Source: Gadus chalcogrammus
Lineage: Eukaryota; Chordata; Actinopteri; Gadiformes; Gadidae
Length of the DNA stretch: 64,000 nt
NCBI RefSeq assembly: GCF_026213295.1
Contig: NC_079419.1
Location: 26,947,206-27,011,205, forward strand
Direction: 5' to 3'
The notes below the pieces were generated by a model. That model was not told where the DNA came from, did not search any database, and saw nothing but the letters and a program-made list of their open reading frames with translations. The position numbers and the translations under genes were made by a program. Each line of letters begins with the position of its first letter. Position 1 is the first letter of the stretch. Below, one piece after another: positions 1 through 64,000 of the stretch.

Positions 1-96
1 CTGCGAGAGGATCATCCGCCAAAGGATAATTGTAAATCAGGAGGTGCTGAGAATGAACCAGCTCCGACGAATGTTTTTAAATACGGTGCAAAAACA
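1..96 (+). pseudogene. 5' part of an exon of the nuclease-CXC gene, cut by Merlin
   Basis: The first 96 bases are open in the frame beginning at base 2 (CERIIRQ..., then QLRRMFLNTVQK). Joining base 96 to base 7698, with one copy of the 8-bp duplication removed, continues the frame as HEDRDASN up to a splice donor (GTAACA) at 7725. The next exon begins at 7894 after an AG, with QDKLKRRL. The codon before the final Arg is TAG, where a Tyr codon would fit the neighbouring residues. The exon is truncated by the window edge, so the start codon is not seen. Confidence 0.6.
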
Positions 97-1553
97 GGTA
101 ACACTTTATAATAACTACACACAATTCATCATTTATTAAGCATTTGTTACCTATTAGGTAATGGTTTGTTCACCATTAGTTGTTCATACATAACGTATCA
201 TTAGTAAAGCATTTCTTCACACAGTTATAAATGGTTTGTTCATTGTAAATAAGCCTTCTAAAAAAGTAATTTTACCATTATTATCTAGCAGTGGCGATTT
301 CTCTAAGACTGCAAGGGAAGCTCAGCTTCCCCTAAAATTTCGAACATTAAATTGTCAAATATGTATTGTTGTGTTAACATTTCATTGACTACAAATTCGT
401 TAAAATACGTTCATGTCGAAGACAAGTTCGATAAGAATGTTATCCAAGACTGACTCGATTTTGTTAACTTCTCATACATTCCCGTAATGTCAATGCATTA
501 GACCGTAGAAGCCGAGCGTCCATTCACTTCAATGAGACTGCATGGAACAGTTTTTTTCATTGCCTCGAAACTCGACGGTCATTGGATAAATGCCCAGATT
601 TGTCCCGCCCCCGGACGCTCAGCGTCTCTGGGGGTGGATGGAGCAGTGGGCTGGCCTGGGCTAGCATGGACGCTGGGCTTCCGCATTATGATTGGAGGAT
701 CAGTCGAAAGTCTGAATCACTTTTTGATTGACAGCTATTTTGAGGTACTTAGGAATGTATAAGGCCGGTTAAAACCTGGAAGTTGATGATTAACAGACTA
801 TCTAGACCTACATTTGTTCATGCCTTAAATAAAATGTTATGATTTAGAAATAGGCCTTCAACTAATAGCTGGGGTGTTAATAACATATGTTACAAATACT
901 ACCCAATTAGGTTATCATGATTAATTCATGAGTCCACTACGGATTAGTGACTACCATGGTGTGAGCCCATCTAAGTGAGCACTTCTATGCTTTACAAAGC
1001 ATTTATAAATGAATTGCAAACATAACTGGACACAAATATGTATTATTCTATTTGGACCTGCCTTCAGAACTATGCCTACGGATAGTTAGTGTTACTGCAT
1101 CTTTAACAAGCACTTAACAACACTTCAATTCATGATTAACTCATGAGTTACTACTGATTAGTTGACTATATGGTGTGAGCCCATCTAACGTGAGGACTTG
1201 CTATGCTTTACAAAGCATTTATAAATGAGTGGCAAACATAACCTGGACACAAATATGTATTATTCTATTTGGACATGCCTTCAGAAATATGCCTACGGAT
1301 AGTTAGTGTTACTGCATCTTTAACAAGCACTTAACAACACTTCAATTCATGATTAACTTATGAGTTACTACGGATTAGTTGACTACATGGTGTGAGCCCA
1401 TCTAAAGTGAGGACTTGCTATGCTTTACAAAGTATTTATAAATGAGTGGCTAGCAGATACCAAAGAGACACAACAAAATATTATTTTAAGAAAAGGGAAA
1501 GAAGCTATGTGCTGAAGTGCTGAAAACGTACAAATATTTATTTTAAACTACAT
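97..1553 (+). repeat. Left terminal inverted repeat arm of Merlin
   Basis: Its reverse complement matches 6886-7689. The match is broken by a 456-bp insertion (289-744) and by one extra copy of an approximately 215-bp internal tandem repeat. That repeat starts at about 917, 1131 and 1346; each copy begins with a variant of CATGATTAA(C/T)T(C/T)ATGAG. The left arm holds about 2.5 copies and the right arm about 1.5. The shared homology ends near TTTTAAACTA at 1541-1553. Confidence 0.88.
289..744. mobile_element. 456-bp insertion present only in the left Merlin arm
   Basis: The right arm reads straight through this site (reverse complement ...TTATCTAG then GTACTTAGG...), while the left arm has 456 extra bases. 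The insert starts CAGTGGCGATTT, like the hAT termini at 8804 and 11543 in this window, and contains a small palindrome (GGGAAGCT CA AGCTTCCC-like) near 315-332. No matching right terminus or clean 8-bp duplication is visible, so it may be a hAT-derived element that lost its right end. No coding potential is recognised. Confidence 0.6.
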
Positions 1554-2083
1554 AAATTCTTCTTTTCAACAAAGAACACACAACAAAAAAATACAGATAA
1601 AATATGAACAGTGGTATTGTACAGAAAATGTAAAAATTACTTTACAGGAACACATGTAAAGCATAATACAAAATGCACATAATTATTTATTTTTCAGTGG
1701 TAGCAGCTTACCACTGGCTTTAAGCGTGTTGACTGCGTCAACTATTTCTACATCGCCTAGAATTGCCAAGGCACAGTGTTCCGCAAATGCTTTCAATTTT
1801 GTGGAATGGGTATAAGTTTTCAAAGCTTCCTTGTACTGGTCTGGGGCAGCAATGGAAAGCTGGGCGATTGGTGCATTGACCACCACTGTATTACGGTCAA
1901 CATCGACCTTTCAAAATGCCCCAGACATGGTTCCAAGCCTCTTGTAGTATTTAAGAATCTTTTTGTACCGGGCCAAAGCCTGCTCGGGATTTCGGGCTGC
2001 AATTAAGAGAACATACAATTAGTGCTATCTATAGTAGTAGTTTTGTCATTTATATTACTGTACTCATACTGTACTCATCTTTA

Positions 2084-2092
2084 ACACACACA

Positions 2093-2149
<57 letters not shown>

Positions 2150-2170
2150 TCTCCTTGCACACGCACACAC

Positions 2171-2225
<55 letters not shown>
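2084..2225. repeat. (CA)n microsatellite
   Basis: Two long CA runs are separated by TATCTCCTTGC. They lie in the intron of the CCDC106-like gene inside Merlin. Confidence 0.97.
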
Positions 2226-2228
<3 letters not shown>

Positions 2229-2492
2229 GGAAGGAGTATCCATTTACTCTGAAATGTCCGGCATGATCAAACGATAACAGAGGAACGGTGAATTCCAGTC
2301 TGGTGCGACGCCGTCTGACAACACACTACCACACATACCAGCATTTCCACCACAATCACGGCAAGACACACAAAAAGAAACAATCACAACAACGAGAAAT
2401 AACACAAGCTCCTTAAAACAACCCACAAGTGATACTCAACTAAGTATAAATCATAATCCAGATATACAGTGTACTCATACTGTACTCATCTT

Positions 2493-2493
<1 letters not shown>

Positions 2494-2562
<69 letters not shown>
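2494..2562. repeat. (CA)n microsatellite, second tract
   Basis: A pure CA run preceded by the same leader as the first tract (GTACTCATACTGTACTCATC), so leader plus repeat were duplicated about 410 bp apart. Confidence 0.95.
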
Positions 2563-2564
<2 letters not shown>

Positions 2565-3780
2565 CACTACAATATGAATCTAGTGTGGCTTGTCAGCTAC
2601 ACACTTAAATCTAGAATATGAGATGACCACAAGCTATTCCTCTAAAATTCACTGTGTGAGTGCTAGAAACAATCACACATGCAATGTCACATCATATGGG
2701 AAGAGCCAGCCTGGAAAACACAACACAGCGAAGCAGGAGTAATCTAGCACCCAGGTGAGTGTAAAGTGGTGAAATTAGTATTTCTAACCTCTTTGCAGTG
2801 TTTTTTCCATTTTAATCATCTTGGATGCCTTCTTTCTCCCTTTCCCCTTCTTCTTCCTCTTTTTGTCCTCTGAGAATGAGCTGTTGGATGACTCTGAGTC
2901 GGTACTCTTTGAACTCATCTCGGAGGAAGATGAGTCCAGTGTAGAGACACTACTGGAACCGGCAGTTGCTTTGGGCTCATCTTTTTTAAGAGCTGTCCAT
3001 TTTCTTTTTGCACATCTGCAACTCATGTGCTTTATTGTTTAGTGCCAGCTGTGCTGTGGGGGCTGCTGACACACCTAAAATAAATACATATGTCATTATT
3101 GAATGAATGTAGAAAATCTAATTAAAGTCAAATCACTGGACACTGGACAAATCACAGGAATTCAGTAAAATGTGTTTCTTCTATTCAAGCACGGGTTTCA
3201 TAAAGTAGCCTATAAAACATTAACTGTTAGCCTATTAAAGTAACCTCATCTGACAGAAAGAAATTAAACTAATGGATTCAGTCAATTTCCTTTTCTAACG
3301 CCTGTATAGCTTATTGTTCAGGTATGCAGTGTGAAATACTATACAATTAGTTCATTACAGACTGCATTCAGAGGTTTTCATTCGGTTATCTTATACTGTC
3401 TTTATATACGTTCACAAGATTAATTTGGTTTGCTGAAATCAGGAGAAACATGCTGAATTATTTTGTTGACGTTCCATGGTAGTTAGGCTACAGTAAACTC
3501 TCACTTCTTATTCATTAAACTGCTCATGCAGTTCAGTGCCCCCGCATATGAGTAGCTAGCTACAATATGTGGCTGTACTGTATAAGTAGCTAGCAAGCTA
3601 GCAAGCAATCTACCTCATTGTCAATCAATGTAAGTTTAAAAAAACGACAAAAACACATATTTATACTCACCAACACTGCTGCCTTCCGCTTCTGTCTCCT
3701 CTACATATTTTCTTCCTCTAGTCTGTATCCGTTTGCCATTATTACTGCTACTGTCCACCAACTGGAACAGGTGGCTATAT

Positions 3781-3818
3781 CACTATAGAATAAGCGCGAA
3801 ACCTTTCTTTGTCCTACG
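3781..3818. promoter_or_regulatory. Likely shared start region between the two Merlin genes
   Basis: The minus-strand gene opens leftward and the transposase opens rightward within about 40 bp. No TATA box is evident. The role as a bidirectional promoter is inferred only from the divergent layout. Confidence 0.25.
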
Positions 3819-6655
3819 TTGATGACGCGATCCCTACTGAACGCAGGCGTTAGATTCTGTGGCAGCACGATCCTGGCGGCATCATTCACCAGTGCAATGA
3901 CAAGATTCAGGAGTGTGAGAAACCTTCTACATCAGGATGTCTCTAAACAAAATGCTTGGAAGCTTATTAAGTGGTTTCAGAGGAAGAAACTTTTGAGAAG
4001 AAAAATGAAATGCAGTAAATGCTATCATGGCATGGAGCTGAAGAGAAGAGGAAACTGTGTGGACCAATATGCTTGGTAAGAAATGGATAGCTGAGATTAC
4101 ATTCAGTTTGAATAGCATGATATGCTGCAATTTTTTATTGTAAAAAAACAAAGTAATTTATTTCTTCAACTTCATATGGGACTAGACTGAGCCTACTTGG
4201 GGTGCACATGTTGCACACTTGAAGAAAGTAACTCTAAACAGTGTGCTGGGAAAGATTGCCTTCATTTATTTACACATTTACACATATTTCAGCTCACTTC
4301 ATAAGCAACGACTGCTTCCCTTTTCTCTCTCTCGACAACTCGACAACTTCGTCTCTGTTAGCTCTTTTTCATCCTAACCGTCATGCAAACTGCATTAACT
4401 CTGGTTTAACGGCGCCATCTATAGGCCAAAACATGCAACAGCATCGTAAGTAAATAAAATAAAAGGCCACAAAATCATGAAAGAGGGACCAAGAAAAAAC
4501 AAAATGGGGGGTATGCCACACACATTTGAACTAAAGCGCGCGCACTCTCTTCTCGTGAATTTAGCCTATTTATGGCCACTACATCTTTTGGCTTTTTTTT
4601 TCCTTATCATGTATTTTGTAGTTTATAGTAAAATATGGGGACATGTACAATTGCGCTGATTGTATTTTAATTGTATGATGCACCTCTCTAAATAACAACA
4701 ACGGTATGTTACTGTTTGTTAGGATCTGTCGACGGGCTGCACATTACAGAAAGCCCACACAAAAATCTGTGCGGCATAAGTCAATGTTCAGTCATTCAAA
4801 GGTCTCTCTGAAAAATTGGATGCAATTCATGTACAGGTAGGTATGCAATACATTTGAGTTTTAAGAAATCACCTCGCCATTCTGTTAATGTAATTGATTA
4901 TGGAGACATACTTTTATTAACTTTTTATAGTTTTGCCTTTTTATTTTAATTGATTACTATTTGTTTTGTAGCTGAACATGTTTAAGCCTACACTCAATGT
5001 ATTATGATTGCATTATTATTCGTATTATTGTAATGTATGTGCTATTGTTGAGTTAACATTATATTTGTCATTGCTTGTTATTATTGGCTATGTTGGTACT
5101 TTTTAATGTTATGCGTTATGTGTAAGGTTAACAATGGGTATATAATATAACCACCTTTATACAACCCTATTAGCAAAAATAACTACAAATGTTATTCCAA
5201 GGAATTACCAGTGCATGAGAATGCAAAAGTGACTTAACATGTCATTGAAAGCTAAAACAGATAATGCGTAGAAAGACTGTTGTGTTGCGAGACATGGTGG
5301 CTGCTAGACAGAGAGCCTTTGTGGCTGCGAGACAGAGAGCCTTTAAAGTTCAGCAGTTAAGTGAGCAAGGACCTTTTGAAATAGCACCATGCACTTGAGC
5401 AGAGGAAGTGTAGAAAAGTAAAACACACCGAGAAAAATAGCCTATATTTGAGTACTTGAAACATGCAAAGCATTTCTTTTTAAAAATAAATAAAAGAACA
5501 AAATGAATAGTATAGAGTGTTCGGTTAATATGTGCTTGATTGTCTGAATATGATGTTAACCACATTTCTATGTTGAAGGTTCTCAAAGTATTTTTGGGTG
5601 CCGTCACGGCTGTTGATGTTTCAAACAAAACAGAGAGCAGCTAGTGGATCGTTAGGAGATGATTGCTGTATGTGACAAAATAAATGTTCTAGCTATGAAA
5701 CTGCGTAGCAAGACTTTAAGCCAGTCAAGTTGAATTAATTATTGAAGAAACAATACAGTGTATTGTTTTGCTTTTTGCTGGTCTCTTTGACTGTGTTAAA
5801 TGTATTAACAGTACAAAAATTTTTGTATTTACCTTTGAAGATTTTCACAGGGTCTTAGACTTAGACAAATTGACATGATGGAAGACAGCATTGCAGCCAG
5901 TTCAGCAACTCTGACCAAAATGGCCAAAAAAATAAGGGAGGTATGTGTGTTTGCGATGGAGAGGTTGAGGAGGCGGACACGTCAGCAGATTGGTGTGAGA
6001 AGGGAGTTTGTAGCTATTGATGAGAGCCATTTTCGACGCAAACGAAAGGTATGTTTTTTAATTTAGTGTGCAACATTTTGATACTTGTGAAAAACAGTAG
6101 TTAATCAAGTTATTTTTTTATAGTAATATGATTGTATAATAGTAAAATATGTAACTGATTATATCTGTATTGGTTTTTTCCTGTATAAGTATGGAAGAGG
6201 AAGGATGGCTGGTGGGTGGAGACGGCGGAAGTGGGTATTTGGGATGCTTGGCGTGAATGGAGAGGCAAGGAGGCCAGTTTTGCGCCTTGTGGAGAAGAGA
6301 TCCAGGGGGCACCTCGTGCCTTAATAGTTCACCATGTCAGACCAGGGACATCAATTATAAGTGATGAATGGCGTTCCTACCGTGTACTCTCAGGGCTTGG
6401 TACCACCATCATACTGTGAATCACAGTAGGTGGTATGTTGATCCGCGTACTGGGGCTCATACTCAGCACGTGGAGAGGGTCTGGCGCTCTTACAAAGAGC
6501 AGATATGGAGACTGAGGGAAAATCGGTCAGAAAGTCTGCTCTCTGACCATTTGTCCCTCATAGAGTGGAACGAGTGGCTGGCGAAAAAGCACCACCATGG
6601 TGCATTTGGTCGGCTAATGCACGACCTCTCAAAAAATATAAGTAGGCCTAGGTAG
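3819..6655 (+). pseudogene. Merlin (IS1016/ISXO2-like) transposase, four exons, two frameshifts
   Basis: Exons by GT/AG and phase: 3819-4075 (an ATG at 3897 may be the real start), 4723-4836, 5841-6048 and 6190-6655. The N-terminus has a zinc-ribbon-like CSKC followed by C-R-R in exon 2 and the SLKNWMQFMYR segment. DDE-type catalytic motifs are the Asp of VAIDESHF (exon 3), the Asp of ISDEWRSY and the Glu of HTQHVERVW (exon 4), the usual set for this superfamily. HVRPGTSII and YVDPRTGAHT are also family-typical. Exon 4 needs one extra base near 6320 (after RGHLVP) and another near 6400 (before YHHHTVNHS) to stay open. Both look like single-base deletions, so the copy encodes no full transposase unless these are sequencing errors. 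Confidence 0.88.
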
Positions 6656-6885
6656 TGTAATTAATTGTACATACATATGTTTATATTGTTGTTTGTTTGT
6701 TTTATGACAACATAAGTATGCATTAATTGTATTTTTTTATTTATTGTAATTTGCCTTTTTTTAATGTTTGTTCAATACCATTGTTCATTGCTTATTTTCA
6801 GTTTCTTTTTTTCCCCCTGGGGTGTGTGATCTTAGTTACTGTTTAAAAACACAATTTGTGTTGAAAATAAAAATTATAATGTATT
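6656..6885. other. 3' untranslated stretch of the Merlin transposase
   Basis: AT-rich sequence between the transposase stop and the right arm. AATAAA-type signals lie near 6864 and 6893. No other feature was seen. Confidence 0.5.
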
Positions 6886-7689
6886 TAGTTTAAAATAAAT
6901 ATTTGTACGTTTTCAACACTTTGACATTTCTTTCCCTTTTCTTAAAATAATACTTATTTTACTTGTGTCTCTTTGGTATCTGCTAGCTTTTGCCACTCAT
7001 TTATAAATACTTTGAAAAGCATAGCAAGTCCTCACTTTAGATGGGCTCACACCATGTAGTCAACTAATCCGTAGTAACTCATGAGTTAATCTAATCATGA
7101 ATTGAAGTGTTGTTAAGTGCTTGTTAAAGATGCAGTAACACTAACTATCCGTAGGCATATTTCTGAAGGCATGTCCAAATAGAATAATACATATTTGTGT
7201 CCAGGTTATGTTTGCCACTCATTTATAAATGCTTTGTAAAGCATAGCAAGTCCTCACTTTAGATGGGCTCACACCATATAGTCAACTAATCCGTAGTAAC
7301 TCATGAATTAATCATGGATAACCTAATTGGTAAGTATTTGCAACATATGTATTAACACCCCAGCTATTAGTTGAGGCCTATTTCTAAATCATAACATTTT
7401 ATTTAAGGCCTGAACAAATGTAGGTCTAGATAGTCTGTTAATCATCAACTTCCAGGTTTTAACCGGCCTTATACATTCCTAAGTACCTAGATAATAATGG
7501 TAAAATTACTTTTTTAGAAGGCTTATTTACTATGAACAAACCATTTATAACTGTGTGAAGAAATGCTTTCCTATTAATTGCTGTAATTGCTGTTAACAAT
7601 AAATAACTAATGGTGAACAAACAATTACCTAATAGGTAACAAATGCTTAATAAATGATGAATTGTGTGTAGTTATTATAAAGTGTTACC
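6886..7689 (-). repeat. Right terminal inverted repeat arm of Merlin
   Basis: Reverse complement of the left arm, without the 456-bp insert and with about one fewer copy of the 215-bp subrepeat. It ends GTGTTACC at 7689 next to the CAAAAACA duplication. Confidence 0.9.
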
Positions 7690-7697
7690 CAAAAACA

Positions 7698-7893
7698 TGA
7701 AGATCGTGATGCTTCAAACTAGAGGTAACAACAGAAGCTTTTTTTGGCAGGGATGTAAAACACTTTTATGCTGGAAAATGTCAAAAAAATAAATAAAAGG
7801 CTTTGATAGTATATTTAAACTACTAATACTTTGAAGTATGAATATATCTTTATTTACCCCTTGCTCCTCTTTCCCTGTGTTCTTATGTTGCAG
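7698..7893 (+). pseudogene. 3' part of the Merlin-split exon, then an intron of the nuclease-CXC gene
   Basis: Bases 7698-7724 complete the interrupted exon (HEDRDASN, TAG, Arg). A donor GTAACA follows at 7725 and the acceptor ...TTATGTTGCAG ends at 7893. The intron is short (169 bp) and T-rich before the acceptor, as expected for a real splice site. Confidence 0.6.
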
Positions 7894-8803
7894 GCAGGAT
7901 AAATTAAAGAGAAGGCTGACCCTGGACTTTCCCCAACTGGTGTTTCACTGCCCAAGCAAGCGCAACATCTGCGAACTGGTTTTTGTTGAGACATTGTCTG
8001 CAGATAAGCTGATAGACAGGCTACCTCATCCATCAGGTACAGACACAACTGAGTCAACTGAAGTAAGCCAAGCTGAAAGTGACACTGAACACATGGCAAA
8101 AACAACAGCTGGTCCGCAAACTACTGAGAACACAAGGACACTTTATAGTGCAGCGCTGATATTGAAGCAGCTACTATGTGACTCTCCCGGTATGACGTGC
8201 CCCTGGCCACCCACATCAGATGATTTAAATGTGTCCGATGCAAAATCTGTTGTGCCACTTGAACTGTACAATGTTATTGCTTGGATTGTAGGTGCAACAG
8301 AGGAACCAACATTAGCCTGTTATGTTGATATTCCAGAATATTTGAACCTAAAAGTGATATCTGTTTGTCAAGAGATTATGTATCTGGCATTAAAGGTCGG
8401 AGGCAGACACCCAAATCATTATGTCTTGGTCTAAGTATTCGGCATTTAACAGGTTCCTCACAAGTTGTGTCACTGCTGAGTGGACTAGGGCATTGTGCTT
8501 CATGGGACACAGTTGTCAGTCTAGACACTAGCCTTGCCCAACTACAACTACTAGAGGGCAGAGACAAAATCCCGGTTGGATTCTCGAAGAAGACTCCTAC
8601 AATACTGGTGTGGGACAATATTGACTTTGGGGAGGAGACACTGTCAGGTCGTGGAACTACTCACCATACAAATGGCATTATGCTGCAAAGTTCTGTCGCT
8701 GAACCTGCGACAATCTGTTGTAAGTATGCAGAATATGTGGAAAGGAGAAGTGCAGTCAACCAAAAATTGGATTCTGGAGTTCATACATCGATATGGTTCA
8801 AAC
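7894..8803 (+). pseudogene. Nuclease-CXC gene, N-terminal region
   Basis: It opens QDKLKRRL...FPQLVFHCPSKRN and continues through CQEIMYLA near 8394. A one-base frame change follows, then GRRQTPKSLCLGLSIRHLTG, a VWDNIDFGEETL motif and GTTHHTNGIM. Function of this part is unknown; none of the nuclease catalytic motifs lie here. The piece ends at the 8-bp duplication of the first hAT element. I expect more coding sequence between this segment and the next than is present here, so part of the gene was probably lost as well as interrupted. Confidence 0.65.
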
Positions 8804-10092
8804 CAGTGGCGTTTCTACATTAGGGGCAGGTGGGGCAGTGCCCCAACAGACCCACGAGATGGCGCTGTTGAGCAGAAGGCTCAATCCATTCCTACTTCGT
8901 GGCAAACTATATATATTTTTTTATATGCAAAGTAGCGTACATATTTGTGTGAATAAACTTGACTCACCAGCATTATAGCCTTGTTTTGGAGTAATTTGAT
9001 TTGTGTGTTCTACTGCCTGTGTGCTTGCTTGAACGTTATGTCTATATTTCCGTTTCCTGTTTCCGGAGGGGCAAAGACCCACGCTGCCCCACCGTTACCA
9101 TAGAAACACCAATGAGCGCGAACCACACCGGCCAAAGTTAACATTGAGGCTAGGGGCTATTTCAAATTTGCCCCTAGACGTTAACTGCGTAATCTACGTG
9201 TTCTACGTAATGTAGACTGGGATAATGCGAAACCCGCGAGAACTCTACCCCGAGACTAAGCAAAAAAAACATACAGTGAGAGTGAGATCAGAAGTTACAG
9301 GAGATTTACAGAAGAGTTCGCTATCGGTAGATTTTACACAATTTTGAAAGAGTTTTTTAATTAATGAATAACAATGAATAACGTAGATTATTTGCTGAGG
9401 GTGCAATTCAGCACATTGCCGCAGGAAGAAAAATTAGAAATAAAACGTTTGGGACCACACAGACCAGACGACTTCATTCTGAACCAGCCTGGTGAGAAAA
9501 CGAACCGAAATTTCAAGATGGATTGGTTTGAAAGAAAGACATGGCTAACTGCGAGCACAACAAAAAGAGCACTGTTTTGCTTTCCATGCCTTCTTTTTGG
9601 AAATACCACTAACGCAGACTCAGTTTGGACCACTGATGGCTTAAAGACCTGAAGCATCTGGCGGAAAGAACGGTAAAGCATGAAAGTAGCAAAGCTCATA
9701 TCAATTGCGCCATGTAATTGGGACTATTGGGACGGAAGTTATTGAAGCTATGTGTCTGTCTAATTGTTTTACTTTAATGCTATATTATAGTGCGTACCAT
9801 GTTGGCACTCTGAGATTCTTTGGAACGAATAGTGCGTTTAAAATATAATGCAATATTATTATTATTATTATAGGCAACATCTTTGTGTCGTAATGAGCGC
9901 TAAAGCATGTGAAATGTATTTGAAATAGGATGTCTGCTCCCTGCTGGCACTCAAACTGCAGCCCATAGTATACCTGACTGGTCTATATACGTAGGCCTTC
10001 TGTTATAATAATCAGCTACCTCTATTTTTGTGACGTAATATGACGTATTATAAATTTCCCCCACCAGAAATTTCAGGCTAAAATCGCCACTG
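8804..10092 (+). mobile_element. hAT transposon 1, internally deleted
   Basis: It starts CAGTGGCG and ends CGCCACTG, flanked by a perfect 8-bp duplication GTTCAAAC (8796-8803 and 10093-10100), the hAT signature. At 1289 bp it is too short for a full transposase. It keeps only the N-terminal zinc-finger exon (9374-9716) and is therefore non-autonomous. It lies inside the nuclease-CXC gene. Confidence 0.93.
9374..9716 (+). pseudogene. hAT transposase N-terminal fragment (TTF/ZMYM-like zinc finger)
   Basis: It begins MNNVDYLLR and contains the family-typical WFERKTWLTAS and ALFCFPCLLFGN. After a one-base frameshift near 9645 it continues DLKHLAERTVKHESSKAH to a TAA at 9714-9716. The Cys pair of CFPC and the His of KHESSKAH correspond to the TTF-type zinc finger at the start of ZMYM-like hAT transposases. 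The catalytic domain and the C-terminal dimerisation domain are absent. Confidence 0.8.
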
Positions 10093-10100
10093 GTTCAAAC

Positions 10101-11542
10101 ACTCCTTCTGTTTGTGAGAGCAACAAGAGAATCTGACTGGCAACTCCACCTGTCAACAGTTCGATTGATGATGCCGATGTTTTTTGCCTATGATCGTGTG
10201 AATTATGCTAGGTATCTACCTGCATACTGGCTGGAAATGGTCAATTTGCCTGTAACACATCCTTCTTGCCACAACGACCTCAGCGTTAAAGGCCAGTGGA
10301 CTGTCCAACGTCAAAGTGTCCATGGATTTGCCTCGATAGCCTGTGACCAGGCTATTGAGCAAACATGCAACCGAGATTCCAAGACAGGGATAACACAGAA
10401 TCGAGCTGCAGTTTATCGCTGGATATTATCACAAAATGAAAGGGCTGCTATAACAAGACAATGTGAGTCAATGGCAGGTAAATCTCCTGAACAACGGAAA
10501 CGGAAAGACCTCGACAGCACACGGATTAATGCTGATGAAAAGGCTGTGACTAGAATAAGTTCCACCCTAGATTCAATGCTGAACCCTTTCGACACACACC
10601 ACGAAGGTATTGTGTGTCTTAGCTCTGGGACAGTAGCAGTTGGAGAAATCAAGAAGGATTTGCTCGCAGCTCCAGACAAAGGGGAAAAAGCTGTCAAAGA
10701 GTTTATGGACCAGCGACTTTTGTCAAAATCTGTCGACATATTCGCTCCCATTAAGGCGCTTAAACTGAAAACCTTTAGTGACCAGACAAAGACGAAGAAG
10801 AAATCTGCAGCGGGCAAGGATGTGATTCTACGGGCTGACAAGAAGCTGTTCTCCAGACTGCTCATAATAGGCCAGAGTAGAAAAATTGACCTTAGGGAGA
10901 TTCTATCCTACTCACTGGGAACGGTTTCCTATCCTCTAGCCAGTATGGATGGTTCACTTGCCAAAACTAACAAATCAGCTCTCATGGATTTATTAGAGGC
11001 TAAAGGTGGGGACGGCCTAGTTAAAAACCCACCAAATGGAGCTATTCTGTTCGATGGCATGGCGGTCATACAAGCCCTTCAGTCCAGACCACCCACCTTT
11101 GGAGAGCTCGCTGACACCATACTACAGTACTTAGTTAAGCTGGCTCTGCAGTACAAGTGTGAAAGGGTAGACTTTGTGATAGACCAGTATCCGGAAATTA
11201 GCATTAAAAATGTAGAACGCTCACGTAGAGCTGTTGGTGGCACACAACAGGTGCAAATTTATGGAAGGACCCAGAAGACACCAACTCAATGGAAAGTTTC
11301 TATCCGATAGAACAAACAAAGCGGCACTGGCTGAATTCCTCTTTGATGTGTGGAAGATGCTGATCTAACTGTTGTGGGCAAAGACTTGACTGTGTACATA
11401 GCACATGGAGAACTGTGTCACTGCTTGAAAGTATCAGATGGTTCACAACTGTAATTGCTGTTAAGGATCTTGAATGTGATCATGAGGAATGTGACACAAG
11501 GGTGTTCTTACATGCACATCATGCTGCACAGGAACATGAAAC
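10101..11542 (+). pseudogene. Nuclease-CXC gene, central region with the first nuclease motifs
   Basis: The long open segment starts LLFVRATRESDWQLHL. Conserved blocks are YLPAYWLEMVNLP, TVQRQSVHGFASIACDQ, a Lys-rich stretch near 10790-10830, then ILFDGMAVI (first catalytic-type Asp) and VDFVIDQYPEISIKNVERSR, which mirrors the FEN1 'VFDG...LK..E..R' segment. Frame breaks lie at about 11290 and 11440. The 3' end carries DLECDHEECDTRVFLHAHH, the E-E-x-D acidic motif of the nuclease core, up to the second hAT. Codon use and length (almost 400 residues without a stop at 10114-11310) show this was a functional gene until fairly recently. Confidence 0.75.
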
Positions 11543-12028
11543 CAGTGGCGAACTTAGGCCTTTGGGGGCTCCAGGCGAACAGTCATTTGGGGGCACCTGC
11601 ATCTACCGGTCTAATGTACCTTATATCGCATAATGAGATACTACATACAAGGGATGAACAAAAGTCACTATCCTTCTTTCATGCAAATGTTAATTATCTA
11701 TTTACAAATTGAGAATAACATGCAAAACAATAAGATTAGTTATTTTGACACATTACACTGACTGTTAACCTTATGTCATCATTTACCTGAGGGTTTCAGT
11801 AGGTCACAGCAGCTATCTGCTGTGACCTACTGGAAACCACTACTGGAAACCTACTGATAGATGCTTCCAGCTATCAGTATTTTTCCTGTGCTCTTCAGAC
11901 CTTTCATGGTTGATTAGATGCATTGCAAGGTTATTCCAGTCTTTAAATCCTTCCTCACTCAGTTGTTTTTGTTTTCCAAAAAGGCAACAACAAAAGCAAA
12001 AAACACGGTCTGCACTTTCACTGTAGAC

Positions 12029-12658
12029 CAGGGATGGGCAACTTTCATGATAAAGAGGGCCACATTTTTCATCATAACCATCAGAGGGCCACATGACTGC
12101 ACACTTCAACTAAACGTGAGCTGAGGGATGCTACACAATTTCGAATTTGGTAGATATGATTTCCTGCATTCTGGTGCATTTTGGGGATGGCCACTACCTA
12201 AAAAATCTTCCAGAATCATAACCTATGTACGGTATGTTAATTTAACCAACAATTAATTTCATGTTTTGCATGCTCAAACAGCCACATGCATGTTTAGTAT
12301 TGTTATCAGTGCAAAGGGCTCACATATATCATCATTCAATGATGTCACAAAACTGAAAAACAGTGGCCCAACATTAAGTGCAGCAACTCAATGAACTCAA
12401 ACCCAACAAGCATGATATTCATTGCTGTTGTAGTAGTTGTAGTGGCGACTTATGTGGATATCTTTATTGACTGATATCCTTTCTAAGCAAACTAGACGCT
12501 TGGGTTTGCCTTTGAATTCTATGAATTCTTCTCATCTTTCTTGACAATTATATATTAAAAAAAAAAGAATCTTTATTTTTTTATTTATTATGTGCGGGCC
12601 TGACTGAGTATGGATGCGGGCCGTATGCGGCCCGCGGGTCGCCAGTTGCCCATCCCTG
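12029..12658. mobile_element. Nested non-autonomous hAT-like element, 630 bp
   Basis: The termini CAGGGATGGGCAACT and AGTTGCCCATCCCTG are perfect 15-bp inverted repeats. The flanks are 8-bp near-duplicates CTGTAGAC (12021-12028) and TTGTAGAC (12659-12666). This is typical of Charlie-like hAT miniature elements. No coding region is seen. It splits the transposase of hAT 2. Confidence 0.9.
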
Positions 12659-12739
12659 TTGTAGACTAACCAAGACCTGTTCACCCTCTCACCATTTTTC
12701 ATTACTATGTAATAGTATGCTTTAGTGAATCTGCTGCCC

Positions 12740-12838
12740 TTGGGCCAGAGTGCTGGGTCATCCACAAGAATATGTGTGCACCTGCCCAAGACACAGCAGC
12801 TTGGGCCAGAGTGCTGGGTCATCCACAAGAATATGTGT
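12740..12838. repeat. 61-bp tandem duplication inside hAT 2
   Basis: The segment TTGGGCCAGAGTGCTGGGTC and its 3' continuation appear at 12740 and again at 12801. It duplicates part of the transposase coding sequence. Confidence 0.9.
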
Positions 12839-13509
12839 CTCACAGTCATTGTTATCGTTATTGTCATCAATTTCAATAACCGAAGTGGAAGAAGGAGAGT
12901 GAGAAATATTCACTACCAGTTGTGCATCATCTCCGTCAGTTTGTTGACACACGTCATTAGCATCGCTGCTGGCTGAGCCAGAGCCACTTGGAATGAAAGG
13001 AGCAGTAACGTGACCGCAAACGACGTTGAGGGCTGCTCTTGATCCGCCGACGGTCCCGCTGCCACTGCGGTGGCTGTAAAAAAGCTGGATAGCTTTGGCA
13101 GCTTTGAAAGAAAGTCCTGCCTTTGGTCTTTCTTCTTCTTTTTATGTGACCCGCTTTTGTACGATCGCTTCATGTTTCACTCGATTTATGTCTCACTCGA
13201 ATTCTCTCTCTCTCTTACCGCTTACTGTTTTGAATTTGACATCATTTCCACATACGCGTGATGAGCGTGATGCGCGTAACATGGAATAGTCCATGTAGTG
13301 CAGACTGAAGGGGGGTGCACACGGAAAGATCGTCAAAAGATGAGTAATTAGACATCCCGATGCTACTATTGTGAAGAGATTTTTGTAAAAATAATAAACA
13401 TGGGAACAAAATATATGCATTGGGGCATTTTGGGGGCCCCAAAAACCTTCTATGGGGCCCGGGGCTCCAGGCAAATGCCTGGTTTACCTAATAGTACGGC
13501 CCGCCACTG

Positions 13510-14303
13510 CATGAAACAGTCATCATTAAGAGCCCTGATACAGATGTGGCAGTTATTGCTTTAAGTCTGCAGAGAGATCTTCCATGTAGCTTGTTTTTCT
13601 TCACAGGAGTTGGCAACAGGACAAGAATCATTGACCTTGTTAAGGTGTCAACAGCCCTCGGAAACGTTTGGCACTTATTGGAATTCATACCTTCTCAGGT
13701 TGCGACTCCACAAGCGCCTTTCATGGCAAGGGGAAAAGAAAGACGTTTTCTGTTGCTTGCGAAAAGGAAGAATACTTGTCTGCATTTATACATCTGGGAA
13801 GCAGTTTTGAATTGGACCAGTCAACATTTGATGTGCTGAGCAAATATGCGTGCCACCTGTATGGCCAATCATCTGCAGAAAATGTCAACGATGCAAGGTA
13901 CAGAGCATTCTGCATGGCATCATCAGCTTTGCCGGAACTCTCAATGCCCCCTACAAGTGATGCCCTGCACCAACACTGCAAAAGGGCAAACTACCAGGCT
14001 GCAATAATGAGACATTCTCTCAAAGGTATAATGTCTCCCCCTTCACCCAATGGCAATGGATGGCACATTGAGGATGGGGAGTTAAAAGTTACATGGATGA
14101 CTACAAATCCTGCCCCTGAGAGTGTGTTAAAGGTAGTCCACTGCAGCTGCAAGCAGAGCAAATGTGAGACAGGAAGATGTTCCTGTATGTCTGCAAGGCT
14201 ATCCTGTACTGATTTGTGTCGGTGCCAAAATTGTGCCAATATTTCCATGGAAAAAGAGGATAAAAGCACATGGGAAGATGGCTCTGATGATAGTGATAGC
14301 TAA
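13510..14303 (+). pseudogene. Nuclease-CXC gene, last nuclease motifs and C-terminal CXC domain
   Basis: It resumes VIIKSPDTDVAVIALSLQ (D-x-D motif) and GVGNRTRIIDL. After a one-base frame change near 13667 it continues ALIGIHTFSGCDSTSAFHGK, the GCD motif of FEN1-like cores, followed by HLYGQ and HCKRANYQAA blocks. The C-terminus has HCSCKQSKC, CSCMSARLSC and CRCQNC, a cysteine-rich CXC (tesmin/TSO1-like) zinc-binding module that usually binds DNA, then an acidic tail and TAA at 14301-14303. The last exon is almost intact. Confidence 0.78.
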
Positions 14304-14739
14304 GAGATTAACAATGTCTCCCTTGTTCAGAATACGCAGTCACACTTAATCAGTTAGTTCTCTAATAAAAAAATATTTTGCTATATCTTTTTTTTTTGTT
14401 ACTTATGTTAAATACTTTAAAAATAAAATGTGAGGTTACAGTGCATTTTACCTTAAAAAAATTATAATAATCATAGTTTGAGTTTGTGCCAAATTTAAGG
14501 AAAATGTATCAAAGAATTCCTGAGATATGGCTTTAACAATGTGCAAAGCTAAGACAAAATAATAAAAAAAAGACCTGCTGTGACATCAACACATTGTTTT
14601 GTTCAGGTAAATATTGTTTTATACCATATTGTGTACAGATTCTGAACTGTAATGCAGTTTTGGTTGTATTATCCATTTTTCGGCATTATTCGATATTTTG
14701 ATTGATGTCATCCATTTTGGGCCAAAGCGTTCTTTATTA
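14304..14739 (+). terminator. 3' untranslated region with polyadenylation signals
   Basis: AATAAA occurs at 14364-14369 and 14422-14427 downstream of the stop codon, in AT-rich sequence. Nothing else is recognised before the first family B repeat at 14740. Confidence 0.5.
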
Positions 14740-15766
14740 GTGGTCCAAGCCAACAGGTTGGATCCCTATTGTTTTTGTAGTGTTTTTCTTCCTATACTTA
14801 CCTCCCTAAAACTGGTACCACAGCCCAAACCGTAAATGGTGCGGACACGCCAATTGCATGACTAGATCCAGATCTCTTCGGACTACGCAGACGACAAAAT
14901 CCAGACACGCCGGTCCCTAGGTGGCGCTATACCAAGGAAAACGCGTTTGGGTCTATAACTCCCACACCGAACCTCCCAGAGTCCAAAAACTTGTACCCCC
15001 AGATGCTGGAGTCTATGTCTATGAATATTTTTCGCTAAATCGCGAAAACCGCAAAACTGTTTTTTCCCTACTCCTCCCACATTTCGTGACCAATCGACAC
15101 CAAACTTTGCACACGACATCGTCAGACTCACACAAAAAAATAAATTCGAACACTTTTTTGATCCGACCTTTTCCGACGAAACGGTAGCGTTTTAGATATT
15201 GGTTTATTAGCTAAATTAGACGTTGAAAATCAAAAATCCAAAAAGACCCAAAATTAGACATCGGATCGATTCCAAATTTTTGACACATGTCGATGCTACC
15301 CCTACTGGCGTTCAATAAAATAATCGGAATATTTCGCCATAAGGGGGCGCAATAAACAAGGAAATTTTATATCTTCTAATTGGCCGGAGGAATGTTCTTC
15401 AAACCCGAGGGAAACCATCAAGGAGCAATCCCGAGTCTATATAGAAAATATGGCCAAGAATTATTTATGTGGGCGGGAGTTATTTGGAAAAGGAAAATTG
15501 TCTTTGGAAAATTTCGCCACAAGGCGGCGCCAAAAAACGACGACATTGTATGTCTCCTAATTTGCCAATGGAATGTTCTGAAAACGCGTTTTGGGCTATA
15601 ACTCCCACACCGAACCTCCCACAGTCAAAACCTTTATATCCACAGATTCACTGGAGTCAGCTGCATCTTTTGGCATACGCCGTTCCTCAATTTCGAACAC
15701 ATGCTTCGCGTTGTGCCGGCGAAATGCACACTTCTTGGACCCCTGCATAACTGCTTGCAGTTCTAG
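14740..15766 (+). mobile_element. Family B hairpin-ended element, copy 1
   Basis: The left tip GTGGTCCAAGCC (consensus GGGGTCC...) is followed by the hairpin CCAAC/GTTGG. The right end has TTGGACCCC, inverse of the left tip, then a hairpin AACTGC-TT-GCAGTT and TTCTAG. The body carries AACCGTAAATGG near 14828 and a CTAGGTGGCGCTA motif at about 14918. No (TTA)n tract follows the left module in this copy, and it is the most diverged B copy. No coding capacity. Confidence 0.8.
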
Positions 15767-15769
15767 TTA

Positions 15770-16672
15770 GGGGTCCAAGCCAACAGGTTGGATCCCTATT
15801 GTTTTTGTAAGGATTATTATTATTAGGGGTCCAAGCCAACAGGTTGGATCCCTATTGTTTTTGTAAGGATTATTATTATTCCCAGCTAGAAGTGGTACCA
15901 CAGCCCAAACCGTAAATGGTGCACACACGCCAATTGCATGACTAGATCCAGGTACGTGAGGTGACGGCAGACGACTAAATCCAGACACGCCGGCCACTAG
16001 GTGGCGCTATACCAACGAATACGCGTTTGGGGCTATAACTCCCACACTGAACCTCCCAGAGTCCAAAAACTTGTACCCACATATGCACTGGAGTCTGCTG
16101 CATCTTTTGGCCTAGGCCACGCCCATTTGCGTCCATGAATATTTTTCGCAAAATCGCGAAAACCGCAAAACAGTTTTTTCGCTACTCCCACATTTCTTGA
16201 CCAATCAACACCAAACTTTGCACACGGCATCTTCAGACGCACCCGCAAAGAAATTATAGACAGTTTTTTGATCCGACCTTCGACGACGAAACGGTAGCGT
16301 TTTGAATATTGGTTTATGAGCTAAATTAGACGTGGAAAATCAAAAATCCAAAGAAATCCAAAATTAGACATCGGAACGAGTCCAAATTGTACACACATGT
16401 TGTAGATAACCTTAATGTCGTACGATAACAATTTCGCCATTAGGGGGCGCAATAAACGAGGAAATTGTATTTCTTCTACAAAATGTTGCCGCGAAAACGC
16501 TACACTGACTTCTCGCTACTCCTACCACAGTCAAATCCTTTGTATCCACAGGTTCAGGGTAGCGTTTTGAACACATGCTTTGCGTTGTGCCGGCGAAACT
16601 TACATTTCTTGTCGCGTTGTGCCGGCGAAATGCACACTTCCTGGACCCCTGCATAACTGCTTGCAGTTCTAG
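15770..16672 (+). mobile_element. Family B element, copy 2, with two left modules
   Basis: Left hairpin modules start at 15770 and 15826, each ending in a TTATTATT run. The body starts at 15881 (CCCAGCTAG) and ends with TGGACCCC and the AACTGC/GCAGTT hairpin. The body contains a perfect CTCF-type 19-mer (15991-16009). It abuts copy 1 through TTA only. Confidence 0.88.
15991..16009 (+). promoter_or_regulatory. CTCF-type motif in family B copy 2
   Basis: CGGCCACTAGGTGGCGCTA matches all 19 positions of the vertebrate CTCF consensus as I know it (yGRCCASYAGRKGGCRSYr). An identical 19-mer is at 47621-47639 in family B copy 4. Binding is not shown by sequence alone. Confidence 0.6.
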
Positions 16673-16680
16673 TTATTATT

Positions 16681-16735
16681 GGGTGTCAAGCAACTATGTT
16701 GCGAGACAACCTATTGTTATTGTACGAATTCTTAT
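16681..16735 (+). mobile_element. Solitary family A left module between two B elements
   Basis: GGGTGTCAAGCAAC, TAT, GTTGC...GACAACC, then TGTACGAATTCTTATT. It has no A body and is followed by TTA and then a B left module. The same A-left/B-left junction recurs at 47343-47400. Confidence 0.9.
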
Positions 16736-16737
16736 TA

Positions 16738-17602
16738 GGGGTCCAAGCCAACAGGTTGGATCCCTATTGTTTTTGTAAGGATTATTATTATACTTACAGG
16801 CTTGAAAGTGGGACTACAGCCCAAACCGTAAATGGTGCACACGCGCCAATTACATGACTAGATCCAGAATCGGCACCGCTACTCAGATAACAAAATCCAG
16901 ACACGCCGGTCCCTAGGTGGCGCTATACCAAGGAATACGCGTTTGGGGCTATAACTCCCACACCGAACCTCCCACAGTCCAAAACGTTATACCCACAGAT
17001 GCACTGGAGTCTGTTGCATCTTTTGGCCTATGCCACGCCCATTTGCGTCTATGAATATTTTTCGCAAAATCGCGAAAACCACAAAACTGTTTTTTCGCTA
17101 CTCCTCCCACATTTCTCGCCCGATCAACACCAAACTTTGCATATGGCATCTTCAGACGCACACGCAAAGAAATCATAGACAGTTTTTTGATCCGACCTTC
17201 GACGACGAAACGGTAGAGTTTTGAATATTTGTTTATTAGCTGAATTAGACGTGGAAAATTAAAAATCCAAAAAAATCCAAAATTAGACATCGGATCGAGT
17301 CCAAATTCTACACACATGTTGGTGCTAACCTTAATGACGTTCGATAAAAATTTCGGAAAATTTCGCCATTAGGGGGCGCAATAAACGAGGAAATTGTATA
17401 TCTTCTACAAAATTTCGCCGCGAAAACGCTACACTGACTTCTCGCTACTCCTACCACAGTCAAATCCTTTTGTATCCACAGGTTCAGGGTAGCGTTTTCA
17501 ACACATGCTTCGCGTTGTGCCGGCGAAATTCACATTTCTTGTCGCGTTGTGCCGGCGAAATGCACACTTCTTGGACCCCTGCATAACTGCTTGCAGTTCT
17601 AG
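16738..17602 (+). mobile_element. Family B element, copy 3
   Basis: The left module GGGGTCCAAGCC... runs into ATTATTATTA, the body starts near 16791, and the right end TTGGACCCC plus AACTGC/GCAGTT hairpin ends at 17602. Two CTCF-like cores (CTAGGTGGCGCTA near 16914 and ATTAGGGGGCGCA near 17369) sit in the body. Confidence 0.88.
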
Positions 17603-17607
17603 TTATT

Positions 17608-17903
17608 GGGTGTCAAGCAACTATGTTGCGAGACAACCTATTGTTATTGTACGAATTCCTATTATTATTGGGTGTCAAGCAACTATGTTGCGAGACAACC
17701 TATTGTTTTCGTACGAATTCCTATTATTATTGGGTGTCAAGCAACTATGTTGCGAGACAACCTATTGTTTTCGTACGAATTCCTATTATTGGGTGTCAAG
17801 CAACTATGTTGCGAGACAACCTATTGTTTTTGTATGAATTCCTATTATTGGGTGTCAAGCAACTATGTTGCGAGACAACCTATTGTTATTGTACGAATTC
17901 TTA
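17608..17903 (+). repeat. Five tandem family A left modules
   Basis: GGGTGTCAAGC starts at 17608, 17670, 17732, 17791 and 17850, each about 52 bp plus a TTATTATT spacer. Each folds as GTC-aa-GCAAC-tat-GTTGC-ga-GAC. They precede the first A body. Confidence 0.93.
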
Positions 17904-17920
17904 TTATTATTATTATTATT

Positions 17921-19524
17921 ATGCTGCCATTGGAGTCAATGGTAGCCCATAGAACCGCTTGGCGAAAAGTTGTGAAATTTGGCACACTGGTTCAGGACAG
18001 CCCCATTAGCCCATTAAGCCAATCTCAGGTCGCTAGCCCAACAGCTCTAGCGCCACCAACAGGTCAAAGTTGGGCATGCATTCATGTTCATAACTTTCGA
18101 CCTATTCGACCAATATTCACAAACCAGGTATCATTGGATTCCTTGAACCAAGCCCAGTTCAACACACCCAATGACGTCATTGTGCCATGACGTATATTTC
18201 CGCCATCTTGGTTTATGTCCAAAACCTTCAAAATGCTACTTCTATCACAAATCTTGTCCAATCATCTCGAATCTTGGCACACATGATCTTCTGGCCATGC
18301 TTGATAAAAAACATCGAATAGATTTGTCAAATTCAAAACCGTTTGTCCGCTAAAGCCAATCAAATTTAACCGCCAAGTTGCCAAACCGGAAGTAAGCCCA
18401 TATCTCAGAAGCCCTTTGACCTATCATAACCAACCTTGGTAGAGAGACCCATGACCGCATCACGGTGACACTGAATGAATTTGGTGACCCTTGACCTCTA
18501 GGTGGCGCTGTTATTAATGTCGATGTGTTTTGACTCCTCTCTCTTCACATGAGTACATTTAAAACTGATTTTCAATGTCTTGTGATACTATCAGACCTCC
18601 CCATATAGCTCATATATTACGTCTTGCAGAAATATCCACGACAGCCAATGATATTCGAGCGCGAAGCCGGAAAACCGGAAACACGCCAATATCTCTGCAG
18701 CCCTTTGACATATCATAACCAAACTTGATACATTGACCCATAACATAATCATGGGGACACTCAAAGAATTTGGTGACCATTGACCGCTAGGGGGCGCTAT
18801 AATTAATGAAGACGTGTTTTAACTCCTCTCTCTTCACATGAGTACATTTCAAACTTATTTTCAATGTCTGATGATACTGTCAGACCTACTCATATAGCTT
18901 ATAAATTATTTCTCATTGCAACATCAGAACTTGGCCGCCATGTTGAAAGTTGTCAAAATCAGTTGTAAATTCCCACAGGCCACAAATTATGTCCAATCTT
19001 CATGAAACTCTGCATATATGATCTTCAGACCAAGCTGAAGTAATGAGTTAAACAGCTTTCTCAAATTCAAAACCGTTTGGCCGTGACAGGCAATCAAACT
19101 TGACGGCGCTCATTAATGGGTAGACACTGCACTCGTGTGGCGATAAGCGGTACTTAATGTATAATGCAACAATGACTATATTTACCATTCCGCCCACTTA
19201 AAATATAAACTGCAATTCCCACTGGATCAGATGCTTCACGAACCACCTCCAGAAGGGATGCTTGTTTACATGGCGTCTCTTTTAGGGATATTGTTCCGAA
19301 TACCCCTATGTATTTGTGACATTTGTTCTGTCAGGCAGACTGCATTGCGCCCTTACCTCTAGGTGGGGTCCTTTTTCCCATTTACTCATCCCACCGGCTG
19401 TCGGCATTGCCGATTTCCGAGACGGTCGTCATGTAGCCCCCAGGCCAATTGCGTCCATCCGGCAGAATTAGCCTACCGAGTCCGATTATGCTTGACACCC
19501 ACATTGCTGCTCGCAGCTATATTT
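17921..19524 (+). repeat. A monomer 1 (long class, 1604 bp)
   Basis: Long form retaining the 3' segment with GGCCGCCATGTTGAAAG near 18954 that short forms lack. Starts ATGCTGCCATTGG. Preceded by five left modules. Confidence 0.93.
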
Positions 19525-19578
19525 ATTGGGTGTCAAGCAACTATGTTGCGAGACAACCTATTGTTATTGTACGAATTC

Positions 19579-19612
<34 letters not shown>

Positions 19613-19861
19613 GCTGCCATTGGAGTCAATGGCAGCCCATAGAACCGCTTGGCGAAAAGTTGTGAAATTTGGCAAACTTGTTCAGGACTGCCCCATTAGC
19701 CCATTAAGCCAATCTAAGGTCGCTAGCCCAACAGCTCTAGCGCCACCAACAGGTCAAAGTTGGGCATGCATTCATGTTCATAACTTTTGACCTATTCGAC
19801 CAATTTTCACAAACCAGGTATCATTGGATTCCTTGAACCAAGCCCAGTTCAACACATCCTA

Positions 19862-19901
19862 TGACGTCATTGCGCCATGACGTATATGTCCGCCATCTTG
19901 G
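19862..19901 (+). promoter_or_regulatory. CRE and YY1-type motifs of A monomer 2 (representative)
   Basis: A palindromic CRE TGACGTCA (19862-19869) and a YY1-type CCGCCATCTTGG (19890-19901) lie 20 bp apart. The CRE is intact in 18 of 20 monomers (lost in 13 and 19). The YY1 core is intact in 19 of 20 (lost in 11). Confidence 0.5.
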
Positions 19902-20181
19902 TTTATGTCAAAAACCTTCAAAATGCTACTCCTATCACAAATCTTGTCCAATCATCTCGAAACTTGGCACACATGATCTTCTGGCCATCCTTGATGAAAA
20001 ACATCGAATAGATTTGTCAAATTCAAAACCGTTTGCCCGCTAAAGCCAATCAAATTTGGCGGCGAAGCCGCCAAACAGGAAGTGAGCCGATTTCTCAGCA
20101 TCCCTTTGACATATCATAACCAGACTTGGTATATAGACCCATGGCCTCATAAAGGTGACACTGATTTAATTTGGTGACCTT

Positions 20182-20200
20182 TGACCTGTAGGGGGCGCTG
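20182..20200 (+). promoter_or_regulatory. CTCF-like motif 1 of A monomer 2 (representative)
   Basis: TGACCTGTAGGGGGCGCTG fits the consensus at 18 of 19 positions (T instead of A at position 6). It overlaps a DR1-type nuclear-receptor half-site pair TGACCTTTGACCT at 20175-20187. Equivalent sites recur in the other monomers. Confidence 0.5.
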
Positions 20201-20471
20201 TTATTAATGTCCATGTGTTTTGACCTCTTTCTCTTCACATGAGTACATTTACAACTTATTTTCAATGTCTGGTGATACTATCAGACCTCCCCGTATAGCT
20301 AGTATATTATAACTTGCACAAATATCCGCGACAGCCAATGATATTCAACCGCGAAGCCGCCAAACTGGAAAAAACGCCAATATCTCAGTATCCCTTGGAC
20401 AAATCATAACCAAACTTGATACATAGACCCATAACATCATTATGGGGACACTCAATGAATTTGGTGACCAT

Positions 20472-20490
20472 TGACCTCTAGGGGGCGCTA
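20472..20490 (+). promoter_or_regulatory. CTCF-like motif 2 of A monomer 2 (representative)
   Basis: TGACCTCTAGGGGGCGCTA, also 18 of 19 positions, lies 290 bp after motif 1 in the second internal subrepeat. Most monomers have both; 16 and 17 have one. Confidence 0.5.
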
Positions 20491-20950
20491 TAATTAATGA
20501 AGACGTGTTTTAACTCCTCTCTCTTCACATGAGTACATTTCAAACTTATTATCAATGTTTAATGATACTGTCAGACCTCCCCATATATCTTGTAAATTAT
20601 TTTGTTGATATTGTTCCGAATACCCCTATGTATTTGTGACATTTGTTCTGTCAGGCAGACTGCATTGCCCCCTTACCTCTAGGTGGGGTCCTTTTCCCAT
20701 TTACTCATCCCACCGGCTGTCGGTATTGCCGATTTCCGAGGCGGTCGTCATGTAGCCCCCTGGCCGATTGCGTCCATCCGGCAGAATAAGCCTACCGAGT
20801 CCGATTATGCTTGACACCCACATTGCTGCTCGCAGCTATATTTGGGTGTCAAGCAACTATGTTGCGAGACAACCTATTGTTATTGTACGAATTCTTATTG
20901 GGTGTCAAGCAACTATGTTGCGAGACAACCTATTGTTATTGTACGAATTC

Positions 20951-20985
<35 letters not shown>

Positions 20986-20987
<2 letters not shown>

Positions 20988-22217
20988 GCTGCCATTGGAG
21001 TCAATGGCAGCCCATAGAACCGCTTGGCGAAAAGTTGTGAAATTTGGCACACTTGTTCAGGACTGCCCCATTAGCCCATTAAGCCAATCTAAGGTCGCTA
21101 GCCCAACAGCTCTAGCGCCACCAACAGGTCAAAGTTGGGCATGCATTCATGTTCATAACTTTTGACCTATTCGACCAATTTTCACAAACCAGGTATCATT
21201 GGATTCCTTGAACCAAGCCCAGTTCAACAAACCCTATGACGTCATTGCGCCATGAAGTATATGTCCGCCATCTTGGTTTATGTCAAAAACCTTCAAAATG
21301 CTACTCCTATCACAAATCTTGTCCAATCATCTCGAAACTTGGCACACATGATCTTCTGGCCATCCTTGATGAAAAACATCGAATAGATTTGTCAAATTCA
21401 AAACCGTTTGCCCGCTAAAGCCAATCAAATTTGGCGGCGAAGCCGCCAAACAGGAAGTGAGCCGATTTCTCAGCATCCCTTTGACATATCATAACCAGAC
21501 TTGGTATATAGACCCATGGCCTCATAAAGGTGACACTGATTTAATTTGGTGACCTTTGACCTGTAGGGGGCGCTGTTATTAATGTCCATGTGTTTTGACC
21601 TCTTTCCCTTCACATGAGTACATTTACAACTTATTTTCAATGTCTGGTGATACTATCAGACCTCCCCGTATAGCTAGTATATTATAACTTGCACAAATAT
21701 CCGCGACAGCCAATGATATTCAACCGCGAAGCCGCCAAACTGGAAAAACGCCAATATCTCAGTATCCCTTGGACAAATCATAACCAAACTTGATACCTAG
21801 ACCCATAACATCATTATGGGGACACTCAATGAATTTGGTGACCATTGACCTCTAGGGGGCGCTATAATTAATGAAGACGTGTTTTAACTCCTCTCTCTTC
21901 ACATGAGTACATTTCAAACTTATTATCAATGTTTAATGATACTGTCAGACCTCCCCATATATCTTGTAAATTATTTTGTTGATATTGTTCCGAATACCCC
22001 TATGTATTTGTGACATTTGTTCTGTCAGGCAGACTGCATTGCCCCCTTACCTCTAGGTGGGGTCCTTTTCCCATTTACTCATCCCACCGGCTGTCGGTAT
22101 TGCCGATTTCCGAGGCGGTCGTCATGTAGCCCCCTGGCCGATTGCGTCCATCCGGCAGAATAAGCCTACCGAGTCCGATTATGCTTGACACCCACATTGC
22201 TGCTCGCAGCTATATTT
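20986..22217 (+). repeat. A monomer 3 (short class, 1232 bp)
   Basis: Two left modules (20844, 20900). Diagnostic variants CATGAAGTATATG and GATACCTAGACC are shared with monomers 5 and 9. Confidence 0.95.
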
Positions 22218-22380
22218 ATTGGGTGTCAAGCAACTATGTTGCGAGACAACCTATTGTTATTGTACGAATTCTTATTATTATTATTATTATTATTATTGGG
22301 TGTCAAGCAACTATGTTGCGAGACAACCTATTGTTATTGTACGAATTCTTATTCTTATTATTATTATTATTATTATTATT

Positions 22381-23612
22381 ATGCTGCCATTGGAGTCAAT
22401 GGCAGCCCATAGAACCGCTTGGCGAAAAGTTGTGAAATTTGGCAAACTTGTTCAGGACTGCCCCATTAGCCCATTAAGCCAATCTAAGGTCGCTAGCCCA
22501 ACAGCTCTAGCGCCACCAACAGGTCAAAGTTGGGCATGCATTCATGTTCATAACTTTTGACCTATTCGACCAATTTTCACAAACCAGGTATCATTGGATT
22601 CCTTGAACCAAGCCCAGTTCAACACATCCTATGACGTCATTGCGCCATGACGTATATGTCCGCCATCTTGGTTTATGTCAAAAACCTTCAAAATGCTACT
22701 CCTATCACAAATCTTGTCCAATCATCTCGAAACTTGGCACACATGATCTTCTGGCCATCCTTGATGAAAAACATCGAATAGATTTGTCAAATTCAAAACC
22801 GTTTGCCCGCTAAAGCCAATCAAATTTGGCGGCGAAGCCGCCAAACAGGAAGTGAGCCGATTTCTCAGCATCCCTTTGACATATCATAACCAGACTTGGT
22901 ATATAGACCCATGGCCTCATAAAGGTGACACTGATTTAATTTGGTGACCTTTGACCTGTAGGGGGCGCTGTTATTAATGTCCATGTGTTTTGACCTCTTT
23001 CTCTTCACATGAGTACATTTACAACTTATTTTCAATGTCTGGTGATACTATCAGACCTCCCCGTATAGCTAGTATATTATAACTTGCACAAATATCCGCG
23101 ACAGCCAATGATATTCAACCGCGAAGCCGCCAAACTGGAAAAACGCCAATATCTCAGTATCCCTTGGACAAATCATAACCAAACTTGATACATAGACCCA
23201 TAACATCATTATGGGGACACTCAATGAATTTGGTGACCATTGACCTCTAGGGGGCGCTATAATTAATGAAGACGTGTTTTAACTCCTCTTTCTTCACATG
23301 AGTACATTTCAAACTTATTATCAATGTTTAATGATACTGTCAGACCTCCCCATGTATCTTGTAAATTATTTTGTTGATATTGTTCCGAATACCCCTATGT
23401 ATTTGTGACATTTGTTCTGTCAGGCAGACTGCATTGCCCCCTTACCTCTAGGTGGGGTCCTTTTCCCATTTACTCATCCCACCGGCTGTCGGTATTGCCG
23501 ATTTCCGAGGCGGTCGTCATGTAGCCCCCTGGCCGATTGCGTCCATCCGGCAGAATAAGCCTACCGAGTCCGATTATGCTTGACACCCACATTGCTGCTC
23601 GCAGCTATATTT
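22381..23612 (+). repeat. A monomer 4 (short class, 1232 bp)
   Basis: Two left modules (about 22220 and 22298) separated by a longer (TTA)n. Variants match monomer 2 (CACATCCTATGACG, GATACATAGACC). Confidence 0.95.
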
Positions 23613-23722
23613 ATTGGGTGTCAAGCAACTATGTTGCGAGACAACCTATTGTTATTGTACGAATTCTTATTGGGTGTCAAGCAACTATGTTGCGAGACAA
23701 CCTATTGTTATTGTACGAATTC

Positions 23723-23757
<35 letters not shown>

Positions 23758-23759
<2 letters not shown>

Positions 23760-24989
23760 GCTGCCATTGGAGTCAATGGCAGCCCATAGAACCGCTTGGC
23801 GAAAAGTTGTGAAATTTGGCACACTTGTTCAGGACTGCCCCATTAGCCCATTAAGCCAATCTAAGGTCGCTAGCCCAACAGCTCTAGCGCCACCAACAGG
23901 TCAAAGTTGGGCATGCATTCATGTTCATAACTTTTGACCTATTCGACCAATTTTCACAAACCAGGTATCATTGGATTCCTTGAACCAAGCCCAGTTCAAC
24001 AAACCCTATGACGTCATTGCGCCATGAAGTATATGTCCGCCATCTTGGTTTATGTCAAAAACCTTCAAAATGCTACTCCTATCACAAATCTTGTCCAATC
24101 ATCTCGAAACTTGGCACACATGATCTTCTGGCCATCCTTGATGAAAAACATCGAATAGATTTGTCAAATTCAAAACCGTTTGCCCGCTAAAGCCAATCAA
24201 ATTTGGCGGCGAAGCCGCCAAACAGGAAGTGAGCCGATTTCTCAGCATCCCTTTGACATATCATAACCAGACTTGGTATATAGACCCATGGCCTCATAAA
24301 GGTGACACTGATTTAATTTGGTGACCTTTGACCTGTAGGGGGCGCTGTTATTAATGTCCATGTGTTTTGACCTCTTTCCCTTCACATGAGTACATTTACA
24401 ACTTATTTTCAATGTCTGGTGATACTATCAGACCTCCCCGTATAGCTAGTATATTATAACTTGCACAAATATCCGCGACAGCCAATGATATTCAACCGCG
24501 AAGCCGCCAAACTGGAAAAACGCCAATATCTCAGTATCCCTTGGACAAATCATAACCAAACTTGATACCTAGACCCATAACATCATTATGGGGACACTCA
24601 ATGAATTTGGTGACCATTGACCTCTAGGGGGCGCTATAATTAATGAAGACGTGTTTTAACTCCTCTCTCTTCACATGAGTACATTTCAAACTTATTATCA
24701 ATGTTTAATGATACTGTCAGACCTCCCCATATATCTTGTAAATTATTTTGTTGATATTGTTCCGAATACCCCTATGTATTTGTGACATTTGTTCTGTCAG
24801 GCAGACTGCATTGCCCCCTTACCTCTAGGTGGGGTCCTTTTCCCATTTACTCATCCCACCGGCTGTCGGTATTGCCGATTTCCGAGGCGGTCGTCATGTA
24901 GCCCCCTGGCCGATTGCGTCCATCCGGCAGAATAAGCCTACCGAGTCCGATTATGCTTGACACCCACATTGCTGCTCGCAGCTATATTT
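23758..24989 (+). repeat. A monomer 5 (short class, 1232 bp)
   Basis: Two left modules (23616 and about 23672). Variants match monomer 3, so monomers 4-5 repeat the 2-3 dimer. Confidence 0.95.
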
Positions 24990-25099
24990 ATTGGGTGTCA
25001 AGCAACTATGTTGCGAGACAACCTATTGTTATTGTACGAATTCTTATTGGGTGTCAAGCAACTATGTTGCGAGACAACCTATTGTTATTGTACGAATTC

Positions 25100-25128
<29 letters not shown>

Positions 25129-25130
<2 letters not shown>

Positions 25131-26360
25131 GCTGCCATTGGAGTCAATGGCAGCCCATAGAACCGCTTGGCGAAAAGTTGTGAAATTTGGCACACTTGTT
25201 CAGGACTGCCCCATTAGCCCATTAAGCCAATCTAAGGTCGCTAGCCCAACAGCTCTAGCGCCACCAACAGGTCAAAGTTGGGCATGCATTCATGTTCATA
25301 ACTTTTGACCTATTCGACCAATTTTCACAAACCAGGTATCATTGGATTCCTTGAACCAAGCCCAGTTCAACAAACCCTATGACGTCATTGCGCCATGACG
25401 TAAATGTCCGCCATCTTGGTTTATGTCAAAAACCTTCAAAATGCTACTCCTATCACAAATCTTGTCCAATCATCTTGAAACTTGGCACACATGATCTTCT
25501 GGCCATCCTTGATGAAAAACATCGAATAGATTTGTCAAATTCAAAACCGTTTGCCCGCTAAAGCCAATCAAATTTGGCGGCGAAGCCGCCAAACAGGAAG
25601 TGAGCCGATTTCTCAGCATCCCTTTGACATATCATAACCAGACTTGGTATATAGACCCATGGCCTCATAAAGGTGACACTGATTTAATTTGGTGACCTTT
25701 GACCTGTAGGGGGCGCTGTTATTAATGTCCATGTGTTTTGACCTCTTTCTCTTCACATGAGTACATTTACAACTTATTTTCAATGTCTGGTGATACTATC
25801 AGACCTCCCCGTATAGCTAGTATATTATAACTTGCACAAATATCCGCGACAGCCAATGATATTCAACCGCGAAGCCGCCAAACTGGAAAAACGCCAATAT
25901 CTCAGTATCCCTTGGACAAATCATAACCAAACTTGATACATAGACCCATAACATCATTATGGGGACACTCAATGAATTTGGTGACCATTGACCTCTAGGG
26001 GGCGCTATAATTAATGAAGACGTGTTTTAACTCCTCTCTCTTCACATGAGTACATTTCAAACTTATTATCAATGTTTAATGATACTGTCAGACCTCCCCA
26101 TATATCTTGTAAATTATTTTGTTGATATTGTTCCGAATACCCCTATGTATTTGTGACATTTGTTCTGTCAGGCAGACTGCATTGCCCCCTTACCTCTAGG
26201 TGGGGTCCTTTTCCCATTTACTCATCCCACCGGCTGTCGGTATTGCCGATTTCCGAGGCGGTCGTCATGTAGCCCCCTGGCCGATTGCGTCCATCCGGCA
26301 GAATAAGCCTACCGAGTCCGATTATGCTTGACACCCACATTGCTGCTCGCAGCTATATTT
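25129..26360 (+). repeat. A monomer 6 (short class, 1232 bp)
   Basis: Two left modules (about 24993 and 25049). Mixed variants: AACAAACCCTATGACG as in monomer 3, but GATACATAGACC as in monomer 2. Confidence 0.95.
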
Positions 26361-26375
26361 ATTATTATTATTATT

Positions 26376-27602
26376 ATGCTGCCATTGGAGTCAATGGCAG
26401 CCCATAGAACCGCTTGGCGAAAAGTTGTGAAATTTGGCACACTTGTTCAGGACTGCCCCATTAGCCCATTAAGCCAATCTAAGGTCGCTAGCCCAACAGC
26501 TCTAGCGCCACCAACAGGTCAAAGTTGGGCATGCATTCATGTTCATAACTTTTGACCTATTCGACCAATTTTCACAAACCAGGTATCATTGGATTCCTTG
26601 AACCAAGCCCAGTTCAACACATCCTATGACGTCATTGCGCCATGACGTATATGTCCGCCATCTTGGTTTATGTCAAAAACCTTCAAAATGCTACTCCTAT
26701 CACAAATCTTGTCCAATCATCTCGAAACTTGGCACACATGATCTTCTGGCCATCCTTGATGAAAAACATCGAATAGATTTGTCAAATTCAAAACCGTTTG
26801 CCCGCTAAAGCCAATCAAATTTGGCGGCGAAGCCGCCAAACAGGAAGTGAGCCGATTTCTCAGCATCCCTTTGACATATCATAACCAGACTTGGTATATA
26901 GACCCATGGCCTCATAAAGGTGACACTGATTTAATTTGGTGACCTTTGACCTGTAGGGGGCGCTGTTATTAATGTCCATGTGTTTTGACCTCTTTCTCTT
27001 CACATGAGTACATTTACAACTTATTTTCAATGTCTGGTGATACTATCAGACCTCCCCGTATAGCTAGTATATTATAACTTGCACAAATATCCGCGACAGC
27101 CAATGATATTCAACCGCGAAGCCGCCAAACTGGAAAAACGCCAATATCTCAGTATCCCTTGGACAAATCATAACCAAACTTGATACATAGACCCATAACA
27201 TCATTATGGGGACAGTCAATGAATTTGGTGACCATTGACCTCTAGGGGGCGCTATAATTAATGAAGACGTGTTTTAACTCCTCTCTCTTCACATGAGTAC
27301 ATTTCAAACTTATTATCAATGTTTAATGATACTGTCAGACCTCCCCATATATCTTGTAAATTATTTTGTTGATATTGTTCCGAATACCCCTATGTATTTG
27401 TGACATTTGTTCTGTCAGGCAGACTACATTGCCCCCTTACCTCTAGGTGGGGTCCTTTTCCCATTTACTCATCCCACCGGCTGTCGGTATTGCCGATTTC
27501 CGAGGCGGTCGTCATGTAGCCCCCTGGCCGATTGCGTCCATCCGGCAGAATAAGCCTACCGAGTCCGATTATGCTTGACACCCATATTGCTGCTCGCAGC
27601 TA

Positions 27603-27607
<5 letters not shown>
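26376..27607 (+). repeat. A monomer 7 (short class, 1232 bp)
   Basis: No left module: the previous right hairpin joins the (TTA)n directly. Variants match monomers 2 and 4. Confidence 0.95.
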
Positions 27608-27634
<27 letters not shown>

Positions 27635-27636
<2 letters not shown>

Positions 27637-28866
27637 GCTGCCATTGGAGTCAATGGCAGCCCATAGAACCGCTTGGCGAAAAGTTGTGAAATTTGGCAAA
27701 CTTGTTCAGGACTGCCCCATTAGCCCATTAAGCCAATCTAAGGTCGCTAGCCCAACAGCTCTAGCGCCACCAACCGGTCAAAGTTGGGCATGCATTCATG
27801 TTCATAACTTTTGACCTATTCGACCAATTTTCACAAACCAGGTATCATTGGATTCCTTGAACCAAGCCCAGTTCAACACATCCTATGACGTCATTGCGCC
27901 ATGACGTATATGTCCGCCATCTTGGTTTATGTCAAAAACCTTCAAAATGCTACTCCTATCACAAATCTTGTCCAATCATCTCGAAACTTGGCACACATGA
28001 TCTTCTGGCCATCCTTGATGAAAAACATCGAATAGATTTGTCAAATTCAAAACCGTTTGCCCGCTAAAGCCAATCAAATTTGGCGGCGAAGCCGCCAAAC
28101 AGGAAGTGAGCCGATTTCTCAGCATCCCTTTGACATATCATAACCAGACTTGGTATATAGACCCATGGCCTCATAAAGGTGACACTGATTTAATTTGGTG
28201 ACCTTTGACCTGTAGGGGGCGCTGTTATTAATGTCCATGTGTTTTGACCTCTTTCTCTTCACATGAGTACATTTACAACTTATTTTCAATGTCTGGTGAT
28301 ACTATCAGACCTCCCCGTATAGCTAGTATATTATAACTTGCACAAATATCCGCGACAGCCAATGATATTCAACCGCGAAGCCGCCAAACTGGAAAAACGC
28401 CAATATCTCAGTATCCCTTGGACAAATCATAACCAAACTTGATACATAGACCCATAACATCATTATGGGGACACTCAATGAATTTGGTGACCATTGACCT
28501 CTAGGGGGCGCTATAATTAATGAAGACGTGTTTTAACTCCTCTCTCTTCACATGAGTACATTTCAAACTTATTATCAATGTTTAATGATACTGTCAGACC
28601 TCCCCATATATCTTGTAAATTATTTTGTTGATATTGTTCCGAATACCCCTATGTATTTGTGACATTTGTTCTGTCAGGCAGACTGCATTGCCCCCTTACC
28701 TCTAGGTGGGGTCCTTTTCCCATTTACTCATCCCACCGGCTGTCGGTATTGCCGATTTCCGAGGCGGTCGTCATGTAGCCCCCTGGCCGATTGCGTCCAT
28801 CCGGCAGAATAAGCCTACCGAGTCCGATTATGCTTGACACCCACATTGCTGCTCGCAGCTATATTT
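27635..28866 (+). repeat. A monomer 8 (short class, 1232 bp)
   Basis: No left module, only (TTA)n. Nearly identical to monomer 7. Confidence 0.95.
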
Positions 28867-29002
28867 GGGTGTCAAGCAACTATGTTGCGAGACAACCTAT
28901 TGTTATTGTACGAATTCTTATTGGGTGTCAAGCAACTATGTTGCGAGACAACCTATTGTTATTGTACGAATTCTTCTTCTTATTATTATTATTATTATTA
29001 TT

Positions 29003-30234
29003 ATGCTGCCATTGGAGTCAATGGCAGCCCATAGAACCGCTTGGCGAAAAGTTGTGAAATTTGGCACACTTGTTCAGGACTGCCCCATTAGCCCATTAAG
29101 CCAATCTAAGGTCGCTAGCCCAACAGCTCTAGCGCCACCAACAGGTCAAAGTTGGGCATGCATTCATGTTCATAACTTTTGACCTATTCGACCAATTTTC
29201 ACAAACCAGGTATCATTGGATTCCTTGAACCAAGCCCAGTTCAACAAACCCTATGACGTCATTGCGCCATGAAGTATATGTCCGCCATCTTGGTTTATGT
29301 CAAAAACCTTCAAAATGCTACTCCTATCACAAATCTTGTCCAATCATCTCGAAACTTGGCACACATGATCTTCTGGCCATCCTTGATGAAAAACATCGAA
29401 TAGATTTGTCAAATTCAAAACCGTTTGCCCGCTAAAGCCAATCAAATTTGGCGGCGAAGCCGCCAAACAGGAAGTGAGCCGATTTCTCAGCATCCCTTTG
29501 ACATATCATAACCAGACTTGGTATATAGACCCATGGCCTCATAAAGGTGACACTGATTTAATTTGGTGACCTTTGACCTGTAGGGGGCGCTGTTATTAAT
29601 GTCCATGTGTTTTGACCTCTTTCCCTTCACATGAGTACATTTACAACTTATTTTCAATGTCTGGTGATACTATCAGACCTCCCCGTATAGCTAGTATATT
29701 ATAACTTGCACAAATATCCGCGACAGCCAATGATATTCAACCGCGAAGCCGCCAAACTGGAAAAACGCCAATATCTCAGTATCCCTTGGACAAATCATAA
29801 CCAAACTTGATACCTAGACCCATAACATCATTATGGGGACACTCAATGAATTTGGTGACCATTGACCTCTAGGGGGCGCTATAATTAATGAAGACGTGTT
29901 TTAACTCCTCTCTCTTCACATGAGTACATTTCAAACTTATTATCAATGTTTAATGATACTGTCAGACCTCCCCATATATCTTGTAAATTATTTTGTTGAT
30001 ATTGTTCCGAATACCCCTATGTATTTGTGACATTTGTTCTGTCAGGCAGACTGCATTGCCCCCTTACCTCTAGGTGGGGTCCTTTTCCCATTTACTCATC
30101 CCACCGGCTGTCGGTATTGCCGATTTCCGAGGCGGTCGTCATGTAGCCCCCTGGCCGATTGCGTCCATCCGGCAGAATAAGCCTACCGAGTCCGATTATG
30201 CTTGACACCCACATTGCTGCTCGCAGCTATATTT
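29003..30234 (+). repeat. A monomer 9 (short class, 1232 bp)
   Basis: Two left modules (28867 and 28923) with a TTCTTCTTATT spacer. Variants match monomers 3 and 5. Confidence 0.95.
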
Positions 30235-30246
30235 ATTATTATTATT

Positions 30247-31850
30247 ATGCTGCCATTGGAGTCAATGGTAGCCCATAGAACCGCTTGGTGAAAAGTTGTG
30301 AAATTTGGCACACTGGTTCAGGACAGCCCCATTAGCCCATTAAGCCAATCTCAGGTCGCTAGCCCAACAGCTCTAGCGCCACCAACAGGTCAAAGTTGGG
30401 CATGCATTCATGTTCATAACTTTCGACCTATTCGACCAATATTCACAAACCAGGTATCATTGGATTCCTTGAACCAAGCCCAGTTCAACACACCCTATGA
30501 CGTCATTGTGCCATGACGTATATTTCCGCCATCTTGGTTTATGTCAAAAACCTTCAAAATGCTACTTCTATCACAAATCTTGTCCAATCATCTTGAATCT
30601 TGACACACATGATCTTCTGGCCATGGTTGATAAAAAACATCGAATAGATTTGTCAAATTCAAAACCGTTTGTCCGCTAAAGCCAATCAAATTTAACCGCC
30701 AAGTTGCCAAACCGGAAGTAAGCCCATATCTCAGAAGCCCTTTGACCTATCATAACCAACCTTTGTAGAGAGACCCATGACCGCATCACGGTGACACTGA
30801 ATGAATTTGGTGACCCTGGACCTCTAGGTGGCGCTGTTATTAATGTCGATGTGTTTTGACTCCTCTCTCTTCACATGAGTACATTTAAAACTTATTTTCA
30901 ATGTCTGGTGATACTATCAGACCTCCCCATATAGCTCATATATTACGTCTTGCAGAAATATCCACGACAGCCAATGATATTCGAGCGCGAAGCCGGAAAA
31001 CCGGAAACACGCCAATATCTCTGCAGCCCTTTGACATATCATAACCAAACTTGATACATTGACCCATAACATAATCATGGGGACACTCAAAGAATTTGGT
31101 GACCATTGACCGCTAGGGGGCGCTATAATTAATGAAGACGTGTTTTAACTCCTCTCTCTTCACATGAGTACATTTCAAACTTATTTTCAATGTCTGATGA
31201 TACTGTCAGACCTACTCATATAGCTTATAAATTATTTCTCATTGCAACATCAGAACTTGGCCGCCATGTTGAAAGTTGTCAAAATCAGTTGTAAATTCCC
31301 ACAGGCCACAAATTATGTCCAATCTTCATGAAACTCTGCATATATGATCTTCAGACCAAGCTGAACTAATGTGTTAAACAGCTTTCTCAAATTCAAAACT
31401 GTTTGGCCGTGACAGCCAATCAAACTTGAGGGCGCTCATTAATGGGTTGACACTGCACTCGTGTGGCGACAAGCGGTACTTAATGTACAATGCAACAATG
31501 ACTATATTTACCATTCCGCCCACCTACAATATAAACTGCAATTCCCACTGGATCAGATGCTTCACGAACCACCTCCAGAAGGGATGCTTGTTTACATGGT
31601 GTCTCTTTTAGGGATATTGTTCCGAATACCCCTATGTATTTGTGACATTTGTTCTGTCAGGCAGACTGCATTGCGCCCTTACCTCTAGGTGGGGTCCTTT
31701 TTCCCATTTACTCATCCCACCGGCTGTCGGTATTGCCGATTTCCGAGGCGGTCGTCATGTAGCCCCCTGGCCAAATGCGTCCATCCGGCAGAATTAGCCT
31801 ACCGAGTCCGATTATGCTTGACACCCACATTGCTGCTCGCAGCTATATTT
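30247..31850 (+). repeat. A monomer 10 (long class, 1604 bp)
   Basis: No left module. Long form very close to monomers 1 and 15, including the AATGGTAGCCC variant at the start. Confidence 0.94.
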
Positions 31851-31901
31851 GGGTGTCAAGCAACTATGTTGCGAGACAACCTATTGTTATTGTACGAATT
31901 C

Positions 31902-31930
<29 letters not shown>

Positions 31931-31932
<2 letters not shown>

Positions 31933-33162
31933 GCTGCCATTGGAGTCAATGGCAGCCCATAGAACCGCTTGGCGAAAAGTTGTGAAATTTGGCACACTTG
32001 TTCAGGACTGCCCCATTAGCCCATTAAGCCAATCTAAGGTCGCTAGCCCAACAGCTCTAGCGCCACCAACAGGTCAAAGTTGGGCATGCATTCATGTTCA
32101 TAACTTTTGACCTATTCGACCAATTTTCACAAACCAGGTATCATTGGATTCCTTGAACCAAGCCCAGTTCAACAAACCCTATGACGTCATTGCGCCATGA
32201 CGTATATGTCCACCATCTTGGTTTATGTCAAAAACCTTCAAAATGCTACTCCTATCACAAATCTTGTCCAATCATCTCGAAACTTGGCACACATGATCTT
32301 CTGGCCATCCTTGATGAAAAACATTGAATAGATTTGTCAAATTCAAAACCGTTTGCCCGCTAAAGCCAATCAAATTTGGCGGCGAAGCCGCCAAACAGGA
32401 AGTGAGCCGATTTCTCAGCATCCCTTTGACATATCATAACCAGACTTGGTATATAGACCCATGGCCTCATAAAGGTGACACTGATTTAATTTGGTGACCT
32501 TTGACCTGTAGGGGGCGCTGTTATTAATGTCCATGTGTTTTGACCTCTTTCCCTTCACATGAGTACATTTACAACTTATTTTCAATGTCTGGTGATACTA
32601 TCAGACCTCCCCGTATAGCTAGTATATTATAACTTGCACAAATATCCGCGACAGCCAATGATATTCAACCGCGAAGCCGCCAAACTGGAAAAACGCCAAT
32701 ATCTCAGTATCCCTTGGACAAATCATAACCAAACTTGATACCTAGACCCATAACATCATTATGGGGACACTCAATGAATTTGGTGACCATTGACCTCTAG
32801 GGGGTGCTATAATTAATGAAGACGTGTTTTAACTCCTCTCTCTTCACATGAATACATTTCAAACTTATTATCAATGTTTAATGATACTGTCAGACCTCCC
32901 CATATATCTTGTAAATTATTTTGTTGATATTGTTCCGAATACCCCTATGTATTTGTGACATTTGTTCTGTCAGGCAGACTGCATTGCCCCCTTACCTCTA
33001 GGTGGGGTCCTTTTCCCATTTACTCATCCCACCGGCTGTCGGTATTGCCGATTTCCGAGGCGGTCGTCATGTAGCCCCCTGGCCGATTGCGTCCATCCGG
33101 AAGAATAAGCCTACCGAGTCCGATTATGCTTGACACCCACATTGCTGCTCGCAGCTATATTT
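31931..33162 (+). repeat. A monomer 11 (short class, 1232 bp)
   Basis: One left module (31851). YY1-type core mutated to CCACCATCTTGG and the second CTCF-like core to AGGGGGTGCT. Confidence 0.94.
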
Positions 33163-33177
33163 ATTATTATTATTATT

Positions 33178-35441
33178 ATGCTGCCATTGGAGTCAATGGC
33201 AGCCCATAGAACCGCTTGGCGAAAAGTTGTGAAATTTGGCACACTGGTTCAGGACAGCCCCATTAGCCCATTAGGCCAATCTCAGGTCGCTAGCCCTACA
33301 GCTCTAGCGCCACCAACAGGTCAAAGTTGGACATGCATTCATGTTCATAACTTTCGACCCATTTGACCAATATTCACAAATCAGGTATCATTGGATTCCT
33401 TGAACCAAGCCCACTTCAACACACCCTATGACGTCATTGCGCCATGACGTATATTTCCGCCATCTTGGTTTATGTCAAAAACCTTCAAAATGCTACTCCT
33501 ATCACAAATCTTGTCCAATCATCTCGAAACTTGGCACACATGATCTTCTGGCCATGTTTGATGAAAAACATTGAATAGATTTGTCAAATTCAAAACCGTT
33601 TGCCCGCTAAAGCCAATCAAATTTGGCGGCGAAGCCGCCAAACCGGATGTAAGCCAATATCTCAACAGCCCTTTGACATATCATAACCAACCTTGGTATA
33701 TAGACCCAAGCCCCCATAAAGCTGACACTGAATGAATTTGGTGACCTTTGACCTCTAGGGGGCGCTGTTATTAATGTCGATGTGTTTTGACTCCTCCCTC
33801 TTCACATGAGTACATTTAAAAATTATTTTCAATGTCTGGTGATACTATTAGACCTCCCCGTATAGCGAGTATATTATTTTTTGCAGAAATATCCGCGGCA
33901 GCTAATGATATTCGACCGCGAAGCCGCCAAACCGGAAACACGCCAATATCTCAGCAGCCCTTTGACATATCATAACCAAACTTGATACATAGACCCATAA
34001 CATCATCAGGGGGATACTCAATGAATTTGGTGACCATTGACCTATAGGGGGCGCTATAATTACTGAAGACGTGTTTTAACTTCTCTCTCTTCACATGAGT
34101 ACATTTCAAACTTATTTTTAATGTCTGAGGATACTGCCAGACCTCCTTATGTAGCTTATGAATTATTTCTCATTGCATCAGAACTTGGCCGCCATGTTGC
34201 AAGTTGTCAAAATCAGTTGAAAATTTCCACAGGCCACAAATTATGTCTGTGTTGTCTCTCCTGGCACTCATTTAATATTCTTACATTGATTTCTTAAATA
34301 TGTATATGTAAAAACGGATGTAAATAATTACTTTACAGTTAAAATAAGCCAATGTATAAATTCATATTATTTTGCCGTTTTAGGTTTGTTATTATTTCAC
34401 TTCCGGTTTAGTCACTTCCTGTGACGTCATTTCCTGTTAAAAATCGTACCTCTGTAGAAGGAATGGCAGACATGTGCATCTTCTGATTGTAATCCGCTAG
34501 CATCCACATGAAAGCATCTAAGAGGCAATGCCGTAAGTTTGTTTAATCAATGCAAGACATGTTTAAGATAATATATTAGAGTGGATTTAGTTAAAAATAA
34601 TGTTTGATGTGTTGTTAAAAACGTTTTGGTTAGCAATTGTGTACAAACTAAAATCAATGCAATTGGCATCAGAATGTCTTCATGCAGTGTTAGACAGTTT
34701 ATATTATTATTTACAACTATGTACAACATGCTGTTTAGTCAAATGTACATTCAGTATTTTTGTATTCTTTTATTTGCAGTTTTCACCGTCTGTTCATGAG
34801 GAATTGTGACAGTAAATGGTCAACCTTACTACGACTCTGTCTTCATTGGCTACGGTTTAACTCGGTGTTAAGTCAGGGTTACAACACACTGCACGAGAAC
34901 ACTACAATGTCCAATCTTCATAGAACTTGGCATATATGATCTTCCGACCAAGCTGAACAAATGTATCAAACCGCTTTCTCAAATTCATAACCGTTTGGCC
35001 GTGACAGCCAATCAAACTTGACGACGCTGATTAATGGGTAGACACTGCACTTGTGTGGTGACAAGCGGTACTTAATGTATACTACAACAATGACTATATT
35101 TACCATTACGCCGATTTACAATATAAACTTCAATTCCCGATGGATTAGATGCTTCACGAACCACCTCCAGAACGGGTGCTTGTTTACATTGTGTCTCTTT
35201 TAGGAATATTGTTCCGAATACCCCTATGTATTTGTGACATTTGTTCTGTCAGGCAGACTGTATTGCGCCCTTACCTCTAGGTGGGGTCCTTTTCCCATTT
35301 CCTCATCCCACCGGCTGTCGGTATTGCCGATTTCCGAGACGGTCGTCATGTAGCCCCCTGGCCGATTACGTCCATCCGGCAGAATTAGCCTACCGAGTCC
35401 CATTATGCTTGACACCCACATTGCTGCTCGCAGCTATATTT
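33178..35441 (+). repeat. A monomer 12 (long class) containing a solo LTR
   Basis: About 1600 bp of A sequence split by a 659-bp solo LTR at 34248-34906. More diverged from its neighbours than the short monomers are from each other. Confidence 0.9.
34248..34906. mobile_element. Solo LTR, 659 bp, unclassified LTR element
   Basis: Begins TGTGTTGTC and ends CACTACA (TG...CA) and is flanked by the 5-bp duplication ATGTC (34243-34247 and 34907-34911). Other A monomers have a single uninterrupted ATGTCCAATC at this site. It contains a CRE-like TGTGACGTCATTTCC at about 34420. No coding region. The family (Gypsy, BEL, ERV-like) cannot be told from the LTR alone. Confidence 0.85.
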
Positions 35442-35450
35442 ATTATTATT

Positions 35451-37056
35451 ATCCTTCAATGGGAGTCAATGGCAGCCCATAGAACCGCTTGGCGAAAAGT
35501 TGTGAAATTTGGCACACTGGTTCAAGACAGCCCCATTAGCCCATTAACCCAATCTCAGGTCGCTAGCCCAAAAGCTCTAGCGCCACCAACAGGTCAAAGT
35601 TGGACATGCATTCATGTTCATAACTTTTGACCCATTCGACCAATATTCACAAACCAGGTATCAATGGATTCCTTGAAACAAGCCCAGTTCAACACACCCT
35701 ATGACCTCATTGCGCCATGACGTATATTTCCGCCATCTTGGTTTATGTCAAAAACCATCAAAATGCTACTTCTATCACAAATCTTGTCCAATCATCTCGG
35801 AACTTGGCGCACATGATCTTCTGGCCATCTTTGATAAAAAACATAGTATAGATTTGTCATATTAAAAACCGTTTGCCCGCTAAAGCCAGTCAAATTTGGC
35901 GGCGAAGCCGCCAAACAGGAAGTGAGCCAATTTCTCAGCATCCCTTTGACATATCATAACCAGGCTTGGTATATAGACCAATGGCCTCATAAAGGTGACA
36001 CTGATTGAATTTGGTGACCTTTGACCTCTAGGGGGCGCTGTTATTAATGTCGATGTGTTTTGACTCCTTTCACTTCACATGAGTATATTTAAAACTTATT
36101 TTCAATGTCTGGTGATACTATTAGACCTATCAGTATAGCTAGTGTATTATTTCTTGCAGAAATATCCGCGACAGCCAATGATATTCGACCGCGAAGCCGC
36201 CAAACCGGAAACACGCCAATATATCAGCAGCCATTTGACATATCATAACCAAACTTGATACATAGACCCATGGCCTCATTAAGGTGACACTCAATGAATT
36301 TGGTGACCATTGACCTATAGGGGGCGCTGTTATTAATGACGATGTGTTTTAACTCCTCTCTCTTCACATGAGTACATTTCAAACTTATTTTTAACGTCTG
36401 AGGATACTGCCAGACCTCCTTATATAGCTTATGAATCATTTCTCATTGCAACATCAGAACTTGGCCGCCATGTTGAAAGTTGTCAAAATCAGTTGAAAAT
36501 GTCCTAAGGCCACAAATTATGTCCAATCTTCATGGAACTTGGCATATATGTTCTTCAGACCAAGCTGAACAAAGGTATCAAACAGCTTTCTCAAATTCAA
36601 AACCGTTTGGCCGTGACAGCCAATCAAACTTGACGGCGCTCATTAATGGGTAGACACTGCACTCGTGTGGCGACATGCGGTACTTAATGCATAATGCAAC
36701 AATGACTCTATTAACCATTCCGCCCGCTTACGATATAAACTGCAATACCCACTGGATTAGATGCTTCACGAACCACCTCCAGAACGGATACTTGTTTACA
36801 TTGTGTCTCTTTTAGAGATATTGTTCCGAATACCCCTATGTATTTGTGACATTTGTTCTGTCAGGCAGGCTGTATTGCGCCCATACCTCTAGGTGGGGTC
36901 ATTTTCCCACATAATGCTCATCCCACCGGCTGTCGGTATTGCCGATTTCCGAGACGGTCGTCATGTAGCCCCCTGGCCAATTGCGTCCATCAGGCAGAAT
37001 TAGCCTACCGAGTCCGATTATGCTTGACACCCACATTGCTGCTCGCAGCTATATTT
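35451..37056 (+). repeat. A monomer 13 (long class, 1606 bp)
   Basis: Starts with the alternative ATCCTTCAATGGG form. No left module. CRE mutated to TGACCTCA. Counterpart of monomer 19 at an offset of 9013 bp. Confidence 0.93.
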
Positions 37057-37062
37057 ATTATT

Positions 37063-38329
37063 ATCCTTCAGTGGGAGTCAATGGCAGCCCATAGAACCGC
37101 TTGGCGAAAAGTTGTGAAATTTGGCACACTTGTTCAGGACAGCCCCATTAGCCCATTAGGCCAATCTCAGGTTGCTAGCCCAACAGCTCTAGCGCCACCA
37201 ACAGGTCAAAGTTGGACATGCATTCATGTTCATAACTTTCGACCCATTTGACCAATATTCACAAACTAGGTATCATTGGATTCCTTGAACCAAGCCCAGT
37301 TCAACAAACCCTATGACGTCATTGCGCCATGACGTATATTTCCGCCATCTTGGTTTATGTCAAAAACCATCAAAATGCTACTTCTATCACAAATCTTGTC
37401 CAATCATCTCGAAACTTGGCACACATGATCTTCTGGCCATCCTTGATGAAAAACATCGAATAGATTTGTCAAATTCAAAACTCTTTGCCCGTTTAAGCCA
37501 ATCAAATTTGGCGGCGAAGCCGCTAAACAGGAAGTGAGCCGATTTCTCAGCATCCCTTAGAAATATCATAACCAGACTTGGTATATAGACCCATGGCCTC
37601 ATAAAGGTGACACTGATTGAATATGGTGACCTTTGACCTCTAGGTGGCGCTGTTATTAATGTCGAAGTGTTTTGACTCCTCTCTCTTCACATGAGTACAT
37701 TTCAAACTTATTTTCAATGTCTGGTGATACTAACAGACCTCCCCGTGTGGCTAGCATATTATTTATTGCAGAAATATCCGTGACAGCCAATGATATTCGA
37801 CCGCGAAGCCACCAAACCGGAAACACGCCAATATCTCAGCATCCCTTTGACATATCATAACCAAACTTGTTACATAGACCCATAACATCATCATGGGAAC
37901 ACTCAATGAATTTGGTGACCATTGACCTCTAGGGGGCGCTATAATTAATGAAGACGTGTTTTAACTCCTCTCTCTTCACATACAAATAAATAATAATAAA
38001 ATAATAATAATAATAAAAATACATTTCAAACTTATTTTCAATGTTTAATGATACTGTCAGACCTCCCCATATATCTTGTAAATTATTTTGTTGATATTGT
38101 TCCGAATACCCCTATGTATTTGTGACATTTGTTCTGTCAGGCAGACTGCATTGCGCCCTTACCTCTAGGTGGGGTCCTTTTCCCATTTACTCATCCCACC
38201 GGCTGTCGGTATTGCCGATTTCCGAGGCGGTCGTCATGGAGCCCCCTGGCCGATTGCGTCCATCCGGCAGAATAAGCCTACCGAGTCCGATTATGCTTGA
38301 CACCCACATTGCTGCTCGCAGCTATATTT
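37063..38329 (+). repeat. A monomer 14 (1267 bp)
   Basis: Short form carrying an A/T-rich replacement (AAATAATAATAAAATAATA) near 37985-38020 where other monomers read CATGAGTACATTTC. Counterpart of monomer 20 (offset 9013 bp), but its first bases (CCTTCAGTGGG) differ. Confidence 0.93.
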
Positions 38330-38400
38330 GGGTGTCAAGCAACTATGTTGCGAGACAACCTATTGTTATTGTACGAATTATTATTATTATTATTATTATT

Positions 38401-40004
38401 ATGCTGCCATTGGAGTCAATGGTAGCCCATAGAACCGCTTGGCGAAAAGTTGTGAAATTTGGCACACTGGTTCAGGACAGCCCCATTAGCCCATTAAGCC
38501 AATCTCAGGTCGCTAGCCCTACAGCTCTAGCGCCACCAACAGGTCAAAGTTGGGCATGCATTCATGTTCATAACTTTCGACCTATTCGACCAATATTCAC
38601 AAACCAGGTATCATTGGATTCCTTGAACCAAGCCCAGTTCAACACACCCTATGACGTCATTGTGCCATGACGTATATTTCCGCCATCTTGGTTTATGTCA
38701 AAAACCTTCAAAATGCTACTTCTATCACAAATCTTGTCCAATCATCTCGAATCTTGACACACATGATCTTCTGGCCATGCTTGATAAAAAACATCGAATA
38801 GATTTGTCAAATTCAAAACCGTTTGTCCGCTAAAGCCAATCAAATTTAACCGCCAAGTTGCCAAACCGGAAGTAAGCCCATATCTCAGAAGCCCTTTGAC
38901 CTATCATAACCAACCTTGGTAGAGAGACCCATGACCGCATCACGGTGACACTGAATGAATTTGGTGACCCTTGACCTCTAGGTGGCGCTGTTATTAATGT
39001 CGATGTGTTTTGACTCCTCTCTCTTCACATGAGTACATTTAAAACTTATTTTCAATGTCTGGTGATACTATCAGACCTCCCCATATAGCTCATATATTAC
39101 GTCTTGCAGAAATATCCGCGACAGCCAATGATATTCGAGCGCGAAGCCGGAAAACCGGAAACATGCCAATATCTCTGCAGCCCTTTGACATATCATAACC
39201 AAACTTGATACATTGACCCATAACATAATCATGGGGACACTCAAAGAATTTGGTGACCATTGAACGCTAGGGGGCGCTATAATTAATGAAGACGTGTTTT
39301 AACTCCTCTCTCTTCACATGAGTACATTTCAAACTTATTTTCAATGTCTGATGATACTGTCAGACCTACTCATATAGCATATAAATTATTTCTCATTGCA
39401 ACATCAGAACTTGGCCGCCATGTTGAAAGTTGTCAAAATCAGTTGTAAATTCCCACAGGCCACAAATTATGTCCAATCTTCATGAAACTCTGCATATATG
39501 ATCTTCAGACCAAGCTGAACTAATGTGTTAAACAGCTTTCTCAAATTCAAAACCGTTTGGCCGTGACAGGCAATCAAACTTGACGGCGCTCATTAATGGG
39601 TAGACACTGCACTCGTGTGGCGATAAGCGGTACTTAATGTATAATGCAACAATGACTATATTTACCATTCCGCCCACTTAAAATATAAACTGCAATTCCC
39701 ACTGGATCAGATGCTTCACGAACCACCTCCAGAAGGGATGCTTGTTTACATGGTGTCTCTTTTAGGGATATTGTTCCGAATACCCCTATGTATTTGTGAC
39801 ATTTGTTCTGTCAGGCAGACTGCATTGCGTCCTTACCTCTAGGTGGGGTCCTTTTTCCCATTTACTCATCCCACCGGCTGTCGGTATTGCCGATTTCCGA
39901 GGCGGTCGTCATGTAGCCCCCTGGCCAAATGCGTCCATCCGGCAGAATTAGCCTACCGAGTCCGATTATGCTTGACACCCACATTGCTGCTCGCAGCTAT
40001 ATTT
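38401..40004 (+). repeat. A monomer 15 (long class, 1604 bp)
   Basis: One left module (38330). Close to monomers 1 and 10. Confidence 0.94.
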
Positions 40005-40078
40005 ATTGGGTGTCAAGCAACTATGTTGCGAGACAACCTATTGTTTTCGTACGAATTCCTATTATTATTATTATTATT

Positions 40079-41393
40079 ATCCTTCAATGGGAGTCAATGG
40101 CAGCCCATAGAACCGCTTGGCGAAAAGTTGTGAAATTTGGCACACTGGTTCAGGACAGCCCCATTAGCCCATTAACCAAATCTCAGGTCGCTAGCCCAAC
40201 AGCTCTAGCGCCACCAACAGGTCAAAGTTGGACATGCATTCATGTTCATAACTTTCGACTTATTCGACCAATATTCACAAACCAGGTATCATTGGATTCC
40301 TTGAACCAAGCCCAGTTCAACACACCCTATGACGTCATTGTGCCATGACGTATATTTCCGCCATCTTGGTTTATGTCAAAAACCTTCAAAAGGCTACTTC
40401 TATCACAAATCTTGTCCAATCATCTCGAATCTTGACACACATGATCTTCTGGCCATGCTTGATAAAAAACATCGAATAGATTTGTCAAATTCAAAACCGT
40501 TTGTCCGCTAAAGCCAATCAAATTTAACCGCCAAGTTGCCAAACCGGAAGTAAGCCCATATCTCAGAAGCCCTTTGACCTATCATAACCAACCTTGGTAG
40601 AGAGACCCATGACCGCATCACGGTGACACTGAATGAATTTGGTGACCCTTGACCTCTAGGTGGCGCTGTTATTAATGTCGATGTGTTTTAACTCCTCTCT
40701 CTTCACATGAGTACATTTCAAACTTATTTTCAATGTCTGATGATACTGTCAGACCTACTCATATAGCTTATAAATTATTTCTCATTGCAACATCAGAACT
40801 TGGCCGCCATGTTGAAATTTGTCAAAATCAGTTGTAAATTCCCACAGGCCACAAATTATGTCCAATCTTCATGAAACTCTGCATATATGATCTTCAGACC
40901 AAGCTGAACTAATGTGTTAAACAGCTTTCTCAAATTCAAAACCGTTTGGCCGTGACAGGCAATCAAACTTGACGGCGCTCATTAATGGGTAGACACTGCA
41001 CTCGTGTGGCGATAAGCGGTACTTAATGTATAATGCAACAATGACTATATTTACCATTCCGCCCACTTAAAATATAAACTGCAATTCCCACTGGATCAGA
41101 TGCTTCACGAACCACCTCCAGAAGGGATGCTTGTTTACATGGTGTCTCTTTTAGGGATATTGTTCCGAATACCCCTATGTATTTGTGACATTTGTTCTGT
41201 CAGGCAGACTGCATTGCGCCCTTACCTCTAGGTGGGGTCCTTTTTCCCATTTACTCATCCCACCGGCTGTCGGTATTGCCGATTTCCGAGGCGGTCGTCA
41301 TGTAGCCCCCTGGCCAAATGCGTCCATCCGGCAGAATTAGCCTACCGAGTCCGATTATGCTTGACACCCACATTGCTGCTCGCAGCTATATTT
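40079..41393 (+). repeat. A monomer 16 (1315 bp, one internal subrepeat)
   Basis: One left module (about 40008). Only one of the two 290-bp subrepeats remains. It starts like the first (GGTGGCGCTGTTATTAATG) and ends like the second (GTGTTTTAACTCC), as expected of unequal recombination between subrepeats. Confidence 0.93.
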
Positions 41394-41402
41394 ATTATTA
41401 TT

Positions 41403-42717
41403 ATCCTTCAATGGGAGTCAATGGCAGCCCATAGAACCGCTTGGCGAAAAGTTGTGAAATTTGGCACACTGGTTCAGGACAGCCCCATTAGCCCATTAAC
41501 CAAATCTCAGGTCGCTAGCCCAACAGCTCTAGCGCCACCAACAGGTCAAAGTTGGACATGCATTCATGTTCATAACTTTCGACTTATTCGACCAATATTC
41601 ACAAACCAGGTATCATTGGATTCCTTGAACCAAGCCCAGTTCAACACACCCTATGACGTCATTGTGCCATGACGTATATTTCCGCCATCTTGGTTTATGT
41701 CAAAAACCTTCAAAAGGCTACTTCTATCACAAATCTTGTCCAATCATCTCGAATCTTGACACACATGATCTTCTGGCCATGCTTGATAAAAAACATCGAA
41801 TAGATTTGTCAAATTCAAAACCGTTTGTCCGCTAAAGCCAATCAAATTTAACCGCCAAATTGCCAAACCGGAAGTAAGCCCATATCTCAGAAGCCCTTTG
41901 ACCTATCATAACCAACCTTGGTAGAGAGACCCATGACCGCATCACGGTGACACTGAATGAATTTGGTGACCCTTGACCTCTAGGTGGCGCTGTTATTAAT
42001 GTCGATGTGTTTTAACTCCTCTCTCTTCACATGAGTACATTTCAAACTTATTTTCAATGTCTGATGATACTGTCAGACCTACTCATATAGCTTATAAATT
42101 ATTTCTCATTGCAACATCAGAACTTGGCCGCCATGTTGAAATTTGTCAAAATCAGTTGTAAATTCCCACAGGCCACAAATTATGTCCAATCTTCATGAAA
42201 CTCTGCATATATGATCTTCAGACCAAGCTGAACTAATGTGTTAAACAGCTTTCTCAAATTCAAAACCGTTTGGCCGTGACAGGCAATCAAACTTGACGGC
42301 GCTCATTAATGGGTAGACACTGCACTCGTGTGGCGATAAGCGGTACTTAATGTATAATGCAACAATGACTATATTTACCATTCCGCCCACTTAAAATATA
42401 AACTGCAATTCCCACTGGATCAGATGCTTCACGAACCACCTCCAGAAGGGATGCTTGTTTACATGGTGTCTCTTTTAGGGATATTGTTCCGAATACCCCT
42501 ATGTATTTGTGACATTTGTTCTGTCAGGCAGACTGCATTGCGCCCTTACCTCTAGGTGGGGTCCTTTTTCCCATTTACTCATCCCACCGGCTGTCGGTAT
42601 TGCCGATTTCCGAGGCGGTCGTCATGTAGCCCCCAGGCCAATTGCGTCCATCCGGCAGAATTAGCCTACCGAGTCCGATTATGCTTGACACCCACATTGC
42701 TGCTCGCAGCTATATTT
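41403..42717 (+). repeat. A monomer 17 (1315 bp, one internal subrepeat)
   Basis: Near-identical tandem copy of monomer 16 with the same chimeric subrepeat, so the deletion came first and the duplication later. No left module. Confidence 0.94.
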
Positions 42718-42726
42718 ATTATTATT

Positions 42727-44330
42727 ATCCTTCAATGGGAGTCAATGGCAGCCCATAGAACCGCTTGGCGAAAAGTTGTGAAATTTGGCACACTGGTTCA
42801 GGACAGCCCCATTAGCCCATTAACCAAATCTCAGGTCGCTAGCTCAACAGCTCTAGCGCCACCAACAGGTCAAAGTTGGACATGCATTCATGTTCATAAC
42901 TTTCGACTTATTCGACCAATATTCACAAACCAGGTATCATTGGATTTCTTGAACCAAGCCCAGTTCAACAAACCCTATGACGTCATTGTGCCATGACGTA
43001 TAAATCCGCCATCTTGGTTTATGTCAAAAACCTTCAAAATGCTACTTCTATCACAAATCTTGTCCAATCATCTCGAAACTTGGCACACATGATCTTCTGG
43101 CCATGCTTGATAAAAAACATCGAATAGATTTGTCAAATTCAAAACCGTTTGTCCGCTAAAGCCAATCAAATTTAACCGCCAAGTTGCCAAACCGGAAGTA
43201 AGCCCATATCTCAGAAGCCCTTTGACCTATCATAACCAACCTTGGTAGAGAGACCCATGACCGCATCACGGTGACACTGAATGAATTTGGTGACCCTTGA
43301 CCTCTAGGTGGCGCTGTTATTAATGTCGATGTGTTTTGACTCCTCTCTCTTCACATGAGTACATTTAAAACTTATTTTCAATGTCTGGTGATACTATCAG
43401 ACCTCCCCATATAGCTCATATATTACGTCTTGCAGAAATATCCGCGACAGCCAATGATATTCGAGCGCGAAGCCGGAAAACCGGAAACACGCCAATATCT
43501 CTGCAGCCCTTTGACATATCATAACCAAACTTGATACATTGACCCATAACATAATCATGGGGACAATCAAAGAATTTGGTGACCATTGACCGCTAGGGGG
43601 CGCTATAATTAATGAAGACGTGTTTTAACTCCTCTCTCTTCACATGAGTACATTTCAAACTTATTTTCAATGTCTGATGATACTGTCAGACCTACTCATA
43701 TAGCTTATAAATTATTTCTCATTGCAACATCAGAACTTGGCCGCCATGTTGAAAGTTGTCAAAATCAGTTGTAAATTCCCACAGGCCACAAATTATGTCC
43801 AATCTTCATGAAACTCTGCATATATGATCTTCAGACCAAGCTGAACTAATGTGTTAAACAGCTTTCTCAAATTCAAAACCGTTTGGCCGTGACAGGCAAT
43901 CAAACTTGACGGCGCTCATTAATGGGTAGACACTGCACTCGTGTGGCGATAAGCGGTACTTAATGTATAATGCAACAATGACTATATTTACCATTCCGCC
44001 CACTTAAAATATAAACTGCAATTCCCACTGGATCAGATGCTTCACGAACCACCTCCAGAAGGGATGCTTGTTTACATGGTGTCTCTTTTAGGGATATTGT
44101 TCCGAATACCCCTATGTATTTGTGACATTTGTTCTGTCAGGCAGACTGCATTGCGCCCTTACCTCTAGGTGGGGTCCTTTTTCCCATTTACTCATCCCAC
44201 CGGCTGTCGGTATTGCCGATTTCCGAGGCGGTCGTCATGTAGCCCCCTGGCCAAATGCGTCCATCCGGCAGAATTAGCCTACCGAGTCCGATTATGCTTG
44301 ACACCCACATTGCTGCTCGCAGCTATATTT
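42727..44330 (+). repeat. A monomer 18 (long class, 1604 bp)
   Basis: Starts ATCCTTCAATGGG. Both subrepeats present. No left module. Its first half resembles monomers 16-17. Confidence 0.94.
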
Positions 44331-44463
44331 GGGTGTCAAGCAACTATGTTGCGAGACAACCTATTGTTTTCGTACGAATTCCTATTATTATTGGGTGTCA
44401 AGCAACTATGTTGCGAGACAACCTATTGTTTTTGTACGAATTCCTATTATTATTATTATTATT

Positions 44464-46069
44464 ATCCTTCAATGGGAGTCAATGGCAGCCCATAGAACCG
44501 CTTGGCGAAAAGTTGTGAAATTTGGCACACTGGTTCAAGACAGCCCCATTAGCCCATTAACCCAATCTCAGGTCGCTAGCCCAAAAGCTCTAGCGCCACC
44601 AACAGGTCAAAGTTGGACATGCATTCATGTTCATAACTTTTGACCCATTCGACCAATATTCACAAACCAGGTATCAATGGATTCCTTGAAACAAGCCCAG
44701 TTCAACACACCCTATGACCTCATTGCGCCATGACGTATATTTCCGCCATCTTGGTTTATGTCAAAAACCATCAAAATGCTACTTCTATCACAAATCTTGT
44801 CCAATCATCTCGGAACTTGGCGCACATGATCTTCTGGCCATCTTTGATAAAAAACATTGAATAGATTTGTCATATTCAAAACCGTTTGCCCGCTAAAGCC
44901 AGTCAAATTTGGCGGCGAAGCCGCCAAACAGGAAGTGAGCCAATTTCTCAGCATCCCTTTGACATATCATAACCAGGCTTGGTATATAGACTAATGGCCT
45001 CATAAAGGTGACACTGATTGAATTTGGTGACCTTTGACCTCTAGGGGGCGCTGTTATTAATGTCGATGTGTTTTGACTCCTTTCACTTCACATGAGTATA
45101 TTTAAAACTTATTTTCAATGTCTGGTGATACTATTAGACCTATCAGTATAGCTAGTGTATTATTTCTTGCAGAAATATCCGCGACAGCCAATGATATTCG
45201 ACCGCGAAGCCGCCAAACCGGAAACACGCCAATATATCAGCAGCCATTTGACATATCGTAACCAAACTTGATACATAGACCCATGGCCTCATTAAGGTGA
45301 CACTCAATGAATTTGGTGACCATTGACCTATAGGGGGCGCTGTTATTAATGACGATGTGTTTTAACTCCTCTCTCTTCACATGAGTACATTTCAAACTTA
45401 TTTTTAACGTCTGAGGATACTGCCAGACCTCCTTATATAGCTTATGAATCATTTCTCATTGCAACATCAGAACTTGGCCGCCATGTTGAAAGTTGTCAAA
45501 ATCAGTTGAAAATTTCCTAAGGCCACAAATTATGTCCAATCTTCATGGAACTTGGCATATATGTTCTTCAGACCAAGCTGAACAAAGGTATCAAACAGCT
45601 TTCTCAAATTCAAAACCGTTTGGCCGTGACAGCCAATCAAACTTGACGGCGCTCATTAATGGGTAGACACTGCACTCGTGTGGCGACATGCGGTACTTAA
45701 TGCATAATGCAACAATGACTCTATTAACCATTCCGCCCGCTTACGATATAAACTGCAATACCCACTGGATTAGATGCTTCACGAACCACCTCCAGAACGG
45801 ATACTTGTTTACATTGTGTCTCTTTTAGAGATATTGTTCCGAATACCCCTATGTATTTGTGACATTTGTTCTGTCAGGCAGGCTGTATTGCGCCCATACC
45901 TCTAGGTGGGGTCATTTTCCCACATAATGCTCATCCCACCGGCTGTCGGTATTGCCGATTTCCGAGACGGTCGTCATGTAGCCCCCTGGCCAATTGCGTC
46001 CATCAGGCAGAATTAGCCTACCGAGTCCGATTATGCTTGACACCCACATTGCTGCTCGCAGCTATATTT
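44464..46069 (+). repeat. A monomer 19 (long class, 1606 bp)
   Basis: Two left modules (44331 and about 44394). CRE mutated to TGACCTCA, as in monomer 13, of which it is the 9013-bp-offset copy. Confidence 0.93.
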
Positions 46070-46075
46070 ATTATT

Positions 46076-47342
46076 ATGCTGCCATTGGAGTCAATGGCAG
46101 CCCATAGAACCGCTTGGCGAAAAGATGTGAAATTTGGCACACTTGTTCAGGACAGCCCCATTAGCCCATTAAGCCAATCTCAGGTCGCTAGCCCAACAGC
46201 TCTAGCGCCACCAACAGGTCAAAGTTGGACATGCATATATGTTCATAACTTTCGACCCATTCGACAAATATTCACAAACCAGGTATCATTTGATTCCTTG
46301 AACCAAGCCCAGTTCAACAAACCCTATGACGTCATTGCGCCATGACGTATATTTCCGCCATCTTGGTTTATGTCAAAAACCATCAAAATGCTACTTCTAT
46401 CACAAATCTTGTCCAATCATCTCGAAACTTGGCACACATGATCTTCTGGCCATCCTTGATGAAAAACATCGAATAGATTTGTCAAATTCAAAACTCTTTG
46501 CCCGCTTAAGCCAATCAAATTTGGCGGCGAAGCCGCTAAACAGGAAGTGAGCCGATTTCTCAGCATCCCTTAGAAATATCATAACCAGACTTGGTATATG
46601 GACCCATGGCCTCATAAAGGTGACACTGATTGAATGTGGTGACCTTTGACCTCTAGGTGGCGCTGTTATTAATGTCGAAGTGTTTTGACTCCTCTCTCTT
46701 CACATGAGTACATTTCAAACTTATTTTCAATGTCTGGTGATACTAACAGACCTCCCCGTGCGGCTAGCATATTATTTATTGCAGAAATATCCGTGACAGC
46801 CAATGATATTCGACCGCGAAGCCACCAAACCGGAAACACGCCAATATCTCAGCATCCCTTTGACATATCATAACCAAACTTGTTACATAGACCCATAACA
46901 TCATCATGGGAACACTCAATGAATTTGGTGACCATTGACCTCTAGGGGGCGCTATAATTAATGAAGACGTGTTTTAACTCCTCTCTCTTCACATACAAAT
47001 AAATAATAATAAAATAATAATAATAATAAAAATACATTTCAAACTTATTTTCAATGTTTAATGATACTGTCAGACCTCCCCATATATCTTGTAAATTATT
47101 TTGTTGATATTGTTCCGAATACCCCTATGTATTTGTGACATTTGTTCTGTCAGGCAGACTGCATTGCGCCCTTACCTCTAGGTGGGGTCCTTTTCCCATT
47201 TACTCATCCCACCGGCTGTCGGTATTGCCGATTTCCGAGGCGGTCGTCATGGAGCCCCCTGGCCGATTGCGTCCATCCGGCAGAATAAGCCTACCGAGTC
47301 CGATTATGCTTGACACCCACATTGCTGCTCGCAGCTATATTT
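46076..47342 (+). repeat. A monomer 20 (1267 bp), last of the array
   Basis: Copy of monomer 14 with the same A/T-rich replacement (about 46996-47033), but with a CTGCCATTGG start. Followed by one A left module (47343-47395) and then family B. Confidence 0.93.
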
Positions 47343-47395
47343 GGGTGTCAAGCAACTATGTTGCGAGACAACCTATTGTTATTGTACGAATTCTT
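47343..47395 (+). mobile_element. Family A left module at the right edge of the array
   Basis: GGGTGTCAAGCAAC...GTTGC...GACAACC then ATTCTTATTA, joining directly to a family B left module. Confidence 0.92.
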
Positions 47396-47399
47396 ATTA

Positions 47400-48284
47400 G
47401 GGGTCCAAGCCAACAGGTTGGATCCCTATTGTTTTTGTAAGGATTATTATTATTAGGGGTCCAAGCCAACAGGTTGGATCCCTATTGTTTTTGTAAGGAT
47501 TATTATTATTCCCAGCTAGAAGTGGTACCACAGCCCAAACCGTAAATGGTGCACACGCGCCAATTACATGACTAGAACCAGTACCGGCACCGCTACTCAG
47601 ATAACCAAATCCAGACATGCCGGCCACTAGGTGGCGCTATACCAAGGAGAAACACGTTTGGGGCTATAACTCCCACACCGAACCTCCCAGAGTCCAAAAA
47701 CTTGTACACACAGATGCACTGGAGTCTGCTGCATCTTTTGGCCTAGGCCACGCCCATTTGCGTCTATGAATATTTTTCGCTAAATCGCGAAAACCGCAAA
47801 ACTGTTTTTTCCCTACTCCTCCCACATTTCTTGACCAATCGACACCAAACTTTGCACACGACATCTTCAGACGCACACGCAAAGAAATCATATATACTTT
47901 TTTGATCCGACCTTCGACGACGAAACGGTAGCGTTTTGAATATTTGTTTATTAGCTTAATTAGACGTGGAAAATCAAAAATCAAAAAAAATCCTAAATTA
48001 GACATCGGATCGAGTCCAAATTTTACACACATGTCGGTGCTAACCTTACTGTCGTTCGATAAAAAATTCAGAAAATTTCGCCATTAGGGGGCGCAATAAA
48101 CAAGGAAATTGTATATCTTCTACAAAATTTCGCCGCGAAAACGCTACACTGACTTCTCGCTACTCCTACCACAGTCAAATCCTTTGTATCCACAGGTTCA
48201 GGGTAGCGTTTTGAACACATGCTTCGCGTTGTGCCGGCGAAATGCACACTTCTTGGACCCCTGCATAACTGCTTGCAGTTCTAG
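47400..48284 (+). mobile_element. Family B element, copy 4, with two left modules
   Basis: Left modules start at 47400 and 47456, the body at about 47511, and the right end TTGGACCCC plus AACTGC/GCAGTT hairpin and CTAG ends at 48284. It is the mirror-side flank of the A array, close to copy 2 in sequence. Unique DNA follows. Confidence 0.9.
47621..47639 (+). promoter_or_regulatory. CTCF-type motif in family B copy 4
   Basis: Same 19-mer as at 15991-16009. The two lie on opposite sides of the A array and in the same orientation. Confidence 0.6.
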
Positions 48285-49117
48285 TTTTACTTCCTCTTAT
48301 AACACAGTATCTACTGAAAATTTTAATGCATAAAACATCATTGTTAAGCAAAATGTACCATGTGTATGTTAAATTGTACAGGTTGCTATTCACTTATTTT
48401 GAAGCGTTTTTCTCATTTTTTTTGTACATTTCATGGTTTAAATTCAAATGAAAGTATATTAATGCTAAAATACTTGTCTCAAATGTAAGGTATATGTAAG
48501 AATGTCAATTTGTGGGAGAGATTCTGTTTCCAGAATGAATGTAAATACATTTACAAGAAAAAACAGCTGTATAAGATTTGTTTTTTTGTAATTCCTATTT
48601 TCATACATTTATGGCTCTTAAAAAAAACTGCAGGATATTTTGCGGAGAACTCTTAATCTGATGTCCACAATGGCATTGTCTATGCAAAAATGAAAAAAAA
48701 GAGTAGTGCCCAGACATGGGAACGAAAATCACTTTCTAGACACTTTTTCCTGGTTCACCTTATGGCCTATTAGGCCTCTTCACCAATCTAAAGGTGCTGC
48801 CTTCTGTGGATGGAGCAGCCTTCAATAAGGTCTTGCTCCCCTTGTGGCTATGCATAGTATTTACGGCTTATATTTTTGGTCCTGCTTCCTAGTGGTTAAG
48901 TGAGGGTAATGCAGCTTCTTAAAATACTTAACAGTTCATGGGTCTGATGCGCCGATTTCCCATAATGATATTTCCGGAGATTCTCGGGCATCTTCGACAA
49001 TTTGGCTATAGATTGTCTCATTACACGCTAAATAATATAATTATAGCCTAATTATATATAGGCCTATAGCCTATATATATATATATAGGCAATATATATA
49101 ATTAGGCAATATGTATA
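48285..49117. other. No gene seen; one half of a dispersed repeat pair
   Basis: AT-rich DNA. A block at 48791-48925 (GGTGCTGCCTTCTGTGG ... CCTGCTTCCTA) recurs at 50553-50690. A TA-rich run lies at about 49046-49118. No coding region is supported. Confidence 0.6.
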
Positions 49118-49119
49118 TA

Positions 49120-50064
49120 CCGTATTGGTCCGAATATAAGACGACCCTGATTATAAGACGACCCCCCGTTTTCAACACAAACATTTAGAAAAAAAGATTT
49201 GCAGACCAGATTGACAGAACAAAGAACTTATTAAAAACAATATTAAAAACACGGTGAATTAAACACTTGTTATATTAATGCCAATAATATTAATGCCAGT
49301 AAAAGCCACGGCACTTTCAAGGCAAAATATGTACAGTATGATTCAAAATTAATATCAAGCAATAATCAAGCAACATTGTGAACATTTTTAAATAACAGAA
49401 AATATAGGCCACATATTTAACTAAACTTAACTAAAATTCGCCAAACTTCTCCTCCGATGTCTCTCTATCCCTCACACACGTCCTGTTCGCTCTCGCTGTC
49501 ATCGCTCCGCAGCTGCTCTGCTTCCACCGGCTCCTCCCAAAGCGCGTTTTCTCTGATGTATTCCAAAAACTCTCCGGTCAACCTCACTGAAGCGACCACT
49601 TTGAGGACCACGGTAGGATTTGAGCTGACTGTTGGCATCTTTGAGACTTTGTTTTGGTGCTCGCCATCTTCTTAAGTTACACTCCGTGACCCCGAACTTC
49701 TTGGCAGCTTGCCAGTTGTGACTTAACTCTGCCTTATTGACGAACATTATTTTAAAATTGGCATCATAGCTCCTCCGCTGTTGTTGATTGACCTGACCCA
49801 TTTTTGAGCCACTTGTCTCTGAATGATCAGCTTGTCTTTAAACACTGGTAACGGTCTGGTTGTTAAGGACGCTGGACTACTTCTTCCCGGAACTAATTTC
49901 TGGTGCAACCTGCGGCCGCAAATGTGTATTGACATTTAAAGGGAGAGGCGAAGAAGAGAAACTGCGCTCTGCATAGGCCTACTAGACCCCGAACATAAGA
50001 CGATCCGACTTTTTCGGACCTTTTTCGAGGGAAAAAAGGCTGTCTTATATTCGGACCAATACGG
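49120..50064 (-). mobile_element. pogo/Tigger-like transposon, internally deleted
   Basis: Termini CCGTATTGGTCCGAATATAA (left) and its reverse complement at the right, flanked by TA on both sides (49118-49119 and 50065-50066), fit the Tc1/mariner superfamily. At 945 bp it holds only the N-terminal part of a transposase on -. Confidence 0.9.
49499..49801 (-). pseudogene. pogo-like transposase N-terminal fragment
   Basis: MGQVNQQQRRSYDANFKIMF, then AAKKFGVTECNLRRWRAPK and FRGPK-like YRGPQSGRF. This is the helix-turn-helix DNA-binding start of pogo/Tigger-type transposases. About 100 residues remain; the DDE catalytic domain is gone. Confidence 0.82.
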
Positions 50065-50066
50065 TA

Positions 50067-50712
50067 TATATATATATAGCATTTGTGGTTTTGGCATAAA
50101 CATAACTAGGGTGCACTGTACTATCTGCGCACACCCTTTCTGAAGCCTCTCTCTCGCTCTCTCTCTCTGTCCTTCCCTCTCTCTTTGTCTCTCTCTCGTA
50201 ACGTTTTGTGGAGCACGTTAATTGTCTGAGAACACTCCCATTCAGAATGCATTGGTTTACATTTCGTTCTGTGTAGCACGAAAAAAGTCGGACTATCGTG
50301 CTCTGGAACACGATTCAATAGATTAACGTACGTGCGCATGAGCACGAAATCGCGTGATACCGGGTTGAACGCGTGTGGAGGAAAATACCGTGAGCTTCAA
50401 GCCCCGGGCTTAAGCCAGATTCTCTCCGCGGTTACCTATTGATCTCTGTCCTCTCCACTTGAATCACAAGTTATTGCCCGTCCATTGGGCGTGGCCTATG
50501 TGAAGTGGGCGTGGCCTATGTGACGTATTAGCTTCGGCTTCCTCACTTGTCTGAGGTGCTGCCTTCTGTGGTTGGAGTAGCTATTGCAGCCTTCAGTAAG
50601 GTCCTGCTCCCCTTGTGGCTATGTACAGTATTTACGGCTTATATGTTCGGTCCTGCTTCCTAATAGCTATGTGGGGGCAGCTTATGTGCTTAAAATTCGT
50701 AACACGATGCTA
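50067..50712. other. Low-complexity and repeat DNA
   Basis: A CT-rich tract lies at about 50138-50198, a tandem GGGCGTGGCCTATGTGA pair at about 50487-50523, and the second copy of the 48791 block at 50553-50690. No gene seen. Confidence 0.6.
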
Positions 50713-51261
50713 TCATTGACACAGATGCAAGTTTGATGCCAACATATTCCAGTTTCTTAAATTCAGCTGGAAAACCGAAAAGGGAGGAGACAGTGGAGCT
50801 GGAGTTGTTGTTGTGGCTATGAGGCTGGAGGTCATCGTCGATGGGGAGTGCAGAGGAGGGGGTCGGCCGTTCCTCGCCAAGCCAGCATCAGCGACGGGGG
50901 AAGGCACGATGTCCATGGTGTCGGGCAGGCTGTTGTCTCTCTTCAAGGTCTGTGGTCTGTCTGCTATCTGTGTGGCAGATAGTGGCAGAGTAGATGTGTC
51001 GGGGAGGCTGTAGTCTCACTTCTTCTCAACCTGTGCTCTGACTTTGGCCTGTGCGTCAGACCATGGAGATTTGTGGCAAAGCGAGAAGAGAAGATTGTCC
51101 CTTAACAGTTTTGAGCCTAACCTGTTTGGGTGTAGGCCATCTGCTCTGAAAAGATATTTGCGCCCCTAGAACAAGTTGAAATTGTCAATAAAGCCCCTTC
51201 CTCTTTCATTGCAGACTCTGGAAAGCCATGTATTCAGTGCAAGTAGACGACTGAATCTGTT
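50713..51261 (-). pseudogene. Older L2 retrotransposon ORF1, C-terminal half (SGNH/esterase-like)
   Basis: On -, NRFSRLLALNTWLSRVCNER, GFIDNFNLF, then RADGLHPNRLGSKLLRDNLL. DGLHPN carries the Asp-x-x-His pattern of SGNH hydrolases found in fish L2 ORF1. A Pro/Thr-rich tail follows, ending with a stop at 50713. A stop codon follows NFNLF. The N-terminal half is at 57681-58661, displaced by the younger plus-strand L2. Confidence 0.78.
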
Positions 51262-51267
51262 TATTCC

Positions 51268-51429
51268 CCTGTCAACGCAGACATTGCAAAAAAGGCACGC
51301 CACCTCAGGAAGCAGGGGAAAATACAGAATACTTGGACCACAAGTTGCAAGATCTTTGTGAAGTTGAACGGAATGAATGCAAAGGTGGTACTCATCAGAA
51401 GCATGGAGGAATTGGACAAGTACCAGTAG
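51268..51429 (+). pseudogene. L2 ORF1, C-terminal remnant
   Basis: PVNADIAKKARHLRKQGKIQ, then NTWTTSCKIFVKLNG, VVLIRSMEELDKYQ and stop TAG at 51427-51429. This is the RNA-binding C-terminal block of L2/CR1-type ORF1. The N-terminus is missing through 5' truncation. ORF2 starts 58 bp later. Confidence 0.75.
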
Positions 51430-52859
51430 GGAAGAGGCAAAGGGATAGGTGGGCTATTGGCATACTGAACTAAGGTAACAACACACCATGACACACAACA
51501 ATGTAACTTTCGCTACAATGGGTGACGACAGTCATCTAAATCAGCGGATAATGGACTATGAACAATTTACTGAATTTAACACATTGGATCACTATGAGCA
51601 CAACACAATGGACTTGGAACTGGACATTGACCTAGATATTAATTTATTTTCCAACATTAATAACTCTTGTAAATACTACACTACTGAACAGTATAATCAC
51701 AACTTCAAAGCAGATGGGAAGTTATCTATTATTCACATTAACAGTAGAAGTCTATATGCAAACTTGAAATCCATCAAGAACTATTTGTACTCATTCTCAC
51801 AACCATTCAATATCATTGCAATCTCTGAAACCTGGTTCAACAAGGAAAAGGAAATGGACTGTGAGATGGATGGCTAGGAACTTACTTATAAAAACAGACT
51901 TAACAAGGGTGGAGGAGGAGTAGCAATTTATGTGGATAAAAACTTCAATTTCAAGATTGTAGAGGCTATGTCACAGGTGGTTGATAACCTTCTCGAATGC
52001 ATTACAATTGAGATCTGCATGGAAAACAAAAAATATATGCTAATCAGTTGTGTATATAGGGCGCCCGATTCAAGTATTGATACTTTTAAGGATTGGATGG
52101 GAGGCATGTTCTCAGGAATAGGTAATAAAAATATATTTATATGTGGAGATACCAACATAGATCTATTGAAACGTAGCAATCATAAAAGTACAGAGGATTT
52201 TATAAATACAATACACAGTATGTGCCTACTTCCTTCGATCACTAGACCCAGTAGAATCACAACTCATAGTGCCTCTCTCATAGACAACATATTTACCAAT
52301 GTAATTGATAACAAAATAAGTGGGTTATTAGTCTGCGATATTACGACCACCTGCCAGTGTTTACGGTAATTGATTATGTTTATAAGAATAGGACAGAAAA
52401 ACAAAAAATATTTAGACTAATCAAGACAGACAAATCAATTAATATGTTAATACAGGATCTAGTATCACAGAACTGGGACATGATTTATAACGAAAAAGAT
52501 GTGGACGGTGCTTATAATATATTTTTGGAGATATTTAAGGCTAAGTATGATAAACATTGTCCAATCAAAGAATGCAACAAAAAAAGAGCATATGATAACT
52601 GTCCATGGTTAACGAAAGGTTTGCAAAATGCTTGCAAAAAGAAAAATGCATTATACAGGAATTATATTAGACAAAGAACCAAAGAAGCCGAGGATAAATA
52701 TAAAACATATAAAAATAAGTTAATCAGTATTATAAGGATAAGTAGGAAAGAATACTATAAGAATAAACTAGATCGTAATAAAGATAACATAAAAGGGATA
52801 TGGAACATTTTAAATAGTATAACTAGAATTGCAATCCCTGAAGGTATTGCGGTGTGAAT

Positions 52860-53190
52860 GCTAACGCTGAAATGCTCCGCAATACTGCTGAAGCTGCACG
52901 TTGAAGAATCGTTGCAATGAATCTAGGACATCTGCTGAACATTTTGAATGTAGAATGAAGTCTGTAGAATGAACCATGAATGAGTTGAATGGTTTTGAAG
53001 TCATACTGCTAAAGTCTGCTGACGCTGAAATGCTCCGCTCTACTGCTGAAGCTGCACGTTGAAGAATCGTTACAATGAATCTAGGACATCTGCTGAACAT
53101 TTTGAATGTAGAATGAAGTCTGTAGAATGAACTATGAATGAGTTGAATGGTTTTGAAGTCATACTGCTAAAGTCTGCAGTACTGCTGAAG
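52860..53190. repeat. About 163-bp tandem repeat, two copies, in family C
   Basis: GCTGAAATGCTCCGC starts near 52866 and 53029, with long near-identical downstream sequence. A third partial copy lies near 53500. Confidence 0.85.
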
Positions 53191-53815
53191 CTGCATGTTG
53201 AATCAATACCCTGAATCTAGGAAATCTGCTGAACATTTTGAAGGTAGAATGAAGCCTGTAGAATGAAGACGCTGAATCTAGGAAATCTGATGAACATTTT
53301 GAAGGTAGAATGAAGCCTGTAGAATGAAGACGCTGAATCTAGGAAATCTGCTGAACATTTTGAAGGTAGAATGAAGCCTGTAGAATCAATACCCTGAATC
53401 TAGGAAATCTGCTGAACATTTTGAAGGTAGAATGAAGTCTGTAGAATGAACTATGAATGAGTTGAATGGTTTTGAAGTCATACTGCTAAAGTCTGCTGAC
53501 GCTGAAATGCTCCGCTCTACTGCTGAAGCTGAATGTTGAATCAATACCCTGAATCTAGGAAATCAGCTGAACATTTTGAAGGTAGAATGAAGCCTGTAGA
53601 ATGAAGACGCTGAATCTAGGAAATCTGCTGAACATTTTGAAGGTAGAATGAAGCCTGTAGAATGAAGACGCTGAATCTAGGAAATCTGCTGAAAATTTTG
53701 AAGGTAGAATGAAGCCTGTAGAATGAAGACACTGAATCTAGGAAATCTGCTGAACATTTTGAAGGTAGAATGAAGCCTGTAGAATGAAGACGCTGAATCT
53801 AGGAAATATAATAGC
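53190..53815. repeat. 61-bp minisatellite in family C
   Basis: AGGAAATCTGCTGAACATTT recurs at a 61-bp spacing (for example near 53219, 53280, 53341 and again from about 53615 on), about nine copies with point changes. Confidence 0.9.
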
Positions 53816-53854
53816 AAGATGGTACTAATGCAGCTGAACGTTTTAACGTTTGAA

Positions 53855-54350
53855 TGCTAACCTCAGCGCTAACGCTAAGGTCAACTCAAATGTCAGCGCT
53901 AACGCTAACGTCAACGCTAACGTCAGCGCTTATGGTAACGTCAATCCTAACTTTAGCGCTAAAGCTAACGTCAATGCTAATTCAGCGCTAATGCTAACGC
54001 TAACGTCAACGCTAACTTCAGTGCTAATGCTACCGTCAGGGATAACGTCAACTCCAACGTTAGCGCTAATGCTAACGTCAATGCTAATTCAGCGCTAATG
54101 CTAACGTCAGGGCTAACGGTAACGTCAACTCTAACGGTAACGTCAATGCTAACTTCAGCGCTAATGCTAACTTCAGCGCTAATGCTAACTTCAGTGCTAA
54201 TGCTAACGTCAACGCTAACGTCAGCGCTAATGGTACCGTCAATGCTAACTTTAGCGCTAATGCTAACGTCTGCGCTAACGCTAACGTCAGAGCTAACGTC
54301 GGAGGTAACGGCCGCGCTAACGTCAACTCTAACGTCACTGCTAACGTCCA
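53855..54350. repeat. Degenerate GCTAACGTCA hexamer/dodecamer array in family C
   Basis: About 500 bp of interleaved GCTAAC, GTCAAC, GTCAGC and GCTAAT words. It creates spurious long open frames on both strands. Confidence 0.9.
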
Positions 54351-54439
54351 TTGTTGTAGTCCATGACAAAGACTACACTACCCTCCACCACACTGACTTT
54401 AACCAGACTCCAAAGTGGTGTGCTCGCCACTGATTGTCA

Positions 54440-54960
54440 ACAAGCAACAGCTGTGGCAAACGGTTAACGAATCCGGAATAAAACTAAAACTGTGAATCTG
54501 AAAAAACTATAAATTATATCGAAATTCTGTTTGAATATTATCGAAGAGACAAATGTGTAAATCTGTTTAATTCCTTGAATGATGGTAAACGGTTGAAATT
54601 TGACCAAGTTATGAAGGTTTGAATGTTGTAAATGTTGAATAGGATGAAGGTTGAATCAGCCTCAAGGTTGAATCAGCCTCATTTGAATATTGAATGTTAG
54701 AGACCACTGATTGGTCAACGAGCTGTTGCCATGGCAAACGGTTAGAGTGAGAGCAACTGAAAACGAATCCGGAATAAAACTAAAACTGTGAATCTGAAAA
54801 AACTATAAATGATATCGAAATTCTGTTTGAATATTATTGAAGATACAAATGTGTAGATCTGTTTAATTCTTTGAATGATGGTAAACGGTTGAAATTTGAC
54901 CAAGTTATGAAGGTTTGAATGTTGGAAGTGTTGAATCGGATCAAGGGTGAATCAGCGTTT
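54440..54960. repeat. Two-copy repeat of about 285 bp in family C
   Basis: AACGAATCCGGAATAAAACT occurs near 54467 and 54763, each followed by the same text with scattered changes. This parallels the paired internal subrepeats of family A. Confidence 0.85.
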
Positions 54961-55146
54961 TTTGAATTTTGAATGGGAGTGAATGGGGCAATTTTCGGTG
55001 AATAAAGTTGAATATCTCGGGAATTATGAATAATAGAGAAAAATAATAGCATAATACTACTAATGGAGCTGAACGTTTTAATGTTTCTACGTTGAAGTAT
55101 GTTGAAGGAGATGCTCGCAGAAAAAGTGGCGGAATAATAATAATTA

Positions 55147-55497
55147 TAAAAATAAATATGTAGGATTTCAAAGCTGTGAATGCTACAGCATTCACACCAA
55201 AAATAAATATGTAGGATTTCAAAGCTGTGAATGCTACAGCATTCACACCAAAAATAAATATGTAGGATTTCAAAGCTGTGAATGCTACAGCATTCACACC
55301 AAATACGTAGGATTTCAAAGATGTGAATGCTTGCAGCATTCACACCAATAAATATGTAGGATTTCAAAGCTGTGAATGCTATAGCATTCACACCAAAAAT
55401 AAATATGTAGGATTTCAAAGCTGTGAATGCTACAGCATTCACACCAAAAATAAATATGTAGGATTTCAAAGCTGTGAATGCTTGCAGCATTCACACC
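55147..55497 (-). repeat. Seven tandem family C left modules
   Basis: Seven copies of a 46-53 bp unit containing GGATTTCAAAGCTGTGAATG and AGCATTCACACC. Each ends in a hairpin of stem TGAATGCT/AGCATTCA with a 2-4 nt loop (AC, AT or TGC-type). Two copies carry the CTTGCAGC variant loop. Confidence 0.93.
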
Positions 55498-57206
55498 AAT
55501 AAGAGATGGTGTCAAACAAAACAGCTTACCTAAATATTTCAAAGAAGATGATATTGAAAATTACAATATGGAGGAGGTGGCAGATCGCTTCAATAACTTT
55601 TTTGTTAATGTAGGCCCTCATCTAGAGAGTACAATTATGGATCGAGGGGTTGAAGGGAAGCATATGGGGGATCTGGTGAACAGAAATCCATGCTCAATGT
55701 TCCTTGAGAGAGTCGAAGAGAAGGAAATATTGGACATAGTAAAAAACTGTAAAAAATAAACAATCAACAGATTTGAATGATTTTGACATGTCACTGGTCA
55801 AACTGGTCATTGAGGGGATTTCTAAGCCACTTACTCGCATATGCAATTTATCATTTCAAACCGGTTAAATTCCAAATCAAATGAAAATAGCAAAGGTCAT
55901 TCCACTGTATAAAAATGGGAGCAAACACCTCTTCACAAACTACAGACCTGTCTCACTACTGCCTCAATTTTCAAAAATACTGGAGAAACTATTTAATAGC
56001 AGATTAGATTTATTCCTGGAAAGACATAATGTACTCTCAGAGAGTTAATATGGTTTTAGAACTAAAAGATTAACTTCTCAGGCATTAATGGAATCGATTG
56101 AAAGAATCACAGACGCAATTGATAATCATCAATATGCAATTGGCATCTTCATTTACCTCAGAAAAGCTTTTGACACTATCAATCACAATATATTAATTAA
56201 TAAACTGGAGAAAACTGGTATAAGAGGCATGGCAATAGACTGGATAAAAAGCTATTTGGACAGACGGAAACAGTTTGTGAAGCTGGGTAACCATAGCTCA
56301 AATTGCTTTGACATTGCTTGTGGAGTCCCCCAGGGGTCAGTATTGGGACCAAAACTTTTTATACTGTCCATAAATGATATTTGCCAAGTATCCCAGTTGC
56401 TGTCTATGGTACTTCTCGCAGATGACACTAATGTATTTTGCTCTGGTGATGATCTAGATACATTACAAAAGAACATAAATGAAGAGTTGTACAAACTGAA
56501 ATTATGGTTTGACTGGAACAAATTATCTTTAAATGTGTGCAAGACCAAGTGTATGTTCTTTGGAAGGTTAAACACACAGTTAAAGATAGAAATTGATGGG
56601 GTGGCTATTGAACAAGTGCATGAAATCAAATTTCTGGGTGTAACAATTGACGACAAGCTCATCTGGAAACCACATATTACACATGTAAAATACAAAGTAG
56701 CAAGAAGTTTAGCAGTCATAAATAAAGCAAAGCAGGTACTGGATCATAAGTCACTTCACACTCTCTACTGTTCTTTAGTCTTGCCATATTTAAACTACTG
56801 TACTGAAGTCTTGGGTAACAATTACAAAAGTTCTTTACAGTCACTAATCATTTTACAAAAAAGAGCGGTAAGGATCATTCACAGGGTCGGCTATCTGGAA
56901 CATACCAATCCACTATTTCTACAGTCTAAATTATTAAACTTCACAGACATCGTCTCATATCGAACAGCAATAACTATGTACAGGGCTAGGTACCATTTGT
57001 TACCATTGAACATTCAAAACTTGTTTAGTGAACGTGAGGGGGGGCATAATTTGAGGAGAGAACTCAATTTCAAAATTCAGATGAGTAATTCCACCATGAA
57101 AAGTTTTCGCATTTCCATCACAGGTGTCAAGTTGTGGAACAATCTGAGCGAAGTACATAAGCAATGTCCAAGCATCAATGTTTTTAAAAGAATGTACAAA
57201 ATTTAG

Positions 57207-57680
57207 TGTTCACAGGATATAGTGAACTATAGTGCACTAAGAGTCAGTAGGTTTGTGTATGTATGTATAGGTATACTGTGTATACACGCTGTTGTGTCAC
57301 ATTCATACTGTTACTTGTTAAATGTATGTTGTAGATATATATATTATGTACATACTTAAATGTGTATATTTATTTATATAACATAATTTTTTTATATTCA
57401 TTTATTATTATTACTATTATTATTAAACATACAGTAAGTAAGTAATACGAGGGGTGGGAGTACATACGTTTTTACTTCTTCTCACTCCTTTTCGGATATG
57501 TTTACATGAATGTTTATTTTTATTTCTTGTTTCTTTTTGCTTTTTATTTGTACTATTACTATTATTATTTTTGTTTTTGTTATTCATTCTTGAATGGCTT
57601 TATTGCTGCAATTGGCAAAAATGTTTTGTTTTTGTTTTGTCTACAAATTCGAAATAAACATGAAAGAAAGAAAGAAAGAA
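57207..57680 (+). other. 3' end of the younger L2
   Basis: AT-rich, with a TTATTATTATTACTATT tract near 57410, AATAAA at about 57653 and a (GAAA)n tail at 57661-57680. The microsatellite-like tail is usual for fish L2 elements. Confidence 0.7.
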
Positions 57681-58661
57681 CTGCTGGTATGGGTCCACTG
57701 ATGAATGACTTAATGTGTATTTTGTCCAGTGTATCCAATAGATCAGCGTAATCCCTCTTCAGAAGTTCTGACTGTTCTCTTTGAATATCATTAAGTCCTG
57801 CATGCACAATAATCTGTGAGATTTTGGTGTTTTCCAATATGACTGTGGCTAGTTTCTGGTTGATATCACTAACCATCACATCTAGGAAGTAGCATGTTTT
57901 GATCTTCTTACCGGTTAAATCCTTGATGGTTGAGTCTCCTATAATCAGAGTGTCTGGTTCATCTGCTTTCTGTGAGATGGGCACTTGTTGGCTTGAGGTG
58001 GCGGTGGTAGACACATTCGCAGCTAGCCTCCGTGGCGACTGGTTCTTGTTCCATCACTGTCCGCACCGTCCGTCCGGACACATTTCGGGGCTCAGGGGTG
58101 CACGGGTGGCCGACGCATGCACAGCTCGCCTCTCTGGCAACGGGTTCATGGTCGGTCTCTGTCCCAACTGTTTGTCCGGACGCATCTCGGGGCTCAGGGG
58201 TTCATGGGTGGCAGGCGCGTTCTTTTGAAGTGGCAAGAACCGGTTCTTCAGCGGCAGGGTTAACTTCAGTGACGGGCTAATCCGGCTGATACATGCAACT
58301 TTAGTTTTGGGTAACTTAGCATTTTGCGTTGAGTGAACTTGTTGATTCACTTTGGTATGTTATTTTGGCTTAGCGCCGACTCTGTGCCAGTGAGATGCAG
58401 CTGGAACTGTCTCTCTCTTGTCCAGCTTCGGGAAGGATACAGTGTAGCTTTGATCATCTTGTTGTGTATTTGTCTGAGTTAGCTCAGCAAACTCACCCTC
58501 GGCACTGTATCCTGGAGAAATCCTTTGCATTTTTCTAATGCTTCTAGTCTCGTTTCAAATAAAGCCACTGTCTGTCGCACTTTGGTGCAGTCTGTGCATT
58601 TCCCAGTCTCCGTGCCTGAGATATCCGAGTACAGAGGCATGTTGGCGATAGGAAAGTCCAA
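57681..58661 (-). pseudogene. Older L2 ORF1, N-terminal half (start and SGNH/esterase core)
   Basis: On -, NMPLYSDISGTETGKCTDCT (a small Cys pair) and TVALFETRLEALEKC (coiled-coil-like), then a Pro-rich linker with stops. The SGNH block follows: DTLIIGDSTIKDL (block I), ISQIIVHAGLNDIQREQSEL (block III-like, GLND instead of the usual GxND) and SFISGPIPA, where the younger L2 cuts it. The start was chosen at the ATG at 58661; a start at MPLYSDIS is also possible. The C-terminal half lies at 50713-51261. Confidence 0.78.
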
Positions 58662-58943
58662 GGCTTTTGCTGCGGTCTTATCCGGGAGTCATAAAAAGTG
58701 CCAAAATCTATTGTTGAATCGAGCAATGGAGGACGACGGAAACAAACTATATATTGTTAAGTATAATGATCATGAAATAGAATAAAATAAAGTAGATCTG
58801 AACAATGAATTAAGTAGTTTTTTCCAATGCCTAGCGGAGCTTCGGGAAACATGACCTCTCTGCTGCCTCTACACATATCTTTAGGTCTGTATTGTTGCAG
58901 TGTAAGAAAAATATATGTTGTTAGTCAGTAAATGTGAACATAC
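58662..58943. other. 5' flank of the older L2, no gene assigned
   Basis: Minus-strand sequence upstream of the L2 ORF1 start, then unassigned DNA. Nothing firmly recognised. Confidence 0.4.
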
Positions 58944-59306
58944 CTGCACAACATCTCAATAAAAGGGAAAACCACATTTTTTGGTGTAAAACGCAAAATA
59001 ACGCTGTGGAAAAACTTCCACTGTTCAGGTCTGGTACTTTGAGCTCAGCTTTTCCACATCAGTCAGGACCCTCTTGTTTGTAAGGATTTTTTCCACTTTA
59101 TAGAGGGCTTTGGTGCCTAAAGAAAGATATACATATATTATTATTTTTAGAGAAACACAAGCAAGATAGTCAAACAACATTACATACAATGGATGTTTAC
59201 ACACCTGGCTGAAACCACTTTTTTTGATCTCTTGTTCGGCAAACAGGGTGGAGGCATTTGGGGAAAGCTGGGTTGTCGTGGCTGTGTATGTTCTGAATAT
59301 GGTTAA

Positions 59307-60077
59307 AGGTTGGGTATGGAATTGGCTTTTTTGGCAATTTTTGCAAAATTACTTGAAATCCTTATCATAACCCACTTACAGCCACTGAGTTAGAAGTACT
59401 GACATGAAAATTAAACAAGTCAATCATCTGTGGAACGGGCAGGGCTCGAAAGCTCCAGCCAATGACTTCCAGAGCCACGAGTTGCATTGGACAGTAAGTA
59501 CGTCAATCAAACGGTCGTACTGCACTCCCCCGCGCCCCGCGCGCGACCCCTTCGTGCAGTACTCGTGGCCCAGAGCTCGTGACCCAGAGCAAGCTCCTGT
59601 TTGTTGTTTTCCTGCGGTAGCTACTGGAACTAGTTAATCCACATTTGGACCTAGCAGTAGAAGACAATTTCCATGGCAGACAAGACGCCACCATCCCCAC
59701 CACCACCACCAGCAAAGGGAAGGAAAACTCTTTTTCAGAGAGTAATTGCTAATAAAAACGCTGAAAGAGAAAAACTGAAATCAAGAATACTCCTAGGCGC
59801 TGCTTATAGTAATGATGATAGTAATGATTTATGTGACCGTTAAATGTTAAGAATATCTGGTGCAACTTACAGCTGAATGTAGTACCATGTTGTTTAACGA
59901 AAACCTACGCTAGCCTGGCTCGCTCTCGCGCATCTGTGTTCGCGCTCGTGCATGATAGCGCATCCAGGTACTTGGAATGGGTGGAGTCAGAGTCAGCGTT
60001 GAAGGGGAGGGGGTAGGACCATTTGAGTTGTGTATTTTCAAAATCTGCTGGCGTTTCGCAAATCCCATACCCAACCT
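59307..60077. mobile_element. TTAA-flanked inverted-repeat element (Kolobok/piggyBac-like target), 771 bp
   Basis: Termini AGGTTGGGTATGG and CCATACCCAACCT, each next to TTAA (59303-59306 and 60078-60081). Removing the element and one TTAA restores the host frame as WTSLINHIQNIHSHD. It contains a GC-rich, CCAAT-bearing stretch (59450-59590) and a 56-codon open frame. Confidence 0.88.
59673..59843 (+). CDS. Small hypothetical protein in the TTAA element, 56 residues
   Basis: ATG in a fair context (TTTCCATGG), then MADKTPPSPPPPPAKGRKTL and a charged stretch (NAEREKLKSR) ending with TAA. The product is not recognised. It may be a first exon, or a remnant of a transposon-encoded or captured gene, since a promoter-like GC-rich block lies just upstream. 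Proline-rich and basic, without membrane segments. Confidence 0.35.
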   Translation: MADKTPPSPPPPPAKGRKTLFQRVIANKNAEREKLKSRILLGAAYSNDDSNDLCDR

Positions 60078-60733
60078 TTAATTAATGAGGTCCATATAGC
60101 CACTTTTTCAGCCCCGGTGGATGATGATGTTGCTGCCCAGTAGACATGGTTGCTGATGCCACGCCGCCACCTCTTAACCCATTTAGGCCTAAAGCGCCTG
60201 GAAAAAATGCCTGTAAAACCTGTAGGCGATTTCAGAAAAGCCCCCAAAACCTGAAGTTTTTCTAGAAATTCAGCAATTGTGTCAACGCCTACTAAATTAC
60301 TGATTTCTCAGCCCCTGTAACAGATAGGAACACAATTCAAAAAGTATTTGAGAGCTGACACCTGTGGCTTTCATGGGAAATTGAAGTTTTTCTTTACAAA
60401 TATTTACAATATTTACATACAGGTAGAAAAGTAAAAAAAATATGTAAAAGTGCAGGAACAGCACAAAACAGTAAAAAAAATAAAGTATAAAAAAGTGAAA
60501 TAATTATATAAGAAAGTAATAAAGTATATAATAACAAACATGGGAAGGGGAACAGACTGGGACTAAAACTGTAAACAGTCTGCGTTTTAAATTACATGCA
60601 CTTGTATGTGATGACTACTGAATAAAAGTATTATGCATAATACAAATACAATTGCATTCCATCCTAAGAAGTAGCGAAATTAAAAGATACAGGCTATAAT
60701 TTTGGAATGTATAGTAGCCTAGGCCTTATTGTT

Positions 60734-60860
60734 CTGGAGATCGCAGTTAGGTGTGAAATTCCAAAGAAGCTCTATTCTTTGGAAGAGATGTATTGCTAGT
60801 CTGGAGATCGCATTTACGTGTGACATTCCAGAGAAGCTTATCTGGTTTTACGCACCCGGG
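60734..60860. repeat. 67-bp diverged tandem duplication
   Basis: CTGGAGATCGCA at 60734 and 60801, each followed by a variant of GTGTGA(A/C)ATTCCA(A/G)AGAAGCT. Confidence 0.75.
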
Positions 60861-60957
60861 TGCTTTACGCATCTCCGGGACAGTAATACATCTCTTACAT
60901 ATAAACTGTCGTAATTTCTTATTACAGCATCATCACAATCAATAAGTATTACTATTG
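60820..60957 (+). repeat. 138-bp duplication, left copy
   Basis: GTGACATTCCAGAGAAGCTT through TTACTATTG. It is almost identical to 62404-62541, with one change seen (GTCGTAATT against GTCGTCATT). The pair brackets the hAT element. Confidence 0.93.
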
Positions 60958-60962
60958 ATAAG

Positions 60963-62390
60963 CAGTGTTGGGAACGTTACTTTAAAAAAGTAATTAGTTA
61001 TAGTTACTCACTACTTGTTCCAAAAAGTAACTGAGTTAGTAACTGAATTACTCTATAATAAAAGTAACTAGTTACCAGGGAAAGTAACTATTTGCGTTAC
61101 TTTAAAAAAAAGAAAGTTCCTATATGTGAAAGATTTGGATTTTTCTGAGCAGTTTTCACTTGGCCTGAATGTGTTAAATGGTTGAACTGCCCATTCAAGG
61201 CCCTGATATGCTTCCAACTGAGGCCCCGTCCACACTAACCCGGGTAAATCTACAAATGCATCAATATTCATCCGTTTAGTCCTTCCGTCCAAACTAAAAC
61301 AGAGAATTCCGACGCTGAAAACGATGCTTTTCGAAAACGATCGCTGAGGTGGATAAATGTGAAACCGATGGGTTCGCGTTGTAGTGTGGACAGACGGAGG
61401 CTTTCAGAAACGATGACGTTCGATTGCCATGACACTGCCATGACACTGCCACAAGCTTGCGCTATAGACCGAGAAGCTCATCAAAAGAATGGCAGGTGAA
61501 ATGCAAATGAGGATCTCTCTGTACATTGTACTAATTTATCTCCAGAAACAACTCGACGTATTGAGTCAAACATAATCGTTCTCCAACGCCGGAGGCGAGC
61601 GCTGTACTTAATGTTCTTAAGTGATGGTATAAAAAAACGAAAGACGACAGTTCAAACCGTCGCCTACTTGGAGCGGCGTTTCTGGACAAGACCGGGTCGA
61701 AAATGATTAACCAGCTGATCAACTGTGAATATCATCTGATCGTGCGCCTGTAATCTTAACAGAGAGGGGTGGCGAAGTAACGTAACCATGACAACAACTG
61801 TTTATCAAAATGATTTCTGTGTGGAACGTGGATGCAAAACATTGTGAAAACGATATGAAAACGATAGTGTGGACGGTGATCTTTTTCATTGTGGATGGGC
61901 GTTTTTACATTTACCCGGGTTAGTGTGGATGGGGCCTGGATTTCAATTTGCTTGGTTGCAAAGGCTGTGGAACATCTGCCAGATACTACAGAAAATTCCA
62001 ACTTTTCATCTGATTGCTCCGTACTCGCCATTTCTGCTGCTTCATCGATTCGGTTTGGTGTGTGCGTGGCGCGCGTGTCCTGGCTTGTGTGTAAAAACAC
62101 TGGCTCCGATTGGCCACCATGAAACATGACTCTGCCTTAGCCAATCATAATCGCTTATCTCGTTGTTAAACCACCCGGTCTCCTCACTAGCAGTTTGTGT
62201 TTGGAGCCAGGGATGCGTTCGGATTACGCAGTTTATTCAATCAATTCATAGTAACGCACTGCATTTTTCGTACAGTAACGGTAACGGCGTTGTAACGACG
62301 GAAATAGTAATTAGTTAGAATACCCCGTTACTGAAATAATAACGGCGTTACATAACGCCGTTCTTTTAAACGGCGCTATTCCCAACACTG
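60963..62390. mobile_element. Non-autonomous hAT element with a nested element, 1428 bp
   Basis: Starts CAGTGTTGGGAACGTTACTT and ends TATTCCCAACACTG, flanked by a perfect 8-bp duplication TTGATAAG (60955-60962 and 62391-62398). Terminal regions are rich in GTTACT/AGTAAC words, as in common fish miniature hATs. No transposase. Carries the element at 61221-61937. Confidence 0.93.
61221..61937. mobile_element. Inverted-repeat element nested in the hAT, 717 bp
   Basis: Ends AGGCCCCGTCCACACTAACC and, inverted, GGTTAGTGTGGATGGGGCCT, continuing as a long terminal repeat of about 28 bp (CCGGGTAAAT). No clear target duplication, so the superfamily is uncertain. No coding sequence recognised. Confidence 0.8.
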
Positions 62391-62403
62391 TTGATAAGTA
62401 TAA

Positions 62404-62541
62404 GTGACATTCCAGAGAAGCTTATCTGGTTTTACGCACCCGGGTGCTTTACGCATCTCCGGGACAGTAATACATCTCTTACATATAAACTGTCGTCATT
62501 TCTTATTACAGCATCATCACAATCAATAAGTATTACTATTG
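62404..62541 (+). repeat. 138-bp duplication, right copy
   Basis: Partner of 60820-60957. It runs up to the splice-donor region of the piggyBac transposase fragment. Confidence 0.93.
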
Positions 62542-62548
62542 TCCTTAC

Positions 62549-62831
62549 CTCCAGATGGCCGCAAATCTGTCCCGGGACATATTTCTGGCGAATTGCCAGT
62601 AAGAGATTCTTACTCTGTCGCCAGTAATCTCTTCGCACCGGCAACACAAGCAGCCCCATTCCATACTTCTTCTTCCTCGTCGTCATTCACGAATATGTGC
62701 CTTAACCATAATTCCCGGTCAATCGGTTCGTATTCGTCATCAAAGTACTCGGCCTCATCAACATCTTCGAAGCCGAGAAACTCCTCGAAATCGCTATCGT
62801 CAGAAAAGTCTTCAGTCTCAAAATCCGCCAT
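62549..62831 (-). pseudogene. piggyBac (PGBD-like) transposase fragment
   Basis: Starts MADFETEDFSDDSDFEEFLG, an acidic N-terminus typical of PGBD-like transposases. A stop and frame change follow near 62610, and the sequence then continues YWQFARNMSRDRFAAIWR to a splice donor (GTAAGG). NMSRDRF..I is a conserved piggyBac transposase segment that normally lies well over 100 residues downstream, so an internal deletion joined the two parts. The catalytic Asp motifs are absent. Confidence 0.75.
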
Positions 62832-63109
62832 ACTTGCTTGAAGAATTTTCTGAACTAAACTCACAAGGAACAAGTTGACACCTATATGTGTCTATTCTGA
62901 TGCATTTCGTTGGCCCAGAGGCCGACACTTTGGGCAAAAACCCCCCTTATACAGGAAAACGACACAAACGCTTTCCCGTCCTTAAAGGTAGAATGACGCA
63001 ACAGCGCCCCCGGCTTTAAAGGTAGAACAGCGGCAATGCTTTCCCGGCTTAAATGGGACAATGTTACAGTCCTTCTCTTTCGACACCTTTTCCAATTTCT
63101 TAGACAGAC

Positions 63110-63286
63110 CTAATGAACAAACAAAAAAAATCTGAAAAAATCAATCTGATGAAGAAGATGAATATGCGATGAAACCACACAATGACATAGTTTATTTCAC
63201 ATCCATGTGGACATGGATGTGAAATAATGACACAAGATAAATAAATTTGCAAACTAGAAATCCATTTAGTGAGACAATATGGTTGT
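63110..63286. other. Flanking DNA with a perfect palindrome
   Basis: Left of this lies the acceptor of the unnamed gene. It contains the 17-bp-arm palindrome at 63192-63227. No gene seen. Confidence 0.5.
63192..63227. repeat. Perfect 17-bp inverted repeat with 2-nt spacer
   Basis: Left arm TTATTTCACATCCATGT, spacer GG, right arm ACATGGATGTGAAATAA. No mismatches. Could form a cruciform or RNA hairpin; may be an element terminus or a replication-slip product. Confidence 0.95.
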
Positions 63287-63604
63287 TCAACAAAAAAAAT
63301 TCCGGGCACTGTTCCGTGCGAAATCCTCCACGATATCATCTAAGTCCAGTGCATTGGTAAGGTCGCTCTCAATTGCCATGAGAGAAAGTGCCTTGAGGCG
63401 TTTTTGTGACATTTGCGTCCTCAGTTCATTTTTTATCCTGGACAGAAGAGAGAATTCGTAGCAGTCCTTTTGGGGTTGCATCATCTCCAGGCTTGTTAAA
63501 TGATCTGAACTGAATAAATTCATTGCTTCAAAGCTCCACTTAGAGTTCGCCGTTGCTCCATGTTTAAATGACAGTGACTTGTTCGTGACCGGTCTCAAAT
63601 TCAC
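63287..63604 (-). pseudogene. hAT transposase C-terminal (dimerisation) fragment
   Basis: On -, LLSRIKNELRTQMSQKRLKA, then LSLMAIESDLTNALDLDDIV and EDFARNSARNFF. RIKN.LR..M.Q.RL..L..M.IE matches the C-terminal dimerisation region of ZMYM1-like hAT transposases. The usual ERTFS-like start of the domain is altered (CYEFSLLSR). No upstream catalytic part and no hAT ends seen within the window. Confidence 0.7.
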
Positions 63605-63733
63605 AAACTGAAATAGTGCCCCCTATTGATCTTTTTATTAATTTATTTACTCAGTAGCAATAGGCCTACTATTGCTGTTTTCGCTTGAATTTTTGTATTT
63701 CTCTACTGATTGCTTCGACAATGCAACATTAAA

Positions 63734-63774
63734 AGTTACTAACGGTGGGGTCCAGGGCCCCACTGTTAGTAACT
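63734..63774. repeat. 17-bp-arm inverted repeat, one mismatch
   Basis: Left arm AGTTACTAACGGTGGGG (63734-63750), 7-nt loop TCCAGGG, right arm CCCCACTGTTAGTAACT (63758-63774). The single mismatch would be a G-U pair in RNA. Confidence 0.93.
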
Positions 63775-63848
63775 TGCTTGGCTCTTGCTTGGCTCTTGCT
63801 TGCTTGGCTCTTGCTTGGCTCAGGGGGACCCAAGGGCCCCCCTGAGCC
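63773..63848. repeat. CTTGCTTGGCT tandem repeat followed by a GC-rich hairpin
   Basis: About four copies of an 11-bp unit lead into GGCTCAGGGGG (63817-63827), a 10-nt loop and CCCCCTGAGCC (63838-63848), a perfect 11-bp stem. GGGCCC-rich sequence continues to about 63860. Confidence 0.85.
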
Positions 63849-64000
63849 CTTGGGCCCCTGGGCATGTGCCCGGTGTGCCCGTGCAGTAATCCACCCATGC
63901 TCACTCCATGTACACTGTGGGAATATGGGGAGCATAATTTGGGCGAAAACATGGGTATTTTTTCTTTAGTTGACAACCTGACAACCTGCCCTGCAACAGA

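What the first reader, a model, noticed from the sequence alone, without database searches (positions are those of the whole stretch)
14740..55497. Three unrelated-looking repeat families share one architecture: hairpin module, (TTA)n, body, inverted tip, terminal hairpin
Family A: tip GGGTGTCAAGC, inverse GCTTGACACCC, end hairpin GCTGC/GCAGC. Family B: tip GGGGTCCAAG, inverse TTGGACCCC, end hairpin AACTGC/GCAGTT. Family C: tip GGTGTGAATGCT, inverse AGCATTCACACC, end hairpin GCAAT/ATTGC. In all three a left hairpin module of about 50 bp precedes a TTATTATT tract, can be tandemly multiplied (up to 5, 2 and 7 copies), and no transposase is encoded. A short asymmetric inverted repeat plus a 3' hairpin is what is known of Helentron/Helitron2 elements, so I infer one rolling-circle machinery mobilising several lineages. 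I know of no description of the modular, self-multiplying left hairpin.
Basis: partly seen in the sequence, partly recalled or inferred. Interest (0 to 1): 0.88.

Follow-up and report, generated by a model that had tools for sequence, protein, structure and literature searches.

The report
Nested arrays of fish Helentron transposons
The three repeat families look like short passenger copies of a known class of rolling-circle jumping genes, piled head-to-tail inside one another at T-rich landing spots, and the same genome carries a protein-coding relative that shares one family's end; this is mostly a known kind of element with an unusually readable pile-up.

Summary
In detail: tips, inverse tips, end hairpins, TTA tracts and left-module copy numbers (5, 2, 7) are in the sequence. 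The elements behave as non-autonomous Helentrons (HINEs). (1) Family C interrupts a LINE; uninterrupted LINE paralogues in the same genome show insertion at a TT. (2) The 33.5-kb A/B composite (14736-48284) sits in one T-rich tract; three paralogous sites lack it. (3) A Helentron with an uninterrupted Rep frame in the same genome ends in family B's 3' terminus at both loci examined (of 21 Rep matches). Its 5' tip was not reached; A and C have no linked partner yet. A and B are not unrelated: they are homologous at both ends. The "self-multiplying left hairpin" is not undescribed: multiple 5' termini and a self-insertion model are published for Fusarium Helitron2/Helentron-like elements. Here the best account is siblings inserting into the TTA tract between a resident's left module and body (extra modules upstream, module-less bodies downstream), plus block duplication; the order statistics are only suggestive. 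C (7 modules, 1 body) needs another step.

The parts
14736..15766 (+). B element 1: outermost left end of the composite (tip variant GTGGTCCAAG at 14740), body, 3' end TTCTAG at 15766
   Evidence: left border by three empty sites
15767..16672 (+). B element 2 with two left modules (15770, 15826)
16681..16730 (+). solitary A left module directly in front of B element 3
16738..17602 (+). B element 3 (left module 16738, 3' end 17602)
17608..17922 (+). five A left modules (17608, 17670, 17732, 17791, 17850) and TTA tract
17923..47335 (+). A array: 20 bodies A01-A20 in five length classes, with 3' hairpins; 9 of 20 without a left module
47343..47392 (+). solitary A left module in front of B element 4
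47400..48284 (+). B element 4 with two left modules (47400, 47456); right border of the composite
   Evidence: right border by three empty sites
52823..55499 (-). C element: TTGGTGTGAATG... to ...GCAATTCTAG, inserted in a LINE (TT ambiguous)
   Evidence: empty LINE paralogues
55148..55499 (-). seven C left modules (spacing 46-52 bp)
52823..52862 (-). C 3' end: inverse tip AGCATTCACACC, hairpin GCAAT/ATTGC, AATTCTAG
51479..52822 (+). host LINE, endonuclease side, interrupted by C
55500..57206 (+). host LINE, reverse transcriptase side

Best explanation
Families A, B and C are non-autonomous Helentrons (HINEs): a 5' subterminal repeat lying in a palindrome (the left module), a TTA microsatellite, a body, the inverse repeat, a 3' hairpin and a short 3' tail. 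A Rep protein made elsewhere in the genome nicks at the T-rich 5' border, one strand is copied up to the 3' hairpin, and the product joins at a TT in a T-rich tract without target duplication. Shown: the structure, TT or T-rich empty sites for C and for the A/B composite, and a Helentron in the same genome ending in B's 3' terminus. Inferred: that its Rep moves A, B and C, and the steps of copying. Because each resident carries a T-rich TTA tract between left module and body, siblings land there, always in the same orientation; each landing leaves the resident's module upstream and its body, module-less, downstream. Repeated, this gives stacked modules, module-less bodies and A modules in front of B. 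Block duplication, and probably transfer of multi-headed copies from the leftmost tip to the first 3' end, do the rest. C's seven modules with one body need module amplification from a truncated template, or slippage.
For:: of four LINE paralogues at 93-96% identity three are uninterrupted across C's site (L029, L032: 0 nt between the flanks; L031: the same apart from a mismatch at the flank's end); empty CTCTTA/TTATACT on the element strand, TT on both sides of C, no extra bases; 3 of 3 paralogous sites fetched read CGTTCTTTATTTATTTATTTATTTTACTTCC or a T-richer variant where the window has 33.5 kb. PF14214 21 matches, 6 of 21 with uninterrupted frames of 2326-2499 aa; Rep motif 2 FRVEFQQRGSPHTH, the Helentron form given in PMC4067079; at the 2 loci whose 3' side I read (C1, C7) the sequence runs on into B's 3' end, identical over the 60 nt compared to the window's B element 4; the C1 copy is followed by a module-less B body, the C7 copy by three B modules and a body; 20 of 20 A ends are followed by TATATT|T; 9 lead straight into a TTA tract and body; 23 modules and 20 ends on +, 0 on -; in part of a B array on C1, 34 of 79 exact ends have no exact module in front, runs reach 8, and 42 of 43 end-to-module spacings are 26+3k; typed nested matching 9 of 9 (P 0.006-0.009).
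Against: The nesting model was devised after seeing this window and its order is weakly supported: untyped P 0.23-0.36; with one module or one body typed otherwise 8 of 9, P 0.07-0.08; with block copies removed 6 of 6, P 0.03-0.04, or, removing the other copies, 3 of 7, P 0.82; in the C1 array 34 of 34, but random orders do nearly as well (P 0.23) and the reversed order gives 32 of 34. Modules outnumber ends (23 to 20 A, 6 to 4 B, 7 to 1 C; 3298 to 2754 exact B genome-wide), so modules also multiply without bodies, or bodies are lost. Block duplications show ordinary recombination in the array. The Helentron's 5' tip was not seen, its helicase region was not read, its endonuclease match is below Pfam's cut-off (20.3 of 24.5 bits), and its two copies differ by a 53-nt gap just before the B-like 3' end. 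No autonomous partner was tied to A or C.
Confidence: 0.72

Rival explanations
1. The module copies and losses come from unequal crossing-over or slippage between the TTA tracts that flank each module, not from insertion; the elements are still Helentrons.
For: Block duplications such as 4096 bp at 99.1%, 2947 bp at 99.15% and 2937 bp at 98.6%, whose borders lie in TTA tracts or at tips (other alignments of that listing end inside bodies); dimer pattern A02-A03, A04-A05, A08-A09; the 56-nt spacing of doubled modules recurs; joints keep TTA phase; order test not significant when untyped or in the C1 array.
Against: Does not easily put four H2-type modules (17608-17791) in front of an H1 element with four H2-type bodies left bare about 18-25 kb downstream (17608 and body A14 are of mixed or variant type), nor A modules in front of B elements twice, nor a 25-kb stretch without B ends that holds the Helentron and ends in B's terminus right before a bare B body.
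Confidence: 0.3
2. Rolling-circle read-through: arrays were inserted as multimers made when termination failed, and multiple heads arise from truncated circular templates.
For: One orientation in the window's A array and in the first 100 places listed for B modules and for B ends on C1; C has seven 5' modules and one 3' end, the pattern reviewed for plant Helitrons in PMC12628747 (passages seen); the whole A/B composite lies in one site.
Against: The array mixes two families and five A body classes, which one circle cannot give; module-less bodies are not predicted.
Confidence: 0.25
3. They are DDE-type MITEs (e.g. PIF/Harbinger with TTA target duplications).
For: Tips start GGG or GGT and lie next to TTA tracts.
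Against: The 3' inverse repeat is internal, with hairpin and tail between it and the border, in C and at the composite's right end by empty sites; no 3-bp duplication is needed; the relative found for B is a Rep protein.
Confidence: 0.02

Closest known systems
HINE / DINE-1 elements (Thomas et al. 2014, PMC4067079: abstract, section 4 part 1 of 3, section 15 and passages read; DINE-1 in PMC2374699: passages)
   Same: 5' subterminal repeat a few nt from the end with a palindrome or complementary repeat, microsatellite, internal 3' inverse repeat, 3' palindrome, TT or T-rich target, no target duplication, partner Helentrons.
   Different: TTA tract as microsatellite; left module stacked, up to 8 in the exact runs seen; arrays tens of kb long or more.
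Cg_HINE of oyster (PMC7492417: passages and discussion part 1 of 2 read)
   Same: Left flank = subTIR, complementary IR, microsatellite; right flank = subTIR, palindrome.
   Different: Oyster copies multiply the central repeats, not (in what I read) the left flank.
FoHeli Helitron2/Helentron-like elements of Fusarium (PMC5148889: abstract, sections 6, 10, 16 and passages read)
   Same: Hairpins and asymmetric inverted repeats; multiple 5' termini with one 3' terminus; self-insertion proposed as the cause; three copies in tandem noted in Metarhizium.
   Different: Duplicated 5' parts of 31-85 nt in the examples given; no TTA tract and no long arrays in what I read.
Plant Helitron arrays of Xiong et al. 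2016 (seen only as summarised in passages of PMC12628747)
   Same: Multiple 5' ends with a single 3' end.
   Different: Helitrons of plants; truncated copies.

Membership tests
HINE (non-autonomous Helentron) | 5' subterminal inverted repeat of about 11-15 bp within a few nt of the 5' end | tested here: met
   A 11, B 9-10, C 12 nt; C tip 0-2 nt from the border by empty site
HINE (non-autonomous Helentron) | subTIR palindromic or followed by a complementary IR | tested here: met
   fold z -3.3, -3.0, -4.0; A module: 96% of cells paired against 22-53% when slid, one compensatory pair in 3 of 7 sequences
HINE (non-autonomous Helentron) | 3' inverse repeat internal, with palindrome between it and the 3' end | tested here: met
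   C by empty site, B at the composite's right border, A from sequence only; palindrome energies weak in A and B
HINE (non-autonomous Helentron) | insertion at TT or T-rich site without target duplication | tested here: met
   C: 3 of 4 close paralogues uninterrupted; A/B composite: 3 of 3 sites fetched, of 8 paralogous places. TT duplication versus TT belonging to the element cannot be told apart; no solo A copy was tested
HINE (non-autonomous Helentron) | shares ends with an autonomous Helentron | tested here: inconclusive
   B: 3' end shared at 2 of 2 loci read, of 21 Rep matches; 5' end not reached; A and C not linked
Helentron (for the genomic ORFs) | Rep with S in motif 2 | tested here: met
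   FRVEFQQRGSPHTH; PF14214 E 1.3e-28
Helentron (for the genomic ORFs) | C-terminal AP endonuclease | tested here: inconclusive
   last 92 aa of the C7 copy: PF03372 E 5e-4, 20.3 bits, below the cut-off of 24.5
Helentron (for the genomic ORFs) | PIF1-type helicase domain | not tested
   that part of the frame was not fetched
Canonical Helitron | insertion between A and T, 5' TC | tested here: not met
   TT or T-rich borders; 5' TTGG or TTAGG. The 3' CTAG of B and C does fit CTRR, and one placement of C's border is A/T
PIF/Harbinger MITE | terminal TIRs and 3-bp TWA duplication | tested here: not met

The most novel reading that the evidence does not exclude
The left module plus TTA tract is a portable, self-renewing landing pad: every copy offers its siblings, and other Helentron families, a T-rich strand-specific target just behind its own replication origin, so that families nest in each other in one orientation, trade heads (A-headed B elements) and build arrays of more than 100 kb that keep a Helentron with an open frame inside.
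Probability: 0.35. Interest if true: 0.68.

Novelty: new member of a known kind. Interest (0 to 1): 0.47.

Why it matters
If nested insertion is the cause, the arrays preserve the order of landing events, so they could test how rolling-circle transposons turn into satellite-like DNA: each module-less body should have its module upstream. The genome offers a Helentron, thousands of B-type ends and paralogous empty sites together, which makes much of the mechanism testable by sequence alone.

Tried and rejected
PIF/Harbinger-type MITE: rejected on the empty sites. Scans of viral contigs with an A module, a B module, an A/B mid-module pattern and an A end and of prokaryote contigs with the A module gave no relative; one search gave three hits whose surroundings show no tip or hairpin, which I take as chance. 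No solitary module was found in the window outside the arrays. Pfam on 20 of the 31 frames of at least 120 aa gave the LINE domains, a TCR domain and weak matches, and no Rep, helicase or DDE transposase. The nested-order test was tried on two arrays and is only suggestive. Homology of C's 3' end to A and B was tested with a stretch that stops short of the shared TTCTAG (z 0.0 and 0.6). C was never counted genome-wide: the tool did not complete.
Full report
OBSERVATION. The stated motifs are present at the stated places and far above chance. A: 23 tips and 20 inverse tips, exact. B: 6 left modules (one with a mismatch) and 4 ends. C: 7 modules and 1 end, on the - strand. Module runs reach 5, 2 and 7. 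The 23 A modules and 20 A ends are all on the + strand. Left modules fold better than shuffles in all three families; the 3' hairpins are weak by energy in A and B and clear in C. Seven A-type modules (one of the window, six from five other loci) pair in 96% of cells against 22-53% when slid, with one compensatory pair in 3 of 7 sequences; column shuffles keep 93.9%, reached or passed in 11 of 500. I chose the rows and left out copies whose head is broken off, such as L024; with so few related sequences this is modest evidence.

A and B are related at both ends, z 6.5 and 4.4, while C's module is not clearly related to either (z 2.1 and 0.3); B and C share the 3' terminal TTCTAG. Nine of 20 A bodies have no left module: the previous 3' end runs straight into a TTA tract and body. 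Two A modules stand alone in front of B elements (16681, 47343). A bodies fall into classes of 1223-1224, 1595 with 1306, 1597, 1258 and 2255 bp, interleaved. Blocks of several elements are duplicated, for example 35440-38386 and 44453-47399 (99.15% over 2947 bp without gaps), 19523-23615 and 22293-26363, 17907-20843 and 30233-33162; the borders of these three lie in TTA tracts or at tips, while other alignments in the listing end inside bodies.

THE GENOME. The window is C8:26947206-27011205 of a 630-Mb assembly in 168 contigs. Named relatives of its LINE are from teleosts such as Oryzias, so I take it to be a fish; this is an inference. The A tip, which also counts inverse copies, occurs 819+836 times (control 39+45); the B module 22-mer 1752+1546 and the B end 23-mer 1490+1264 (controls 0). 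These listings show only the first 100 places; in both B listings all 100 are on C1 and on the + strand.

BORDERS. C interrupts a LINE whose two halves are at 51479-52822 and 55500-57206. The left flank has 41 matches in the genome, the window's own included. Of the four other copies at 93-96% identity, three are uninterrupted across the site and the fourth has a damaged right side. The empty site reads CTCTTA/TTATACT on the element strand; the filled site reads CTCTTATT-GGTGTG...GCAATTCTAG-TTATACT. C therefore inserted at a TT, and as for DINE-1 (PMC2374699, passages) one cannot say whether the TT is duplicated or part of the element. An earlier protein-level reading had suggested a 3-nt overlap and was wrong. 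For A/B, the left host flank is itself a repeat with eight other places. Three were fetched and all three are empty: CGTTCTTTATTTATTTATTTATTTTACTTCC twice and a T-richer variant once, where the window has CGTTCTTTATTAGTGGTCC at the left and TTCTAG|TTTTACTTCC at 48284. All 24 A and B bodies of the window thus lie within one landing site.

THE AUTONOMOUS RELATIVE. PF14214 gave 21 matches in the genome, 6 of 21 with uninterrupted frames of 2326-2499 aa; none in 14 control genomes. The C1 copy has FRVEFQQRGSPHTH, the Helentron form of Rep motif 2 according to PMC4067079. Pfam gives Helitron_like_N at E 1.3e-28 and, for the last 92 aa of the C7 copy, an endonuclease/exonuclease/phosphatase match below cut-off. 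An OTU-like stretch upstream is recognised by me from memory only; the helicase part was not read. Of the 21 loci I read the 3' side of two, C1:2443797 and C7:5271457 (a third, C1:2492805, is 99.97% identical to the first over 6.6 kb). They are 97.7% identical over 3.5 kb of the Rep part and 97.6% over 1.36 kb of the 3' part, and both end, about 1.3 kb past the stop, in the family B 3' end CTTGGACCCCTGCATAACTGCTTGCAGTTCTAG; they differ by a 53-nt gap shortly before it. The C1 copy is then followed by a B body without module, the C7 copy by three B modules and a body. The C1 copy lies in a giant B array: exact B ends run from 2311498 to 2424061, then none until the Helentron's own at 2449325. 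Its 5' tip was not reached; the 4 kb read upstream of L060 (L079, L083) show no A or B tip on the + strand with up to two mismatches.

HOW THE MODULES MULTIPLY. If a sibling inserts at a TT in the tract between a resident's module and body, the resident's module stays upstream of the newcomer and its body stays downstream without module. This predicts stacked modules, bare bodies, foreign modules in front of B, and one orientation; all are seen. The model was formed on this window, so the tests here are not independent of it. Matching bare bodies to upstream modules of the same head type without crossing succeeds for 9 of 9 (mean of random orders 5.6, P 0.006-0.009; reversed order 3 of 9). The result depends on typing: untyped P 0.23-0.36; retyping one module or one body 8 of 9, P 0.07-0.08; removing block copies 6 of 6, P 0.03-0.04, or, removing the other copies, 3 of 7, P 0.82. 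In the C1 array (2311500-2405290, exact matches only) 97 modules and 79 ends give 34 bare bodies, all matchable, but random orders do nearly as well (P 0.23) and the reversed order gives 32 of 34. End-to-module distances there are 26+3k in 42 of 43 cases, so joints keep TTA phase, which insertion and tract-mediated exchange both predict. I therefore hold nested insertion as the leading but unproven cause for A and B. C's seven modules with one body cannot come from it without loss of bodies; amplification from a truncated template, as reviewed for plant Helitrons in PMC12628747 (passages), or slippage fits better.

AGAINST THE LITERATURE. The architecture is that of HINEs: PMC4067079 and PMC7492417 (parts read) describe the subTIR, complementary or palindromic repeat, microsatellite, internal 3' subTIR, palindrome, T-rich target and lack of target duplication. 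Multiple 5' termini with a single 3' terminus, and self-insertion as a cause, are in PMC5148889 (sections 10 and 16). Tandem arrays are noted in PMC4067079 section 15 and PMC5876387 (passages). In the listings of my nine answered paper searches and the parts I read I saw no account of a TTA tract as landing pad or of such arrays in fish, but the library lacks most subscription papers and I opened only seven papers, none in full.

VERDICT. A new member of a known kind, with unusually informative arrays.

Noticed in passing
window 49117-50066: A separate element with terminal inverted repeats (ccgtattggtccgaatataagacga) between TATATA-like flanks.
   Followed up: no
window 48740-48870 and 50540-50680: A direct repeat of roughly 120 bp (ctgccttctgtgg...ggtcctgcttcc) on either side of that element, seen by eye.
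   Followed up: no
window 53196-54348: Inside C: a 61-bp tandem repeat in two blocks and a GCTAACGTC-type minisatellite, like the central repeats of HINEs.
   Followed up: no
window 18383-45456, within A bodies: A 289-bp internal near-duplicate (1.8-1.9 copies, 80-84% alike) is listed in 14 of 20 A bodies.
   Followed up: no
window 13644-14735: A frame with a TCR/CXC domain (PF03638) and, beyond it, the repeated host flank that is the landing site of the composite and has eight other places.
   Followed up: partly
L024 2501-2889: A very short A element: the inverse tip begins 378 bp after the tip.
   Followed up: no
L026 2088-2149: A scattered A copy with a 31-nt truncated left module in front of a full one, close to the 31-nt duplications reported for Fusarium elements.
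   Followed up: no
L025, just after the A end at 3850: Another tip-like hairpin (AGGTGTCTAGCACCGAAAGTGCAAGGTGCC) behind an A 3' end: perhaps a fourth family.
   Followed up: no
G000:C2:15380518-15469537: A second large region dense in A tips (listing is cut there).
   Followed up: no
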